A stretch of 57,239 nucleotides of DNA, taken from assembly GCF_003696205.1 (NCBI RefSeq), contig NZ_RFFI01000007.1:1-57239 (forward strand). The letters are read 5' to 3'. Source of the stretch: Cellulomonas triticagri (GTDB lineage Bacteria > Actinomycetota > Actinomycetes > Actinomycetales > Cellulomonadaceae). The notes beneath the pieces are model-generated. The model made no database searches and was not told the origin of the DNA. It saw only the letters and a list, made by a program, of their open reading frames with translations. Positions 1 through 57,239 of the stretch are shown piece after piece. Position 1 is the first letter of the stretch; the number at the start of each line of letters is the position of its first letter. The translations under genes and the position numbers were made by a program.

Positions 1-345
1 ACCGGGCGCGCGACGGCGCTCGGCGGTGCGGGCGGGTGCGGTGGCGCTCCCGCTGGCCGTCTCCGGCGCGGGGCGCTGTCGTGGTGGCGTGCTGCCCCGT
101 GGTCCGGGTGCCGACGGGCGGCGGGTGGTGCGGTCCCGGTGCGGGACCTCCCCGGACGGGGCGGGCGTGCGCGGGGCCGCGGACCCCGGTTCAGGCGGGC
201 CGCCGGGCGGCCTCACCCACCTCCATCGTCCACCCGCGGGCCCGGGTGAGCCACTCGGTCGCTGACACGACACCGATCACCCGGACGGCCCACCGTGCCC
301 GACGACGCCTCGTGGAATAGATCCGCACCGGCCACCGTTGGGGCG
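1..345. other. no gene recognised at left edge
   Basis: Open frames exist on both strands here, as expected at this GC content, but none has a recognisable product, a convincing ribosome site or a frame running off the edge as part of a known protein. A minus-strand frame crossing the monooxygenase gene and ending at 191 has no plausible start of its own. I see only the promoter-proximal region of the gene at 383. Confidence 0.4.
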
Positions 346-371
346 CAAGTACATGCAAACGCATCGACTTG
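346..371. promoter_or_regulatory. palindromic operator upstream of the monooxygenase pair
   Basis: The sequence reads CAAGT-N2-ATGC-N4-GCAT-N2-ACTTG, a two-level dyad with 9 of 11 arm positions symmetric, in an otherwise non-symmetric region. It ends directly at the GAGGAG ribosome site (371-376) of the gene at 383. A protein bound here would block transcription or translation start, so I infer a repressor site, plausibly of the MarR or TetR type. No regulator gene is adjacent within the window. Confidence 0.55.
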
Positions 372-382
372 AGGAGCGCGAG

Positions 383-1564
383 ATGCAGTTCGGAGTCTTC
401 ACGGTCAGCGACATCACGCCGGACCCGCACACCGGCCGGGCCCCCGACGACACCGAGCGCGTCCGGTCGATCCTCACGATCGCCCAGCACGCCGAGGAGG
501 TCGGGCTGGACGTGTTCGCGACCGGTGAGCACCACAACCCGCCGTTCGTCGCCTCGTCCCCGACGACGATGCTCGGCTACCTCGCCGGGCGCACGAAGGA
601 CATCGTGCTGTCGACCGCGACCACGCTGATCACCACCAACGACCCGGTCCGCCTGGCCGAGGAGTACGCGATGCTCCAGGTGATCTCCGACGGCCGGATG
701 GACCTCATGATGGGGCGCGGCAACACCGGCCCGGTCTACCCGTGGTTCGGGCAGGACATCCGCCAGGGCATCCCGCTGGCGATCGAGAACTACGCCCTGC
801 TGCGCCGCCTCTGGGAGGAGGACGTCGTGAACTGGGAGGGCAAGTTCCGCACCCCGCTGCAGGGCTTCACCTCCACCCCGCGGCCGCTGGACGGCGTCCC
901 GCCGTTCGTGTGGCACGGGTCCATCCGCAGCCCCGAGATCGCGGAGCAGGCCGCCTACTACGGCGACGGCTTCTTCCACAACAACATCTTCTGGCCGATG
1001 AGCCACACGAAGCAGATGGTGCAGTTCTACCGCCAGCGCTTCGAGCACTACGGCCACGGTTCCGCCGACCAGGCGATCGTGGGCCTCGGCGGCCAGGTGT
1101 TCATGCGGAAGAGCTCGCAGGCCGCGGTGGACGAGTTCCGCCCGTACTTCGACGTCGCGCCGGTGTACGGCCACGGGCCCAGCCTGGAGGAGTTCTCCGC
1201 CCAGACGCCGCTGACCGTCGGCTCCCCGCAGCAGGTCATCGACCGGTACGCCGCCATGCGGCACGACGTCGGCCACTACCAGCGGCAGATGTTCCTCATC
1301 GACCACGCGGGCCTGCCGCTGAAGACGGTGCTGGAGCAGCTCGACATCCTCGGCGGCGAGGTCGTCCCCGTGCTCCGCAAGGAGATGGAGTCCGACCGCC
1401 CCGCGCACGTCCCGTCCGACCCGCCCAGCCACGCCGAGCGCGTCGCCAAGGCCCGCGCCGCCGGCCAGGTCCACGAGCAGCAGGTCGCCGCCGCGGACCA
1501 CTGGACCGGGAAGACCGCCGAGGACGACGCCGCGGCTGCCGACGCCGTCACGGTGACCCGCTGA
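383..1564 (+). CDS. LLM class flavin-dependent oxidoreductase (CE1758-like)
   Basis: A 393-residue luciferase-like monooxygenase that would use reduced FMN and O2 to oxidise an unknown small molecule in the cytoplasm. It starts MQFGVFTVSD and carries family features such as ATGEHHNPPF, the MMGRGNTGPVYPW segment, and VWHGSIRSPE. The length fits full-length LLM proteins. ATG 383 is chosen because GAGGAG lies 7 bases upstream; an in-frame ATG at 338 lacks such a site and would translate the operator. The next gene is an FMN reductase 29 bases downstream, the arrangement known for the CE1758/CE1759 pair in actinobacteria. The substrate cannot be read from sequence; sulfur-compound or redox-stress roles are both possible. 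Confidence 0.9.
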   Translation: MQFGVFTVSDITPDPHTGRAPDDTERVRSILTIAQHAEEVGLDVFATGEHHNPPFVASSPTTMLGYLAGRTKDIVLSTATTLITTNDPVRLAEEYAMLQVISDGRMDLMMGRGNTGPVYPWFGQDIRQGIPLAIENYALLRRLWEEDVVNWEGKFRTPLQGFTSTPRPLDGVPPFVWHGSIRSPEIAEQAAYYGDGFFHNNIFWPMSHTKQMVQFYRQRFEHYGHGSADQAIVGLGGQVFMRKSSQAAVDEFRPYFDVAPVYGHGPSLEEFSAQTPLTVGSPQQVIDRYAAMRHDVGHYQRQMFLIDHAGLPLKTVLEQLDILGGEVVPVLRKEMESDRPAHVPSDPPSHAERVAKARAAGQVHEQQVAAADHWTGKTAEDDAAAADAVTVTR

Positions 1565-1593
1565 CCCGCCGACCCCTCGAAGGAGCACCTGAC

Positions 1594-2214
1594 ATGACCG
1601 AGCGCAGGATCGTCGCGCTGTCGGCCGGCCTCGGCCAGCCGTCCTCCACCCGCCTGCTCGCCGACCGGCTCGCCGAGGCGACCGCCACCGAGCTCGCCGA
1701 CCGCGGGCAGCGTCCCGAGGTCCGGGTGGTCGAGCTGCGCGACCACGCCCACGACATCGTGAACGCGATGCTCACCGGCGTCCCCAGCCCCGCCCTGGCG
1801 GAGGTGATCGAGGCCGTCACCGGCGCGGACGCGCTGATCGCGGTGACGCCGCTGTTCACGACGACGTACTCCGGGCTGTTCAAGTCCTTCGTCGACATCC
1901 TCGACAAGGACGCCCTGGCGGGGCTGCCCGTGCTGCTCGGCGCGACCGGCGGCACGGCCCGGCACTCCCTGGCCCTGGAGTACTCGATCCGCCCGCTGTT
2001 CACCTACCTGCGGGCCGACGTCGCGACCACCAGCGTGTTCGCGGCGACGGACGACTGGGCGACCGGCGGCACCACCGACGAGCCGAGCCCGCTCCCGGCG
2101 CGCATCCAGCGGGCGGGCGCGGAGCTCGCGGCCACGGTCGCGGGCCGGGGCGAGCGGGTCCCGCAGGACCCGTTCGCGGCGGCGCCGAGCTTCGCCGACC
2201 TGCTCGGCGGCTGA
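1594..2214 (+). CDS. LLM-partnered FMN reductase (CE1759-like)
   Basis: A 206-residue NAD(P)H-dependent FMN reductase of the flavodoxin-like fold that would supply reduced flavin to the preceding monooxygenase. The N-terminus RIVALSAGLGQPSSTRLLADRLA is the phosphate-binding turn of this fold, and TPLFTTTYSGLFKSFVDIL is the typical flavin-side segment. AAGGAG precedes the ATG by 9 bases. It lies 29 bases after the monooxygenase and ends 3 bases before the convergent phytochrome gene, leaving no room for a separate terminator between them. The C-terminus is proline- and alanine-rich. Confidence 0.88.
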   Translation: MTERRIVALSAGLGQPSSTRLLADRLAEATATELADRGQRPEVRVVELRDHAHDIVNAMLTGVPSPALAEVIEAVTGADALIAVTPLFTTTYSGLFKSFVDILDKDALAGLPVLLGATGGTARHSLALEYSIRPLFTYLRADVATTSVFAATDDWATGGTTDEPSPLPARIQRAGAELAATVAGRGERVPQDPFAAAPSFADLLGG

Positions 2215-2217
2215 CGC

Positions 2218-4482
2218 TCAGTCGCGGGCGAGCAGCACCAGCGTCGCGTCGTCGTCGGAGGCGGGGTCCCGCAGCCGGTCGACCAGCGCGTCCAGGTGCC
2301 CCACCGCCGGGCGGCCGACGTCGGCGGCCGCCCGGTCGAGGCCGACCCGCAGCGACTCGCCGCGGCGCTCCACGACGCCGTCGGTGAGCAGCAGGACCGC
2401 GTCGCCGGGGCCGAGGGCCACGTGGGCGGTGGCGGGCTCGCCGTCCAGCAGGCCGATCAGCGCGGACCCCCGCACCGGCTCCCACGCCGCGGCCCCGTCC
2501 GCGCGCACGACCAGCGGCGGCAGGTGCCCGGCCTTCGCGTACTCGAGGTCCCCGGTGGCGGGGTCGAGGACGGCGACCAGCATCGTGGCCATCTGGCCGG
2601 GCAGGGACCAGCGCGCGAGCGCGCCGACGCGCGCGAGCACCACCGCGGGCGGCGCCGCGTCGACGAGGTAGGCCCGGGTCGCGTTGCGGAGCTGGCCCAT
2701 CGCGGCGGCGGTGGCGAGCCCGTGCCCGGTGACGTCGCCGACGACCAGCGCGATCCGGCCGTCCGGCAGCGGGACGACGTCGTACCAGTCGCCGCCGACC
2801 TGCCCGGTGCCCGCGGGTTCGTACCGGGCGTCCACGGCCCAGCCCGGGACCGACGGCAGGCTGGTCGGCAGCAGGGTGCGCTGGATGGCCCGGGCCGCCG
2901 ACACCTCGGCCTGCCCGCGCCGGAACAGCGCCTCGACCAGGTGCCCTCGCAGGTCGCCCGCGTTGCTGACGTGCCGCTCGTCCCACGGCGCCGACCGGCC
3001 GCGCACGTGCTCGCGCCACAGGTCGAACGACTGCCGGGGGCTGAGCCGCACCCCGTCGCCGTCCGGGACGACGAGGGCCTTGTGGTGCGGGTCGCCGCCC
3101 CAGTCGACGGTCCGCACGACCTCCTCGCGCAACCACACCACCGCACCGCCGTCGGGCAGCGCCAGGGCGACCGCACCCGCGACGCCCGCCGCGGCCGCGG
3201 CCTCGGGCGCGCCGGGGTCGGCGGCGAGGTGGTCGGTGGCGTGCACGGTGTCGCCGACGCCCGCGCCCCAGGAGGCGAGCGCCCGGCACACGGCCTCGTC
3301 CGGCACCCGGCCGCGCGTCGCGAGATCACCGCCCGCGCACACGACGACGCCGTCCGCGGGGACGAGCGACAGCAGGTCGTCCGTGCGGGTCACCGCCTGC
3401 GCGAGGCGCACGTCCTCGTCCCGGCTCGCCGCGACGAGGCGCGCCAGCACGCCCGACGCGCGGCGGGACTCGGCGAGCAGGTCCTCCTCCACCTGCGCGA
3501 CCAGGCGGGCGGACAGCGCCACGCCCAGGAACTCCGCGGCCGCGCGCACGCCGTACGACGGGGCGTGCGGGCCCGCGTAGTGGTGGCAAGCGACCATGCC
3601 CCAGAGCTTCCCGTCGCGCAGCAGCGAGATCGACATCGAGGCGCGCACGCCCATGTTCCGCAGGTACTCGCAGTGGATCGGCGAGACGGAGCGCAGCGTC
3701 GCGTACGTGAGGTCCAGCGGGGCGCCGCGCAGCGGCTCGTCGGTGGGCAGCACCGGCACCGGGACGTAGTCGACGTCCGAGATCAGCCGGATCCAGCTCT
3801 TCTCGTACAGGGCGCGGGCCTGCGGCGGGATGTCGGACGCCGGGTAGTGCAGGCCGAGGAACGGCTCGAGGTCCGCGCGCTTCGCCTCGGCGACGACCTC
3901 GCCGTTGTACTCGGCATCGAACCGGTAGATCATCACGCGGTCGAACCCGGTCAGCCGCCGCACGTGCCGCGCAGCGGTGTCGTACAGGTCGGTGAGCGCG
4001 CCGGCCCGGTTCAGGTCCGCGATGGCGTCGCGGACGCTCTCGTAGGTGCTGGCGTAGGTCAGCGGGCGCGGGCCGTCCGCCACCTCGAGCTCGACGACGA
4101 ACACCGGCCCGGGGTCCTCCGCCGTCGCGGGCGGCGGCCGGTGCACGACGACGTCGAGCACGGCGGTGCGACCCCCGGCGTCGACGTGCACGAGCCCGGG
4201 GTTGCGGGTGCGGTGGTCGGGCACCGCCGCGAGCTGCTCCAGGACGACCCGCGCCGGGGACTCCCCCAGCACCTCGCCGAGCGTGCGGCCGAGGACCACG
4301 TCCACGGGTCGCCCGAGGACGGTCTCGACGTTCGCGGACGCCTGCAGGACGACCGACCCGGCCTCCTGCACGACGAGCAGCACCCCGCGCGGCTGCACGG
4401 AGCCGGGGATGTGGATGGGCTCGCGCGCGCAGTTGTCGAGGTCGACGGGCTCGCCGGGCGCCAGGAACGTCTGCTCGGTCAT
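2218..4482 (-). CDS. bacteriophytochrome with SpoIIE/PP2C phosphatase output
   Basis: A 754-residue soluble red/far-red photoreceptor. In order: N-terminal extension with DLDNCAREPIHIPG, in which Cys18 is at the biliverdin-attachment position; PAS (about 20-130); GAF (about 145-330) with PASDIP at 214-219, SPIH with His270 and the HH pair 300-301; PHY (about 335-510) with tongue motif PRQSF at 482-486; then a PP2C-type serine/threonine phosphatase (about 525-754) with GGDWYD, GDVTGHG and LLTDGVVE metal-binding motifs. No histidine-kinase domain is present, so light would control a phosphatase, likely acting on an anti-sigma-antagonist type target. The start overlaps the upstream crcB stop (ATGA). 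No heme oxygenase gene is in the window to make biliverdin. Confidence 0.93.
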   Translation of the reverse strand: MTEQTFLAPGEPVDLDNCAREPIHIPGSVQPRGVLLVVQEAGSVVLQASANVETVLGRPVDVVLGRTLGEVLGESPARVVLEQLAAVPDHRTRNPGLVHVDAGGRTAVLDVVVHRPPPATAEDPGPVFVVELEVADGPRPLTYASTYESVRDAIADLNRAGALTDLYDTAARHVRRLTGFDRVMIYRFDAEYNGEVVAEAKRADLEPFLGLHYPASDIPPQARALYEKSWIRLISDVDYVPVPVLPTDEPLRGAPLDLTYATLRSVSPIHCEYLRNMGVRASMSISLLRDGKLWGMVACHHYAGPHAPSYGVRAAAEFLGVALSARLVAQVEEDLLAESRRASGVLARLVAASRDEDVRLAQAVTRTDDLLSLVPADGVVVCAGGDLATRGRVPDEAVCRALASWGAGVGDTVHATDHLAADPGAPEAAAAAGVAGAVALALPDGGAVVWLREEVVRTVDWGGDPHHKALVVPDGDGVRLSPRQSFDLWREHVRGRSAPWDERHVSNAGDLRGHLVEALFRRGQAEVSAARAIQRTLLPTSLPSVPGWAVDARYEPAGTGQVGGDWYDVVPLPDGRIALVVGDVTGHGLATAAAMGQLRNATRAYLVDAAPPAVVLARVGALARWSLPGQMATMLVAVLDPATGDLEYAKAGHLPPLVVRADGAAAWEPVRGSALIGLLDGEPATAHVALGPGDAVLLLTDGVVERRGESLRVGLDRAAADVGRPAVGHLDALVDRLRDPASDDDATLVLLARD

Positions 4483-4865
4483 CGGACCCACCCTGCCACG
4501 AGCCCGACGACGGCGATCCCCAGCGCCACCGCGGCGACGCACGCGACGAGCGTCCCCGCGAGGGAGGCGACGGCCCGCCCGCGCTCCCCCACCTGGGCCA
4601 GACGCACCGCCTCGACCGTCGCCGCCGAGAACGTCGTGTACCCGCCGCAGAACCCGGTGGCCAGCAGCAACGCCGCCGTGGCGGGCAGGCCGGCGTACAG
4701 GCGCGCGCCGGTGACCAGGCCGATCAGCAGCGACCCGGTCAGGTTCACGACCATGGTCCCGAGCGGCAGCACGGACCGGCGACGCGCCCGGACGGTCCCG
4801 TCCACCCAGAACCGGGCCGCGGCCCCGACGCCGCCCGCGAGGGCCACCAGCAGCGCCCCGGTCAC
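4479..4865 (-). CDS. crcB: fluoride channel subunit CrcB (second copy)
   Basis: A 128-residue membrane protein with four predicted helices, of the CrcB/Fluc family that exports fluoride. Family marks are GGVGAAARFWVDG, GTMVVNLTGSLLIG (the conserved Asn motif) and GFCGGYTTFSAATVE (the conserved Thr-Thr-Phe-Ser motif). GTG 4865 overlaps the stop of the first crcB gene and its own stop overlaps the phytochrome start, so the three genes are translationally coupled. Fluc channels are dual-topology dimers; the adjacent pair here probably forms a heterodimer. Confidence 0.93.
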   Translation of the reverse strand: MTGALLVALAGGVGAAARFWVDGTVRARRRSVLPLGTMVVNLTGSLLIGLVTGARLYAGLPATAALLLATGFCGGYTTFSAATVEAVRLAQVGERGRAVASLAGTLVACVAAVALGIAVVGLVAGWVR

Positions 4866-5389
4866 GCGGCACCGCCCCGGCGCCCGGCCAGCACGCCGCC
4901 GAGCGCGACCCCCGCCGCCGCGGCGAGCACGCCGCCGACCAGGCTGACGCCCGCGTACGCGAACGCCGTCCCGATCGCCGCGCCGCCCTGGGCGAGCAGC
5001 CGCTCGGTCTCCAGCGCCAGCGCGCTGAACGTGGTGAACCCGCCCAGGACCCCGGTGCCCAGGGTCAGCCGCACCCGCGTGGCGGCGGCCGTCTCGGGCC
5101 CGCGGCGCCCGATCATCTCGAGCAGCACGCCGAGCAGGAACGCCCCGACCAGGTTCGCGACGAGCGTCCCCACCGGCCACCCGTGCCGCTGCGGCAGGGC
5201 GAGCGTCAGCCCGTAGCGGCCGAGCGACCCGACGGCACCGCCGGCGAGGACGAGCAGGGCGAGCGACGCGCGCTGGTGCGCGGGGTGGGCGGCGCCCGGG
5301 AGGGCAGCGGGGGTCGTGGGCGTCGTGGGCTCCGGAGGGGAGGCGGGAGGTCCGGTGCGGCTGCCGGTCCGGGTGCCATCCAACCCCAT
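4862..5389 (-). CDS. crcB: fluoride channel subunit CrcB (first copy)
   Basis: A 175-residue CrcB/Fluc protein: an N-terminal hydrophilic extension of about 45 residues, then four hydrophobic helices. The core shows GGAVGSLGRYGL, GTLVANLVGAFLLG and GVLGGFTTFSALALE. ATG 5389 gives the longer form; a later start removing the Thr/Pro-rich tail is possible since most family members lack it. It is the first gene of the crcB-crcB-phytochrome operon, all joined by 4-base overlaps. The 156-base gap to the divergent holin-like gene contains no recognisable fluoride riboswitch. Confidence 0.9.
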   Translation of the reverse strand: MGLDGTRTGSRTGPPASPPEPTTPTTPAALPGAAHPAHQRASLALLVLAGGAVGSLGRYGLTLALPQRHGWPVGTLVANLVGAFLLGVLLEMIGRRGPETAAATRVRLTLGTGVLGGFTTFSALALETERLLAQGGAAIGTAFAYAGVSLVGGVLAAAAGVALGGVLAGRRGGAA

Positions 5390-5545
5390 CGCGGGCCGTT
5401 CCCGCGCCACCGACGCCCGCCGCTGGCACCCGGACGACCCGCACGACGGCCGCGGCGGCACCCGGCTGGCGCGTCCCACCTGCGCGGGCGCCGCGAAAGG
5501 GACAGACTGGGGGCAGATCGCCTCCCGTCCACGAAGGAGCACCGG

Positions 5546-5974
5546 ATGACGACGACACCGGGCAGCGGGTCCGCCACGGACCACCTGTCGATCGGCCAGC
5601 TCATCAGCCGCCTCGCCGAGCAGTCGGCGCGCCTGGTCCGCGCCGAGATCGACCTCGCGAAGGCCGAGCTCACGCAGAAGGCCAAGGCCGCGGGCATCGG
5701 CCTCGGCCTGCTGGCCGGGGCGGCGTTCCTCGGGTTCTTCACGTTCGCGCTGCTGCTGACGACGATCGTGCTGGCCCTCGCGGAGGCGGTGCCGGCCTGG
5801 CTGGCCGCGCTGATCGTGCTGGTGGTGATGACCGCCCTGACGGCCGTGCTCGCCCTGCTGGGCGTGAAGAGCCTGCAGAAGGGGGTCCCGCCGACGCCGG
5901 AGAAGGCCGTCGCGGGGCTGAAGGAGGACGTCGCGACCGTCCAGCGGTCCGTCACGGAGGGGCTGCACCGATGA
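5546..5974 (+). CDS. phage holin-X-like / DUF1469 membrane protein
   Basis: A 142-residue inner-membrane protein with a charged amphipathic N-terminus (LSIGQLISRLAEQSARLVRAEIDLAKAEL) followed by two long hydrophobic helices at about 55-80 and 88-112 and a charged C-terminal tail. This is the layout of the actinobacterial holin-X/DUF1469 family, which is chromosomal and not evidence of a prophage. AAGGAG sits 5 bases before the ATG. It overlaps the DUF3618 gene by 4 bases; these two families commonly sit together and may form an envelope complex of unknown role. Confidence 0.85.
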   Translation: MTTTPGSGSATDHLSIGQLISRLAEQSARLVRAEIDLAKAELTQKAKAAGIGLGLLAGAAFLGFFTFALLLTTIVLALAEAVPAWLAALIVLVVMTALTAVLALLGVKSLQKGVPPTPEKAVAGLKEDVATVQRSVTEGLHR

Positions 5975-6249
5975 GCGAGACCGAGACTCCCGCCCCCACC
6001 ATCCCGCAGCTCGAGGCCGAGGTGCTGCTCACCCGCGCGGAGCTCGCGGGGACGGCCGACGCCCTCGCGGCGCGGCTGAGCCCGCAGCACCAGGTCGCCG
6101 AGGTGAAGCGCGGCGCGAGCAAGCTGTGGCGGGACGCCGTGAGCACGGACCCGGCCGCCGACCCCGAGAACCGGGGTCGCGCGCGCGTCGTGCTCGCCGC
6201 GGGCGTCGGTGTCGTCGCCCTGGCGGTCGTGCTGATCGTCCGCCGCTGA
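5971..6249 (+). CDS. DUF3618 family protein
   Basis: A 92-residue protein with the DUF3618 pattern: an N-terminal segment beginning IPQLEAEVLLTRAELAGTADALAARL, a central charged region, and one C-terminal transmembrane helix (about 70-90) ending in VRR. The ATG overlaps the stop of the holin-like gene, so the two are coupled. The function is unknown; it is probably a membrane-tethered partner of its neighbour. It ends 4 bases before the convergent ogt gene. Confidence 0.85.
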   Translation: MSETETPAPTIPQLEAEVLLTRAELAGTADALAARLSPQHQVAEVKRGASKLWRDAVSTDPAADPENRGRARVVLAAGVGVVALAVVLIVRR

Positions 6250-6253
6250 CGCG

Positions 6254-6799
6254 TCAGCCCGCCGCGCGCTCCTCGTGCGCGAGGAGCGCGCGCTTCACGT
6301 CGAGCCCGTAGTAGTACCCGCCGAGGGTCCCGCCGGTGCGCAGCACGCGGTGGCAGGGCACGAACGGGGCGATGAGGTTGCGCGCGCAGGCCGAGCCGGC
6401 CGCGCGGACCGCCGTCGGGCTCCCGGCGGCGGTCGCGAGCTCGCCGTAGGTGGCGGTCGCGCCGGCGTCGATGGCGCGCATCGCCGTCCACGCCCGCTGC
6501 TGGAACGGCCCGCCGGGCTGCGCCACGGGGACGTCCGCGAGGGCGGTGACGTCGCCGGCGGAGTACCGGGCGACGGCGTCGGTGACGGCGGCGGCCCCGG
6601 GGTGGTCGGCGGGGGCGTCCACGACCCCGCGCCGGGCGAGGTCGTCGGGCAGCCGCGCGGCCATGGTCCCCACGGGGGCGAACCCGGCGGCGCGGACGAC
6701 GCCGTCGTCGGTGAGCAGGACGGCCAGCGGGCCGGCGGGGCTGGGCAGCGTGAGGGCGAGCAGCGGGCCGGTCGTCGCGGTCTCGGGTGCCAGGGTCAT
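6254..6799 (-). CDS. ogt: methylated-DNA--protein-cysteine methyltransferase
   Basis: A 181-residue DNA repair protein that removes alkyl groups from O6-alkylguanine by irreversible transfer to its own cysteine. The active-site motif PCHRV places the acceptor at Cys149, followed by GGTLGGYYYGLDVKRALLAHE. The segment AWTAMRAIDAGATATYGELA is the DNA-binding part with the Tyr and helix residues. The usual NP before the active site reads NL here. ATG 6799 is preceded by GGAG at 5 bases. The gene is monocistronic, convergent with DUF3618. Confidence 0.92.
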   Translation of the reverse strand: MTLAPETATTGPLLALTLPSPAGPLAVLLTDDGVVRAAGFAPVGTMAARLPDDLARRGVVDAPADHPGAAAVTDAVARYSAGDVTALADVPVAQPGGPFQQRAWTAMRAIDAGATATYGELATAAGSPTAVRAAGSACARNLIAPFVPCHRVLRTGGTLGGYYYGLDVKRALLAHEERAAG

Positions 6800-6970
6800 G
6801 GCTCCATCATGCGCGCCGTGCGGCGCGGGTTCTGGCGGGCATCGGACACGGCCGTTCCGGGGACGACGGGAGCCGGGTGCCGTCCGGGTGGGCAGCACCC
6901 GGCCCCGGGTGTCGTGCGGCGCGTGCACGGCGGGCGTGCTGCCCGCGGGACGCGCTCGGCGGGTCTGGGC

Positions 6971-7180
6971 TCAGACGTCGTCGCCGCGCTGGCCGGGGAT
7001 GCCCCCGAGCAGCTCGCGGACCTCGGTCTCGCGGTAGCGGCGGTGGCCGCCGAGCGTGCGGATCGACGAGAGCTTGCCGGACTTGGCCCACCGGGTCACG
7101 GTCTTCGGGTCGACGCGGAACAGCGTCGCGACCTCGGACGGGGTGAGCAGGATCTCGTTCTCGGTGTGCGGGGCGGACAC
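6971..7180 (-). CDS. bldC: developmental regulator BldC, MerR-like helix-turn-helix
   Basis: A 69-residue DNA-binding protein almost identical in its core to Streptomyces BldC: LLTPSEVATLFRVDPKTVTRWAKSGKLSSIRTLGGHRRYRE. BldC binds head-to-tail on direct repeats and controls the timing of differentiation in Streptomyces; in non-sporulating relatives its role is unclear. The start is GTG 7180 with GGAGGT 6 bases upstream. It faces away from DUF3073 across a 611-base gap, the conserved actinobacterial neighbourhood, and both genes are probably independently transcribed. Confidence 0.93.
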   Translation of the reverse strand: MSAPHTENEILLTPSEVATLFRVDPKTVTRWAKSGKLSSIRTLGGHRRYRETEVRELLGGIPGQRGDDV

Positions 7181-7274
7181 GTCAGACCTCCGGGGTGATG
7201 TCCTCGTGGCGACGACCGGCGCTGCCGACGGCCGTGCGAGATGTCAGGAACACAGCCGCCATCATCACCGTGGC

Positions 7275-7288
7275 CGGACCTCGGTCCC
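7275..7288. promoter_or_regulatory. copy of the GGACCTCGGTCC palindromic motif (bldC upstream)
   Basis: Reads CGGACCTCGGTCCC; the 12-base core is a dyad with 5-base arms about a TC centre. It sits 96 bases upstream of the bldC start codon. The identical core recurs at 10963, 27706 and 54893, always between genes. Confidence 0.6.
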
Positions 7289-7337
7289 GCCGGGATGTCG
7301 ATGGTGACCTCATGCGCTTTACCCCCCTTGCGCCCCC

Positions 7338-7359
7338 ATCGTGACCACTCTGTCACGAT
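7338..7359. promoter_or_regulatory. perfect inverted repeat upstream of bldC
   Basis: ATCGTGAC-N6-GTCACGAT, two perfect 8-base arms. It lies about 160 bases before bldC, near the possible transcription start, so it may be an operator for bldC. The half-site spacing (GTGA-N8-TCAC) does not fit the N6 spacing of CRP/GlxR sites. Confidence 0.5.
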
Positions 7360-7791
7360 CGAACTCCAGACAACTAGTACCAACGTCCCATCTCCGGACA
7401 ACCGGTAACTATTGGGACACTCTAGGTCGTAGTGGACATGACCGCGCGTCGAGAGCGTGGGCCGAACAGGGGGCGTCGCTCACCCGAACGGGGGGCGAGC
7501 CCCTGTCACACCCGCCCCGCGCGCCCCACCCACCTCGCCGTTCGCCCCGAGGTCCCGCGCCGCGCCCGCCGACCCGCCGCCGTCGCGCGCACGCACCCGC
7601 CGGGTGAAGAGTGGCGGAGATCACATCCGCTGGTCGCGGCACCCCGCCACCGCGTGGACCACCCGTCCGGCGAGTGGTCGGATCCCGTCAGGACCATGTA
7701 CCGTTGCGTCTCGAACAGACTATTCAGCACCCCGGGGCCGCACGTGTGAGCACGGAGCCGCCCCGCTTCCACGTTAGAGGGGGTCGATGCC

Positions 7792-7983
7792 ATGGGGCGC
7801 GGCCGTCAGAAGGCTAAGCAGACGAAGGTCGCCCGGGAGCTGAAGTACTTCAGCCCGGACACCAACTACCGGGCCTTGGAGCAGGAGCTCACCGGGCACG
7901 GGAACGACCTCGTCACCGACAGCCGCCAGGAGTCCGACGACGAGGGTGACGACTACCCCCCTCGCTGGGCGGACGAGCGCTGA
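7792..7983 (+). CDS. DUF3073 family protein
   Basis: A 63-residue small acidic/basic protein. The start MGRGRQKAKQTKVARELKYFSPDTNYRALEQEL is the diagnostic DUF3073 signature, nearly invariant in actinobacteria; the tail is acidic and ends PPRWADER. A purine-rich stretch AGAGGGGG lies 8 bases before the ATG. It usually neighbours purM and bldC, as here. The function is unknown; the basic head suggests RNA or ribosome binding, which is inference. A hairpin follows immediately as a terminator. Confidence 0.92.
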   Translation: MGRGRQKAKQTKVARELKYFSPDTNYRALEQELTGHGNDLVTDSRQESDDEGDDYPPRWADER

Positions 7984-7989
7984 ATCACC

Positions 7990-8015
7990 GGGTCGGCGAC
8001 ACGTGACGCCGACCC
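7990..8015 (+). terminator. hairpin terminator after the DUF3073 gene
   Basis: A perfect 9-base-pair stem, GGGTCGGCG with CGCCGACCC, and an 8-base loop, starting 7 bases after the DUF3073 stop. There is no U-tract, as is common for actinobacterial terminators. The remaining 237 bases to the convergent purM end hold no gene; a smaller hairpin at 8219-8233 (CGGGT/ACCCG) may serve purM. Confidence 0.65.
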
Positions 8016-8252
8016 CGCCGCCCCCGAGCGGCGCGTGACACCGGACGCCCCGGACCCCCGCACCTCCCGACGAGGACGTGCACCGGGTCCGGGCGGTCCG
8101 GACCACCCCGTGGCACCTCCCGAGGTCGGTCGCGTCCACGGACGCCCTGGCCACGTCCGGCGAGGACCGTCCCGGGGCGGCATGACCCCGCACGGGCTCG
8201 CCGCACCCAACCGCAGGTCGGGTACGCGACCCGCACCCGACCGGACGCGTCG

Positions 8253-9371
8253 TCACGCCGTGCGGTAGGTCCCGCTCATCCGGACCGCGCCGCCCTGCAC
8301 GCCCTTCGTACCCGCGACCAGGTCCGGCCCGGCGGCGGCGTCGCTGTCGACGAGGTCGCGCACCTCGCCGAGGTGCCACGCCGGCATCCCGAGCTCGGTC
8401 GCGTGCCGGAGCACGCCGTCCGCGGCCTCCGGGGCGACGATCGCGACCATGCCGACGCCGAGATTCAGCGTCCGCTCCAGGTCCGACCACGGCACCGAGC
8501 CCGCGGCCTGCACCAGCGAGAACACCGGCGGCAGCGTCCACGACCCGCGCGGCACGTCCGCGACCAGTCCGCCCGGGAGCACGCGCGCGACGTTCGCCGC
8601 CAGGCCACCACCGGTCACGTGGCTGAACGCGTGCACCCCGCCCGCGGCGCGCTCGACCAGCGCGAGGCAGTCCGACGCGTACACGCGGGTGGGCTCCAGC
8701 AGCTCGGCGCCGAGGGTCCGGCCGAGCTCCGGGACGTCGCGGTCCAGCGACCACCCGGCGACCTCGACCACGCGGCGCACCAGCGAGTACCCGTTGGAGT
8801 GCAGGCCGCTCGACCCGAGGGCGACGAGCACGTCCCCGGCGCGCACCCGCTCCGAGCCCAGCAGCCCGTCGGCCTCCACGACGCCCGTCGCCGCACCGGC
8901 GACGTCGTACTCGTCCGGGCCCAGCAGCCCGGGGTGCTCGGCGGTCTCCCCGCCGACGAGGGCGGTCCCGGCGACCGAGCACGCGGCGGCGATGCCCCGC
9001 ACGACGTCGGCGATCCGCTCCGGGACGACCCGGCCGCACGCGATGTAGTCCGTCATGAACAGCGGCTTCGCGCCCACCACGACGATGTCGTCCACGACCA
9101 TGCCCACCAGGTCGAACCCGATGGTGTCGTGCACGTCCATCGCCTGCGCGATGGCGACCTTCGTGCCCACGCCGTCGGTCGAGGTCGCGAGCAGCGGCTT
9201 GCGGTAGCCGACCAGCGCCGAGGCGTCGAACAGCCCGGCGAACCCGCCGACCCCGCCCAGCACCTGCGGGCCGTGCGTCGCGCGCACGGCGTCCTTCATC
9301 AGCTCGACGGCCTTGTCGCCGGCCTCGGTGTCGACTCCGGCGGCGGCGTAGGTGACGGCGGGGGTGCTCAC
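8253..9371 (-). CDS. purM: phosphoribosylformylglycinamidine cyclo-ligase
   Basis: A 372-residue AIR synthetase, step five of purine synthesis: FGAM plus ATP to aminoimidazole ribotide. Family motifs are TYAAAGVDTEAGDKAVELMK near the N-terminus, STDGVGTKVAIAQ, the nucleotide-binding DLVGMVVDDIVVVGAKPLFMTDYIACG and GGETAEHPG, and GSSGLHSNGYSLVR. GTG 9371 overlaps the purF stop by 4 bases, so it is translated together with purF. The C-terminal 25 residues beyond the usual end are an ordinary extension. Confidence 0.97.
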   Translation of the reverse strand: MSTPAVTYAAAGVDTEAGDKAVELMKDAVRATHGPQVLGGVGGFAGLFDASALVGYRKPLLATSTDGVGTKVAIAQAMDVHDTIGFDLVGMVVDDIVVVGAKPLFMTDYIACGRVVPERIADVVRGIAAACSVAGTALVGGETAEHPGLLGPDEYDVAGAATGVVEADGLLGSERVRAGDVLVALGSSGLHSNGYSLVRRVVEVAGWSLDRDVPELGRTLGAELLEPTRVYASDCLALVERAAGGVHAFSHVTGGGLAANVARVLPGGLVADVPRGSWTLPPVFSLVQAAGSVPWSDLERTLNLGVGMVAIVAPEAADGVLRHATELGMPAWHLGEVRDLVDSDAAAGPDLVAGTKGVQGGAVRMSGTYRTA

Positions 9372-10918
9372 GGGTGCTCCAGGGCGGTCGCGCCACCGGC
9401 CCCGGGGATGATGGCGACGAGGCCGTCCTCCGGGTTGCCGAGCGGCAGTTCGTTCTGCTCCAGCAGGTGCTTGCCGAGCCGGTCCTGCGACGGCAGCTCG
9501 ATGGGGTACTTGCCCGTGAAGCACGCGGTGCACAGCTGCGCCGCGGGCTGCTCCGTCGCGGCGATCATGCCGTCCATCGAGATGTAGCCGAGCGAGTCGG
9601 CGCCCAGCGAGGACCCGATCTCCTCCACGGCCAGGCCGTTCGCGATGAGCTCCGCGCGGGACGCGAAGTCGATGCCGTAGAAGCACGGCCACTTCACCGG
9701 CGGGCTGCTGATCCGCACGTGCACCTCGGCGGCTCCGGCCTCCCGCAGCATCCGGATCAGCGCGCGCTGGGTGTTGCCGCGCACGATCGAGTCGTCCACG
9801 ACCACGAGCCGCTTGCCGCGGATGACCTCGCGCAGCGGGTTGAGCTTCAGCCGGATGCCGAGCTGGCGCAGCGTCTGCGACGGCTGGATGAACGTCCGGC
9901 CCACGTAGGAGTTCTTGGTCAGGCCCTGCCCGAACGGGATGCCCGACGCCTGCGCGTAGCCGATCGCGGCGGGCGTGCCGGACTCCGGGACGGGGATGAC
10001 GAGGTCGGCCTCGACGGGGTGCTCCTGCGCCAGGCGACGACCCATCTCGACGCGCGCCGCGTGCACGGAGCGGCCGGAGATCGTGGTGTCCGGGCGGGCC
10101 AGGTACACGTACTCGAACACGCACCCGGCGCGCTGCTGCTTCTCGGTGAACCGCTGGGTGCGCAGGCCGTCGGCGTCGATCGCGACGAGCTCACCCGGCT
10201 CGATCTCCCGGACGTACGACGCGCCCACGATGTCCAGCGCCGGCGTCTCGGACGCGACCACCCAGCCGCGCTCCAGGCGGCCCAGCACCAGCGGGCGCAC
10301 GCCCTGCGGGTCGCGGGCCGCGTACAGCGTGTGCTCGTCCATCCACACCAGGCTGAACGCGCCCCGCAGCCGCGGCAGCACCTCCATCGCGGTGGCCTCG
10401 AGCGTGTGGTCCGGGTCGCCCGCGAACAGCGCCGTCACCAGGGCCGTGTCCGTGGTGTTGCCCCGGGCGAGCTCGCCGCGCCGCTGCGCGCCGTACCGCT
10501 CCGCCACCAGGTCCACCAGCTCGGCCGTGTTGGTGAGGTTGCCGTTGTGCGCCAGGGCGACCGTGCCGCCCGCCGTCGCGCCGAGCGTCGGCTGCGCGTT
10601 CTCCCACGTGCTGCCGCCCGTGGTCGAGTACCGGGCGTGCCCGACGGCGATGTGCCCGTGCAGGGCGTTCAGCGCGGTCTCGTCGAAAACCTGGGAGACC
10701 AGTCCCATGTCCTTGTAGACGAGCAGCTGCTCGCCGTTCGACGTCGCGATGCCCGCGGACTCCTGCCCGCGGTGCTGCAGGGCGTAGAGCCCGAAGTAGG
10801 TGAGCTTGGCGACCTCCTCGCCGGGAGCCCAGACCCCGAAGACGCCGCATGCGTCCTGGGGGCCCTTCTCGTTCGGCAAGAGGTCGTGGTTGAGCAGTCC
10901 GTCTCCGCGGGGGGCCAC
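9368..10918 (-). CDS. purF: amidophosphoribosyltransferase
   Basis: About 516 residues; catalyses the committed step of purine synthesis, transferring glutamine amide nitrogen to PRPP. The N-terminal glutaminase domain begins after a propeptide: Cys24 in GPQDACGVFGVW becomes the N-terminal nucleophile. The phosphoribosyltransferase domain has the PRPP loop RLVVVDDSIVRGNT. Downstream cysteines (QRAGCVFEY, CFYGIDFASR, QLCTACF) match the Fe-S cluster ligands of this subclass. The start is uncertain: GTG 10918 fits family length but its GGAG is only 2 bases away; GTG 10936 is an alternative. A GGGACCTCGGTCCC motif lies 45 bases upstream. Confidence 0.96.
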   Translation of the reverse strand: MAPRGDGLLNHDLLPNEKGPQDACGVFGVWAPGEEVAKLTYFGLYALQHRGQESAGIATSNGEQLLVYKDMGLVSQVFDETALNALHGHIAVGHARYSTTGGSTWENAQPTLGATAGGTVALAHNGNLTNTAELVDLVAERYGAQRRGELARGNTTDTALVTALFAGDPDHTLEATAMEVLPRLRGAFSLVWMDEHTLYAARDPQGVRPLVLGRLERGWVVASETPALDIVGASYVREIEPGELVAIDADGLRTQRFTEKQQRAGCVFEYVYLARPDTTISGRSVHAARVEMGRRLAQEHPVEADLVIPVPESGTPAAIGYAQASGIPFGQGLTKNSYVGRTFIQPSQTLRQLGIRLKLNPLREVIRGKRLVVVDDSIVRGNTQRALIRMLREAGAAEVHVRISSPPVKWPCFYGIDFASRAELIANGLAVEEIGSSLGADSLGYISMDGMIAATEQPAAQLCTACFTGKYPIELPSQDRLGKHLLEQNELPLGNPEDGLVAIIPGAGGATALEHP

Positions 10919-10962
10919 GGCTCCATGGTGACACACACCACGCCGTGCACCGATTCCGGGGT

Positions 10963-10976
10963 GGGACCTCGGTCCC
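10963..10976. promoter_or_regulatory. copy of the GGACCTCGGTCC palindromic motif (purF upstream)
   Basis: GGGACCTCGGTCCC, perfect 6-base arms about a TC centre. It lies in the 70-base gap between purF and the membrane-protein gene that precedes it, so it could control purF directly. It is one of two copies with full 6-base arms in this window. Confidence 0.6.
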
Positions 10977-10988
10977 CTCCCCGGTCGC

Positions 10989-11390
10989 TCAGGGGCGGGC
11001 GTCGCCCTTGCGGCCGCGCAGGCTCCGGCGGTCCGCCAGCAGCGCCGCGCCCGCCCCGGCCAGCGCACCGACGACGCCGCCCGCCAGCGCCGACAGGAAC
11101 CGGACGCTGCCCTGGCCCTCCAGCACGCTGATGAACGCCGTCCCGTCCGCCTGCACGTCGCTGCCCGCCGAGGTCACCAGCGCGAGCACCAGCCCGACCA
11201 CGATGCCCAGCACCGTCCCCGCGCCGATGAACGCGCCGACCTTCGGGGCCCGGCGCACGCGCGCGGGCTCGGCGACGCGGGCGAGCTCGTCCTCGTCGGG
11301 CACGGACGCGGGTGCGGGCGCTGCCTTCGGTGCGTCCGGTGCGTCCGGCGTCGGCTCGTCGTCGGGTCGCGGGTCAGTCGGGTCGGCCAC
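10989..11390 (-). CDS. small membrane protein of unknown function
   Basis: A 133-residue protein: an acidic, proline/alanine-rich cytoplasmic head of about 45 residues, then two hydrophobic helices (about 50-73 and 95-117) and a basic tail RRSLRGRKGDARP. No conserved domain is recognised. GTG 11390 is supported by a TAGGAT -10 element six bases upstream (minus strand), implying a leaderless transcript. It sits 70 bases ahead of purF on the same strand, and a similar protein often stands here in related genomes, as far as I recall. Confidence 0.75.
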   Translation of the reverse strand: MADPTDPRPDDEPTPDAPDAPKAAPAPASVPDEDELARVAEPARVRRAPKVGAFIGAGTVLGIVVGLVLALVTSAGSDVQADGTAFISVLEGQGSVRFLSALAGGVVGALAGAGAALLADRRSLRGRKGDARP

Positions 11391-11396
11391 CCGACG

Positions 11397-11402
11397 ATCC
11401 TA
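11397..11402 (-). promoter_or_regulatory. -10 element TAGGAT, leaderless start
   Basis: Minus-strand TAGGAT separated by exactly 6 bases (CGTCGG) from GTG 11390. A transcript would begin at or next to the start codon. Confidence 0.6.
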
Positions 11403-11542
11403 GGTCGCGGCGGCACGACGGCCGGCCACCGCCCGGGCCACGAGGTCGGGACAACCGCACGAGGTCGGCACATCGGATCCCCCGACCTCGGCACGTTCCC
11501 CCGACCCCGCGGACTGCTCCGGGCCGCGCGGCCCGCAGCGCG

Positions 11543-11548
11543 TAGGGT
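11543..11548 (+). promoter_or_regulatory. -10 element TAGGGT, leaderless start
   Basis: TAGGGT followed by 6 bases (CGGCGG) and GTG 11555. No Shine-Dalgarno sequence can fit, which supports leaderless translation. Confidence 0.65.
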
Positions 11549-11554
11549 CGGCGG

Positions 11555-12214
11555 GTGGACCCGCGACCCGACCTCGTGCCGCGGTACCCCTCCACCGTCG
11601 CCGCGGTCGTCGAGCACGAGCTCGTCGTGAAGAAGTCCCGGTTCCTCACCCGTGTCGAGCCCGTGGCCACCGTCGCCGAGGCCGACGCCGTCGTCGCCGC
11701 GGTCCGCAAGCGGTACTGGGACGCACGCCACCACTGCGTCGCCCTCGTGGTGGGGCACCGCGCCGAGCAGCAGCGCTCCTCCGACGACGGCGAGCCGTCC
11801 GGCACCGCGGGCGTCCCCATGCTGGAGGTGCTGCGCCGCCGAGACCTCACCGATCTCGTGGTCGTCGTCACCCGGTACTTCGGCGGCGTGCTGCTCGGGG
11901 CGGGCGGCCTGGTGCGGGCGTACTCGACCGCGACCTCCGAGGCGCTGGACCGCGCCGTCGAGGTGCGCCGCAGCGCCGCCACGCGCGTCACCGTCGAGGC
12001 CCCGCACGCCGACGCCGGGCGGCTGCACGGCGTGCTGCGCGACTGGACGGACGCGCACGAGGCCGCGGTGGTGGACGTGACCTACGCGGCCGCGGCGACG
12101 TTCACGCTGCTGGTCCCGCCCGCGCACCTCGACGCGCTCGACGCCGCGGTGGCGGCGGCCACCTCCGGTGTCCTCGCCGCCGTCCGCGGCGCGACGGAGG
12201 TCCTGTCGCGCTGA
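11555..12214 (+). CDS. YigZ/IMPACT family protein
   Basis: A 219-residue UPF0029/IMPACT-family protein. The core has KKSRFLTRVEPVATVAEADAVVAAVRKRYWDARHHCVALVVG, the SSDDGEPSGTAGVPMLEVL signature, and VVVVTRYFGGVLLGAGGLVRAYS, all diagnostic. The C-terminal domain resembles the EF-G domain IV fold, implying nucleic-acid or ribosome contact; IMPACT in eukaryotes modulates translational stress control, the bacterial role is not settled. GTG 11555 is fixed by the leaderless promoter. It is monocistronic between two minus-strand genes. Confidence 0.9.
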   Translation: MDPRPDLVPRYPSTVAAVVEHELVVKKSRFLTRVEPVATVAEADAVVAAVRKRYWDARHHCVALVVGHRAEQQRSSDDGEPSGTAGVPMLEVLRRRDLTDLVVVVTRYFGGVLLGAGGLVRAYSTATSEALDRAVEVRRSAATRVTVEAPHADAGRLHGVLRDWTDAHEAAVVDVTYAAAATFTLLVPPAHLDALDAAVAAATSGVLAAVRGATEVLSR

Positions 12215-12334
12215 GCGCGCCCCTCGCGGGTGGGTCGGGGACACGTCATGTCGCGACGTGCGCCGCCCCGCCTACCGGGACCCGGCCCGCGTGCCGGTGC
12301 CGTCCGCCGTCACGTGCGTGAGGCGGCTGCGCGC

Positions 12335-12706
12335 TCAGCGGGTGCGGGTCGCCTGGAGCGGCAGCCAGCGGGCCAGGTCGGCGCGCTCCCCCGACGCGGC
12401 GACCTTCCCGGACGCCAGCGCCTCGTCCCAGGTCTGCGCGCCCGTGACCAGGGCCAGCCAGGTCGCCGGGTCCGTCTCGACCACGTTCGGCGGGGTGCCG
12501 CGCGTGTGCCGGGGACCCTCGACCGCCTGCACGGCCCCGTCCGGCGGCACCCGCACCTCGACGGTGTGCCCGGGGGCGATGTCCGCGAGCTCCTCCAGCG
12601 TGAACCGCACGGCGGTGCGGCGGGCGGCGGTGTCGGTCGGGTCCGCGCGCCACGCGGCGACGGCGGCCCGGCCGACCGCGGGATCGGTACGGCGACGAGG
12701 AGGCAT
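12335..12706 (-). CDS. sterol-carrier (SCP-like) family protein
   Basis: A 123-residue cytoplasmic protein of the bacterial SCP2-like family restricted to actinobacteria. It shows [25 protein letters not shown], then [33 protein letters not shown], the strongly conserved core, and a short WLPL tail. SCP2 folds hold a hydrophobic ligand, so a lipid-binding or accessory role is likely; nothing more specific is known to me. ATG 12706 is preceded by GAGAAT and six bases, suggesting leaderless expression. Family members commonly neighbour pur genes. Confidence 0.87.
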
Positions 12707-12712
12707 GCCGCC

Positions 12713-12718
12713 ATTCTC
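12713..12718 (-). promoter_or_regulatory. probable -10 element GAGAAT, leaderless start
   Basis: Minus-strand GAGAAT, 6 bases (GGCGGC) before ATG 12706. It keeps the two most conserved -10 positions (A2 and T6). Confidence 0.45.
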
Positions 12719-12742
12719 GCCCGTGCGGGCGGGCGACGTGGC

Positions 12743-13768
12743 TCAGCGGGCCGGACGGCCCCGCAGCAGGCGGTGGTAGGCGGCGGTGGTCTGCCGGTCG
12801 CGGGCCCGGTGGGCGGCGGCGAGGCGCGCGTCGGAACGCTCCTCCTGCCAGGCGGCCTCCCGGGCGAGGCGCCGCCACGAGTCCAGGCGGCGCGCGGGCA
12901 GGTCGCCGTCCTCGACGGCCGCGAGCACCGCGCAGCCGGGCTCGGTGCGGTGTGCGCAGTCCGCGAACCGGCACCGGGTTGCCAGGTCGGCGACGTCCGC
13001 GAACGTGGCGTCCAGCGCCTCGGCGTCGGCGACCAGCCCCACGCCCCGCAGCCCGGGGGTGTCGATCAGGCAGGCTCCGCCCGCGAGCGGCACGAGCTCC
13101 CGGTGCGCGGTGGTGTGCCGCCCGCGGCCGTCGGCGCGGCGCTCCCCCGTCGCCATGACGTCGGTGCCCGCGAGCGCGTTGACCAGCGTCGACTTCCCCG
13201 CACCCGACGGCCCCACGACGACGAGCGTCCGGTCCGGCCCGAGCAACGCCCGCAGCGGGTCGAGCCCCGTCCCGGCGGCGACGCTCACGGCGTGCACCTC
13301 GGCGCCGATCGCGACGGCCCGGACCTCGTCGGCCATGCCCTCGGGGTCGGGCACCAGGTCGGCCTTCGTCAGCACGACGACGGGCGTCGCCCCGGACCGC
13401 CACGCGAGCGTCAGCAGCCGCTCCACCCGTCCCGGGCTGGGGTCGGGGTCGAGGTGCTCGACCACGAGCACCACGTCGACGTTCGCGGCGAGCACCTGGG
13501 CGCGCGACGTCCGGTCCGCGCCGTCGCGCACGACCGCGGTGCGGCGCGGCAGCACGGCCCGCAGCGCCGGGTCGGTGCCGGCGGGGTGGTCGAGCAGGAC
13601 GTGGTCGCCGACGGCCGGCGGCACGTCCTCGACCGGGTCGCCGGCCGCGTCGAGCAGCGGCACGACCCCGTCCCGGGCCACCGCGACGCGCACCGGCACC
13701 GCCCCGTCGGCGGGCAGCACGAGCACCGCGCCACGGTCGACGCGCACCACCCGCCCGGCGATCTCCAC
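12743..13768 (-). CDS. rsgA: ribosome small subunit-dependent GTPase A
   Basis: A 341-residue circularly permuted GTPase that helps late 30S maturation. An OB-like N-terminal domain (1-90) precedes the permuted G domain: G4 TKAD at 134-137, G1 GPSGAGKST at 186-194, then G3 DTPG in LIDTPGLRGVG. The C-terminal zinc site is CRFADCAHRTEPGC (C-x4-C-x-H-x5-C). GTG 13768 is set by a TAGCGT -10 six bases upstream. It follows purL on the same strand after a 124-base gap that contains the long inverted repeat, so it is transcribed separately. Confidence 0.95.
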   Translation of the reverse strand: MEIAGRVVRVDRGAVLVLPADGAVPVRVAVARDGVVPLLDAAGDPVEDVPPAVGDHVLLDHPAGTDPALRAVLPRRTAVVRDGADRTSRAQVLAANVDVVLVVEHLDPDPSPGRVERLLTLAWRSGATPVVVLTKADLVPDPEGMADEVRAVAIGAEVHAVSVAAGTGLDPLRALLGPDRTLVVVGPSGAGKSTLVNALAGTDVMATGERRADGRGRHTTAHRELVPLAGGACLIDTPGLRGVGLVADAEALDATFADVADLATRCRFADCAHRTEPGCAVLAAVEDGDLPARRLDSWRRLAREAAWQEERSDARLAAAHRARDRQTTAAYHRLLRGRPAR

Positions 13769-13774
13769 ACGCCG

Positions 13775-13780
13775 ACGCTA
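13775..13780 (-). promoter_or_regulatory. -10 element TAGCGT, leaderless start of rsgA
   Basis: Minus-strand TAGCGT with 6 bases (CGGCGT) to GTG 13768. Confidence 0.6.
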
Positions 13781-13812
13781 GGCACCCCACCCGCCCCCGG
13801 TCGACGGATTTC

Positions 13813-13884
13813 CGCGAGGTCGAGGGTCTGCCACCCAGCGGGCGGGCGGAACCCTCGACCTCGCGCGAAAGCCTCGACCTCGCG
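13813..13884. repeat. REP-like intergenic inverted repeat, copy 1
   Basis: Perfect 15-base arms, CGCGAGGTCGAGGGT at 13813-13827 and its complement at 13851-13865, around a 23-base loop, plus a third, right-type arm CCTCGACCTCGCG at 13872-13884. It lies between the end of purL and the start of rsgA. A second copy with longer arms is at 35918-35988. It could act as purL terminator or be a mobile REP-type element. Confidence 0.75.
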
Positions 13885-13892
13885 GCGGGCCG

Positions 13893-16310
13893 TCAGCCGA
13901 AGTAGTGCGGGAGCGTGCGCTCCGAGGCCTCGCGGGCCTCCGCCAGCGGGAGGGTGAACAGGCCGCGGACCTCGACCGCCGGGGCGTGCACGTGGTCCTC
14001 GGGCAGCTGGTCCGTGGGGGCACCGGCACCGGGCGTGCAGGTCTCCGCGGTGACGCCGATCTTCAGCGCCGGGACGCCCTGCGCGGTGCACAGGTCCTCG
14101 AACCGGACCTCCTCCGAGCGGGGCACGGCGACGACGGCGCGGGCGGTCGACTCGGACAGCAGCGCCTCGAACGGCGTCACGCCGTCGCGGGCCACGAGAC
14201 CGTCGAGGTCGACCTGCACGCCCACGCCGTAGCGGAGCGACGCCTCGACCAGCGCCTGCGCGAGCCCACCCTCGGACAGGTCGTGCGCGGCGTCGACCAG
14301 GTCGTCGCGGGACGCGCGGACCAGCACGGTCGCGAGGCGGCGCTCGGCCTCCAGGTCGACCTGCGGCGGCACGCCACCGAGGTGGTCGTGCACGACGTCG
14401 GCCCACGCGGAGCCGTCGAGCTCGCCGCGCGTGGTGCCGAGCAGATAGACGGTCTGGCCCGCGGTAGTCCACCCGGAGGGGGTCGCCGCGGTGACGTCGT
14501 CGATCACGCCGAGCACGCCGACCACCGGCGTCGGGTGGATCGCGGAGTCGATCTTGCCGGGCTCGCCGGTGCCGTTGTAGAGCGAGACGTTGCCGCCGGT
14601 GACCGGGACCGTCAGGGTCGCGCACGCGTCGGCCAGGCCCTCGATGGCCTGCACGAGCTGCCACATCGACGCCGGGTCCTCCGGGCTGCCGAAGTTCAGG
14701 CAGTCCGTCACGGCCAGCGGACGGGCGCCGGACGCGGCGACGTTGCGGTACGCCTCGGCCAGCGCGAGCTGCGCGCCGGTGTACGGGTCGAGCTTCGCGT
14801 ACCGGCCATTGGCGTCGGTCGCGAGCGCCACACCCAGGTTCGTGGACTCGTCCACGCGGACCACGCCCGCGTCGTCGGGCTGCGCGAGGGCGGTGTTGCC
14901 CTGCACGAACCGGTCGTACTGGTCCGTGACCCACGACTTCGACGCGAGGTTCGGTGACGCGACCAGGCGGAGCACGGTCTCGCGGAGCTCCGCGCCCGAC
15001 GCGGGGCGGGCGTAGCGGGTGGCGCCCTCGGGGGTGCTGACGGAGTCGGCGACCAGGCCGTCCTGCCACTCGGGCCGCGAGTACGGCCGGTCGTACACCG
15101 GGCCCTCGTGCGCGACCGTCTTCGGGTCGACGTCCACGATGCGCTGCCCGTGGTGGTCGATCGTGAGCCGACCCGTGCCGGTCACCTCGCCGATGACGGC
15201 GGTCTCGACGTCCCACCGGGAGGTGATCGCGAGGAACTCGTCGAGCTTCTCCGGCGTGACGACCGCCATCATCCGCTCCTGCGACTCCGACATGAGGATC
15301 TCGCCGGCGGTCAGCGTGGGGTCGCGCAGCAGCACGTTCTCCAGGTCGACGTGCATGCCGCCGTCGCCGTTGGACGCGAGCTCGCTGGTCGCGCAGGAGA
15401 TGCCGGCCGCGCCGAGGTCCTGGATGCCCTCGACCACGCGGGCCGCGTAGAGCTCCAGGCAGCACTCGATGAGCACCTTCTCCATGAACGGGTCGCCGAC
15501 CTGGACGCTCGGCCGCTTGGACGGCTTCGTGTCGTCGAAGGTCTCGGACGCCAGGATCGACGCGCCGCCGATGCCGTCGCCGCCGGTGCGCGCACCGAAC
15601 AGCACGACCTTGTTGCCGACGCCCGAGGCGTTGGCCAGGTGGATGTCCTCGTGGCGCAGCACGCCCAGGCACAGGGCGTTGACCAGCGGGTTGCCCTGGT
15701 AGGACGCGTCGAACACGAGCTCGCCGCCGATGTTCGGCAGGCCGAGGGAGTTGCCGTAGCCGCCGACGCCCGACACGACGCCGTGCACGACCCGGGCGGT
15801 GTCCGGGTGGTCGACGGCGCCGAACCGCAGCTGGTCCATGACCGCCACGGGGCGCGCGCCCATCGAGATGATGTCCCGGACGATGCCGCCGACGCCGGTC
15901 GCGGCGCCCTGGTACGGCTCGACGTACGACGGGTGGTTGTGCGACTCGACCTTGAAGGTCACCGCCCAGCCGTCGCCGATGTCGACCACGCCCGCGTTCT
16001 CGCCGATGCCGACCAGCAGGTGCTCGGTCATCTCCGGGGTGACGCGCTCGCCGAACTTGCGCAGGTGGTTCTTGCTCGACTTGTACGAGCAGTGCTCCGA
16101 CCACATCACGGAGTACATGGCGAGCTCGGCGGCCGTCGGGCGGCGGCCGAGGATGTCCCGGATCCGCTGGTACTCGTCCGGCTTCAGGCCGAGCTCCGCG
16201 AACGGCTGCTCCTGGTCGGGCGTGGCCGCGGCGGCGTCCACCGTGTCGGACACGTGCCCGGCGGTGGGGTGGTCGGCGGGCTGCTGCGAGGCGGTGGTCG
16301 CGCTGGTCAT
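13893..16310 (-). CDS. purL: phosphoribosylformylglycinamidine synthase, large subunit
   Basis: An 805-residue small-type PurL that works with PurS and PurQ to convert FGAR, glutamine and ATP to FGAM. Motifs include [61 protein letters not shown] and the second half GGNVSLYNG. The length matches the PurS-dependent form rather than the 1,300-residue form. ATG 16310 has GAGGGA at 4 bases; the frame stays open 42 codons further upstream. Its partners purS and purQ are 23 kb away in the same orientation. It is divergent from the Xre gene. Confidence 0.97.
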
Positions 16311-16440
16311 CGAGTCCCTCGGGCTGGAGGCCGGTCGCGCGCGGTCGGGGGACCGGTCGGCGCGGCGGGCGGGGCGGGCGTCGTCAGACGTGACCCAGGT
16401 TACCGGCGCCCGGGACGGCGTCGTGACACGCGCCACTCAG

Positions 16441-16507
16441 GTCAAGGACCCTTGACATCCGCCCGACCGAACGCCAGGGTCGATGTACAGGTTCCTTGAC
16501 ACAAGGA
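16441..16507 (+). promoter_or_regulatory. promoter with two dyad operators for the Xre gene
   Basis: A -35 TTGACA (16452-16457) and -10 CAGGGT (16475-16480) are 17 bases apart. The -35 lies inside the perfect dyad GTCAAGG-AC-CCTTGAC (16441-16456). A second dyad TCCTTG-ACA-CAAGGA (16493-16507) covers the ribosome site. Both contain CCTTGACA, 44 bases apart, about four helical turns. The layout is that of an autorepressed promoter. Confidence 0.65.
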
Positions 16508-16518
16508 GGGAGGTCCGG

Positions 16519-16713
16519 GTGCGCAACAGCGTCCCCGAGCTGCGCGCCGCCGCCGGACTCACCCAGTCCGAGCTCGCGCAGCGTCTCGAGGTCTCGCGGC
16601 AGACCGTCATCTCCATCGAGCGCGGCCGCTACGACCCGTCGCTCCCGCTCGCGTTCCGCATCGCCCGGCTGTTCGGGCGCACCATCGAGGAGGTCTTCCA
16701 TGTCGACGACTGA
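16519..16713 (+). CDS. Xre-family transcriptional regulator
   Basis: A 64-residue single-domain helix-turn-helix protein, with LTQSELAQRLEVSRQTVISIERGRYDPSLPLAFRIARLFG the classic short Xre form. Such proteins bind short palindromes as dimers; the CCTTGAC dyads over its own promoter are the obvious targets. GTG 16519 is chosen since AAGGAGGG lies 8 bases upstream; an earlier ATG at 16483 would precede the likely transcription start. It overlaps the next gene by 14 bases, and small Xre genes of this type are often paired with a multi-helix membrane protein. Confidence 0.9.
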   Translation: MRNSVPELRAAAGLTQSELAQRLEVSRQTVISIERGRYDPSLPLAFRIARLFGRTIEEVFHVDD

Positions 16714-17143
16714 CCAGGCGCCGGCCCGCCCCACCCCCGGACGCCTGCTGCTCGCCGGCGCCGTCGTCGCCGTGGTGGCCGCCACGCTGGTGCTGACGGC
16801 GATCGCGCTCGACCGCTGGGGCCCGGGCAACATCGGGCGCGGGTTCGCCGTCGGCGCCGTCGTCGGGAGCGCGCTCGCCGGGTTCGCGATCTGGCGCGCG
16901 CTGCGTCGCCCCGACCGCGCGACCAGCGGCGACCGGCTGTTCGTCGGCCGTGGCGACGAGCGAGACCGCGCCGTCGCCGCCCGGACCTTCGCCCTGCTCG
17001 GTGCGTGGGCGCTGCCGCTGACGATGGCCGCGTTCCTCGCGATGGCGCTGGGTGCACCCGCTGACGCCTCCATGGGCATGCTGTTCATCGCGCAGGTGGC
17101 GGTCGGACTCGTCGCCGCCTGGCGAGCGGCGCAGCGCCTCTGA
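16700..17143 (+). CDS. four-helix membrane protein paired with Xre regulator
   Basis: A 147-residue integral membrane protein with four predicted helices (about 15-38, 45-67, 97-118, 123-143) and short loops; a charged stretch LRRPDRATSGDRLFVGRGDERDR separates the two hairpins. It resembles DUF2178-like proteins that accompany Xre regulators. The ATG lies within the end of the regulator gene, GGAGG at 16688-16692. It may be the sensory or output partner, or a toxin-like membrane protein held in check by the regulator; neither can be shown here. Confidence 0.8.
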   Translation: MSTTDQAPARPTPGRLLLAGAVVAVVAATLVLTAIALDRWGPGNIGRGFAVGAVVGSALAGFAIWRALRRPDRATSGDRLFVGRGDERDRAVAARTFALLGAWALPLTMAAFLAMALGAPADASMGMLFIAQVAVGLVAAWRAAQRL

Positions 17144-17217
17144 CCCGCGCCGGGCGCCGGTGCGAGGAGGAAGCCGCCTCCGCACGAAGGAGGACGCGCT
17201 GGCACGTCCGGGCCTCC

Positions 17218-17223
17218 TAGCCT
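17218..17223 (+). promoter_or_regulatory. -10 element TAGCCT, leaderless start
   Basis: TAGCCT followed by 6 bases (GGCCGG) and ATG 17230; no ribosome site between them. Confidence 0.6.
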
Positions 17224-17229
17224 GGCCGG

Positions 17230-17733
17230 ATGACCGATCGCGGCCCGTCCGGCACCACGGTGCTCACCTACCCCCGCAGCGACGTGGCCTGGACGTACGG
17301 TCTGCTCGCCGGGGGCGGGGCGACACTCGGCCTCGTGCTGCACCTGCTGCGCGACCGGCTGCTCGACCTGGACTTCCTGCCGTGGCGCGGGGCGGTCGAG
17401 ACCGTCGACCGGGTCGTGGACGGCTGGGGCGCCTGGGGTGCGGTCGCGCTGGTGGCCGCGGGCGCCCTGCTGGGGGCGCTGCTCGCGTCGACCGAGGTCG
17501 ACAAGGAGCCGCGGTTCGAGGTGTCCCCCGACCGCGTGGTGGTCGTCCACGGCAAGAGCCGCCGCACCTACCTGCGCCAGGACGTGCGCGAGGCGCTGCG
17601 CGACCGGGGCTGGCTCGTGCTCCTCGCGCACGACGGCACCGAGCTGACCCGGGAGAAGACCGGCATCGGCGCCGCCGCCCTCGCGGAGGCGTTCCGGGCT
17701 GCGGGGTACCCCTGGGACCCGATGGGTGGCTGA
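17230..17733 (+). CDS. YqeB-like membrane protein with PH-type C-terminal domain
   Basis: A 167-residue protein with two predicted helices (about 20-42 and 66-86) and a C-terminal cytosolic domain reading FEVSPDRVVVVHGKSRRTYLRQDVREALRDRGWLVLLAHDGTELTREK, a beta-rich pattern typical of bacterial PH-like domains in YqeB-type proteins. It ends with FRAAGYPWDPMGG, also a family trait. The function is unknown. ATG 17230 is defined by the leaderless promoter. A small gap separates it from the lipoprotein gene, which has its own promoter. Confidence 0.7.
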   Translation: MTDRGPSGTTVLTYPRSDVAWTYGLLAGGGATLGLVLHLLRDRLLDLDFLPWRGAVETVDRVVDGWGAWGAVALVAAGALLGALLASTEVDKEPRFEVSPDRVVVVHGKSRRTYLRQDVREALRDRGWLVLLAHDGTELTREKTGIGAAALAEAFRAAGYPWDPMGG

Positions 17734-17754
17734 CGTCCGGTCACACTGGTGCCC

Positions 17755-18585
17755 GTGACCCGCTCCCGCCGCCCCGCCCGCGCACCCTTCGCGGGGGCCG
17801 TCGTCGCCGTGTCGCTGCTCGCCGCGTGCACCGGCCCGAGCGACCCCGCGCCGACGCCGAGCACGCCCGCCGAGGCCACCTCCCCGGCGACGGCGCCCGG
17901 CGGCGACCAGGTCCGGGCCGAGGGCACCGTCGTCCGCCTCGGCGACGTCGACCTGTGGGTGCGCGACCTCGGCGGGACGCCGTCGACCGCCCCCGCGCAG
18001 GACGAGGACCTGCAGCTGTCCGCGACGACGCCGGCGGCCGAGGACGCGACCGCCGTGCCGGTGCTCGACCTCGCCGGCGCCCCGGGCACCACGGTGGAGG
18101 TGCTGGGGGACGACTCCGTCGTCGTCCGCGACGGTGCCGGGACGGTGGTGGCGGGCGTCGGCGCGCCTGTGCTGGACGACGCCGCGCGCACCGCGGGCGC
18201 CCGCGTCGAGGTCGTGCAGGACGCCGCCGACGCCGTCACCTGGCGCGTCACCGTCGCCGCCGCACCGGTTCCCGCCGCCTCCGTCGGCGGGATCCTGTCC
18301 GCGAGCGCGCTCGGGTCCGCGACGTGGCGGGACCTGGACGACGAGGGCGGACGGAGCCTCGCGGTCGTGCCGACGACGTGGGCCCGCACGGGGTCGCTCG
18401 CCGCGGAGGAGCTGCTGTGGGCGCGGCTGGCCGCGCAGGAGCCGGAGGCCGCGACGCAGGGGGTGCGCGACCAGCTGACCTGCCACGTCATCGGGGCGCC
18501 GGACAAGGCGAGCTGGAACCTGGAGCCGTGGCGGCCGGACGTCGGGCTGCTGGACACGCTGGCGGCGCGGTGCAACCCGTCGTAG
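17755..18585 (+). CDS. secreted lipoprotein of unknown function
   Basis: A 276-residue protein with a basic N-terminus, hydrophobic stretch and lipobox LLAAC, so it is expected to be lipid-anchored outside the membrane. A Pro/Ser/Thr-rich linker follows, then a domain of about 220 residues with two cysteines near the C-terminus (QLTCHVIGAPDK and LAARCNPS), and NLEPWRPDVG. The pattern DQLTCHVIGAPDKASWNLEPWRP resembles DUF2599-type secreted proteins. GTG 17755 is taken because CACACT lies 7 bases upstream; GTG 17749 is the alternative. Nothing links it to its neighbours. Confidence 0.8.
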   Translation: MTRSRRPARAPFAGAVVAVSLLAACTGPSDPAPTPSTPAEATSPATAPGGDQVRAEGTVVRLGDVDLWVRDLGGTPSTAPAQDEDLQLSATTPAAEDATAVPVLDLAGAPGTTVEVLGDDSVVVRDGAGTVVAGVGAPVLDDAARTAGARVEVVQDAADAVTWRVTVAAAPVPAASVGGILSASALGSATWRDLDDEGGRSLAVVPTTWARTGSLAAEELLWARLAAQEPEAATQGVRDQLTCHVIGAPDKASWNLEPWRPDVGLLDTLAARCNPS

Positions 18586-18601
18586 CACCCGAGGCAGACC
18601 G

Positions 18602-18724
18602 CAGGACCCGGCGCTCTGGGTGGCCGACGTCGTGTGCGGCGCCGTCGTGGCGGCGCGGACCGGGTCGGCGTCGCACCTCGACGTCCTGCGTGACCGGGTG
18701 GACCTGGTCGAGGTCCCGGCATGA
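18602..18724 (+). pseudogene. C-terminal remnant of a lost gene
   Basis: The frame reads DPALWVADVVCGAVVAARTG then LDVLRDRVDLVEVPA and stops at 18722-18724. This resembles the C-terminal tail of a family of about 200-residue actinobacterial proteins (DUF3800-like, from memory). No start codon, ribosome site or N-terminal part exists: upstream in the same frame lies the lipoprotein gene read in another frame. The best reading is a decayed gene whose 5' part was deleted at the lipoprotein junction. Confidence 0.4.
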
Positions 18725-18905
18725 CGCGGGCCCCGGGCCCCACCATCCGGCGGGATCTCCCGAGGCCCACTTCCAGCACCACCGCGATGGGCTGGCTCCG
18801 GGACCAGCCTACGGGAGCCCGGACCGGTCCGGTAGGGGGCCGGGACGCCCACGCCTCGGACGCGCGTCCCGGCAACCGGATGGTTGTTGCTACAGTCGAC
18901 CCATC
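18725..18905. other. intergenic stretch with hairpins and a perfect palindrome
   Basis: No gene. It contains two mutually exclusive hairpins, GGCTGG/CCAGCC (18790-18809) and GGCTCC/GGAGCC (18794-18819), possibly the lipoprotein terminator. The perfect 14-base palindrome CCGGACCGGTCCGG (18819-18832) and a dyad CAACC-N4-GGTTG (18873-18886) lie upstream of the leader-peptide promoter. Confidence 0.5.
18891..18896 (+). promoter_or_regulatory. -10 element TACAGT of the transporter leader
   Basis: TACAGT ends 9 bases before the ATG of the leader peptide; transcription would start at about 18903. No good -35 is visible, which suggests an activator, with the dyad CAACC-N4-GGTTG (18873-18886) suitably placed. 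Confidence 0.5.
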
Positions 18906-18983
18906 ATGCGCCACACGACTCCCGCCGCACGCACCCGCGCCTGTCGACCCCTGTCGACCGCCGCGTGCTGTTGTCGTCGCTGA
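18906..18983 (+). CDS. polycysteine leader peptide (attenuator uORF)
   Basis: A 25-codon open frame starting MRHTTPAART and ending Ala-Ala-Cys-Cys-Cys-Arg-Arg-stop; the three Cys codons are at 18966-18974. It lies directly behind a promoter and 332 bases before the transporter gene. Polycysteine small ORFs in actinobacteria are known to act as cysteine-sensing attenuators. A stem GTCGTC/GACGAC (18973-18978 with 19007-19012), continued by AGCGCG/CGCGCT, overlaps the last codons, so ribosome stalling at Cys codons would change the fold. It is very similar at its 3' end to the leader at 38944-38973. Confidence 0.8.
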   Translation: MRHTTPAARTRACRPLSTAACCCRR

Positions 18984-19218
18984 GCGCGCTGCGTCGCTGA
19001 CGCGCTGACGACCCCGGCGCCCGCGTCCGGTCCCTGAGGGGACCCGCCGCCCCGGGAGCACCGTCCCCCCGCCCGACCCTCGGTCGCGGACCCCGGCACC
19101 TGCCGGCCCGTCCCGCGCACCCCGGCCCGGCCTCCTCCCGCCCTCGCGGTCACCCTCCGGTGCCCGCCCGGTCCGGGAATTCCCGACCGCATGGTCCGGT
19201 TCCGCCTCCTGGAACCGG
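18973..19218 (+). promoter_or_regulatory. attenuator leader hairpins of the ABC operon
   Basis: The leader holds three GC-rich stems: the uORF-overlapping stem 18973-19012, GGTCCC-TGAG-GGGACC at 19029-19044, and CCGGTTCC-N7-GGAACCGG at 19196-19218, a perfect 8-pair hairpin 97 bases before the transporter start. The last may be the actual terminator or Rho-blocking element. The rest of 18984-19315 has no gene. Confidence 0.5.
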
Positions 19219-19315
19219 GACGGCCGACCTCGTCGACCGGCCGCACCCTCCTGCTCCACCCCCGTGCCGCGCCCCGGCCCCGCCGCCGCGCACCCTCCCG
19301 GAAGGACACCACCCC

Positions 19316-20842
19316 GTGAGCTCCCGCCGATCCCGCGCTCCCCTCGGAGCCGCCCTCGTCGCCGTCGCCGCCCTGGCGCTGGCCGCCTGCGGCACCGGGG
19401 GTACCTCCTCCGCCGACGGCTCCGGCAGCACCGGCGCGACCGACGCGTCCGCCGAGATCGTCATCGGCTCGACCAACGAGCCGACCGGTCTGGTCCGGAA
19501 CGTCGGCGGGTCGTCCGGCGTCTCGCAGACCATGACCCGCAACGTCTACGAGGGCCTGACCTCGGTGGACGTCGACGGGACGGTCATCCCGACGCTGGCC
19601 GAGTCCTGGGACGTGTCCGAGGACGGCCTGACGTACACGTTCCACCTGCAGCCGGACGTGACCTTCCACGACGGCAGCCCGCTGACCGCGGCCGACGTGG
19701 TGTGGAGCATCACCGAGGCCATCGGCCCGGAGTCGAAGTCCGCCCGCAAGAGCGACCTGCTGGTGATCCAGCAGGCCACGGCCGTGGACGACGCGACCGT
19801 GCAGCTCGACCTGTCGCGCCCGTCGCAGGGCCTGACGTTCTACCTGGCGTCGGTGACGGTCGTCCGCGACGGCGACACCGAGCTGACCAGCGACAACGGC
19901 ACCGGTCCGTACCGGTTCGTCGAGTGGGTGCAGGGCGACCACCTCACCATCGAGCCGTACGACGGCTACTGGGGCGAGCCCGCGCAGAACGGCGGCGTGA
20001 CGTTCCGGTTCTTCCAGGACACCACCGCGCTGAACAACGCGCTGCTGACCGGTGACCTCGACCTGGTCATCGCGGAGGACTCCCCCGACCAGCTCGTGCA
20101 GTTCGAGGACAACCCGGACTTCACGATCACCGAGGGCACCTCGACCACCAAGCAGATCTGGGCGTTCAACGACCGCGAGGCGCCGTTCAGCGACGTGCGC
20201 GTGCGGCAGGCGCTGTACAAGGCGATCGACCGCGAGGCGATCCTGTCGGCGGTGTGGGACGGCTACGGCCAGGTCATCGGCTCGATGGTCCCGCCGACGG
20301 ACCCCTGGTACGTCGACCAGGCCGACGTGCACGGCTACGACCCGGACGCCGCCGAGGCGCTCCTGGCCGAGGCCGGCGTCTCCGACCTCTCGATCTCCGT
20401 GGACTACATCCCGGACGGCACGACCGACGCGATCCTCGCGCTGCTCACCAAGGACCTCGCGGCCGTCGGCGTGACCCTCACGCCGAACCCGATCGACGAC
20501 GCCACCTGGTACCAGAAGGTCTACACGGACCACGACTTCTCCACGACGCTGATGGGCCACGTGAACCCGCGCGACGTGCTCTGGTACGCGAACCCCGACT
20601 TCTACTGGGGCTACGACAACCCGCAGGTGCAGGAGTGGGTCACCGCCGCCGACCAGGCGAGCACCGAGGCCGAGCAGGTCGAGCTGCTGACGCAGGTCAA
20701 CGAGACGATCGGCGAGGAGGCGGCGTCCGCCTGGCTGTACCTGGACCCGCAGATCCGCGTCGCCCGGTCCGACATCTCCGGCTTCCCGGTGGACCAGGTG
20801 ACCGAGTCGTTCTACGTCGCCGACATCGTCCGGGGGTCCTGA
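19316..20842 (+). CDS. ABC transporter substrate-binding lipoprotein, peptide family 5
   Basis: A 508-residue extracytoplasmic receptor. Signal peptide with lipobox LALAAC, then the SBP_bac_5 fold: TMTRNVYEGLTSVDVDGTVIPTLAESWDVSEDGLTYTFHLQPDVTFHDG near the N-terminus, and FSDVRVRQALYKAIDREAI in the middle. Peptides, but also glutathione, nickel or opines, are ligands of this family. GTG 19316 has GGAAGGA 8-10 bases upstream. It is the first gene of a five-gene operon and is preceded by the polycysteine leader, so I infer a sulfur-containing ligand such as a cysteinyl peptide or glutathione. Confidence 0.92.
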   Translation: MSSRRSRAPLGAALVAVAALALAACGTGGTSSADGSGSTGATDASAEIVIGSTNEPTGLVRNVGGSSGVSQTMTRNVYEGLTSVDVDGTVIPTLAESWDVSEDGLTYTFHLQPDVTFHDGSPLTAADVVWSITEAIGPESKSARKSDLLVIQQATAVDDATVQLDLSRPSQGLTFYLASVTVVRDGDTELTSDNGTGPYRFVEWVQGDHLTIEPYDGYWGEPAQNGGVTFRFFQDTTALNNALLTGDLDLVIAEDSPDQLVQFEDNPDFTITEGTSTTKQIWAFNDREAPFSDVRVRQALYKAIDREAILSAVWDGYGQVIGSMVPPTDPWYVDQADVHGYDPDAAEALLAEAGVSDLSISVDYIPDGTTDAILALLTKDLAAVGVTLTPNPIDDATWYQKVYTDHDFSTTLMGHVNPRDVLWYANPDFYWGYDNPQVQEWVTAADQASTEAEQVELLTQVNETIGEEAASAWLYLDPQIRVARSDISGFPVDQVTESFYVADIVRGS

Positions 20843-20846
20843 CCCC

Positions 20847-21806
20847 GTGCGTGCCGCACTGCTGCGGATCGGCACCCTGCTGATCTCCCTCGTCCTGGCG
20901 AGCGTGGTCGTGTTCGTCGTGCTCCGGCTGCTACCGGGCGACAGCGCGGGCACCTCGCTGGGCGTGGGCACCACCGCCGACCAGCTGGAGCAGCTGCGCT
21001 CCGAGCTGGGCACCGACCAGCCGGTGGTGACGCAGTACGTGCAGTGGCTCGGCCAGGTGGTCCGCGGGGACCTCGGCACGTCCTTCGTGTCGCGCCTCCC
21101 CGTGGCCGACCTGATCACGCAGAAGCTCCCGATCACGGTCCCGCTCAGCCTGGCCGCGTTCGTCATGGCCGCGCTCGTGTCGGTGCCCCTCGGCGTGTTC
21201 GCCGCGGTGCACCGGCGCGGGCCGGTCGGGGTGGCGGTGTCGGCGGTCTCGCAGCTGGGTGTCGCCGTCCCGGTGTTCTGGGTCGGTGTGCTGCTGGTGC
21301 TGGTGCTCGCGCTGCAGGCGCGGCTGCTGCCCGCCGGCGGGTTCCCGCGCACCGGCTGGGACGACCCCGCCGCCGCGGTGCGGTCGCTGGTGCTGCCCGT
21401 GGTCACGGTCGCCATCGCCATGTCCGCGGTCATGGTGCGGTACGTGCGGTCCGCGACCCTCGACGTGCTGGACCAGGACCACCTGCGCACCGCCCGGTCG
21501 CTCGGCTACGGCCGCTGGCACGCGCTGGCCCGGCACGGCCTGCGCGGCGCGGCGGTGCCGGTGGTGTCGATCCTCGGCATCGAGCTCGCGACCTCGCTGC
21601 TCGGCGCCGTCGTCATCGAGAACGTGTTCGCGCTGCCCGGCCTGGGCACGCTGCTGCTCGACTCCGTGAAGGCCCGGGACCTGCCCGTCGTCCAGGCGCT
21701 CGTGCTGGGGCTGACCGCCGTGGTGCTGGTGACGAACGCCCTGGTGGACCTCGCGCAGCGGGCGATCGACCCGCGCCTGCGCCTGTCGAAGGAGGTGGCG
21801 GCATGA
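20847..21806 (+). CDS. peptide ABC transporter permease (DppB-like)
   Basis: A 319-residue inner-membrane permease with six predicted helices. Starts RAALLRIGTLLISLVLASVVVFVVLRLLPGD, typical of DppB-type subunits, and carries the coupling motif DHLRTARSLGYGRWHALARHGLRGAAVP (EAA-like loop) and the C-terminal ENVFALPGLGTLLLDSVKARDLPVVQ. GTG 20847 follows the receptor stop by 4 bases. It pairs with the next permease. Confidence 0.94.
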   Translation: MRAALLRIGTLLISLVLASVVVFVVLRLLPGDSAGTSLGVGTTADQLEQLRSELGTDQPVVTQYVQWLGQVVRGDLGTSFVSRLPVADLITQKLPITVPLSLAAFVMAALVSVPLGVFAAVHRRGPVGVAVSAVSQLGVAVPVFWVGVLLVLVLALQARLLPAGGFPRTGWDDPAAAVRSLVLPVVTVAIAMSAVMVRYVRSATLDVLDQDHLRTARSLGYGRWHALARHGLRGAAVPVVSILGIELATSLLGAVVIENVFALPGLGTLLLDSVKARDLPVVQALVLGLTAVVLVTNALVDLAQRAIDPRLRLSKEVAA

Positions 21807-22687
21807 CCGACCTCACCACCGCCGTGCCCGCCGCGACGGGTGCCGCGGAGCCGAGGCCGCGCCGACGCGCCCGCCGGCTGCCCCCGTCGCTCGTCGTCGG
21901 GGCCGTGCTCGTGGGCCTCGTCGCGCTGGTCGGCCTGGTGTCGCTGGTCTGGACGCCGTACGCGCTGGACGACACCGGCGACGGCGCCCGCCTGGCGGGG
22001 CCGAGCGCCGCGCACTGGGGCGGGACCGACCGCCTCGGGCGCGACCTGCTCAGCCAGCTGATGGCCGGCGCCGGGAACGCGCTGGTCGTCGCCGTCGCGT
22101 CGATGGTCGTCGCCGGGGTGCTCGGCGTGACCGTCGGCGTGCTCGCCGGTGCGACCCGCCGGTGGGTGGACGTCACCCTGCTGTCCGCAGTCGACCTGCT
22201 CATCGCGTTCCCGACGCTGCTGCTCGCCATGCTGATCGTCACGGTCCGCGGCGCGTCGCTGTGGTCCGCGGTGTGGGCCATCGGCATCTCCGGGTCGGCG
22301 GTGATCGCCCGGGTGACCCGGGTGAACGTCGCCCGCGTGCTGCGCGAGGACTACGTCACCGCCGCGCACGCCGCCGGCACCGGCTGGTGGGGCACCGTCA
22401 CGCGGCACGTCGTCCCGAACGTGTGGCCGACGCTGCTGGTGCAGCTCATGCTGCTCGGCGGCGGCGCCGTCCTCGCCGAGGCGTCCCTGTCCTACCTGGG
22501 GCTCGGCGCCCCGCCGCCGCAGGCGTCCTGGGGGCGGCTGCTGCAGGAGGCGCAGTCCACGATGCTCGTGCAGCCGTGGGGCGCGATCCTGCCCGGCGTC
22601 GCCATCGTGGTCACCGTCCTCGGCCTGAACCTGCTGGGCGACGGGATCCGCGAGCGCACCGACCCGAACCTGCGAGGTGACCGGTGA
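21803..22687 (+). CDS. peptide ABC transporter permease (DppC-like)
   Basis: A 294-residue permease with an N-terminal helix, the HWGGTDRLGRDLLSQLMAGAGNAL motif of DppC-type proteins, five further helices, and the EAA loop DYVTAAHAAGTGWWGTVTRHVVPNV. The C-terminus has AEASLSYLGLGAPPPQASWGRLLQEAQ, a family hallmark. ATG 21803 overlaps the preceding stop by 4 bases, with GGAGG at 21791-21795. It overlaps the ATPase gene likewise. Confidence 0.94.
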   Translation: MTDLTTAVPAATGAAEPRPRRRARRLPPSLVVGAVLVGLVALVGLVSLVWTPYALDDTGDGARLAGPSAAHWGGTDRLGRDLLSQLMAGAGNALVVAVASMVVAGVLGVTVGVLAGATRRWVDVTLLSAVDLLIAFPTLLLAMLIVTVRGASLWSAVWAIGISGSAVIARVTRVNVARVLREDYVTAAHAAGTGWWGTVTRHVVPNVWPTLLVQLMLLGGGAVLAEASLSYLGLGAPPPQASWGRLLQEAQSTMLVQPWGAILPGVAIVVTVLGLNLLGDGIRERTDPNLRGDR

Positions 22688-23502
22688 CCGCGCTGCTCTC
22701 CGTCGACGACCTGCGGGTCGAGACGTCCACCGGCCGCACCCTGCTGGACGGCGTGTCCTGGTCGCTGGACGCCGGGGGCCGCCTCGGGATCGTCGGCGAG
22801 TCCGGGTCCGGCAAGTCGCTGACCGCCCTGGCGGTGCTCGGGCTGCTGCCCGAGGGGATGCGCGCCACCGGGCGGGTGCTGCTCGACGGCACCGACCTGC
22901 TGACCCTGCCGCCGCGGGCGCTCGGCCGCGTCCGGGGCGCGCAGGTCGCGATGGTGTTCCAGGAGCCGCTGACCGCGCTCGACCCGCTGATGACCGTCGG
23001 TCGGCAGATCACCGGCCCGCTGCGGCTGCACCGCGGGCTGCGCGGGTCTGCGGCCCGGGACGAGGCCGCGCGACTCGCCCGGCTCGTGCACCTCACGGAC
23101 ACCGAGCGGATCCTGCGGTCCTACCCGTGGCAGCTGTCCGGCGGGCAGCGCCAGCGCGTCGCCCTGGCGATGGCGCTGGCCTGCGAGCCGCGCGTGCTGC
23201 TCGCCGACGAGCCGACGACCGCCCTCGACGTCACGGTGCAGGCCGAGGTGCTGGACCTGCTGGACGACCTGGTCGACCGCACCGGTGTCGCGCTCGCGTT
23301 CGTGTCGCACGACCTGCCGGTGGTCGCCCGCGTCGCCCGTGACCTCGTCGTCATGCGCGACGGCCGCGTCGTCGAGCGCACCACCGTCGCGGACGCCCTG
23401 GCCGGGGGCGAGGCCGCCTACACCCGGGACCTCGTCGCGGCGGCGCGCGCCGTCACCGGCCTCCCGACGCCGACCCGCACCGCCCCGGAGGACGCCCGAT
23501 GA
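22684..23502 (+). CDS. peptide ABC transporter ATP-binding protein (DppD-like)
   Basis: A 272-residue ATPase with Walker [10 protein letters not shown]-loop VFQEPLTALDPLMTVGRQI, signature LSGGQRQRV, Walker B VLLADEP and switch histidine FVSHDLPVVA. GTG 22684 overlaps the permease stop. It lacks the long cysteine-bearing C-terminal extension of DppD proteins that hold a Fe-S cluster. It forms a heterodimer with the next gene product. Confidence 0.95.
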   Translation: MTALLSVDDLRVETSTGRTLLDGVSWSLDAGGRLGIVGESGSGKSLTALAVLGLLPEGMRATGRVLLDGTDLLTLPPRALGRVRGAQVAMVFQEPLTALDPLMTVGRQITGPLRLHRGLRGSAARDEAARLARLVHLTDTERILRSYPWQLSGGQRQRVALAMALACEPRVLLADEPTTALDVTVQAEVLDLLDDLVDRTGVALAFVSHDLPVVARVARDLVVMRDGRVVERTTVADALAGGEAAYTRDLVAAARAVTGLPTPTRTAPEDAR

Positions 23503-24275
23503 GCACCCCCACCCCCGCGCGCACCCCCGTGCTGGAGGCCGTCGACGTCGCCCGGACGTTCGGCAGCACCCGGGCGCTCGACGGCGTCTCCGTCCGGGTC
23601 GAGCCCGGCCGCAGCATCGGCATCGTCGGCGAGTCCGGCTCCGGAAAGTCGACGCTGCTGCGCCAGCTGCTCGCCCTCGACTCGCCGACGGCGGGCGAGG
23701 TCCGGTTCCGCGGGCAGCGCCTCGACCGCCGGGACCGCGGGCTGCTGCGGCGCCTGCGCGCCGACGTGCAGCCGGTGTTCCAGGACCCGCGGTCCTCGCT
23801 GGACCCCCGCATGCGGATCGGTGCGGTCGTCGCCGAGCCCCTGCGGTCGCTGAAGGTCCCCGGGGACCACCGCGCCCGGGTCGTGGAGGTGCTGGCCTCC
23901 GTCGGCCTCGACCCCGAGGTCGCGTCCCGCTACCCCGCGCAGTTCTCCGGCGGGCAGCGGCAGCGCATCGCCATCGCGCGGGCCCTCGCGCCGTCGCCGT
24001 CCGTGCTGGTCGCCGACGAGCCCGTGTCCGCGCTCGACGTGTCCGTGCGGGGGCAGGTCGTGGACCTGCTGCACGGCCTCGCGGCCACCCAGGGGCTGAC
24101 GCTGGTGCTGGTGTCGCACGACATCGCCATCGTCGGGCGGCTGTGCGAGCGCACCGTCGTGCTGCACCACGGCCGCGTGGTCGAGGAGGGCCCGACGGCG
24201 TCGGTGCTCGCCGACCCGCAGGACGCCTACACGCGGCGGCTGCTCGCGGCGGTGCCGCAGCTGCCGGTCGGGTGA
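23499..24275 (+). CDS. peptide ABC transporter ATP-binding protein (DppF-like)
   Basis: A 258-residue ATPase with Walker [11 protein letters not shown]-loop VFQDPRSSLDPRMRIGAVVAEPL, signature FSGGQRQRI, Walker B VLVADEPVSALD and switch SHDIAIV. It overlaps the DppD-like gene by 4 bases and closes the operon, ending 7 bases before a convergent gene. All subunits of an importer are therefore present: receptor, two permeases, two ATPases. Confidence 0.95.
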   Translation: MSTPTPARTPVLEAVDVARTFGSTRALDGVSVRVEPGRSIGIVGESGSGKSTLLRQLLALDSPTAGEVRFRGQRLDRRDRGLLRRLRADVQPVFQDPRSSLDPRMRIGAVVAEPLRSLKVPGDHRARVVEVLASVGLDPEVASRYPAQFSGGQRQRIAIARALAPSPSVLVADEPVSALDVSVRGQVVDLLHGLAATQGLTLVLVSHDIAIVGRLCERTVVLHHGRVVEEGPTASVLADPQDAYTRRLLAAVPQLPVG

Positions 24276-24282
24276 CCGGGCC

Positions 24283-24735
24283 TCAGTCCCACCAGCAGAG
24301 CAGCGCCGCGTACCCGTCCGGGACGTCGAACGGCTCCAGGTCGCGCTTCGGGCCGCGCTCCCGGACGTCGTCGGGCGCGTAGTCCTCCGGGAACCACGAC
24401 CGCACGGTCTCCGGGTCCGCGGTGGTCACGACGACGACCTCCTCGGAGAACGGCCAGAAGTCCGGGTCCTCCGCCTCCAGGACGACGACCCGCACGTCCG
24501 CCACCTCGGGGCGGTCGCGGACGGACTCCAGCACCGCGCGCACCTGCTGCGGCGTCGGCGCGTCGTCCTCGTCCTCGCCGGCACCGGTGAGGACGACGTT
24601 GCACAGGATCGACCCGGTGTCGTCGTTGCCGTCGAAGAACTCCGCGAGCGTCAGCACGGGGGCGGGTACGCCCTCCGCGCCGACCTCGCCGCCCCGCCCC
24701 ACCCGCTCGTGCACCCGCTGCGTCGCCGTCGTCAT
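24283..24735 (-). CDS. hypothetical acidic cytoplasmic protein
   Basis: A 150-residue acidic protein with no family I recognise. It has a central GSILCNVVLTGAGEDEDDAPTPQQVRAVLESVRDRPEVADVRVVVLEAED segment, an alternating strand-helix-strand pattern, and a C-terminal tryptophan-rich end FDVPDGYAALLCWWD. No signal peptide or membrane helix. ATG 24735 has TACCGT seven bases upstream on the minus strand (24743-24748), so it is likely leaderless. The C-terminal WxxP-like spacing (WFPEDYAPDDV) may be a domain edge. Confidence 0.7.
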   Translation of the reverse strand: MTTATQRVHERVGRGGEVGAEGVPAPVLTLAEFFDGNDDTGSILCNVVLTGAGEDEDDAPTPQQVRAVLESVRDRPEVADVRVVVLEAEDPDFWPFSEEVVVVTTADPETVRSWFPEDYAPDDVRERGPKRDLEPFDVPDGYAALLCWWD

Positions 24736-24742
24736 GGGTACG

Positions 24743-24748
24743 ACGGTA
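24743..24748 (-). promoter_or_regulatory. -10 element TACCGT, leaderless start
   Basis: Minus-strand TACCGT with 7 bases (CGTACCC) to ATG 24735. Confidence 0.5.
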
Positions 24749-24773
24749 CGGGGCCGCTGGTCGACGCTGCTGC

Positions 24774-26936
24774 TCAGCGGCGCGGCTTCGGCTCCGGGAC
24801 CGGCTCCGTCCCCGACGCCCGGGCGGCCCGCTGGGCCTCGCGCGCCTCCGCCTGCCGGCCCGCCTCGGCCCCGGAGGCGATCTCCGCGCGCACGTGCTCG
24901 GGCCCGTAGCCGAACGCGTCGACGAGGTCCTGGGCGTGCGGGCGCAGCCGGAGCAGCAGGCGCTCGATGTACGACGTGACCGTGCGGGCCCGCCCGGCGG
25001 ACAGCCGCCCGTTGACGAGGAACCACGCGAGGTCCCGCTCGATCAGCGTCAGCCCGAACAGGTCGCGCAACCAGGTCAGCACCTGCTTCGTCCCCGCGTC
25101 CGGGACGGTGTCGAGGGCCCGGGTGAACGCCTCCCACTGCAGCAGCTCGGCGTGCGCGCGGGCGGCCTGGACGAGCTCGTGCTGGTGGGCGTCGAACAGC
25201 GACGCGGCGACCTCGGGCGATGCCTTGCGGGCGGGGCGCAAGGCCTGCGCGAGCTCGGCGACCATCGTGGACACCCGGTCGGCGAGCAGGTCGCGCTGGG
25301 TCTCCGGGTCGCGGAGCTGCCCGGCGGAGCGGCGCGCGTCCCCGGCGTCGACCAGCGTCTGCACCGCCCGGGCGAGCGGCATCCGGTGCAGCGCGGCGTC
25401 AGCGACCTGCCCGGCGACGAGCCGCGCGATGTCGGCGGGGTCCCCGCCGACCTGCTGGGCGTACCGGGTGAGCAGCCGCTTGCCGACGAGCTGGTAGAGC
25501 ACGGTGTTGTCGCCCTCGAACGTCACGTAGACATCCAGGTCGGCGCGCAGGGACGTCAGCCGGTTCGCGGTGAGGAACCCGGCGCCGCCGCACGCCTCCC
25601 GGCAGGTCTGCAGCGTGCGCAGCGCGTGCCACGTGGAGGTCGGCTTCAGCGCGGCGGCCAGCGTCTCGAGCTCCTCGCGGGAGTCCGGGGTGTCGTCCCG
25701 GCCGGAGAACACGTCGTCGAAGGCGGCGAGCAGGTGCTCGTGCGCGAACGTCGCCGCGTACGTCTCGGCGAGCAGCGGGAGCAGGCGGCGGCGGTGCTCG
25801 CCGTAGTCGAGCAGCACCACCTCGTCGGTCGGGGACGACCCCGCGAACTGGCGGCGCTGGTTGCCGTACGTCACGGCGATGACCAGACCGAGCTTCGCGG
25901 CGTTCACGGCGGCGCCGTCCAGGGACACCCGTCCCTGCACGAGGGTGCCGAGCATGGTGAAGAACCGGCGACCCGGGCTGGCGATCGGGGAGGAGTAGGT
26001 GCCGTCCTCGGCCACCGCGCCGTACCGGTCGAGCAGGTCGGTGCGCGGGACGCGCACGTGGTCGAACCACAGCCGGCCGTTGTCGATGCCGTTCAGCCCG
26101 CCCTTGAGGCCGTCGTCCTCGCCGCCGACGCCGGGCAGGAACTCCCCCGTCGCGGCGTCGCGGATCGGTACGTAGAACGCGTGCACGCCGTGGTTCACCG
26201 GGCGCGGGTCGTCCGGCCCCTGGGCGACGAGCTGCGCGAACACCACCGCGGCGGTGCCGTGCTGGCCCGCGTTGCCCAGGTAGTCCTTCCACGCCGCCCG
26301 GTACGGGGTGTGCACGACGAACTCGCCCGACGCCGCGTCGTAGGTGGCGGTGGTGGCGATGCTCGCGACGTCCGAGCCGTGTCCGGTCTCCGTCATCGCG
26401 AACGCGCCGGGGACGGCCACCGACATCGCGTCGGGAAGGTAGGCGTCGTGGTGCCGCTCGGTGCCCAGGTGCAGGATCGCCGAGGCGAACAGCCCCCACT
26501 GCACGCCCGCCTTGATCTGCAACGACGGGTCGGCGGCGACCAGCTCCTCGAACCGGGCGAGGCTGCCGCCGTGGTCGTCGGCACCCCCGAGGCGGGTCGG
26601 GAACGCCCGCAGCACGTCGCCCTCGGCCGCGAGGGTCCGCAGCTGGTCGAGCACCCGCGCCCGGTGCTCGGACACGGGCAGGCCCTCGACGCGCTGGAAC
26701 CGGGGGTCGGCGACGACGCCCCGCGCCCCGCGGCGCAGGTCGGCGTACCGGCCGAGCAGGACGTCGGTGAGCGCGGGCACGGCGACCCGCGGCTCATCAG
26801 CGGCGCGGTCGCGGGCGTGGCCGGCGCCGGTCGGGCGGACGGTCGCGACGGGGCTCGCGGCGGTGACGGGGTCGGGGGCCGCCGGGCGCTCGGCCCCGGT
26901 GGGGGCGTCGGCGGGGCGGGCGTCGGTGGTGGTCAT
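24774..26936 (-). CDS. acyl-CoA oxidase/dehydrogenase (ACOX type)
   Basis: A 720-residue flavoenzyme for the first step of fatty acyl-CoA breakdown, introducing the C2-C3 double bond. The N-terminal 50 residues are Pro/Ala-rich. The core has GVQWGLFASAILHLGT, FAMTETGHGSDVASIATTATYD (FAD and substrate loop), GNAGQHGTAAVVFAQL, QGRVSLDGAAVNAAKLGLVIAVTYGNQRRQF, CREACGGAGFLTANRLTSLRADLDVYVTFEGDNTVLYQLVGK, and an ACOX C-terminal helical domain. That length and C-terminal domain mark the peroxisomal-oxidase-like subclass. RBS GGGAG at 6 bases. It lies 46 bases after the TetR gene and is probably co-transcribed with it. A C-terminal Pro/Lys tail is unconserved. Confidence 0.92.
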   Translation of the reverse strand: MTTTDARPADAPTGAERPAAPDPVTAASPVATVRPTGAGHARDRAADEPRVAVPALTDVLLGRYADLRRGARGVVADPRFQRVEGLPVSEHRARVLDQLRTLAAEGDVLRAFPTRLGGADDHGGSLARFEELVAADPSLQIKAGVQWGLFASAILHLGTERHHDAYLPDAMSVAVPGAFAMTETGHGSDVASIATTATYDAASGEFVVHTPYRAAWKDYLGNAGQHGTAAVVFAQLVAQGPDDPRPVNHGVHAFYVPIRDAATGEFLPGVGGEDDGLKGGLNGIDNGRLWFDHVRVPRTDLLDRYGAVAEDGTYSSPIASPGRRFFTMLGTLVQGRVSLDGAAVNAAKLGLVIAVTYGNQRRQFAGSSPTDEVVLLDYGEHRRRLLPLLAETYAATFAHEHLLAAFDDVFSGRDDTPDSREELETLAAALKPTSTWHALRTLQTCREACGGAGFLTANRLTSLRADLDVYVTFEGDNTVLYQLVGKRLLTRYAQQVGGDPADIARLVAGQVADAALHRMPLARAVQTLVDAGDARRSAGQLRDPETQRDLLADRVSTMVAELAQALRPARKASPEVAASLFDAHQHELVQAARAHAELLQWEAFTRALDTVPDAGTKQVLTWLRDLFGLTLIERDLAWFLVNGRLSAGRARTVTSYIERLLLRLRPHAQDLVDAFGYGPEHVRAEIASGAEAGRQAEAREAQRAARASGTEPVPEPKPRR

Positions 26937-26982
26937 GCGTGCTCCCCTGGGGTCGGTGCGTCCTCGTCGACGCGGTCCTGGG

Positions 26983-27660
26983 TCAGGTGCTGCTGGTCGT
27001 TCCCGTGCTGGTCGTGCTGGTGCGCTCGCGGGACAGGACGGCGACCGGCCCGGCCCACAGCCAGGCGGCCACCCGCCCGGCGACGTCCGCGCGCGGCTCG
27101 CGCGCGGTGGTGTCGTCCCCCCCGAGCCACCGCTCCCCCGCGCCGCGGACGAAGCCGACGGCACCGGCGGCCCACAGCCGCGCCCACGCGGCCTCGGGTC
27201 CGTCGTCGTCCACACCGAGCGCGCGGACGAACGGGTCGGCGACGAGCTCGGTGACCGAGTCGAGGAACACCCCGACGGCGCCGCCCCGCGTGACGAAGGC
27301 GTACACGTGGGGCGAGGACTCGATCATCGCGAGGTAGGTGTCGACCATCCCGCGCAGCGCGTCGCGCGGGGTGGCGGCGCCGGTCGCGGCCTCGTCCAGC
27401 GCGGCCCGGATGTCGGCGACGACCGCGGCCGCGACGGCGAGCTGCAACCCCTCCTTGTCGGTGAAGTACCGGTAGACGATGGACTTGGACGTCCCCGCCG
27501 CCGCGGCGATGTCGTCCATGGACGCGCCCGGACCGCCGTGGTGCACGAGCTTGCGGGCGACGCGCACCAGCTCGGCGCGGCGGGCCTCGCGGTGGTCGTC
27601 CCACCGCGTGGAGCGGCCGTCCTCCGTCGCCGTCGACGGGTCCTGGGTGATCGGGGTCAC
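26983..27660 (-). CDS. TetR-family regulator of the fatty-acid cluster
   Basis: A 225-residue repressor with an N-terminal helix-turn-helix (ARKLVHHGGPGASMDDIAAAAGTSKSIVYRYFTDKEGLQLAV, about residues 35-80) and a helical ligand-binding domain. TetR proteins beside beta-oxidation genes usually bind acyl-CoAs. GTG 27660 is fixed by TACCGT seven bases upstream, which is also half of the divergent palindrome at 27668-27684. The 5' end therefore overlaps the operator, so autoregulation is likely, together with the acyl-CoA oxidase downstream and the thiolase operon opposite. The C-terminus is Ser/Thr-rich. Confidence 0.9.
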   Translation of the reverse strand: MTPITQDPSTATEDGRSTRWDDHREARRAELVRVARKLVHHGGPGASMDDIAAAAGTSKSIVYRYFTDKEGLQLAVAAAVVADIRAALDEAATGAATPRDALRGMVDTYLAMIESSPHVYAFVTRGGAVGVFLDSVTELVADPFVRALGVDDDGPEAAWARLWAAGAVGFVRGAGERWLGGDDTTAREPRADVAGRVAAWLWAGPVAVLSRERTSTTSTGTTSST

Positions 27661-27667
27661 AGAACCG

Positions 27668-27684
27668 ACGGTATCAGGTACTGT
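27668..27684. promoter_or_regulatory. divergent promoter palindrome, likely TetR operator
   Basis: ACGGTA-TCAGG-TACTGT, arms matching at 5 of 6 positions. The left arm is the minus-strand -10 (TACCGT) of the tetR gene and the right arm is a plus-strand -10 (TACTGT) for the thiolase operon. One bound dimer would close both promoters. Confidence 0.6.
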
Positions 27685-27705
27685 GAGTTTCGGGCAGTGA
27701 GACAA

Positions 27706-27719
27706 GGGACCGAGGTCCC
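27706..27719. promoter_or_regulatory. copy of the GGACCTCGGTCC palindromic motif (thiolase upstream)
   Basis: GGGACCGAGGTCCC, the same sequence as the purF copy but on the other strand, with perfect 6-base arms. It is 60 bases before the thiolase ATG and about 20 bases downstream of the inferred transcription start. Confidence 0.6.
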
Positions 27720-27778
27720 ACGCCACGAGCGACCATGCACCACCGACGACATCGACGACGATGCGGGAGGACCCCCAC

Positions 27779-29131
27779 ATGGCACCCACCACCTCCGGGC
27801 CGCACGGCCCCGAGACGCCCACGACCCGGCGCGCCGTGGTCGTCGGCGGCAACCGGATCCCGTTCGCCCGCGCCGGCGGGGCCTACGCCCGGGTGAGCAA
27901 CCTCGACATGCTCACCGCCGCGCTCGACGGCCTCGTGGCCCGGTTCGGGCTGCAGGACGAGGTGCTGGGCGAGGTCGTCGCGGGCGCCGTGCTCAAGCAC
28001 AGCCGCGACTTCAACATGACCCGGGAGGCCGTCCTCGGCTCCCCCCTGTCCGCCCGCACCCCCGCGTACGACCTGCAGCAGGCGTGCGCGACCGGCCTGG
28101 AGGCCGTGGTGTCCGTCGCCAACAAGATCCGGCTCGGCCAGGTCGAGTCCGGCGTCGCCGGGGGCGTCGACTCCGCGTCCGACGTCCCGATCGCCGTCAG
28201 CGAGGGCCTGCGCCGCACCCTGCTGACCCTGGCCCGCGCGAAGACCGTGCCGCAGCGCCTCAAGGCCGCAGCCGCGCTGCGCCCCGGCGACCTCAAGCCC
28301 GCCACGCCCCGCACCGACGAGCCCCGCACCGGGCTGTCCATGGGCGAGCACCAGGCGCTCACCACCGCGCAGTGGGGCATCACCCGCGAGGCGCAGGACG
28401 AGATCGCGCTCACCAGCCACCAGCGGCTCGCCGCCGCCTACGACGCCGGGTTCTTCGACGACCTCGTCACCCCGTACCGCGGGCTGGTCCGGGACCAGAA
28501 CCTGCGCGCGGACACGTCGCTGGAGAAGCTCGCGAAGCTCAAGCCCGCGTTCGGCACCCGCCTCGACACCCCCGCGACGATGACGGCGGGCAACTCGACG
28601 CCGCTCACCGACGGGGCGTCCACCGTGCTGCTGGCGTCCGACGACTGGGCGCAGGCGCACGGCCTCACGCCGCTCGCCGCCGTCGTGGACGCGGAGACCG
28701 CGGCCGTGGACTTCGTGCACGGCGAGGACGGGCTGCTCATGGCCCCGGTGTTCGCCGTCCCCCGGCTGCTCGCCCGCCAGGGCCTCACCCTGGAGGACCT
28801 GGACTACGTCGAGATCCACGAGGCGTTCGCGTCCACCGTGCTCACCACGCTCGCCGCGTGGGAGGACAAGGAGTTCTGCGTGACCCGCCTCGGCCTGGAC
28901 GACGCCCTCGGCACCGTCGACCGCGACCGGCTCAACGTGCACGGCTCCTCGCTCGCGGCCGGGCACCCGTTCGCCGCCACCGGCGGCCGGATCGTCGCCA
29001 CCGTCGCGACCGCGCTGCACCGCCGCCGCGCCGAGCTGCTCGCCGCCGGGGAGGACCGACCCGTGCGGGCCCTGGTGTCCGTCTGCGCCGCCGGGGGCCT
29101 CGGCGTCGCCGCGATCCTGGAGGCGGCGTGA
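27779..29131 (+). CDS. acetyl-CoA C-acyltransferase (thiolase)
   Basis: A 450-residue thiolase that cleaves 3-ketoacyl-CoA with CoA. Catalytic residues are visible: Cys103 in YDLQQACATGLEAVVSVANKI, the HEAF histidine, GHPFAATGGR with the second His, and CAAGGLG near the C-terminus. The length and the LNVHGSSLAAGHPF segment fit FadI-like long thiolases. ATG 27779 has GGGAGG 8 bases upstream; an earlier in-frame ATG (27761) lacks it. The stop overlaps the next ATG by one base. First gene of a thiolase-fabG-maoC operon. Confidence 0.94.
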   Translation: MAPTTSGPHGPETPTTRRAVVVGGNRIPFARAGGAYARVSNLDMLTAALDGLVARFGLQDEVLGEVVAGAVLKHSRDFNMTREAVLGSPLSARTPAYDLQQACATGLEAVVSVANKIRLGQVESGVAGGVDSASDVPIAVSEGLRRTLLTLARAKTVPQRLKAAAALRPGDLKPATPRTDEPRTGLSMGEHQALTTAQWGITREAQDEIALTSHQRLAAAYDAGFFDDLVTPYRGLVRDQNLRADTSLEKLAKLKPAFGTRLDTPATMTAGNSTPLTDGASTVLLASDDWAQAHGLTPLAAVVDAETAAVDFVHGEDGLLMAPVFAVPRLLARQGLTLEDLDYVEIHEAFASTVLTTLAAWEDKEFCVTRLGLDDALGTVDRDRLNVHGSSLAAGHPFAATGGRIVATVATALHRRRAELLAAGEDRPVRALVSVCAAGGLGVAAILEAA

Positions 29132-30507
29132 TGACCAGCACCGACCGGTACCTCGACCTCGTCAACTCCGGCGTCACGCAGAAGATCGCGAAGCAGCTCG
29201 GCCTGCCCCGCCCGGCCCGGCTGCGGCGCGCCGCCGACCGGCGACCCGGCGCCCCGCTGGTCGACGGCCCCGTGCTCGTCCTCGGCGACGGGCCCGACGC
29301 CGACGCGCTCGCCCAGCTGCTGTCCGGGACCTCGCCCGACCGCAAGGGCTGGGACCTGGACGTCCGGCGGCACGCCGCCGAGGGCACCCGGTTCGCCGCC
29401 GTCGTCCTCGCGCTCAGCGAGGTGCAGCACCCGGGCGACCTCGCCGCGCCCCTGCTCGCGCTCGGCCCGGTGCTGAAGACGCTCGCCCCGGGCGGGCGGG
29501 TCGTCAGCGTCTCCCGGCCCGCGCGCCCCGACCACGCGCCCGCGCTCGCCGCCGCCCGGCAGGGCGTCGACGGGACCGTGCGCTCCGTCGCGAAGGAGCT
29601 GCGCGCGGGCAGCACCGCCAACGGCGTCGTGGTCGCCGACGACGTCCCCGTCACCGCACCCGGCGTGCTCGGCGCCCTGCGGTTCCTGCTGTCCGCGCGC
29701 TCCGCCTACGTCGACGGCCAGCTGCTCGCCGTCGACTCCGCCGCCGGGTCGCTGCCCGCCGACTGGGACCGCCCGCTCGACGGCCGGGTCGCCGTGGTCA
29801 CCGGCGCCGCCCGCGGCATCGGAGCCGCCATCGCCGAGACCCTGGCCCGCGACGGCGCCACCGTCGTCGCGGTCGACGTCCCCGCCGCGGGCGAGGCCCT
29901 GGCCGCCGTCGCCAACCGCGTGCACGGCACCGCCCTGCAGCTCGACGTCACCGCCGAGGACGCCGGGGCGCGCCTCCTGGAGCACGCGCTCACCCGGCAC
30001 GGCCGCCTCGACGTGGTCGTGCACAACGCCGGGATCACCCGCGACAAGCTGCTCGCCAACATGACCCCCGACCGGTGGGAGGCCGTCCTCGCGGTCAACA
30101 TCGCCGCGCAGCTGCGGATCAACGAGGCCCTGCTCACCTCGGGGGACCTCACCGACGCCCCGCGCATCGTCGCGCTCGCGTCCACCTCCGGCATCGCGGG
30201 CAACCGCGGGCAGAGCAACTACGCCGCCTCCAAGGGCGGCGTCATCGGCATGGTCCAGGCGACCGCGCCGCTGCTCGCCCCGTTCGGCGGCACGGCGAAC
30301 GCCGTCGCCCCGGGGTTCATCGAGACGGACATGACCGCCCGGATGCCCACCCTCACCCGGCAGGTCGCCCGGCGGCTGTCCTCCCTGCAGCAGGGCGGGC
30401 TGCCGGTGGACGTCGCCGAGGCCGTCGCGTTCCTCGCGTCCCCGCCCGCCGGGGGCGTCGTCGGGCAGGTGCTGCGCGTCTGCGGGCAGAACATGGTCGG
30501 CCGGTGA
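29131..30507 (+). CDS. 3-oxoacyl reductase, high-molecular-weight FabG type
   Basis: A 458-residue two-part protein. Residues about 1-200 form a degenerate Rossmann-like domain; residues 205-458 are a standard short-chain dehydrogenase with VAVVTGAARGIGAAIAETLARDGA (NAD(P) loop), HNAGITRDKLLANM, the catalytic S-x12-Y-x3-K in LASTSGIAGNRGQSNYAASKGGVIGMVQ and PGFIETDMTARMPT. This is the FabG4-like form of actinobacteria, which uses NADH and (R)-3-hydroxyacyl substrates. ATG 29131 overlaps the thiolase stop. Confidence 0.92.
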   Translation: MTSTDRYLDLVNSGVTQKIAKQLGLPRPARLRRAADRRPGAPLVDGPVLVLGDGPDADALAQLLSGTSPDRKGWDLDVRRHAAEGTRFAAVVLALSEVQHPGDLAAPLLALGPVLKTLAPGGRVVSVSRPARPDHAPALAAARQGVDGTVRSVAKELRAGSTANGVVVADDVPVTAPGVLGALRFLLSARSAYVDGQLLAVDSAAGSLPADWDRPLDGRVAVVTGAARGIGAAIAETLARDGATVVAVDVPAAGEALAAVANRVHGTALQLDVTAEDAGARLLEHALTRHGRLDVVVHNAGITRDKLLANMTPDRWEAVLAVNIAAQLRINEALLTSGDLTDAPRIVALASTSGIAGNRGQSNYAASKGGVIGMVQATAPLLAPFGGTANAVAPGFIETDMTARMPTLTRQVARRLSSLQQGGLPVDVAEAVAFLASPPAGGVVGQVLRVCGQNMVGR

Positions 30508-31448
30508 GCGCCCCCGACCCCGCCAGGTCCGAGGAGCGGCTCGCCACCTCGCCCGCGCTCGGCGGGCTCTACGCCCGCGCCGGGCTCGCCGCCGCGCGCG
30601 ACGCCGTCACCGCCCCCGTCCGCCGGGTGCTCGGCGGCACCGGCGACGAGCCGGCGGACCTGCCCGTCCGCACCCTCCGGCTCGACGACCTCCGGCCCGA
30701 CCCCGCGCACCTCACCGCCTACCAGCACCTGCTCGGCGAGCCCGCCGCCGACGCCCTGCCCGCCGGGTACCTGCACGTCCTCGCGTTCCCCCTGACCACC
30801 GCCCTGCTCGTCCGGCCCGACTTCCCGCTGCCCGCGCTCGGGATGGTGCACCTCAGCAACCGGGTGGAGCTCCGCGAGCCGGTACGGCTCGGCGACCGCC
30901 TCGACATCCGGGCGTGGGCCCAGGACCTCCGGCCGCACCCCACCGGGACCCAGGTCGATCTGGTCGCCGAGGTGCGCCGGCACGGCGCCGCTTCCGGCTC
31001 GCCGGCGGCATGGCACGGCGTGTCCACGTACCTCGCGCGCGGGGTGCGACTCGGCGACCAGGCCGGGGACACCGCCCGACCCGCGCGCGAGCGGTTCGAG
31101 GCACCCTTACCGACCGGGCGCTGGGCGCTCGACGCCGGGGTCGGACGCCGGTACGCGGCGGTGTCCGGGGACGCCAACCCCATCCACCTGCACCCGCTGT
31201 CCGCGCGCGCCCTCGGGTTCCCGCGCGCCATCGCGCACGGGATGTACACCGCCGCGCGGGCGCTCGCCGACGTCGGCGCCCGGCGCGGCGACACCTACGC
31301 GTGGGACGTGGACTTCGCGGCGCCCGTGCTGCTGCCCTCGACCCCCGTCGTGCGGGTCGCACCCGCCGACGACGGGTGGGACGTCACCGCGTGGGACGCC
31401 CGCCGGGGACGGCTGCACCTGCGCACCCGGGTGCGGCCGCTGGGGTAG
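30504..31448 (+). CDS. MaoC-family (R)-specific enoyl-CoA hydratase
   Basis: A 314-residue double hot-dog protein. The C-terminal half has the hydratase-2 motif YAAVSGDANPIHLHPLSARALGFPRAIAHGMYTAA with catalytic Asp and His. It makes (R)-3-hydroxyacyl-CoA, matching the stereochemistry used by the FabG-type dehydrogenase beside it. GTG 30504 overlaps the FabG stop by 4 bases. One rare TTA leucine codon lies at 31107-31109. With thiolase and acyl-CoA oxidase it completes a four-enzyme cycle; no acyl-CoA ligase is nearby. Confidence 0.93.
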   Translation: MSAPDPARSEERLATSPALGGLYARAGLAAARDAVTAPVRRVLGGTGDEPADLPVRTLRLDDLRPDPAHLTAYQHLLGEPAADALPAGYLHVLAFPLTTALLVRPDFPLPALGMVHLSNRVELREPVRLGDRLDIRAWAQDLRPHPTGTQVDLVAEVRRHGAASGSPAAWHGVSTYLARGVRLGDQAGDTARPARERFEAPLPTGRWALDAGVGRRYAAVSGDANPIHLHPLSARALGFPRAIAHGMYTAARALADVGARRGDTYAWDVDFAAPVLLPSTPVVRVAPADDGWDVTAWDARRGRLHLRTRVRPLG

Positions 31449-31508
31449 CGTCCGCTCAGTGGAACAGGGCGGCTCCGGCGTGTCCCCGCCGGGTGCGACG
31501 CTGGGGGC

Positions 31509-32132
31509 ATGGCCACCCCGCACGAGGACGTCCTCGACCCGTTCACCGGCACGCTCGACCCCGAGGGCGACTACGACCGGCTGCTGCTCGCGGGCCTGGA
31601 CCTGGCGGGGGCGGACGCGGAGAGCGCCCGGGTCATCGAGTGCCTGCTGCGGGGCTGCGACCTGGACGGCGCGGTCCTCGACCACGCGCACGTCGTGGAC
31701 ACGACGCTGGCCGAGTGCCGGGCCGGGACCCTGCGCGCCCGGTCCGGGTCGTGGCGCGACGTGACGCTGTCGGGCTGCCGCCTCGGCGCGCTGGAGGTGT
31801 ACGGCAGCTCGTGGGACCGGGTGACCGTCGAGGGCGGCAAGGTCGACTACCTGAACCTCCGGGACGCGCGCCTGCAGGACGTGCGGCTGGTGGGGTGCAC
31901 GATCGGTGACCTCGACCTCGCGGGGGCGCGGGCGCTGCGGGTCACGCTGGAGGACTGCCGGGTGGGGCGGCTCGACGTGACGCGGGCGCAGCTGCGGGAG
32001 GTCGACCTGCGCGGGGCCGACCTGTCCGGGCTGGACGGCACCGCGGGGCTGCGGGGCGCGGTGATCAGCCGCGAGCAGCTGCTGGACCTGGCGGACGCGC
32101 TGGCGGACCAGCTCGGGGTGGTCGTGCGCTGA
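31509..32132 (+). CDS. pentapeptide-repeat protein
   Basis: A 207-residue protein made of five-residue turns, seen as LAGLDLAGADAESARVIECLLRGCDLDGAVLDHAHVVDTTLAECRAG and later RDARLQDVRLVGCTIGDLDLAGARALRVTLEDC. These build a right-handed quadrilateral beta helix. Some members mimic DNA and shield gyrase (Qnr/MfpA type), but sequence alone does not show this. ATG 31509 has GACGCT six bases upstream, a weak leaderless -10. Monocistronic, ending before a strong terminator hairpin. Confidence 0.85.
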   Translation: MATPHEDVLDPFTGTLDPEGDYDRLLLAGLDLAGADAESARVIECLLRGCDLDGAVLDHAHVVDTTLAECRAGTLRARSGSWRDVTLSGCRLGALEVYGSSWDRVTVEGGKVDYLNLRDARLQDVRLVGCTIGDLDLAGARALRVTLEDCRVGRLDVTRAQLREVDLRGADLSGLDGTAGLRGAVISREQLLDLADALADQLGVVVR

Positions 32133-32144
32133 TCCTGCCGGGTC

Positions 32145-32183
32145 GCCGCACGGGGGTCACCCCCTGCGCGGCCCCCGTGCGGC
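32145..32183. terminator. bidirectional hairpin terminator
   Basis: A perfect 12-pair stem, GCCGCACGGGGG with its complement, around a 15-base loop, in the 74-base gap between two convergent genes. It should stop transcripts from both sides. Confidence 0.8.
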
Positions 32184-32206
32184 TGCGCGTCGCCAGGGCA
32201 CCGGCG

Positions 32207-33595
32207 TCAGTCCTCGACGGCCGGCCCGCAGGCCGCGGCCGCCGTGGCGGCGATCGCGTCGATGCCGGTCACGGCCGGCCGCGGCCGGGTGTCCCCCGCG
32301 ACGGCCCAGCAGCCGTCCACGACCTCGTAGGCCGCGCGCGGCCCGTCGGTGACGTAGGCGCGCAGCCCCGCGACCAGTCGGTCCACGGCCTCGGTGGTGG
32401 TCCCGACGCCGACGGACGCGCGGATCGCCCCGCCGGGCACGCCGACGCGCGCGAGCAGCGGGTGGGCGCAGAACCGGCCGTCCCGGACGCCGATGCCGTG
32501 CTCGGCGGACAGGTACGCGGCGACGAGGCCGGAGTCGTGCTCGCCGACGGTGAACGACACGACGCCCACCGGGTCGGCGGAGTCCGACCACAGCCGCAGC
32601 ACCCGCACGCCCGGGATGTCCGCGAGGCCGTCCAGCAGTCGCGTGCGCAGCGCGTCCTCGTGCGCGGCGAGCGCCCCGGTCGGGAGCGCGGCGAGGGTGT
32701 CGCAGGCCTGGGCGAGCGCGACGGCGCCGAGCACGTTGGGCGAGCCGCCCTCGTGCCGGGCGGGTGCGGGCTGCCACAGGGCCCGGTCGGTGCGCACGTC
32801 GCGCACGGCGCCGCCGCCCGCGAGGTACGGCGTCCCCGCGTCGAGCCAGTCGCGGCGGCCGACGAGCGCGCCCGCGCCGAACGGGGCGTAGGTCTTGTGC
32901 CCGGAGAACGCCACGTAGTCGACACCCGAGTCCGCGAGCGAGAACGCCCGGTGCGGCAGCAGCTGGGCGCCGTCGACGGCGACCCGTGCCCCGGCCTCCT
33001 GGGCCAGGGCGACGACCGAGGTGATCGGCAGGGCCTCGCCGGTGACGTTGGACGCCCCGGTGAGCGTGACCAGCGCGTACGGCTGCCGCGCGAGCTCGTC
33101 GCGCAGCGCCGTGAGCGTCCCCGCGACCGTCGGCGCGGCCGGCACCACGGTGGCCGTGCGGCCCGAGCCGCGCACCGACCGCACCCAGGGCAGCAGGTTC
33201 GCGTGGTGCTCGATGTCGAGCACCAGCACCCGGCCGCCGTCGGGGACGCAGCCCGCGAGCAGGTTGAGCGCGTCCGTGGTGTTGCGGGTGATGACGGCGA
33301 CGTCGTCGTCTCGAGCCCCGGCGAACCGGGCGACCGTGGCCCGCGCCGACTCGTAGAGCGCGGTGGACAGCTGCGACAGGTACCCGGCGCCGCGGTGCAC
33401 GGACGCGTACAGCGGCAGCACCTCCACGACGCGGGCGGCGACCGCCTCCAGCGCGGGCGCGGACGCCGCGTAGTCGAGGTTCGCGTACGGCACCTGGCGG
33501 CCGTCGACGAGCGGGACCAGGGTGTCGGCGCCGACGACCGGGAGCAGCGCCCGGTCGGCGGTGGTGGCGCAGGACGTGGTGGCCGGGAAGGACAT
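32207..33595 (-). CDS. class-V aminotransferase / cysteine desulfurase-like protein
   Basis: A 462-residue PLP enzyme. The fold-type I hallmarks are NLDYAASAPALEAVAARV, the TRNTTDALNLLA loop, DIEHHANLLPW, DGAQLLPH and the PLP lysine K234 in FSGHKTYAPFGAG. The ASAP and EHHAN segments resemble SufS-type desulfurases, but there are no suf genes nearby and the residues after the lysine differ, so sulfur mobilisation is a likely but unproved role. The 413-base leader holds a SAM-IV-like riboswitch and a hairpin that buries the GGGGG ribosome site (33603-33607), so it should respond to S-adenosylmethionine. ATG 33595. Confidence 0.9.
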   Translation of the reverse strand: MSFPATTSCATTADRALLPVVGADTLVPLVDGRQVPYANLDYAASAPALEAVAARVVEVLPLYASVHRGAGYLSQLSTALYESARATVARFAGARDDDVAVITRNTTDALNLLAGCVPDGGRVLVLDIEHHANLLPWVRSVRGSGRTATVVPAAPTVAGTLTALRDELARQPYALVTLTGASNVTGEALPITSVVALAQEAGARVAVDGAQLLPHRAFSLADSGVDYVAFSGHKTYAPFGAGALVGRRDWLDAGTPYLAGGGAVRDVRTDRALWQPAPARHEGGSPNVLGAVALAQACDTLAALPTGALAAHEDALRTRLLDGLADIPGVRVLRLWSDSADPVGVVSFTVGEHDSGLVAAYLSAEHGIGVRDGRFCAHPLLARVGVPGGAIRASVGVGTTTEAVDRLVAGLRAYVTDGPRAAYEVVDGCWAVAGDTRPRPAVTGIDAIAATAAAACGPAVED

Positions 33596-33602
33596 GGGAC
33601 TA

Positions 33603-33621
33603 CCCCCGACGGATCGGTGGG
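33603..33621 (-). promoter_or_regulatory. hairpin sequestering the ribosome site (expression platform)
   Basis: A stem of CCGA/TCGG plus three further G-C pairs with one bulged base buries the GGGGG ribosome site, 7 bases before ATG 33595. It is the likely switch part of the riboswitch upstream, acting at translation start. Confidence 0.55.
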
Positions 33622-33676
33622 GGCCCGGGTACGGCCGGGTCACCCCGCGCTTGCCGGACGCCGGACGGCGGACGGC

Positions 33677-33757
33677 CAGGTCGTCACCCGGGGCACCCCG
33701 CCGCGGAGGGAGGGTTGCCGGCCAGCGAGCCGGGGCTTCGCGCTGGCGCTCATGACC
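33677..33757 (-). ncRNA. SAM-IV-like riboswitch
   Basis: On the minus strand the RNA begins GGTCATGAGCGCCAGCG, then AAGCCCCGGCTCGCTGGCC, GGCAACCCTCC, GGCGGGGTGCC and closes with GTGACGACC. This order of conserved blocks is what I recall for the SAM-IV class of actinobacteria. A -35 TTGACA (33789-33794) and -10 CATCCT would start transcription at about 33758, just before the first paired base. It precedes the class-V PLP enzyme by about 80 bases. Confidence 0.8.
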
Positions 33758-33798
33758 TGGTTCGAGGATGGGTCGGGCGCCCGCGGCCTGTCAACCGG

Positions 33799-33835
33799 TG
33801 TCCAGCACGCGGCCGGGGTGAACCCCGGCTGGACA
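33799..33835. promoter_or_regulatory. nested palindrome between divergent riboswitch promoters
   Basis: Outer arms TGTCCAGC/GCTGGACA are perfect, and inside lies GCCGGGGT-GA-ACCCCGGC (33812-33829), also perfect. It sits just behind the minus-strand -35 and about 30 bases before the plus-strand -10, so one regulator could serve both directions. A transcription block between the two is the alternative. Confidence 0.55.
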
Positions 33836-33875
33836 GGCGCCCACCCCGCTCCCGACGATGGCGTAGCATCGCCGC

Positions 33876-33993
33876 ACCATCCAGAGCGGCCGAGAGATCT
33901 GGCTCGTCGACGCCGCAGCAACCCGCGGTCCGCGGACCCCACCCCCACCGGTGGGCCCGGACCGGCCGAGGGTGCTTCCGCCAGGTCCGATGG
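33876..33993 (+). ncRNA. SAM-I (S-box) riboswitch
   Basis: The leader runs from CCATC (33877-33881), paired with GATGG (33989-33993) as P1, through AGAGCGGCCGAGAGATCTGG, the kink-turn side GACGCCGCAGCAACC, a stem around GGTCCGCGGACC, and GGTGCTTCCGCCAGGTCC. These blocks in this order are S-box signatures. TAGCAT (33864-33869) is a -10 six bases before the first base. The GGAGGAGAGGG ribosome site starts within the P1 closing strand, so control is probably at translation initiation. Confidence 0.88.
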
Positions 33994-34008
33994 AGGAGAG
34001 GGACACCC

Positions 34009-34212
34009 ATGACCGACGACCGCCTGCGCTACCGGCTGCTGACGGGACCCGACGACCGCTCGTTCTGCGAGCGGGTCAGCGCCGCGCTGGACGAGGGCTA
34101 CGTGCTGCACGGCGGCCCCGCCGCGACCCACGACGGGGAGCGCGTGATCGTCGCGCAGGCCGTCGTCCTGCCCGCCGGCACCACCGGCACGACCCCGGTG
34201 CGGCCGCTGTGA
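34009..34212 (+). CDS. DUF1737 family protein
   Basis: A 67-residue protein of the DUF1737 type: YRLLTGPDDRSFCERVSAALDEGYVLHGGPAATHDGERVIVAQAVV. The function is unknown. It is the first gene of the SAM-riboswitch operon, with GGAGGAGAGGG 6 bases before ATG 34009. It overlaps the rhodanese start by 4 bases. Its single Cys, in the conserved FCERV, is worth noting because its neighbours handle sulfur. Confidence 0.85.
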   Translation: MTDDRLRYRLLTGPDDRSFCERVSAALDEGYVLHGGPAATHDGERVIVAQAVVLPAGTTGTTPVRPL

Positions 34213-34658
34213 GCGCCGCGCTGCCGACCCCGTACGCGGGCGACCTGACCCCGCGCGAGGCGTGGGACCTGCTGGCGACCGACCCGCGCGCCCTGCTCGT
34301 GGACGTCCGCACCGACGGCGAGTGGCGCACCATCGGCGTGCCCGACACCGCGGACCTCGTGGGGGACGACGCCGACGAGCGCACGGCGTTCGTGCAGTGG
34401 ACCGACGCGTTCGGGCGGCCGAACCCGGCGTTCCTCAACGACCTCGCGGCGGTGGGGCTCACCGCGGACGAGCCGCGCCCCGTGGTGTTCCTCTGCCGGT
34501 CCGGCGTGCGCTCGGTCGCGGCCGCGACGACCGCGACCGCCGCCGGGCTCGGACCCGCGTACAACGTGATCAGCGGGTTCGAGGGCGACGTCGGCCCGGA
34601 CGGGCAGCGCGGCCACTGGGGCTGGCGCGCCGAGGGCCTGCCCTGGCGGGAGGCGTGA
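34209..34658 (+). CDS. rhodanese-domain sulfurtransferase
   Basis: A 149-residue single-domain rhodanese that could carry persulfide sulfur. Active-site loop VVFLCRSGVRSVAAAT holds the catalytic Cys; LLVDVRTDGEWRTIGVPD is the N-terminal CH2A-like motif. GTG 34209 overlaps the DUF1737 stop and its own stop overlaps metZ, so the three are one translational unit. Such rhodanese genes often precede metZ in actinobacteria and proteobacteria, hence a role in methionine or homocysteine sulfur supply is inferred. Confidence 0.92.
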   Translation: MSAALPTPYAGDLTPREAWDLLATDPRALLVDVRTDGEWRTIGVPDTADLVGDDADERTAFVQWTDAFGRPNPAFLNDLAAVGLTADEPRPVVFLCRSGVRSVAAATTATAAGLGPAYNVISGFEGDVGPDGQRGHWGWRAEGLPWREA

Positions 34659-35908
34659 CCGGGGCCCCGGGCCCGGCGGACTGGCGCGACGGGCGGCTGC
34701 CGCGCGCCACGCTGCGCCCGGACACGCTCGCCGTCCGCGGCGGGACGGTGCGCTCCGAGTTCCAGGAGACGTCCGAGGCCCTGTTCCTCACCCAGGGCTA
34801 CGTGTACGAGCGCGCCGCGGACGCCGAGGCGGCGTTCGCCGGGGAGGCCGACCGGTTCCTGTACTCCCGGTACGGCAACCCCACGGTGTCGTCGTTCGAG
34901 GAGCGGCTGCGCCTGCTCGAGGGCGCCGAGGCCTGCTACGCCACCGCGTCCGGCATGTCGGCGGTGTTCACGGCCCTGGCGGCGCTGGTCCGCTCCGGGT
35001 CGCGGGTCGTGGCGGCGCGGGCGCTGTTCGGGTCGTCCGTCGTGATCTTCGACGAGATCCTCGCGTCCTGGGGCGTGCGCACCGACTACGTCGACGGCCA
35101 CGTGCCCGAGCAGTGGGAGGCCGCGCTCGCCACCCCCGCGGACGTCGTGTTCTTCGAGACGCCGTCCAACCCGATGCAGGACCTCGTGGACATCGCGACC
35201 GTCAGCCGGCTCGCGCACGCCGCCGGGGCGGTCGTCGTCGTGGACAACGTGTTCGCGACGCCGGTGCTGTCCCGGCCGCTGCCGCTCGGCGCGGACGTCG
35301 TCGTGTACTCGGCGACCAAGCACATCGACGGCCAGGGCCGGGTGCTCGGCGGAGCGATCCTCGGCTCGGACGCGTTCGTGCACGGGCCCGTGCAGACCCT
35401 CATCCGGAACACCGGCCCCTCGCTGAGCCCGTTCAACGCGTGGGTGCTGCTCAAGGGCCTGGAGACGCTGTCCCTGCGGGTGCGGCACCAGACGGCGTCC
35501 GCGCTGACGCTCGCGACCTGGCTGGAGCAGCACCCCGCCGTCGCGCAGGTCCGGTACCCCTACCTGCCGTCGCACCCGCAGCACGCGCTGGCGCTCGCGC
35601 AGCAGGACGGCGGCGGCACCGTGGTGACGTTCGACCTGCGGGTGCCCGCGAGCGCGACGCCGGACGTCGCGAAGAAGGCGACCTTCGGGGTGCTGGACGC
35701 GCTGCGCGTGGTCGACATCTCGAACAACCTCGGCGACGCGAAGTCCCTGGTCACGCACCCGGCGACCACGACCCACCGCAAGCTCGGCCCCGCCGGGCGC
35801 GCGGCGGTCGGCATCGCCGAGTCCACGGTCCGCCTCTCGGTCGGCCTGGAGGACGTGCGCGACCTCCGCGACGACCTCGCCCAGGCCCTGGCAGCGCTCA
35901 CCCCGTAG
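34655..35908 (+). CDS. metZ: O-succinylhomoserine sulfhydrylase
   Basis: A 417-residue PLP enzyme of the Cys/Met metabolism family that forms homocysteine directly from acylated homoserine and sulfide. Motifs: TLAVRGGTVRSEFQETSEALFLTQGYVY, YSRYGNPTVSSFEERL, ATASGMSAVFTAL, ETPSNPMQDLVDI, and lysine K222 in VVVYSATKHIDGQGRVLGG. The ETSEALFLTQGY start and DGQGR favour MetZ over cystathionine enzymes, though family substrate calls from sequence are only moderately reliable. GTG 34655. End of the SAM-riboswitch operon; a long inverted repeat follows 9 bases after the stop. Confidence 0.9.
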   Translation: MTGAPGPADWRDGRLPRATLRPDTLAVRGGTVRSEFQETSEALFLTQGYVYERAADAEAAFAGEADRFLYSRYGNPTVSSFEERLRLLEGAEACYATASGMSAVFTALAALVRSGSRVVAARALFGSSVVIFDEILASWGVRTDYVDGHVPEQWEAALATPADVVFFETPSNPMQDLVDIATVSRLAHAAGAVVVVDNVFATPVLSRPLPLGADVVVYSATKHIDGQGRVLGGAILGSDAFVHGPVQTLIRNTGPSLSPFNAWVLLKGLETLSLRVRHQTASALTLATWLEQHPAVAQVRYPYLPSHPQHALALAQQDGGGTVVTFDLRVPASATPDVAKKATFGVLDALRVVDISNNLGDAKSLVTHPATTTHRKLGPAGRAAVGIAESTVRLSVGLEDVRDLRDDLAQALAALTP

Positions 35909-35917
35909 CCCCGGGGC

Positions 35918-35988
35918 GCGAGGTCGAGGGTTTCCCGCGACACGCCGGGCCGACACGCCGAGCCTGGGCGGGAAACCCTCGACCTCGC
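35918..35988. repeat. REP-like intergenic inverted repeat, copy 2
   Basis: Two perfect 21-base arms (35918-35938 and 35968-35988) around a 29-base loop. Each arm contains GCGAGGTCGAGGGT as in copy 1 at 13813, continued by TTCCCGC. It follows metZ by 9 bases and may end its transcript, but arms this long and the recurrence elsewhere suggest a repeat family. Confidence 0.8.
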
Positions 35989-36261
35989 CGGGTGCCCGGC
36001 CGGATCACGGGGCGCCGGTGTGCGCCGCGTCAGGCGTCAGGTCGCGACCGCGACCGCCGAGTGCCGAGTCCCGACGGCTGAACGCGCGCGAGCTCGGAGC
36101 AGGCGCCATGGAGCGCGAGCACGCACGTCCCAGCCCGCAGCGCTCGGACCTACTCAGGGCCGAACGTCCCACTCATTCAGACGGCGTGCTGGTGTCGTCG
36201 GCGTTGTTCGTTCGTGCCGATCCCCGCTGCTGCCGCAGCGCCCGACTGACGGAGGCCCTGA
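35989..36261. other. intergenic region before the pilin-like gene
   Basis: 273 bases with no recognisable gene. It includes the GGAGG ribosome site (36251-36255) of the gene at 36262. No promoter stands out. Confidence 0.4.
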
Positions 36262-38163
36262 GTGGCAACCTGGAGACATCGCCTCACAACGCGGGTCAGG
36301 AGTGCGCGGGGCGATTCCGGCTACGTGCTGGCGTCGGTGATCGGGATGATGTCGGTGCTGCTGCTGATCCTGCCGATGCTGCTCGCCGCCACCACGATGT
36401 CCATCGGGTGGTCGACCGCACAGCGTGCGGCGATCCAGGCGAGCGCCGCGGCAGAGGCCGGCATCGCCGAGGCCCGGGCCGTGCTCGCCTCGGGGGACTG
36501 CTGGTCACGCGCTCCGGGCGGCACGCTCACGTCGACGGTCACCCCCACCGGTGAACCGCTGGCCTACGAGGTCGAGATCCGACCGAAGGCGGCTGGATCC
36601 CTCACCGAACCGACCACGGCCGCGTGTCCGACCACCTCGGGCGCGCTCTACACCGAGTCGGTGACCATCGTGGCGACCGGGCACGCCAGCACCCCGGGAG
36701 TCGGGAACTCCTCGGGCGACACCCGCACCATGCAAGCGGTCGTGGATGCGCAATACCCCGCTCCACCAGGATGGGTCGATTACCAGGGGTACCCGTTCTC
36801 CGTGTACTCCGAGCGGGACATGACCAGAATGCCAAACTCTGAGTCGAACTTTAACCCGACGATCGATCTTGAGACACGCATCTTGGTGGGCGGCGACTTC
36901 ACTTGCGGATACCCGAGCGCCACCGGGGCCTACGGCAACTCGCACACCTACGTCCTGGGCGACATGACCGTCGACGAATTACCCTCCACACACGGGGACC
37001 AATGCGGTCCGGTAAGCGGCGGCAGCAGCCTGGTAAGCGCTTCGGCGATGCGCATCGGGGGCGACCTCAACTTGGACAGCGAATTTCGGCTTTTCCGGAA
37101 GCTTGTGTGGGTTGACGGCTCCCTGCGCGCGAACCACCCTCGGGCTCTCTCGACGGGTTTCAGCAGTACCGTCATCGTCGACGGCGACCTCATTCTTGAT
37201 AATTTCTACGGGGTGACCGAGAGCACCTCTGTGAGATACGTCGTCGGAGGCGATCTCGTCGTCAATGCGCGCTCGTCCCGCGACCGGTATACGGACAAGG
37301 CAATCGCCATACCGAGCGACTCGAGCTTGTCTGTCGTGGTCGGCGGGCAGCTGAGGGGGACCTGGGCGGACGCCTGGCAGGCGGAAGCCGAAGCCGACGA
37401 CAAGTTCGATCTCACGGTTGGGGTGGGTAAGGAGGCGGCGCTCTCCACCGGCCCTGTCGCGCCTGAGTTCCCGGCAGAGCTCCTGGACCCGAGCCTCATG
37501 CGTTGGCGCGCCGACGCACCCCACCTCCGAGGTGGTGACGAACTCCAGGACATGGACTGGGACACTGCTCTGGAGGCGGCTTCGTCCGGAACCCTCTCCG
37601 ATTCTTGCGTGCTGTCCGGTGAACTGGTCTTCACGGTCACCACCGGGACCCGCATCGACACACGTACAACCTGCCCCACAGGCTTGGTGTTCGACGGCGA
37701 CGTCACCTTCGACCTGCAGGGCGACCTGGTGCTGCTGATCGCCGGCCTCACGCAACGCGGAAGCACCCAGGTCGTCGCCCCCAGCGACGGGTTCAGCGCG
37801 CTTTACGTGGTCGAACCCTGGCCCGACGCCCCCGGCGCGACCTGCGACGACAACGGCGCCAACGGAATCCACCTCGAGAGCGGCGCTTTCTCGCATGTCA
37901 ACTACGAAGACGTGCGCAAGTCCTCAGCAGTCGTCTTCTACACCGCCGGCGAGCTCCGCCTGGGCGAGAACTTCCCCGCGCAGCTGTGGACGAACTCCCA
38001 CCGGATGATCGGACACTGGTACGGCTGCACGGTAGAGATCGCCGACCGCACGGGGACGGGCAAGGTTCCCTACCTCTCTGCGCCCTTCGCCCGCAGCAGC
38101 GCGCCCTCGACACCCAGCGGGCAGGAGCCGACGTGGGTGCTGGTCAGCGTTCGCGACACCTGA
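36262..38163 (+). CDS. large pilin-like/PilX-type surface protein
   Basis: A 633-residue protein. GTG 36262 has GGAGG 6 bases upstream. The N-terminus, RGDSGYVLASVIGMMSVLLLILPMLLAATTMSIGWSTAQRAAIQASAAAEAGIAEARAVL, is a single membrane anchor followed by an Ala-rich amphipathic helix, as in prepilin minor subunits and PilX-like proteins, with a glycine-serine (GDSG) before the hydrophobic stretch as a possible processing site. The body has about six short repeats with GGD or GDL turns (ILVGGDFTCG, MRIGGDLNLD, VIVDGDLILDN, YVVGGDLVVNA), implying a beta helix like bactofilin-related folds. Six or more cysteines suggest disulfides. AT-richer codons, including TTA at 36979-36981, and no pilus genes nearby suggest acquisition. 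Confidence 0.7.
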   Translation: MATWRHRLTTRVRSARGDSGYVLASVIGMMSVLLLILPMLLAATTMSIGWSTAQRAAIQASAAAEAGIAEARAVLASGDCWSRAPGGTLTSTVTPTGEPLAYEVEIRPKAAGSLTEPTTAACPTTSGALYTESVTIVATGHASTPGVGNSSGDTRTMQAVVDAQYPAPPGWVDYQGYPFSVYSERDMTRMPNSESNFNPTIDLETRILVGGDFTCGYPSATGAYGNSHTYVLGDMTVDELPSTHGDQCGPVSGGSSLVSASAMRIGGDLNLDSEFRLFRKLVWVDGSLRANHPRALSTGFSSTVIVDGDLILDNFYGVTESTSVRYVVGGDLVVNARSSRDRYTDKAIAIPSDSSLSVVVGGQLRGTWADAWQAEAEADDKFDLTVGVGKEAALSTGPVAPEFPAELLDPSLMRWRADAPHLRGGDELQDMDWDTALEAASSGTLSDSCVLSGELVFTVTTGTRIDTRTTCPTGLVFDGDVTFDLQGDLVLLIAGLTQRGSTQVVAPSDGFSALYVVEPWPDAPGATCDDNGANGIHLESGAFSHVNYEDVRKSSAVVFYTAGELRLGENFPAQLWTNSHRMIGHWYGCTVEIADRTGTGKVPYLSAPFARSSAPSTPSGQEPTWVLVSVRDT

Positions 38164-38195
38164 CTTCATAGCAGTTCGAGGCCGAGCAAGACACG

Positions 38196-38873
38196 TCACG
38201 CAGGCGCGTCGACTGGGAGCATGAGGCCCACGGACTGAAGCCGCGCGCGCCCGGAGAGGGCCGCACCGCTCCCCAGCGGGTGCAGGACGACGCCGTCGAC
38301 CCTGGCGCGGCGGGCGAGCTCCTCGACCTCCGCTCGCAGGCGGTCCGGGGTCGTGACCACGCGGGTGTCCGCCGGGGACCAGGTGAGCCCGGCGAGGGCG
38401 TCCAGGTACTCGAGCTGCGACCGCTTGCGGCGCGCCACCCGGTCGTCGGCCGCGAGCACGACGTCCAGATCCAGCAGCACCCGCACCTCGGCGCGGTCCC
38501 GGCCAGCGGCGGCGACGGCGTCCTCGACCAGCGCGACGACCCGGGCCAGCGCGCCGACCGACGGCACGGCGACCGAGAACGCGAGCCGGATGACGTCCGC
38601 GGTGCGCGCGGCCACGTCGATGGCGGACTCGGAGCCGGGCCGCGCCTCGACGGTGCGGACGCCGTAGGCGGGCTCACCGACCTCGACGGTCACGGGCACA
38701 GCCAGGGCCGGGACGACGGCGACCGGCGCAGCGGCGCGCGGCAGGACCGGGGCCTCGAGGTCCGTGGGCGGTGCGGGGTGCCGACGCAGCGCGGCGCGAG
38801 CGCGGGCGGCGGGGAGCAGGGACGACGGGTGGGCGGCGGACGCGGCGACGCGGTCCAGCACGGGCTGAGCCAT
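38196..38873 (-). CDS. luciferase-like (LLM) flavin monooxygenase, truncated
   Basis: A 225-residue protein whose residues about 60-200 resemble the C-terminal part of NtaA/SnaA-type LLM monooxygenases: AIDVAARTADVIRLAF, EDAVAAAGRDRAEVRVLLDLDVVLAADDRVARRKRSQLEYLDALAG, and VVTTPDRLRAEVEELARRARVDGVVLHP. Full-length members have 330-450 residues; the N-terminal half of the barrel is absent and replaced by about 55 Ala/Pro-rich residues, so it may be an inactive relic or a regulatory form. ATG 38873 has GAGGA 8 bases upstream. A Cys-Cys leader peptide 70 bases upstream suggests cysteine-controlled expression, typical for sulfur-scavenging monooxygenases. Confidence 0.6.
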   Translation of the reverse strand: MAQPVLDRVAASAAHPSSLLPAARARAALRRHPAPPTDLEAPVLPRAAAPVAVVPALAVPVTVEVGEPAYGVRTVEARPGSESAIDVAARTADVIRLAFSVAVPSVGALARVVALVEDAVAAAGRDRAEVRVLLDLDVVLAADDRVARRKRSQLEYLDALAGLTWSPADTRVVTTPDRLRAEVEELARRARVDGVVLHPLGSGAALSGRARLQSVGLMLPVDAPA

Positions 38874-38943
38874 GGGGTGTCCTCGGGCGTGAGGCGGGGT
38901 GCACGCGAGGGCCGTCCGGCCGCGGGCGCGCGAGGTCGTCAGC

Positions 38944-38973
38944 TCAGCGACAACACACCCGGCTCAGGAACAC
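38944..38973 (-). CDS. Cys-Cys leader peptide (attenuator uORF)
   Basis: Minus-strand frame MFLSRVCCR-stop, nine codons beginning GTG 38973. A TAAGGT -10 lies six bases upstream (38980-38985), so the transcript would be leaderless. The last bases TGTTGTCGCTGAGC match the other leader at 18906-18983, and a stem GTCG/CGAC (38935-38951) overlaps the stop. Given two leaders with Cys codons before the stop, each near a sulfur-related or peptide-uptake gene, cysteine-dependent attenuation is a reasonable call. Confidence 0.8.
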   Translation of the reverse strand: MFLSRVCCR

Positions 38974-38979
38974 GCGAGG

Positions 38980-38985
38980 ACCTTA
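38980..38985 (-). promoter_or_regulatory. -10 element TAAGGT, leaderless uORF
   Basis: Minus-strand TAAGGT with 6 bases (CCTCGC) to GTG 38973. Confidence 0.6.
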
Positions 38986-39042
38986 ACCGCGCGACCCGGA
39001 CCGGCACCACGGGGTGTCCACATCCCGGGCGAGGGTGTCGCC

Positions 39043-39504
39043 CTACAGTGCCTTCCCGAAGCACAGCGTCTCCGGGTGGTCGGCCCACGGCCCGTACGGC
39101 GTGATGGCGTCCCACCCGAGCGAGCGGTAGAGCGCGACGGACTCCGGCTGCCGCACGCCGGACTCCAGCACCAGCCGGGTCAGCCCGAGGGCGGCGGCAC
39201 GGGCCTCGACGGCGAGGACCAGTGCGCGACCGAGCCCCCGGCCGCGCGCGCCGGGGGCGACGTAGAGCCGCTTGACCTCCCCGGTGCCGGCACCGTGCCC
39301 GGGCGCGGCGTCCCGCAGCGAGACGCACCCGACCGGCGTGCCGTCGTGGTGCACCACCAGGGTCGTGAGCATCCCGTCGCCGGTGATCGGCTCGGTGTCC
39401 TCGTCGCCGTACCGGTCCGCGATCTCCCGCTCCTGGGCGGCGCGCAGCGCTGCCGCCGCGGCGTCGTCCCAGGGGACCTCCGCGACGGCGGGCATCTGCC
39501 CCAC
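39043..39504 (-). CDS. GNAT family N-acetyltransferase
   Basis: A 153-residue acetyltransferase. The acetyl-CoA site is EVKRLYVAPGARGRGLGRALVLAVEARAAALG, and LVLESGVRQPESVALYRSLGWDAITPYG is the family C-terminal pattern; CVSLRD is the fourth strand. Substrate unknown. It begins 2 bases after the purQ stop; GTG 39504 gives coupling with purQ, ATG 39495 is the alternative three codons later. The close spacing suggests co-transcription with purSQ. Confidence 0.85.
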   Translation of the reverse strand: MGQMPAVAEVPWDDAAAAALRAAQEREIADRYGDEDTEPITGDGMLTTLVVHHDGTPVGCVSLRDAAPGHGAGTGEVKRLYVAPGARGRGLGRALVLAVEARAAALGLTRLVLESGVRQPESVALYRSLGWDAITPYGPWADHPETLCFGKAL

Positions 39505-39506
39505 GG

Positions 39507-40202
39507 TCAGGAGACCAGCGCGCGCATCACCGAGGTGAAGAACCGCAGCCCGTCGGTGCCGGAGCGGGGACCCTGCCCGCCGTCGGGGCCGAACCCGGCC
39601 TCGACCGCGTGCTCGGGGTGCGGCATGAGGCCGACGACGTTGCCCCGCTCGTTGGTGATCCCGGCGATGCCGCGGCGCGACCCGTTGGGGTTCCAGCCCT
39701 CGTAGCGGAACACCACGCGACCCTCGCCCTCCAGCTCGTCCAGCGTGCGCTCGTCGGCGACGTACTGGCCGTCCTGGTTCTTCAGCGGGATGGTGATGTG
39801 CTCGCCCTGCTGGTAGTCCCCGGTCCACGCCGTGCGGGTGGACTCGACGGAGAGCACCTGCTCGCGGCAGACGAAGTGCAGGTGGTCGTTCTTGATCATC
39901 GACCCGGGCAGCAGGTGCGCCTCGGTGAGGACCTGGAAGCCGTTGCAGATGCCCAGGACGGGCATCCCCTTGCCGGCGGCCTCGACGACCTCGCCCATGA
40001 CGGGCGCGAACCGGCTGATCGCCCCGGCGCGCAGGTAGTCGCCGTAGGAGAACCCGCCGGGCAGGACGACGGCGTCGACGCCGCGCAGGTCCGCGTCCGC
40101 GTGCCACAGGGCGACGGGCTCGGCACCGGCGAGGCGCACGGCGCGCGCGGCGTCGCGGTCGTCCAGGGTGCCCGGGAAGGTGACGACGCCGATGCGCGTC
40201 AT
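39507..40202 (-). CDS. purQ: phosphoribosylformylglycinamidine synthase, glutaminase subunit
   Basis: A 231-residue class-I glutamine amidotransferase that feeds ammonia to PurL. The nucleophile Cys is in [12 protein letters not shown], the His-Glu pair in [10 protein letters not shown], and [13 protein letters not shown] is the family loop. ATG 40202 shares one base with the purS stop. Its enzyme partner purL is 23 kb away. Confidence 0.96.
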
Positions 40203-40489
40203 CAGGCGAGGCCCTCGGAGGCGACCGTGGCCGCGGCGTCCGCCTCGGCGTCGGCGACGCGGACGACGTCCTCGATGACGGGGTTGGACAGCACCTGCTC
40301 GGCGGCGGCCGCGGCGGCGGCCAGCACCTCGGGGGTGACCGGCCCGTCGACATCGAGCTCGAACCGCTTGCCCTGGCGGACGCTGGTGAACTGGCCGAAG
40401 CCGAGCCGCGGCAGCGCCCCGGCGACGGCCTTGCCCTGCGGGTCGAGGATCTCCGGCTTGGGCATCACATCGACGACGACTCGTCCCAC
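40202..40489 (-). CDS. purS: phosphoribosylformylglycinamidine synthase, PurS subunit
   Basis: A 95-residue PurS that bridges PurL and PurQ. It shows [28 protein letters not shown] and [14 protein letters not shown], the diagnostic strand-helix pattern. GTG 40489 is the likely start. It overlaps purQ by one base (TGATG), so the pair is coupled. The C-terminal 15 residues are Ala-rich. Confidence 0.94.
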
Positions 40490-40567
40490 GGGTTGGCTCC
40501 CTGGTTCGCGGCGGTGGGGTGGATCACAGCCTACCGACCGCGGACGGGTGCTCGGTGCGCGCGCCCG

Positions 40568-41005
40568 TCAGGCGGCGCGGACGACCCCGACGTACGCGTC
40601 CTGGCCGCTGGTGAGGTAGGCCATCACCGTGCGGTTGTCGGCGCGCGCGAGGTCGACGGTGTAGCCGACGACGACCATCGCCCACCCGCGGTCGAGCAGC
40701 GCGTCGAGCCAGTCGTCGTCGTGCTCCGCGACCAGCTCGGTCTCGTCGCCGACCCACAGGGTCGCCCAGCCGCCCGCGGCGGTCAGCGACGCCCGGTAGT
40801 CCGAGATCTCGGCCAGCCGCTCCCCCGTGTGCGGGCCGAGGCCGAGCGCGGCGGAGAAGTGGTCGAGGCGGGCGAGGGCACCGGCGTCGGCGGACGTGGG
40901 GTGCACCACCCAGCACGCGACGGGCCGGCCGTCGCGGGGGTGGAAGCCGAGGGCGGTCCGTCCGGCGAAGCCGTGGGGGGCGAGGACGCGCAGGTCAGGA
41001 TGCAT
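40568..41005 (-). CDS. hypothetical protein
   Basis: A 145-residue cytoplasmic protein without a recognised family. It has a repeated strand pattern, the segment HPTSADAGALARLDHFSAALGLGPHTGERLAEISDYRASL, a DDDWLDALLDRGWAMVVVGYTVDLARADNRTVMAYL stretch and no membrane helix. The composition is ordinary for this genome. GGAG lies 6 bases before ATG 41005. It is upstream of purS on the same strand with a 78-base gap and may be separate from it. Confidence 0.75.
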   Translation of the reverse strand: MHPDLRVLAPHGFAGRTALGFHPRDGRPVACWVVHPTSADAGALARLDHFSAALGLGPHTGERLAEISDYRASLTAAGGWATLWVGDETELVAEHDDDWLDALLDRGWAMVVVGYTVDLARADNRTVMAYLTSGQDAYVGVVRAA

Positions 41006-41194
41006 GGCTCTCCGACGTTACGACCCGGTACGCAGGACGTCAGGTGGGGCCGGGGTGGTAGCACCCAGGCCTCCACGCCCCGCCACCCGTTCGGGGGACG
41101 AGACCGCTCCGTCCACCCCCCGGACGGGCGCGCCCGGCGGGATGTCGACGCCGGACGGCAGGTACGGCCCTCGCGGCAGGGCGGCCCGCGTCGT

Positions 41195-41200
41195 CACGAT
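41195..41200 (+). promoter_or_regulatory. probable -10 element CACGAT, leaderless start
   Basis: CACGAT, then 7 bases, then ATG 41208. It keeps A2 and T6 of the -10. Confidence 0.4.
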
Positions 41201-41207
41201 GACGCCC

Positions 41208-41771
41208 ATGGACCTCTCCCCCGACGCCGCCCTGGTCGTCATCGACGTGCAGCAGGGCTTCCTCGACCTCGACTTCTGGGGCCCCCGCGACAACCCCGCC
41301 GCGGAGGCGAACGTCGCCGCGCTCGTCGCCGCGTGGCAGGGCTCCGGCCGGCCGGTGGTGCTGGTGCAGCACGCGTCCCGGAGCTCGCCGCCGCTGTTCG
41401 ACGGCACCCCCGGCTACGCGTTCCAGGACGTCGTCGCCGACGTCGACCCGGCGCTGCTGGTGCGCAAGTCCGTGAACTCGGCGTTCTACGGCACCCCGGA
41501 CCTGCGGGCGTGGCTCGACGCCGCCGGCATCCGGCAGGTCGTGCTCTGCGGGATCCAGACGAACCAGTGCGTCGAGACGACGGCGCGCATGGCGGGCAAC
41601 CTCGGCTACGACGTGCTGGTGCCGCTCGACGCCTGCCACACCTTCGACCTCGCGGGCCCGGACGGGACCGTGCTCGCCGCCGCCGACCTGGCGCGCGCGA
41701 CGGCGGTCAACCTGCACGGCGGCGGCTTCGCCCGGGTCGTCGCGACGGCGGACCTGGTCGCGTCGGCGTAG
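41208..41771 (+). CDS. isochorismatase-family cysteine hydrolase
   Basis: A 187-residue hydrolase with the Asp-Lys-Cys triad: D13 in LVVIDVQQGFLD, the Lys in LVRKSVNSAFYGTPDL, and Cys in LCGIQTNQCVETTARMAGNLGYD. Such enzymes cleave amides such as nicotinamide or maleamate; the substrate is not clear. ATG 41208 is preferred on the leaderless pattern; ATG 41199 lies inside the -10. Monocistronic, ending 6 bases before a convergent gene. Confidence 0.9.
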   Translation: MDLSPDAALVVIDVQQGFLDLDFWGPRDNPAAEANVAALVAAWQGSGRPVVLVQHASRSSPPLFDGTPGYAFQDVVADVDPALLVRKSVNSAFYGTPDLRAWLDAAGIRQVVLCGIQTNQCVETTARMAGNLGYDVLVPLDACHTFDLAGPDGTVLAAADLARATAVNLHGGGFARVVATADLVASA

Positions 41772-41777
41772 CCGGTC

Positions 41778-43262
41778 TCAGAACGTCCGGTGCGTCCACC
41801 GCCCGCCCAGCAGCGTGGCGGCGACGGGCATCTCCCGCAGCGGCGTCCCGGCGACCAGCGGGTCGGCGTCGAGCAGCACGAGGTCGGCGGGCGCGCCCAC
41901 GGCGAGCTCCAGCGGCTGCCCGTCGGTCGAGGACCGCAGCGCGGTGAGCAGGTCGAGCCGCTGCTCGGGGTGCCAGGGCTCCCGCCCGTCGCGGGTGCGC
42001 TCGACGGCGGCGGCGACGGCCTGCCAGGGGTCGAGCGGGGCCACGGGCGCGTCGGAGCCCATGGCCAGCCGGACGCCGGCGGCGGCGAGCGAGGCGAGCG
42101 CGAACGCCCGGTCGGTGCGCCCGGCCCAGTGCCGGTCGGCGACGTCGCGGTCGTCCATGGCGTGCTCGGGCTGCACGGACGCGGTGACGCCGAGCTCCAC
42201 GAACCGGGCGACGTCCTCGGCGACGAGCAGCTGGGCGTGCTCGACGGAGCCGGTGGCGCCGGACGCGGCGAACGCGTCCAGGGCGAGGGTGTTGGCGTGG
42301 TCGCCGATGGCGTGGATCGCGCAGGTGAGGCCCTTGCGGTGCGCGTGCGCCATCAGGGGCACCAGGTGCTCGGGCGGGACGGACAGGATGCCGAACCGGT
42401 CGTCGCCGGTGAGGTCGGGGTACGGGTCGTGGCAGAAGGCGGTGCGGGTGTTCAGCGAGCCGTCGGTGACCACCTTGAGCGGCCCCTGCTCCAGCAGCCC
42501 GCCGGTGCCGACGACGACGTCGCCGCTGCGCAGGTCCTCGGCGAGGACCTTGTCGAGGTAGGACTCCCAGACCCCCGCCCGCACGCGCAGGGTGTCGGTG
42601 CCCGCGGCGATGCGTCGCCGCCAGGGCCCGAGGTTCTCGGTGATCTCGAGCTCGACCACGCCGACGACGCCCCGCGCGGCGGCGGCCTGGGCGGCCTCGG
42701 CGACCCACCGGTCGGCGAGGTCGTCGGGCACGTGGTCCACGACCGACGCGAGCGGCAGCCACTCGGTCTCGCGCAGCAGGCCGGTGGGGTGCGCGGCGAC
42801 CCCGGCGTACCGCAGACCGGCGGTGCTGAACCAGGCGCAGTGCAGGTCCCCGGACACGAGGATCACGGGGGTGTCGCCGACGGCGGCGTCGAGCAGCGCG
42901 GCGGTCGGCTCGTCGGGCCACAGCCCGTCGCGGAACCCGTAGCCGACGAGAGCCGTCCCCGGGGTGAGTGGCCCGGCGGCGAGCCGGTCGAGCACGATCC
43001 GCACGGCGTGGGCCGCGGAGGTCGCGGCGGACACGTCGAGCCGCTGCCGGGCGAGCGCCCACTGCGTCATGTGGGTGTGGGCGTCCCACAGGCCGGGCAG
43101 GACGGTGCGCCCGCCGGCGTCGACCTGCTCGACCCCGGACCCGGCGGTGCGCGCGAGGTCGGGGCCGACGGCCTGGATCCGACCGTCGCGCAGCAGGACG
43201 TCGACGGTGCGGGGCGCGCCGAGCAGGCGCGCGCCGAGCAGGACGAGGGGGGTGGTGCTCAC
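41778..43262 (-). CDS. amidohydrolase, YtcJ-like
   Basis: A 494-residue metal-dependent amidohydrolase. Metal-ligand segments are LPGLWDAHTHMTQWAL, the IHAIGDHANTLALDAF histidine motif, and AMGSDAPVAPLDPWQA with the catalytic Asp; the C-terminal beta-sandwich ends DLVLLDADPLVAGTPLREMPVAATLLGGR. The GTG 43262 start has a weak AAGGA about 10 bases upstream. YtcJ-type enzymes hydrolyse exocyclic amides. It runs on the same strand as the PaiB gene with a 46-base gap. Confidence 0.92.
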   Translation of the reverse strand: MSTTPLVLLGARLLGAPRTVDVLLRDGRIQAVGPDLARTAGSGVEQVDAGGRTVLPGLWDAHTHMTQWALARQRLDVSAATSAAHAVRIVLDRLAAGPLTPGTALVGYGFRDGLWPDEPTAALLDAAVGDTPVILVSGDLHCAWFSTAGLRYAGVAAHPTGLLRETEWLPLASVVDHVPDDLADRWVAEAAQAAAARGVVGVVELEITENLGPWRRRIAAGTDTLRVRAGVWESYLDKVLAEDLRSGDVVVGTGGLLEQGPLKVVTDGSLNTRTAFCHDPYPDLTGDDRFGILSVPPEHLVPLMAHAHRKGLTCAIHAIGDHANTLALDAFAASGATGSVEHAQLLVAEDVARFVELGVTASVQPEHAMDDRDVADRHWAGRTDRAFALASLAAAGVRLAMGSDAPVAPLDPWQAVAAAVERTRDGREPWHPEQRLDLLTALRSSTDGQPLELAVGAPADLVLLDADPLVAGTPLREMPVAATLLGGRWTHRTF

Positions 43263-43308
43263 GGGTCGCGGGTCCTTGTCGTTCGGCGGGGTCGTGCGGG
43301 GCGGGGTG

Positions 43309-44046
43309 TCAGCCGTCGGTGGGGCGGCGGGCGAGCTCGGCCCGCATCGCGGCGGCCAGGCCGGGGTGGGCGTAGTGCGGGTCGTGCTCCAGGGCCACGG
43401 CGACGCGCTCGGCGACCTCACGGGGCTTGTCCTGACTGAGCTTCGCCTTGGCCTGGTAGCGGGTGACGTGCATCCGGATGCCGACGGCGCCCGGGGCGAT
43501 GCGCCGGGCGTAGCCCTCGACGTCCGGCATCGTCACCGGCTCGGGCATGGGCGCCTCGTACCGGTCGACGGTGGCGCCCATGACGGCGTAGGAGTCCTCG
43601 GCGTCGAGCAGCTCGACGGTGCCGTACAGGTGCACGGCGACGTAGTTCCACGTGGGGACGGCGGGGCTGTAGCCGTACCAGCCGGGTGAGACGTACCCGT
43701 AGGGCCCCTCGACGACGAGCAGGTGCTCGCGGGTGCCGTCGACCTGGTGCAGCAGCTCGTCGGGGCGTCCGAGGTGGCTGAGCAGGGTGAGCGGTGCCGC
43801 GGGGGTCGCGAAGCGGTCCGGCAGCCCCCGGGCGTCGCGCGCGGGCCGGGGCGCCGCGGCCGGGCCCGCGGGTCCGGCGCCGGAGGGCAGGCGGACGTCG
43901 TCGGCGAGCAGCACGGGCAGGTGCGAGACCACGGGCCCGTCGTCGGTGACCGAGACCAGGCTGGCCCAGCCGTGCTCGCGCACCAGGTCCCGGACGCGCA
44001 CCTCGTCGGTCAGGACGTAGTCGGTCGTGTGGATCACGCCGCCCAT
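43309..44046 (-). CDS. PaiB-like FMN-binding negative regulator
   Basis: A 245-residue FMN-binding split-barrel protein. Features: LVREHGWASLVSV, VVSHLPVLLADD, LLVVEGPYGYVSPGWYG and WNYVAVHLYGTVELLD, all typical of PaiB; the C-terminus has VEGYARRIAPGAVGIRMHVTRYQAKAKLSQDKP, the family KLSQ motif. In Bacillus PaiB affects protease and sporulation genes. ATG 44046 lacks a clear ribosome site; GTG 44037 is an alternative. Located beside the peptide importer but divergent from it. Confidence 0.9.
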   Translation of the reverse strand: MGGVIHTTDYVLTDEVRVRDLVREHGWASLVSVTDDGPVVSHLPVLLADDVRLPSGAGPAGPAAAPRPARDARGLPDRFATPAAPLTLLSHLGRPDELLHQVDGTREHLLVVEGPYGYVSPGWYGYSPAVPTWNYVAVHLYGTVELLDAEDSYAVMGATVDRYEAPMPEPVTMPDVEGYARRIAPGAVGIRMHVTRYQAKAKLSQDKPREVAERVAVALEHDPHYAHPGLAAAMRAELARRPTDG

Positions 44047-44143
44047 CGAACCACCGCGAGGTGGGGCGGCGGCACCCGTGCTCTGTGTCCTGCACGTAAA
44101 ACTTTCATTTCCTGCTGAACTCTCAGTATCTCGGCTATTGACG

Positions 44144-44161
44144 CCCGACCTGGTGGTCGGG
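44144..44161. promoter_or_regulatory. hairpin CCCGACC-TGGT-GGTCGGG in the importer leader
   Basis: A perfect 7-pair stem with a 4-base loop in the 271-base gap before the second transporter operon. It could be a leader hairpin or, as a dyad, an operator for the GbsR/MarR or PaiB protein. I recognise no riboswitch class here. The rest of 44047-44317 includes an AT-richer stretch at 44096-44140. Confidence 0.45.
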
Positions 44162-44317
44162 GTTGACTGACGCCCACCCCGCAGGACCCACCCGGTCCCG
44201 CGCCCAGCGCCCGCCGCACCCTCGGCACCGCGCCCCCGACGGCAGCGACGCCGACCCCGTTCCGCACTCCCCCGACCCCGGCGGCCCCTGCCGCCGCTCC
44301 CCCGCAGTGGAGGAACC

Positions 44318-45928
44318 ATGAGAACGACCCGGACCCGGCTGGCCGCCGGCGCCCTCGTGCTGGCGCTCGCCCTGACCGCGTGCAGCGGCGGCGGTGACGG
44401 CGACTCCGCCGACGGCGGCGCGACCGGCGGCGGTGGCGCGATCCGCGTCGCCGTGACCGACCCGGTGCAGCTCATCCCCGGCCGCCAGACTATCGCGTTC
44501 GACTTCAACATGGCCGTGTGGGCGCCGCTGACCTGGATCAGCGACGACGGCGAGCTGTCGTACGTCGCGGCCGAGTCGGTCGAGTCCGAGGACGGCACCA
44601 CCTGGACGATCACGCTCCGGGACGGCTGGACCTTCCACGACGGGACCCCCGTGACCGCGCAGTCCTACGTGGACGCGTGGAACGCGGTGGCCTACGGGCC
44701 GAACGCCTGGGAGAACTCGGGCCAGCTCGCCAACATCGTCGGCTACGCCGACCTCAACGTCGCCGAGGGCGAGCCCGCCACCGAGATGTCCGGCCTGCAG
44801 GTCGTGGACGACACGACGTTCACGGTCACCCTCACCGGGCCCGACGGCCAGTTCCCGATGCAGCTGTCGCAGGCGCAGACCGCGTTCTACCCGATGCCGG
44901 AGTCCGCGTTCGACGACTTCGACGCGTACAACACGCACCCCGTGGGCAACGGGCCGTTCGAGGTCGCGACCGACTACGCCGAGAACGAGGAGATGACCGT
45001 CACGGCGTACGAGGACTACCCGGGCCTCGAGCCGACGGTCGACGAGATCACCTTCGTCCCGTACACCGACGACACCACCGCCTACACCGACGTGCAGGCC
45101 GGCAACCTCGACGTCGCCGGCGTGCCGGTCGCCCGGCAGACCCAGGCCGCCGCCGACTTCGGCGACCGGCTCTACTCCTTCGAGGCCGCGGGCATCTCCT
45201 ACCTCGGCCTGCCGCTGTGGGACGAGCGCTACTCGGACGTCCGCGTCCGCCAGGCGATCTCGATGGCCATCGACCGCGAGACCATCGACGAGGTCATCTA
45301 CGGCGGCCTGTTCACCCCGGCGACCGCCCTGACCCCCGCTGTCGAGGCGGGCACGCCCGAGGGCATCTGCGGCGAGCTCTGCGAGTACGACCCCGAGGCC
45401 GCGAAGGCCCTGCTCGACGAGGCCGGCGGGTTCGACGGCACCATCGAGATCTACTACCCCGGCGGCGCCGGCATGGACGAGCTGTACACGGCCATCGCCA
45501 ACAACCTCCGGCAGAACCTGGGTGTCGAGGCCGTCGCGTCCCCGAGCACCGACTGGGCGGAGTTCGCCGACAACCGCATGGCGGGCACCATCTCCGGCCC
45601 GTTCTTCTCGCGCTGGGGTGCCCTGTACCCGAGCCAGCAGAACACCCTCCGGGCGTTCTACGTCGACGGCGGCGGCTGCCCCAACTGCATCCCGTACTAC
45701 GAGCCCGAGGTCGCGTCGCTGATCGCGGCGGCGGACGCCGAGGTCGACCCGGACGCCGCGGCCGAGGCGTACGCCGCGGTCCAGGAGCGGATCCTCGAGG
45801 ACTTCCCGGCCCCGCCGCTGTTCTTCGAGACCTACTCCTTCGTGGTCTCCGAGCGCGTCGCCGAGCTGCCGACCTCGGCGGTCGGCAACCCGACGTACAC
45901 CCAGGTCGTCCTCACCGAGGGCGCATGA
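44318..45928 (+). CDS. ABC transporter substrate-binding lipoprotein, peptide family 5 (OppA-like)
   Basis: A 536-residue receptor. Signal with lipobox LALTAC, then the SBP_bac_5 fold: GWTFHDGTPVTAQSYVDAWNAVAYGPNAWENSGQL and YSDVRVRQAISMAIDRETIDEVIYGGLFTPATALTP. The pairs CGELC and CPNCIPYY are unusual for the family and could be a surface disulfide. ATG 44318 has GGAGG 4 bases upstream. First gene of the second peptide-import cluster. Confidence 0.92.
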   Translation: MRTTRTRLAAGALVLALALTACSGGGDGDSADGGATGGGGAIRVAVTDPVQLIPGRQTIAFDFNMAVWAPLTWISDDGELSYVAAESVESEDGTTWTITLRDGWTFHDGTPVTAQSYVDAWNAVAYGPNAWENSGQLANIVGYADLNVAEGEPATEMSGLQVVDDTTFTVTLTGPDGQFPMQLSQAQTAFYPMPESAFDDFDAYNTHPVGNGPFEVATDYAENEEMTVTAYEDYPGLEPTVDEITFVPYTDDTTAYTDVQAGNLDVAGVPVARQTQAAADFGDRLYSFEAAGISYLGLPLWDERYSDVRVRQAISMAIDRETIDEVIYGGLFTPATALTPAVEAGTPEGICGELCEYDPEAAKALLDEAGGFDGTIEIYYPGGAGMDELYTAIANNLRQNLGVEAVASPSTDWAEFADNRMAGTISGPFFSRWGALYPSQQNTLRAFYVDGGGCPNCIPYYEPEVASLIAAADAEVDPDAAAEAYAAVQERILEDFPAPPLFFETYSFVVSERVAELPTSAVGNPTYTQVVLTEGA

Positions 45929-47325
45929 GCCAGGGCACCCTGCCCGCGGGCTCGCTCGAGGACGTCCTCGAGCGGGCCCGCCGGGTCCCCCCGATGTCCG
46001 GCTTCCCCCCGGTCGACGAGCTGCTGGCGTGGTTCGGCACGCTGGCCGCCGACCACCCCGCGCTCGTGCGGGAGCGCCGGATCGGCACCTCCCGCCTGGG
46101 CGAGCCGATCCCGATGTTCACGATCGGCTCCGGGCCGCGCCCGCACCTGCTGTTCGCCGGCGTGCACCCCAACGAGCCGATCGGGTTCCGCACCCTGCAG
46201 CACCTCGCGTCGGAGCTGGTCGCGGACCCGGACCTGCTCGCGCGGTCCGGGGCGACGTGGCACCTCGTCCCGTGCATCGACCCGGACGGCACCCGGCTCA
46301 ACGAGTCCTGGTTCGCCGACCCGTCCGACCGCACCGCCTACTCCCGCCGGTTCTACCGCCCGGCACCCGCCGAGCAGGTCGAGTGGTCGTTCCCGTTCGC
46401 GTACAAGGACGCGTACTTCGACGACGTCATCCCCGAGACCCAGGCGCTGATGCGCGTGATCGACGACGTGCGCCCGGAGCTCATGGTCAGCCTGCACAAC
46501 GCGGAGCTCGGCGGCGTCTACTACTACCTCTCGCAGGACGTCCCCGGTGCGGTCGAGGCGCTGCACGCCGTGCCGCGCACGCTCGGCCTGCCCCTGGACG
46601 TCGGCGAGCCGGAGTCCCCGGCGATCCGGTCGATCGCGCCCGCGGTGTTCCACATGTCCAGCACCCGCGAGGAGTACGACTACCTCGCCTCGCTCGGCAT
46701 GGACGCGGCGTCGATGGTCGGCGGCGACTCGTCGAGCGCGTACGCCGCCCGGCACGGCACCGTCTCCCTCGTCGCGGAGCTGCCGTACTGGTCGCACCCG
46801 CTCGCCGACGACACGACCCCCACCACGGCGGACTACGCCGATGTCGTGCGCACCAAGGGCGAGCAGCTCGTGGCCCTGGGCAGCACCCTCACCGGGCTGC
46901 TCGACGAGGCCCGGGACGACCTCACGGTGCGCACGCCGTTCCTGCGCGCCTCCGAGGCGTTCGTGCCGATGATGGGCGAGGGCGGGCGGTCCGAGCTGCT
47001 GCGCGCCGACCGACCCGAGCTGCACCGGCCCGCCACCGCGGCCGAGGTGTTCAGCAACGAGGACGTGGTCCGGTGCTTCCGGCTGCGGTTCGGCGGCATG
47101 CTCCTGCGTGCCCTGGACGCCGAGGTGCGGGCCGGCATCGCCACCGCCCGGGTCCGGCGGGTCGCCGACCGGGCGCGCGAGGTCTACGACGGCTGGGCCG
47201 CGGAGGCGGACGGTCTGACGGGCCTCACCGTGCTGCCGGTCGAGCGGCTGGTCGGCGTGCAGTACGGCGCCACGCTCGCGATGTCCCGCGTGCTCGCGCA
47301 GCGGGCGCCGGGCGGCGCCGCATGA
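45925..47325 (+). CDS. M14-family zinc carboxypeptidase, cytosolic
   Basis: A 466-residue zinc peptidase without a signal peptide. The zinc ligands are GVHPNEPIGFRTL (H-x2-E) and VSLHNAELGGVYYYLS (His), as in the M14 metallocarboxypeptidases and D,L-peptidases. A distinct C-terminal helical extension follows. It lies between the receptor and permeases of the importer, overlapping both by 4 bases, so it is co-translated and most likely trims the imported peptides. Confidence 0.9.
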   Translation: MSQGTLPAGSLEDVLERARRVPPMSGFPPVDELLAWFGTLAADHPALVRERRIGTSRLGEPIPMFTIGSGPRPHLLFAGVHPNEPIGFRTLQHLASELVADPDLLARSGATWHLVPCIDPDGTRLNESWFADPSDRTAYSRRFYRPAPAEQVEWSFPFAYKDAYFDDVIPETQALMRVIDDVRPELMVSLHNAELGGVYYYLSQDVPGAVEALHAVPRTLGLPLDVGEPESPAIRSIAPAVFHMSSTREEYDYLASLGMDAASMVGGDSSSAYAARHGTVSLVAELPYWSHPLADDTTPTTADYADVVRTKGEQLVALGSTLTGLLDEARDDLTVRTPFLRASEAFVPMMGEGGRSELLRADRPELHRPATAAEVFSNEDVVRCFRLRFGGMLLRALDAEVRAGIATARVRRVADRAREVYDGWAAEADGLTGLTVLPVERLVGVQYGATLAMSRVLAQRAPGGAA

Positions 47326-48248
47326 CCCGGTACGCGGTGCGCCGGGCCGTCGAGCTCGTCGTCGTCTTCCTCGGCGTCACCCTGGTCATCTACCTCATGG
47401 TGTTCGCCCTGCCCGGCGACCCCATCCGGTCGCTGGGCGGGGACCGCCCGCTGCCGGACAACGTGGTCGCCGAGCTGCGCGCCCGCTACCACCTGGACGA
47501 GCCCGTGCTGCAGCAGTACCTGCGGTACCTCGGCGGGCTGTTCACCGGCGACCTCGGGACCAACTTCAGCGGCCAGTCCGTGGCGTCGCGCATGGAGTCC
47601 CGCTGGCCCGTGACCATCACGCTCGCGCTCACGGCGTGGGGCATCGAGGTCGTCCTCGGCGTGCTGCTGGGCCTGTTCGCGGGCCTGCGCCGCGGTCGTG
47701 CCGGCGACCGCCTCGTCCTGGCGGGGACGATCCTCGCCACGAGCATCCCGGTGTTCGTGGTCGCGGTCACCGCCCAGCTCGTGCTCGGCGTCCGCCTCGG
47801 CTGGTTCCCGGTCGCCGGGACGTCCGAGGGCTGGCCCACGTCCTACCTGCTGCCCGCCACCGTCATCGCGGTGTTCGGCCTCGCCTCGGTCACCCGCCTC
47901 ATGCGCGGCTCCGTCGTCGACACGCTGCAGTCCGACTTCGTGCGCACCCTGCGGGCCAAGGGCCTGCGGCAGCGGCAGGTCGTCGGCGTGCACGTGCTGC
48001 GCAACTCGGCGATCCCCGTCCTGACGTTCCTGGCGATCGACCTCGGCTTCCTGCTCGGCGGCACGGTCGTGGTCGAGGGCGTCTTCAACCTGCCCGGGGT
48101 CGGCCAGCTGCTGTTCCAGGCGATCCGCGCGCACGAGGGGCCGACGGTCGTCGGCGTCTCCACCGCCCTGATCATCATCTTCCTGCTGACGAACCTGGTC
48201 GTGGACCTGCTGTCGTCGGTGCTCGACCCGAGGATCCGCCATGAGTGA
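47322..48248 (+). CDS. peptide ABC transporter permease (DppB/OppB-like)
   Basis: A 308-residue six-helix permease starting TRYAVRRAVELVVVFLGVTLVIYLMVFALPGDP. It has the EAA loop SDFVRTLRAKGLRQRQVVGVHVLRNSAIPVL and ends VVEGVFNLPGVGQLLFQAIRAHEGPTVVGV. It overlaps the next permease by 8 bases. Confidence 0.94.
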   Translation: MTRYAVRRAVELVVVFLGVTLVIYLMVFALPGDPIRSLGGDRPLPDNVVAELRARYHLDEPVLQQYLRYLGGLFTGDLGTNFSGQSVASRMESRWPVTITLALTAWGIEVVLGVLLGLFAGLRRGRAGDRLVLAGTILATSIPVFVVAVTAQLVLGVRLGWFPVAGTSEGWPTSYLLPATVIAVFGLASVTRLMRGSVVDTLQSDFVRTLRAKGLRQRQVVGVHVLRNSAIPVLTFLAIDLGFLLGGTVVVEGVFNLPGVGQLLFQAIRAHEGPTVVGVSTALIIIFLLTNLVVDLLSSVLDPRIRHE

Positions 48249-49146
48249 CACCCTCGCCGCCACCGCCGTGTCCGAGGTCGACGGCGCCGCACCCGCCGCA
48301 CCCCGCGGCCTCTGGCGCACGCTCCGCCGCCGCCCGCTGTTCTGGGTGTGCGCGACGGTCCTGGGCCTGCTGCTGCTCGTCGCCCTCGTGCCGTCGGCGT
48401 TCGCCGGCTGGTTCGGGCAGCCCGACCCACGGGCCTGCGACCTCGCGGACAGCGCGCAGCCGCCCGGCGGTGCGCACGTCTTCGGCACCGACGTCCAGGG
48501 CTGCGACGTCTACGCGAACGTCATCCACGGCGCCCGCGCGTCGCTGACCGTCGGGGTGCTGGCGACCGCCGTCGCGCTGGCCGTCGCCCTGGTCGTCGGG
48601 ACCCTCGCCGGGTTCTACGGCGGGGTCGCCGACCGGTTGATCGCGCGGCTCACCGACGTGTTCCTCGGCTTCCCGTTCCTGCTCGGCGCGGTGGTCGTGC
48701 TCACCTCGATCGGCAGCCGGTCCGCCGTGACCGTCGCCCTGGTGCTCGCCCTGTTCTCCTGGCCCACGATGGCGCGGCTGGTCCGCGGGTCGGTGCGCGC
48801 CGTGCGGGACGCCCCGTACGTCGAGGCCGCCCGCGCGATGGGCCTGCGCGACCGGCGGATCATCGCCCGCTACGTGCTGCCGAACTCCATCGGCCCCGTC
48901 CTGGCGGTGGCGACCACCATGGTCGGCGGGGTCATCGTGTCCGAGTCCACCCTGACGTTCCTCGGCCTGGGCCTGCGCGCCCCGTCGATCTCGTGGGGCC
49001 TGCAGCTGTCCAGCGCGCAGACGTACTTCCAGACGTCCCCGCACATGCTGCTGTTCCCCTCGATCTTCCTGACGATCACCGTCCTGGCGATGATCACGCT
49101 CGGCGACGTCCTGCGCGACGTCCTCGACCCCAAGGGCCGCGGCTGA
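48241..49146 (+). CDS. peptide ABC transporter permease (DppC/OppC-like)
   Basis: A 301-residue permease with an N-terminal helix, the HVFGTDVQGCDVYANVIHGARASLTVG motif and the EAA loop APYVEAARAMGLRDRRIIARYVLPNS. The segment ESTLTFLGLGLRAPSISWGLQLSSAQ marks the C-terminus. A cysteine pair in PRACDLAD and VQGCDVY faces outside by prediction. ATG 48241 overlaps the previous stop. Confidence 0.94.
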   Translation: MSDTLAATAVSEVDGAAPAAPRGLWRTLRRRPLFWVCATVLGLLLLVALVPSAFAGWFGQPDPRACDLADSAQPPGGAHVFGTDVQGCDVYANVIHGARASLTVGVLATAVALAVALVVGTLAGFYGGVADRLIARLTDVFLGFPFLLGAVVVLTSIGSRSAVTVALVLALFSWPTMARLVRGSVRAVRDAPYVEAARAMGLRDRRIIARYVLPNSIGPVLAVATTMVGGVIVSESTLTFLGLGLRAPSISWGLQLSSAQTYFQTSPHMLLFPSIFLTITVLAMITLGDVLRDVLDPKGRG

Positions 49147-49193
49147 GCCGCGCCCCGCACCCGCACCGCACCCCGTCCCGAGAGGCCCGCCGC

Positions 49194-50636
49194 ATGTCCG
49201 ACAGCACCACCGCCGCCACGATCCGCGCCGCAGCGCCCTACCTCGCCTCCTGGATCGACCTCCAGGGCGCGTTCCGGCGGGCGGTCGGCATCCAGGTGGC
49301 GATCCGCTCCGGCGACGAGGTGGTCCTGGAGCACGCGTGGGGCACCGCCGACGTGACCACCGGCGAGCCGCTGCGGACGGACCACCTGTTCCGGATCGCC
49401 TCGCACTCCAAGTCGTTCACCGCGACCGCCGTGATGCGCCTGGTCGAGGCGGGTCGGCTGCGCCTCGACGACACCGTGGGCACGCACGTCGCCGGGCTCG
49501 CGGGCACCGCGCTCGGGTCCCGCACCGTCCGCGAGCTGCTCGGCCACCAGGCCGGCGTCATCCGCGACGGCGAGCGGGGCGACTTCTGGCAGCTGGACGG
49601 CCCGTTCCCCGACGAGCCGACCCTGCTCGCCGAGCTCCGCGACGCCGGCGAGGTCTACGGCGCCAACGAGCACTTCAAGTACTCGAACTACGGCTACGGC
49701 ATCCTCGGCCTGGTCGTGGAGTCGGTGACCGGGCAGTCGTTCGCCGACCACCTGCGCGCGGCCGTCCTCGACCCGCTGGGCATGGCCGACACCGGCGCCG
49801 AGTACGACCCGGCTCTCGCCGACCGGTACGCCGGGGGCCACACCGCCCTGCTCGACGCCGACGACTCCCGCGAGACCATCGAGCACGTCGACACCCGGGC
49901 GCTGGCCGCAGCCACCGGCTTCTACTCCACCGCCCGCGACATGACCACGTTCGGCGCCGCGCACTTCCACGGCGACGAGACGCTGCTGTCCGACGCGGGC
50001 AAGCGGCTGCTGCACCGCCAGGAGTCCGTGGTCACCGTGCACGGCAAGGAGGTCGGCCGCTACGGCATCGGCCTCGACCTGCACACCATCGGTGACCGCG
50101 AGATCGTCGGGCACTCCGGCGGCTACCCCGGCCACATCACGCGCACCTACATCGACCCGCGGGCCCGCCTGGTGGTCAGCGTCCTCACCAACGCGATCGA
50201 CGGACCCGCCGACCCGATCGCGGTCGGGCTGATCAAGCTCATCGACCTCGCCCTGAACCCGCCCGCCGACGTGCCCGCGCCCGCCGCGGACGCCCGCCCG
50301 CTCGCCGGGTACACCGGCCGGTTCGGCGCGCTGTGGGGGCTGACCGACATCGCCGAGCTCGGCGGCCGCCTGCTGCTGCTGCACCCCGCCGCCCCCGACC
50401 CGACCGCCGCCTACGACGAGCTGCACGTCCTCGGCCGCGACCGGCTCGGCACGACCCGCGAGCCCGGGTTCGGGTCCGCCGGCGAGGACGTGCTCGTCGA
50501 GCGCGACGCCGACGACGCGATCGCCGCCGTGCGCCACGGCATGACCTCGTGGCCGCTCGCGGAGTTCCGGCGCCGGCGCAGCGGGATGACGCGGCGCCGG
50601 GAGGCCGGTGCACCGGTCCCGTCGTCCCTAGGCTGA
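49194..50636 (+). CDS. serine beta-lactamase-fold hydrolase
   Basis: A 480-residue class-C-type serine hydrolase with no signal peptide. Catalytic residues: S-x-x-K in RIASHSKSFTAT, Y-x-N in KYSNYGYGILG, and HSGGYPG for the third motif. A C-terminal lipocalin-like domain (about 360-460) follows. Cytosolic members act as D-aminopeptidases or esterases; with the importer and the M14 enzyme it probably processes a D-amino-acid or amide-linked peptide. GAGAGG at 49180-49185 precedes ATG 49194. Confidence 0.88.
   Translation: MSDSTTAATIRAAAPYLASWIDLQGAFRRAVGIQVAIRSGDEVVLEHAWGTADVTTGEPLRTDHLFRIASHSKSFTATAVMRLVEAGRLRLDDTVGTHVAGLAGTALGSRTVRELLGHQAGVIRDGERGDFWQLDGPFPDEPTLLAELRDAGEVYGANEHFKYSNYGYGILGLVVESVTGQSFADHLRAAVLDPLGMADTGAEYDPALADRYAGGHTALLDADDSRETIEHVDTRALAAATGFYSTARDMTTFGAAHFHGDETLLSDAGKRLLHRQESVVTVHGKEVGRYGIGLDLHTIGDREIVGHSGGYPGHITRTYIDPRARLVVSVLTNAIDGPADPIAVGLIKLIDLALNPPADVPAPAADARPLAGYTGRFGALWGLTDIAELGGRLLLLHPAAPDPTAAYDELHVLGRDRLGTTREPGFGSAGEDVLVERDADDAIAAVRHGMTSWPLAEFRRRRSGMTRRREAGAPVPSSLG
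50629..50634 (+). promoter_or_regulatory. -10 element TAGGCT, leaderless start
   Basis: TAGGCT followed by 7 bases (GACCGGC) and ATG 50642. It lies within the end of the hydrolase gene and suggests an independent promoter for the regulator and ATPase genes. Confidence 0.55.
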
Positions 50637-50641
50637 CCGGC

Positions 50642-51154
50642 ATGAGCGACGACGCCCCCGCGACCGACCTGGCGCTGAGCCCCGACCAGCTGCACTGGAT
50701 CGAGCAGTTCGCGCTGACCTGGGAGGGCTCGCACAGCCCGCGCATGGAGGGTCGCGTGGTCGGGCTGCTGATGATCGTCGACCGGCCGTTCCTGTCCTCC
50801 CAGCAGATCGCCGCGCTGCTGAGCGCGAGCGCGGGCGCCGTGTCCTCCGCCACCCGGCGTCTCGTCGAGGTCGGGTTCATCCAGCGGCACCCGGTGCCGG
50901 GCGACCGGAACCACTACTTCCGCGTCGAGGACGACATCTGGGGCCGCTGGCTGGAGAGCGAGCGGGCCTACCTGCCCCGGCTGCAGCGGGTGCTGGACGA
51001 GGGTCTGGCCGCCTCGGGCGACCCCACGCAGGGGCCGCACCGCCGGCTGCGCAACGCCCGCAACTACATGGAGTGGCTCGCGGGGTACCACCGCAAGATG
51101 CTCACCGACTGGGAGGCCTACCGCGACGCGGGGGCGACGACAGGAGAACCGTGA
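50642..51154 (+). CDS. GbsR/MarR-type transcriptional regulator
   Basis: A 170-residue winged-helix protein. The DNA-binding unit is SSQQIAALLSASAGAVSSATRRLVEVGFIQRHPVPGDRNHYFRVEDDIW (about 55-105); the C-terminus forms a helical dimer region. It is like GbsR, which responds to small ligands. Sitting inside the importer cluster, it is the likely local regulator. It overlaps the ATPase gene by 4 bases. Confidence 0.87.
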   Translation: MSDDAPATDLALSPDQLHWIEQFALTWEGSHSPRMEGRVVGLLMIVDRPFLSSQQIAALLSASAGAVSSATRRLVEVGFIQRHPVPGDRNHYFRVEDDIWGRWLESERAYLPRLQRVLDEGLAASGDPTQGPHRRLRNARNYMEWLAGYHRKMLTDWEAYRDAGATTGEP

Positions 51155-52809
51155 CCACCGACACCACCCCCGCGCCCGTCCTGCGTGTGCGCGACCTGGC
51201 CGTCACCTTCCGCGTCGACGGCGGGCGGGCTCCCGACGTGCCCGCCGTCCGCGGGCTCTCCTTCGACCTCGCCGCCGGGGAGGTGCTGGCCGTCGTCGGG
51301 GAGTCCGGGTCCGGCAAGAGCGTGTCCACCATGGCCCTGCTGGGGCTGCTGCCCGGGACCGCGACCGTCACCGGCAGCGCCCGGCTCGGCGACCTCGAGC
51401 TGATCGGCCTCGACGACCGCGCGCTGTCGGACGTCCGCGGCCGCCGCGTCGCGATGATCTTCCAGGACCCCTCCAACGCCCTGGACCCGGTGTTCACCAT
51501 CGGCTACCAGCTGCGCGAGACGCTGCGCCGGCACCTGCCCGGGCTGTCCCGCGCCGAGGCCCGGGAGCGGGCGGTCGAGCTGCTGCGCATGGTCGAGCTG
51601 CCCGACCCGGAGCAGCGCCTGAAGTTCTTCCCGCACCAGCTCTCCGGCGGGCAGGCGCAGCGCGTCATGATCGCCATGGCCCTGGCCTGCGACCCCGAGG
51701 TGCTGGTCGCCGACGAGCCCACCACCGCCCTCGACGTCACCGTGCAGCAGGAGGTGCTGGACGTGTTGCGCCGCCTGCGTGAGCGCACGTCCGCGGCCGT
51801 CGTCCTCATCACGCACGACATGGGCGTGGTCGCGGACCTCGCGGACCGCGTCGTCGTCATGCGGCACGGCGAGGTGGTCGAGACCGCGCCGGTGCACGAC
51901 CTGTTCGCGGCGCCCGCCGCGGAGTACACCCGCACCCTGCTCGCCGCGGTCCCGCGCATCGGCACCCCGGAGCGGCCCTCGGCTGCCGACACCCGCGAGC
52001 GCCCGGCCCTCAACGTCGAGCACCTGGTGGTCGAGTACAAGGACCGCCGCGGCCGCGTCGTGCGGGCCGTGGACGACGTCACCCTGCGCGTCCAGCCCGG
52101 CGAGATGGTCGCCCTGGTCGGGGAGTCCGGCTCCGGCAAGTCCACGCTCGGCCGCTGCGCCCTCGGCCTCGCCCCGCTCACCTCCGGCACCGTCGAGGTC
52201 GTCGGCACCCGCCTCGGCCGGGACACCCCGCGCGCCGTGCGGGCCGCCCGCACCCGCATCGGGGTCGTGTTCCAGAACCCCGCCGCGTCGCTCAACCCCC
52301 GCTACACCATCGGCGAGTCCGTGGCCGAGCCGCTGCGCGTGCACGCCGGCCTGCGCGGCGACGCCCTGCGGACCCGCGTCGCCGAGCTGCTGGACGCCGT
52401 CGAGCTGCCCGCCGCGTGGGCGTCCCGGTACCCGCACGAGCTGTCCGGCGGGCAGCGGCAGCGTGTCTCCATCGCCCGTGCCGTCTCGCTCGACCCCGAC
52501 CTGCTGATCGCCGACGAGCCGACGTCCGCGCTCGACGTCTCCGTCCAGGCCACGGTGCTGGAGCTGTTCCGGTCCGTGCAGCAGCGCCTGCGGTTCGCGT
52601 GCCTGTTCATCAGCCACGACCTCGCCGTGGTGGACGAGCTCGCCGACCGGGTCGCCGTCATGCACCGGGGCCGGCTCGTCGAGGTCGGGGAGCGCAGCCG
52701 CGTCCTCGGCGCCCCCGAGCACGACTACACGCGTCGGCTGCTGAACGCCGCGCCCGTGCCCGACCCGGCCGCGCAGGCGGCCCGGCGGTCGGTGCGGCTG
52801 GCGTCGTGA
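51151..52809 (+). CDS. fused peptide ABC transporter ATPase (DppD-DppF type)
   Basis: A 552-residue double ATPase. First domain: [51 protein letters not shown]. Second domain: [53 protein letters not shown], each with switch histidine. It serves the permeases of this cluster, replacing the two separate ATPases seen in the other importer. GTG 51151 with AGGAGA 4 bases upstream. Confidence 0.95.
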
Positions 52810-52815
52810 GCCCGA

Positions 52816-52864
52816 CCGGGAGCGCGTGATACCGACCACACGGACGGATTTCACCCGCTCCCGG
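52816..52864 (+). terminator. long-loop hairpin after the importer cluster
   Basis: CCGGGAGCG (52816-52824) pairs with CGCTCCCGG (52856-52864), 9 pairs around a 31-base loop, just after the ATPase stop. A possible terminator, though the loop is long. Confidence 0.4.
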
Positions 52865-53018
52865 GTGGCGGATTCCGCAGGTTCGTGTGCGACCGTCCGA
52901 TGGACACGAGACCACGTCGGCGTGAACGCGCCACGTGGCCCACCGCGACACCGGTCTGCCCCCAGAGCGGTGCCGCACCGGGCGGTCGCCCCACGGCCGC
53001 CCCGAGGAGGCGCCGAGC

Positions 53019-53216
53019 ATGACCACCACGACCACCGCCGACCCTGCCGCGGAGCTCAGCGCCGTCGTCGGCCCGCAGCCGTGCGTCGCCCGCCCGCACT
53101 CCGGGCTCGAGCACCGCGACGGCCCCTGCCGCTGCTTCGTCGGGGGACCCGCACCCGTGCACGTCCTCCGTCCGGATGCGGCCGCGCTCGCCGCCGCCGC
53201 CCACAGCGCGGCCTGA
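53019..53216 (+). CDS. small protein with Cys/His cluster
   Basis: A 65-residue frame with GAGGAGG 8 bases before ATG 53019. It has no homolog I recognise. Three Cys and several His lie in QPCVARPHSGLEHRDGPCRCF, a possible metal site. Ala/Pro-rich ends and high GC make a random frame possible, but the ribosome site and the terminator-bounded position support it. Confidence 0.5.
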   Translation: MTTTTTADPAAELSAVVGPQPCVARPHSGLEHRDGPCRCFVGGPAPVHVLRPDAAALAAAAHSAA

Positions 53217-53327
53217 CGCCACCGGATCCCGCACCGCCCGCGACCTCGTCGGCCGGTGCCTCCGGTACTCGCTCGGCGGCCGGGCGCGAACCGGCACGCG
53301 CGCGACGTCCCCGCGGCGCCGGACGCA

Positions 53328-53374
53328 CGAGAAAGCCTCGCCGCCCGGACGATCCCGAGCGGCGAGGCTTCTCG
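53328..53374. terminator. bidirectional hairpin terminator
   Basis: A 12-pair perfect stem AAGCCTCGCCGC/GCGGCGAGGCTT (53333-53344 with 53359-53370) extended by CGAG/CTCG with one bulged A, around a 14-base loop. It lies between convergent genes ending at 53216 and 53382 and has the AAGCC...GGCTT form common for actinobacterial terminators. Confidence 0.85.
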
Positions 53375-53381
53375 TCGGGTG

Positions 53382-54797
53382 TCAGACCAGCGGCACGTCC
53401 GCCGGCGAGATCTGCGCACCACGCACGCGACGCACCCACAGCAGGCCGCCGCCAGCGACGAGCGCGCCCAGCGCGCCGCTACCGATCAGCCAGGGGTTGG
53501 CACCGGTCTGGGCCAGGTCACCGCCCGCACCCGAACCACTCCCACCGGCGGCGGCGCGGGCAGCGGCGTCACCGTCGACCGCACCGAGGTCCTGGATCCC
53601 GTCCGGGGCGGGGTTCGCCGCGCTCACGTCCCAGCGCGCGAACAGGCTGGTCCCGTTCTCGGAGCGGAGCTCGACCATGTACGCGCCCGTGGCGAGCTCG
53701 GGCACCATGACGTCGAGCATCGCGTCGCCGGCGCTGTCCGCGGTCCCCGAGGTGAGGAGCCGCTCGGCGCCGTCGACCTGGACGAAGGCGCGGACCGTCG
53801 ATCCGGCGCCGAGGGCCCCGGTCTCCTTGTTGTACATCCGGACGGTGTCACCAGGACGCACGGCCAGCGACGGCAGGGCAGCGAGCACGTCCTCGAGGGT
53901 GTGCACCTCGAACGTCACCTGCCGCGTCGTGGAGCCCGCCTCGTTCCCGGCCGTCACCAGCAGCGTGTGCTCGCCGGTCGTGAGGTCACGCAGCGTCACC
54001 GAGGCGCCGGACTCGCCCTCGAGGTCGACGCCGTCGAGCTGGTACGACCAGGCGACGGCATCCTGGTCCGCCGCGAAGCGGAAGGTGACCTGCGAGAAGA
54101 ACGCCGTCCAGGACGGGTCCTCGGCGATGGAGATGTCGGGGGCGACGACCACCGGGTCCGTCGGCTCCGTCGGGTCCACCTCGGGGTCCGTCGGGTCGAC
54201 CGGGTCGGTCGGGTCCACCTCGGGGCCCGTCGGGTCGACCGGATCGGTCGGGTCCACCTCGGGGCCCGTCGGGTCGACCGGGTCGGTCGGGTCCACCTCG
54301 GGGCCCGTCGGGTCGACCGGATCGGTCGGGTCCACCTTCGGCTCCGTCGGGTCGACCGGGTCCGTCGGGTCCACCTCCGGCTCCGTCGGGTCGACCGGGT
54401 CCGCCGGGTCCACCTCCGGCTCCGTCGGGTCGACCGGGTCCGCCGGGTCCACCTCCGGCTCCGTCGGATCGACCGGGTCGGTCTCCGGGTCGACCGGGTC
54501 CGTCGGGTCCGTCTCCGGGTCGACCGGCTCCGTCTCCGGGTCGACCGGGTCCGTCGGGTCGACCGGGTCCGTCGGGTCAGCCTCAGGGTCGACCGGGTCC
54601 GTCGGGTCGCCAGGGTCGACCTCGCCGTCGCAGTCCTCGCCCTCCTCGCAGTCGTCGACCGCGGTGATGACGAGAGCCTCGTGGTCGTCCGGGACGGTGG
54701 CGACGGCAGCGGGCGCGAGCCCGACGCCGGAGATCGCGACGGCCGCGACGCTCGCGAGAGCAGCACGGGTCCGGCGTGTCGTGATGTGCGTCTTCAT
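53382..54797 (-). CDS. LAxTG wall-anchored protein with acidic Pro/Asp repeats
   Basis: A 471-residue secreted protein. Signal peptide 1-33 (AVA before TVPDD). Residues 60-215 are an acidic stalk of VDP/TDP repeats, 39-base units. Then two Ig-like regions (about 218-410), and near the C-terminus the sorting signal LAQTG at 428-432, a hydrophobic helix and the basic tail RRVRG. LAxTG is the class E sortase motif of actinobacteria, so it should be covalently linked to peptidoglycan, the stalk spanning the wall. AGGAC lies 1-5 bases before ATG 54797. Function unknown; adhesion is possible. Confidence 0.85.
54195..54467 (-). repeat. seven tandem 39-base repeats in the wall protein
   Basis: Seven near-identical 39-base units (273 bases) code for [13 protein letters not shown]-type 13-residue units, residues 111-201. 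Unit changes are confined to a few codons (Ala/Thr, Glu/Gly/Asp, and one Glu/Lys). Shorter VDP/TDP units flank them. Copy number probably varies between strains by slippage. Confidence 0.9.
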
Positions 54798-54892
54798 GTC
54801 CTGCGCTTCCGTGAGCGGGTTCCCGCGCCGCCGTCGGCACGGGTGGGAGATTCCCGCGCAGGACTCTTCTGACCTGTGCCTACGCACTTTGC

Positions 54893-54906
54893 GGGACCTC
54901 GGTCCT
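54893..54906. promoter_or_regulatory. copy of the GGACCTCGGTCC palindromic motif (wall protein/lipoprotein gap)
   Basis: GGGACCTCGGTCCT, extended outward to GC and GC, seven of eight arm pairs. It lies between the divergent wall-protein and lipoprotein starts, 96 bases from the first and 86 from the second, well placed to affect both. Confidence 0.6.
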
Positions 54907-54991
54907 GCGTGGGTGGGCGCACTTCACCCATCCGCCCCTCCTGCCGCTCCGAACTCTGGGCGTACACCGATCCCGACGGGCGAGAGAAGCG

Positions 54992-56284
54992 ATGATGCGA
55001 CGCACCCGAAGCACCTACGCAGTAGCGATCATGGCCACCGGCCTCACGCTGGGTCTGACCCTGACCGCGTGCAGCAGCGACGACACCTCCGGCTCGGCAC
55101 CCTCGATGTCCGCCACGATGGACATGGACATGGGCGGCGACTCGACCGCCGCGGTCGAGCCCATCAGCACCGGCGACCCGTTCGCCGACGCCCGCACGGC
55201 CGCGCAGCACATGCCGGAGACCGCCCTCACCCTGGCGACCGGCCTGGCCGCCGCCACGGACACCGCGGGCGAGGTCGACTCCGACGCCGCCACCCTGCGC
55301 GCGAACCTGACGGCCCTGCTGCAGGAGCACGTCTACCTGACCGGCATCGGCGTCGCCACGGCCTACACCGCGGGCGCCGACTCCGCCGAGTTCACCGCCG
55401 CGAAGGCGACCCTCGACGCGAACACCGCCGACCTGGCCGCCGCCGTGGGCTCGCTCGCGGGCGAGGAGCAGGGCGCCGCGTTCCAGGCGCTCTGGGACGA
55501 GCACATCGGCTACTTCGTCGACTACGCGGTCGCGAAGAAGTCGGGCGACCAGGCCGCCGCCGACGCCGCGCAGGCGTCGCTGGCCGGGTACACCACCCAG
55601 GCCGGGGCGTTCTTCGAGCAGATCAGCGCGGGGAACCTGCCCGCCGCGGACGTGGCCGCCGCGCTCACGATGCACGTCACCACGCTGACGGCCGCGATCG
55701 ACGCGCTCGCCGCCGGCGAGCCGACCGCGTCCGACACGCTGAAGGCCGCCGCCGACCACGTCGGCATGGACGCCGCCACCATCGCGACCGGTCTCGCGGC
55801 CGGCGCCGGGCTGTCCGGCGACGCGATGGACGACGCCTCCACCCTGCGGTCGGGTCTGACCGCGCTGCTCCAGGAGCACGTCTACCTCGCCTCCTACGCG
55901 GTGTTCACCGCGTACACGGCCGAGGGCGGTGTGGAGTCCCCGGCGTTCACCGCGGCGGCCGCCACGCTCGACGCGAACTCCGTGGCGCTGTCCGAGGCGG
56001 TGGGCTCGCTCGCCGGCGAGGAGAACGCGGCGGACTTCCTCGACCTGTGGCGCTCGCACATCGGGTTCTTCGTCGACTACGCGGTGGCGGACGCTACCGG
56101 CGACGAGGACGCCCGGCAGGAGCAGCTGCTGAACCTCGACGGCTACCGCGGCCCCGCGGGCGAGTTCTTCGAGAAGGTCAGCAACGGCGAGCTCCCGGCC
56201 GACGCCGTCGCCGACGGCCTGGCGCACCACGTCGCCACCCTGGCGGGCGCGATCGACTCGCTCGCCGCCGCGCTCGTCAAGTGA
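54992..56284 (+). CDS. lipoprotein with two copies of a helical domain
   Basis: A 430-residue protein. Lipobox LTLTAC with Cys27, then a Met/Asp-rich stretch TMDMDMGGD. Two repeats follow (about 61-240 and 249-427): LTALLQEHVYL at 106-116 and 289-299, LWDEHIGYFVDYAVA at 167-181 against LWRSHIGFFVDYAVA at 352-366, offset about 183 residues. Conserved His residues (113/296, 171/356, 228/412) suggest metal binding, perhaps copper given the Met-rich head. I do not know its family name. It precedes the sigma/anti-sigma pair, suggesting a target or sensor role. Confidence 0.8.
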   Translation: MMRRTRSTYAVAIMATGLTLGLTLTACSSDDTSGSAPSMSATMDMDMGGDSTAAVEPISTGDPFADARTAAQHMPETALTLATGLAAATDTAGEVDSDAATLRANLTALLQEHVYLTGIGVATAYTAGADSAEFTAAKATLDANTADLAAAVGSLAGEEQGAAFQALWDEHIGYFVDYAVAKKSGDQAAADAAQASLAGYTTQAGAFFEQISAGNLPAADVAAALTMHVTTLTAAIDALAAGEPTASDTLKAAADHVGMDAATIATGLAAGAGLSGDAMDDASTLRSGLTALLQEHVYLASYAVFTAYTAEGGVESPAFTAAAATLDANSVALSEAVGSLAGEENAADFLDLWRSHIGFFVDYAVADATGDEDARQEQLLNLDGYRGPAGEFFEKVSNGELPADAVADGLAHHVATLAGAIDSLAAALVK

Positions 56285-56372
56285 CGGACGCCCGATGACC
56301 GTGGCGCCGGCCCGCCTCCCCGCACGGCCGGCGTCACGCCTCGCGAGGCCCGGGGAGGGCACGTACGGCAGG

Positions 56373-56957
56373 ATGACGTGCGTGCCCTCTCCTGGACCCC
56401 GCTCCCCCGGACGCGTGACCGCCGACGAGGCCCTCACCCGGGTCGCCGACGGCGACACCGACGCGTTCACCGAGCTGTACGACATGCTGTCCCCCGCCGT
56501 GCACGGCACGGCGCTGTCCGTCCTGCGTGATCCCGACCACGCGGCGGAGGTCACCCAGGAGGTCATGGTGGAGATCTGGCGCACCGCCCCGCGCTGGGAC
56601 GCCCGACGCGGCACCGCCCGCGCGTGGGCCACCACGATGGCGCACCGCCGGGCGATCGACCGCGTGCGGTCCGTCCAGGCGCAGCGCACCCGCGACCAGG
56701 CGGCCATCGACGCCGACCGCCCCCGGGCGTTCGACGTCGTCTCCGAGCAGGCCGAGAGCAACCTCGAGGCCCAGCGCGTCCGGCACTGCCTGGGCGGGCT
56801 CACCGACACCCAGCGCGAGGCGGTCGTCCTCGCGTACTACGACGGGCGCACCTACCGTGAGGTCGCCGAGGACCTGGAGGCTCCGCTGCCCACCGTCAAG
56901 AGCCGCATCCGGGACGGCCTGTCCCGGCTGCGCGACTGCCTGGGGGTGGCCGCGTGA
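56373..56957 (+). CDS. ECF RNA polymerase sigma factor, SigK-like
   Basis: About 194 residues. Region 2: DGDTDAFTELYDMLSPAVHGTALSVLRDPDHAAEVTQEVMVEIWRTAPRWDARRGTARAWATTMAHRRAIDRVRS; region 4: LTDTQREAVVLAYYDGRTYREVAEDLEAPLPTVKSRIRDGLSRLRD. The domain order and the overlapping RskA-like gene downstream fit SigK. The start is unclear: ATG 56373 has no clear ribosome site; GTG 56382 has CAGGAT seven bases upstream, as for a leaderless gene. ATG 56295 would add 26 unconserved residues. Confidence 0.9.
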   Translation: MTCVPSPGPRSPGRVTADEALTRVADGDTDAFTELYDMLSPAVHGTALSVLRDPDHAAEVTQEVMVEIWRTAPRWDARRGTARAWATTMAHRRAIDRVRSVQAQRTRDQAAIDADRPRAFDVVSEQAESNLEAQRVRHCLGGLTDTQREAVVLAYYDGRTYREVAEDLEAPLPTVKSRIRDGLSRLRDCLGVAA

Positions 56958-57239
56958 CCGGCCCCGGCGCCCCGCGCGCACCCCGTCCGGGAGAGCGCCG
57001 TCCCGACGACGGCGCGACCCGTGAGCTCATCGGCGCCTGGGCGCTCGACGCCCTCGACGCCACCGAGCGCGCCGCCGTCGAGGACCTGATCGCCCGGGAC
57101 ACCGACGCCGCCCGCGAGGCCCACGGGCTGCGCGAGACCGCCGCCGTGCTCGGCGCGGCGGTGGCCGTGGGCGCACCCGCGTCCGTCCGGGCCGCCGTGC
57201 TGGAGCGCGTCACCCGGACCGCGCAGGAGCCGGCGGCCG
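56954..57239 (+). CDS. RskA-like anti-sigma factor (partial, cut by window edge)
   Basis: The first 95 codons of an anti-sigma factor. GTG 56954 overlaps the sigma stop by 4 bases. The sequence ELIGAWALDALDATERAAVEDLIARDTDAAREAHGLRETAAVLG is the RskA N-terminal sigma-binding domain, lacking the zinc His-x3-Cys-x2-Cys motif. The transmembrane and extracellular parts lie beyond the window. It should hold the preceding sigma factor inactive at the membrane until signalled. Confidence 0.88.
   Translation, partial: MTGPGAPRAPRPGERRPDDGATRELIGAWALDALDATERAAVEDLIARDTDAAREAHGLRETAAVLGAAVAVGAPASVRAAVLERVTRTAQEPAA

Follow-up and report, generated by a model that had tools for sequence, protein, structure and literature searches.

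Four sulfur-related leader motifs lie inside 20 kb near metZ in a 57,239-nucleotide stretch of the Cellulomonas triticagri genome (contig NZ_RFFI01000007.1; hereafter the window). Do they form one local sulfur-scavenging regulon, as originally predicted, or do they belong to separate systems? We confirmed the presence of all four: a SAM-IV riboswitch, a SAM-I riboswitch (in the window below the gathering score of its model), and two polycysteine upstream open reading frames (uORFs), both at the positions predicted for them. One uORF precedes a peptide-type ABC importer and the other precedes a gene for the C-terminal part of a luciferase-like monooxygenase (LLM; hereafter half-LLM). Comparative genomics showed that all four leaders recur in relatives. 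The downstream genes also agree with their earlier description, with refinements such as a DUF1737 gene directly behind SAM-I. The proposal that the four genes respond to cysteine and SAM supply holds in that control by cysteine and by SAM of the respective leader genes is likely, but the two signals belong to two neighbouring modules. Overall, our data make it probable that the window contains two adjacent sulfur modules with RNA sensors, one reading SAM (module A) and one using cysteine attenuation (module B).

A divergent pair of SAM riboswitches

We used covariance models to assess both SAM leaders. The SAM-IV aptamer matched the full RF00634 model at 33642–33757 (−) with 101.4 bits (E = 1.7e-17), over the gathering score of 38, and was recovered in 21/21 relatives. 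The span first assigned to it (33677–33757) is the 5′ part of this match. The SAM-I aptamer (33874–33996, +) also matched its full model, RF00162, with 38.3 bits against a gathering score of 44.4 (E = 2.1e-7 from a 301-base search). The orthologous SAM-I site beside SAM-IV scored over gathering in 19/21 relatives. We observed the divergent SAM-IV/SAM-I pair in 21/21 genomes from six genera, with a spacing of 0.1–1.1 kb.

The gene behind SAM-IV encodes a SufS-like class-V PLP enzyme (32207–33595, −), which scored above threshold for PF00266 and reached 275.5 against the SufS model TIGR01979, below its cut-off of 475.1. SAM-I is followed by genes for a DUF1737 protein (34009–34212, +), a rhodanese (34209–34658, +), and the O-succinylhomoserine sulfhydrylase MetZ (34748–35908, +), the last scoring over its NCBIfam cut-off. 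In this divergent promoter region, SAM-IV would control the SufS-like enzyme and SAM-I would control DUF1737-rhodanese-metZ, with SAM binding expected to lower expression of both transcripts. Because the Shine-Dalgarno core GGAGG (33992–33996) lies inside the 3′ strand of the SAM-I P1 stem, repression by SAM-I probably occurs via blocked translation.

A polycysteine uORF upstream of a peptide-type importer

uORF1 (MRHTTPAARTRACRPLSTAACCCRR, followed by a stop codon; 18906–18983, +) has a TACAGT box 9 nt before its ATG. A C-rich untranslated leader (18984–19315, +; 51% C, 30% G) connects it to the importer genes, which encode an SBP_bac_5 lipoprotein receptor whose single Cys is held in the lipobox (19316–20842, +), two permeases (20847–22687, +; 20847–21806 and about 21803–22687), and two ATPases (22684–24275, +). 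A polycysteine uORF was found before 17/18 close orthologs of the receptor (SBP), the remaining one being cut by a contig end, and before only 1/12 SBP homologs at 40–42% identity. The leader peptides diverge among the SBP orthologs, yet the Cys run is kept. Under a strict −10 rule (TANNNT), 5/18 SBP orthologs passed, all in g1 and g17.

For module B in general, we infer that leaderless-looking transcripts open with a short ORF that has Cys-Cys(-Cys) among its final codons. A shortage of charged Cys-tRNA would slow the first ribosome at these codons and so turn on the gene downstream; when cysteine is plentiful, the ribosome would clear the uORF and the leader would refold. For the importer, Rho-dependent attenuation in its C-rich leader (about 190–390 nt) is an equally likely step. 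We put the chance that the importer switch is Rho-dependent termination, and not translational control, a little below even, and this reading is compatible with two modules. The leader's 78-nt C-minus-G maximum was 0.36, compared to a median of 0.13 for 274 upstream regions, and maxima of at least 0.31 occurred in 14/17 orthologs compared to 7% of those regions. PMC1262725 proposes Rho for mycobacterial cys leaders and calls the prediction there weak. C-richness is not specific, however, because SBP2 of the same window, which has no uORF, also reaches 0.36; furthermore, the maxima in L018, L019, and L021 were only 0.27, 0.18, and 0.12. The leader is a possible Rho-loading stretch, on weak evidence.

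The importer ligand had been proposed to be glutathione or a cysteinyl peptide, for which we found no specific support. The receptor scored alike against the nickel model NikA (TIGR02294; 136.6 bits, cut-off 393) and the glutathione model GsiB (NF011942; 135.7 bits, cut-off 594), in both cases below the cut-off, and no peptidase or glutathione gene was found within the five-gene importer operon. These data call the glutathione guess into question; the substrate is most likely an organic sulfur compound, not glutathione in particular. Four distant importer homologs (f19) are preceded by a DUF1684 gene (Pfam check of one). DUF1684 is a partner in LLM operons.

Two signals in one neighbourhood

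A single co-regulated sulfur-scavenging regulon, with an importer for glutathione or cysteinyl peptides, is an improbable explanation. The clustering of four leaders inside 20 kb favors it, as does gene order in the five further genomes where importer and half-LLM occur together: in all of them the importer, an acyl-CoA oxidase, and a thiolase adjoin, and the importer lies 16–27 kb from the half-LLM gene. In the window, the importer is 8 kb from the SufS-like gene and 14 kb from the half-LLM gene, and acyl-CoA oxidase, thiolase, and other genes separate it from these sulfur genes. Against a single regulon stands the presence of two different signals, SAM and, as we infer, Cys-tRNA supply. The genes also part company in other genomes: an importer ortholog was present in only 6/19 half-LLM genomes, and the SAM-IV/SAM-I pair occurs in three genomes (G043, G019, and G015) where half-LLM was not found.

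A compact leader upstream of half-LLM

uORF2 (MFLSRVCCR-stop; 38944–38973, −) has a leaderless GTG start, with a TAAGGT box 6 nt ahead of it. Its Cys codons form the 5′ arm of a hairpin, H1 (GUUGUC...GACGAC; 38935–38954, −), whose loop contains the stop codon. The uORF was present before 19/19 half-LLM orthologs as a stereotyped leader, M..CCR-stop. Judged by the −10 box, the start is leaderless in both window uORFs and in 19/19 half-LLM leaders. The distance from uORF stop to half-LLM start was 68–76 nt in 19/19 orthologs. Of 23 named half-LLM-type leaders, 19 were followed by a complete ORF in the stretch, and in these the distance was 68–75 nt; this set partly overlaps with the genomes of the 19 orthologs.

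Translational attenuation relieved by cysteine starvation is the likely step for half-LLM. With the Cys codons within a hairpin, the uORF could pair near the Shine-Dalgarno sequence 68–76 nt downstream, and a stalled ribosome would open this pairing. The Shine-Dalgarno sequence GAGGAC (38879–38884, −) is paired in the predicted fold, and its pairing with the uORF is statistically weak. Across leaders, uORF pairing with the ribosome-binding site is a weak tendency only: 29/32 leaders were under the shuffle mean and 3/32 reached P < 0.05, with a mean z of −0.79 for the leader fold. RNAalifold found no pair in the leader changed on both sides, and H1 is nearly invariant. A further proposed leader stem, P1, would pair the codons preceding the Cys run with a conserved GCACC; it showed cognate preference in 2/3 leader types and P < 0.05 in 11/32 leaders, which is suggestive only.

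Half-LLM is a conserved partial monooxygenase

The half-LLM gene (38196–38873, −) encodes the C-terminal part of an NtaA/DmoA-type LLM. The protein aligned to columns 222–351 of 398 of seven relatives' full-length LLMs (hhalign 98.7%). It scored 23.1 against PF00296 (gathering 27.9), covering positions 174–250 of 314 as an incomplete domain, and 23.9 against TIGR03860 (cut-off 279.7). A PDB profile search gave no significant match to YtnJ, MoxC, or DszA (E = 0.58–0.76). Unexpectedly for a gene first described as a truncated LLM, half-LLM is conserved as a 165–257 aa protein and is under purifying selection, with core dN/dS of 0.14–0.38 in 11 pairs.

This selection on the core makes it doubtful that half-LLM is a decaying monooxygenase that retains the leader of a full-length ancestor, and 19 orthologs with an intact frame, an SD-like sequence, and near-constant spacing speak against decay as well. 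Several features would nevertheless fit decay: the C-terminal part alone remains, the N-terminal linker has a dN/dS of 0.25–0.98, the C-terminus of the window protein is unlike that of relatives, and C. septica (L134) retains the leader with no ORF found behind it.

A polycysteine uORF also preceded full-length LLM genes in 7/11 fetched loci. The L126 LLM, which scored above the NtaA/DmoA model cut-off, has another LLM, DUF1684, and genes of an ABC importer as neighbours. Three g17 genomes have a third SAM-I aptamer upstream of such an LLM.

Statistics of the polycysteine uORFs

Dinucleotide shuffling produced a leaderless uORF with two or more neighbouring Cys close to its end in 0/2000 (uORF1) and 1/2000 (uORF2) cases. 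Applied to 478 gene upstream regions, taken from 35 stretches, the same rule matched 21 times, in every case ahead of the importer receptor gene or the gene for the truncated LLM; because these stretches are the window and its relatives, the 478 regions are not independent. No uORF with a −10 box was found in eleven own-genome stretches, ten of which surround other motif matches. The motif TGTTGTCGCTGAN{0,14}GACGA had 24 matches in 150 genomes and none in the reversed control. By position, 21/24 precede a half-LLM or full LLM. Outside Cellulomonas and its relatives, motif matches look mostly like chance. As a genome-wide count of polycysteine uORFs, the bare pattern TGYTGYTGYCGNN{0,12}TRA was rejected (19 matches compared to 13 in the reversed control). 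In a search for a known leader-peptide family, no NCBIfam model matched any of eight uORF peptides. It is very unlikely that these are chance ORFs or are conserved for another role, such as a trans-acting small protein: CC near the stop did appear in 15 (uORF1) and 29 (uORF2) of 2000 shuffles when the −10 requirement was dropped, but the uORFs are kept in the orthologs counted above, the importer-leader peptide bodies diverge around a lasting Cys run, and DNA conservation extends past the uORF2 stop codon.

Avoidance of the cognate residue

The window genes behind Cys leaders encode 1876 aa, of which 3 are Cys and 18 are Met; the 1064 aa encoded behind SAM leaders include 9 Cys and 2 Met. Resampling against background ORFs, which came from a custom gene caller and are in some cases in the wrong frame, gave P = 0.0135 for low Cys in the Cys-leader set and P = 0.012 for low Met in the SAM-leader set. 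The non-cognate residue was ordinary in each set (Met in Cys-leader genes, Cys in SAM-leader genes). The initiator is the sole Met of the window SufS-like enzyme, and its orthologs contained 0 Met in 7238 aa (16 sequences). As exceptions, metZ orthologs showed no clear Met depletion (46 Met, 17 sequences) and ATP1a was not Cys-depleted; single control genes range as widely (purS 0.8 and d31509 25 Cys per 1000). Residue counts left out tblastn rows below 45% identity (below 55% for permeases and ATPases; no limit for half-LLM), rows below 60% coverage (half-LLM exempt), and rows containing a stop.

We tentatively consider a joint reading, though the odds are against it as a whole: a Cys-starvation attenuator would drive a C-terminal LLM protein that is dedicated, catalytically incomplete, and retained throughout Cellulomonas, and sensor and product composition would have co-evolved, with Cys lost behind Cys-reading leaders and Met lost behind SAM-reading leaders. 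Half-LLM is perhaps a flavin-handling partner or a regulator of sulfur monooxygenases. If the matched Cys and Met loss is true, residue depletion could reveal the signal of an uncharacterised leader, a suggested cue that needs sequence only.

Comparison with known systems

The window SAM-IV, before the SufS-like enzyme, is an ordinary full-match member of RF00634 with no difference seen. The SAM-I copy is a full-length match to the S-box (RF00162), but it scores 6 bits under gathering and has a long insert in a GC-rich arm. Compared to the NtaA/DmoA FMN-dependent monooxygenases (TIGR03860), half-LLM aligns to the C-terminal columns and the N-terminal part is missing.

Polycysteine attenuation has precedents in PMC1262725 and PMC4633059, and in Canestrari et al. 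2020 by way of its citation in PMC9031893 and PMC13236596. As far as these sources describe them, the mycobacterial polycysteine leaderless uORF attenuators (cys operons, cysA2) likewise place a short leaderless-looking ORF upstream of sulfur-linked genes, with adjacent Cys codons ahead of the stop. Both window uORFs share sequence features of such attenuators: adjacent Cys codons near the stop, a position 5′ of a gene, a −10 box a short way ahead of the start codon, and conservation across species. They differ in that the genome is of Cellulomonas type and the genes behind them are those of an SBP_bac_5 peptide-type importer and of half-LLM; in the literature surveyed we found no polycysteine leader before either kind of gene, which falls short of proving absence. 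The half-LLM leader differs further in the conserved hairpin that involves its Cys codons and in its near-fixed spacing, which make it a compact system where the mechanism is testable. This would carry the polycysteine-leader idea beyond the cys operons of mycobacteria and into another actinobacterial family, where the leaders precede a peptide-type importer and a half-monooxygenase. Residue avoidance resembles the cognate bias of amino acid biosynthetic enzymes described in PMC4209129, in that genes serving a given amino acid use it sparingly. Here, in contrast, the avoided residue matches the leader's presumed signal, Cys for the polycysteine leaders and Met for the SAM leaders.

Polycysteine leaders in the window and against chance

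All four motifs of the original prediction, two polycysteine upstream ORFs (uORFs) and the SAM-IV and SAM-I elements, were present where it had placed them. uORF1 (18906–18983, + strand; peptide MRHTTPAARTRACRPLSTAACCCRR*) precedes an SBP_bac_5 importer. uORF2 (38944–38973, − strand; peptide MFLSRVCCR*) precedes a half-LLM gene, which encodes the C-terminal part of an NtaA/DmoA-type luciferase-like monooxygenase (LLM). Dinucleotide-shuffled versions of the upstream regions yielded a leaderless ORF with two or more Cys at its end in 0/2000 cases for uORF1 and 1/2000 for uORF2 (15/2000 and 29/2000, respectively, with the −10 requirement dropped). We ran the strict rule over 478 gene starts from 35 stretches of the window and its relatives and obtained 21 matches, which are orthologs and hence not independent. 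All preceded the importer receptor or the half-LLM, and no further gene start among the 478 matched.

The half-LLM leader is conserved in relatives

A search for the truncated LLM matched 56 of 150 genomes, and 19 of the 30 loci fetched encode the short protein. We observed a uORF of the form M..CCR* (CCQLS* in one case) after a TANNNT box in 19/19 of these, with 68–76 nt from the uORF stop to the half-LLM start in every one. The DNA at and past the uORF2 stop, TGTTGTCGCTGAGCTGACGACC, is nearly invariant. This region folds as a hairpin whose 5′ arm contains the Cys codons; covariation is unable to test the hairpin because the sequence hardly varies. The pattern TGTTGTCGCTGAN{0,14}GACGA occurred in 24/150 genomes, once each (reversed control, 0), and was positioned before a half-LLM or full LLM in all except G136, G128 and G082 (21/24).

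A tighter leader pattern returned 84 stretches from the GTDB collection, all inspected, whose half-LLM entries partly repeat the 150-genome search. A uORF with a −10 box was found in 25, followed in 23 by a half-LLM, nearly all from genomes named Cellulomonas. The remaining two were C. septica (L134), which keeps the leader MSSSRVCCR* and in which a search for a half-LLM ORF behind it found none, and Tessaracoccus oleiagri (L166:714–1272), where the uORF MTQYRQTATSIVDARRCCCSCCR* precedes a DUF4395 gene. Five further stretches lay before a full LLM. In the other 54, no LLM followed; these resemble chance matches or are cut.

Polycysteine uORFs preceded full LLMs at 7 of 11 fetched loci, and three more had a short MCCxCSCR ORF. 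The full LLM of L126 has as neighbours, on one strand, a second NtaA/DmoA LLM, DUF1684, a DAO oxidoreductase and an ABC importer whose receptor is of the SBP_bac_3 type. Three genomes of genus group g17 (G069, G055 and G038) have a third SAM-I aptamer, located upstream of a full LLM; in G069 it lies ~220 nt before the called LLM start. At the window edge, a full-length CE1758-family LLM monooxygenase (353–1564, + strand; 695.7 bits, cut-off 479.1) has no Cys and is possibly another sulfur gene.

The half-LLM is a conserved protein

The half-LLM is 165–257 aa long. It often begins with MAQ, and a variable linker leads to the C-terminal core. The core aligns with columns 222–351 of 398 of the relatives' full-length LLMs (hhalign 98.7%), and the full-length LLM of L126 scores above the NtaA/DmoA cut-off (286.8 vs 279.7 bits). 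Across 11 species pairs, dN/dS was 0.14–0.38 for the core and 0.25–0.98 for the linker; the core is therefore under purifying selection. The protein lacks the N-terminal portion of the fold, which would make catalysis as a normal LLM unlikely. Of 17 fetched regions, 16 have metZ no more than ~4 kb from this gene; the other is a 9.5 kb contig that lacks metZ. In the window, an ORF called in the interval from metZ to the half-LLM (36262–38163, + strand) has low GC3 (0.83). Its start reads by eye as prepilin-like, and it has no counterpart among the genes called at that place in two relatives (G093 and G109).

The importer leader and a candidate ligand class

Among 150 genomes from the family, 45 contained a receptor match at E ≤ 1e-60, and 30 loci were fetched. 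Among receptor orthologs at ≥58% identity, 17/18 had a polycysteine uORF (window and one fragment counted); in the exception, L017, the contig ends there. The peptide bodies vary by genus (for example ...AACCCRR, ...SAARCCRCL, ...TATTCCCCCC) and the terminal Cys run is kept. A TANNNT box stood at the right distance in 5/18 orthologs, all from genus groups g1 and g17. Receptor homologs at 40–42% identity had CC near a short-ORF end in 1/12 cases. A wider search of 297 genomes of the order gave 13 matches at E ≤ 1e-140. G212, from another family (receptor 69% identity), has the uORF MSELVLVCRLHIDLQRTQSMGCCRRCR, and no importer uORF was found in four members of a third family (49–51% identity). 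The G212 leader (L221/L226) runs divergently from two genes, one cysteine-desulfurase-like (37% match) and one that looks mnmA-like. The window also holds a second SBP_bac_5 importer cluster (44318–52809, + strand) with a C-rich leader, a receptor with 5 Cys and no polycysteine uORF under the strict rule.

The original prediction had proposed a ligand such as a cysteinyl peptide or glutathione. DUF1684 precedes importer homologs in four genomes of family group f19 (tblastn 31–34% identity; one Pfam-checked). The DUF1684/LLM context of the homologs would favour organosulfur compounds as a class, with no single one singled out. In G399, an ACC deaminase gene (L227:4865–5947; TIGR01274 509.9 bits, cut-off 392) lies directly upstream of a DUF1684-importer homolog.

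Riboswitches and two neighbouring modules

The SAM-IV and SAM-I riboswitches are ordinary members of their kind. The SAM-IV aptamer (33642–33757, − strand) is an unambiguous Rfam match, and a SufS-like class-V PLP enzyme starts 46 nt past it. The SAM-I element (33874–33996, + strand) matches RF00162 over the whole model length (E 2.1e-7), at a window score 6 bits below the gathering score. Its P1 stem carries the Shine-Dalgarno GGAGG in the 3′ strand, and that strand stops 12 nt ahead of DUF1737. Across the whole genome that holds the window, RF00162 matched at 53.5, 38.3 and 17.6 bits, and RF00634 matched three times above cut-off. A second divergent pair there (G000 C130; L219 2384–2483, − strand, and L218 2718–2832, + strand) is SAM-IV above cut-off on both sides. 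The divergent SAM-IV/SAM-I pair was present in 21/21 chosen genomes. Of these, 18 have a half-LLM; the other three do not, with only long LLM frames matched in G043 and G019 and no LLM match in G015.

The genes behind the four sensors had been proposed to form one local regulon. Some of the group do share this neighbourhood: 6/19 half-LLM genomes have an importer ortholog, 16–27 kb from the half-LLM, and in the five besides the window genome the importer has acyl-CoA oxidase and thiolase after it, the arrangement seen in the window. The other 13 had no importer match at E ≤ 1e-60. Because the parts are separable and their signals differ, we call the sulfur genes of the window two neighbouring modules.

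Residue avoidance

Across 1876 aa, the window's six Cys-leader genes contain 3 Cys, one of them in a lipobox, and 18 Met. Its four SAM-leader genes total 1064 aa, with 9 Cys and 2 Met. By resampling from 260 background ORFs, the first set was low in Cys (P = 0.0135) and the second low in Met (P = 0.012), the other residue being ordinary in each (Met 0.50 and Cys 0.78, respectively). In relatives, Met was absent from 16 SufS-like sequences (7238 aa) and 9 DUF1737 sequences and occurred once in 16 rhodaneses; metZ was hardly depleted (46 Met in 17 sequences; 7.1 per 1000 vs 11.9 in neighbours). All 17 scored importer receptors had exactly one Cys, and seven full LLMs had 0 Cys and 3 Met in 2730 aa. 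ATP1a was an exception to Cys avoidance (15 Cys in 9 sequences), and counts in single control genes varied as widely, so the evidence is moderate. Taken post hoc, these counts suggest that leader signal may match avoided residue, Cys for Cys leaders and Met for SAM leaders. Cognate bias as a general idea is already in print (PMC4209129).

Possible mechanisms and comparison with known leaders

Minimum-energy folding left the Shine-Dalgarno paired, fully or in part, in 19/19 half-LLM leaders, in several with the uORF as partner. The sequences are GC-rich, and their folds are hardly better than shuffles (mean z −0.79). The uORF/RBS duplex lay below the shuffle mean in 29/32 leaders, with p < 0.05 in only 3. 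Given these weak statistics, translational attenuation stays a guess for the half-LLM leader, if the best one. A stem right before the Cys codons showed cognate preference in two of three leader types. For the importer, Rho-dependent attenuation would fit the long C-rich leader; C-richness is equal at SBP2 of the window, which has no uORF. Such attenuation has been proposed for mycobacterial cys leaders (PMC1262725, accessible text). Mycobacteria and a few further actinobacteria are already known to have polycysteine leaders, according to PMC1262725, PMC4633059 and papers citing Canestrari et al. 2020. As far as our literature searches show, the targets of the leaders described here, the conserved leader architecture and the half-LLM family are new.
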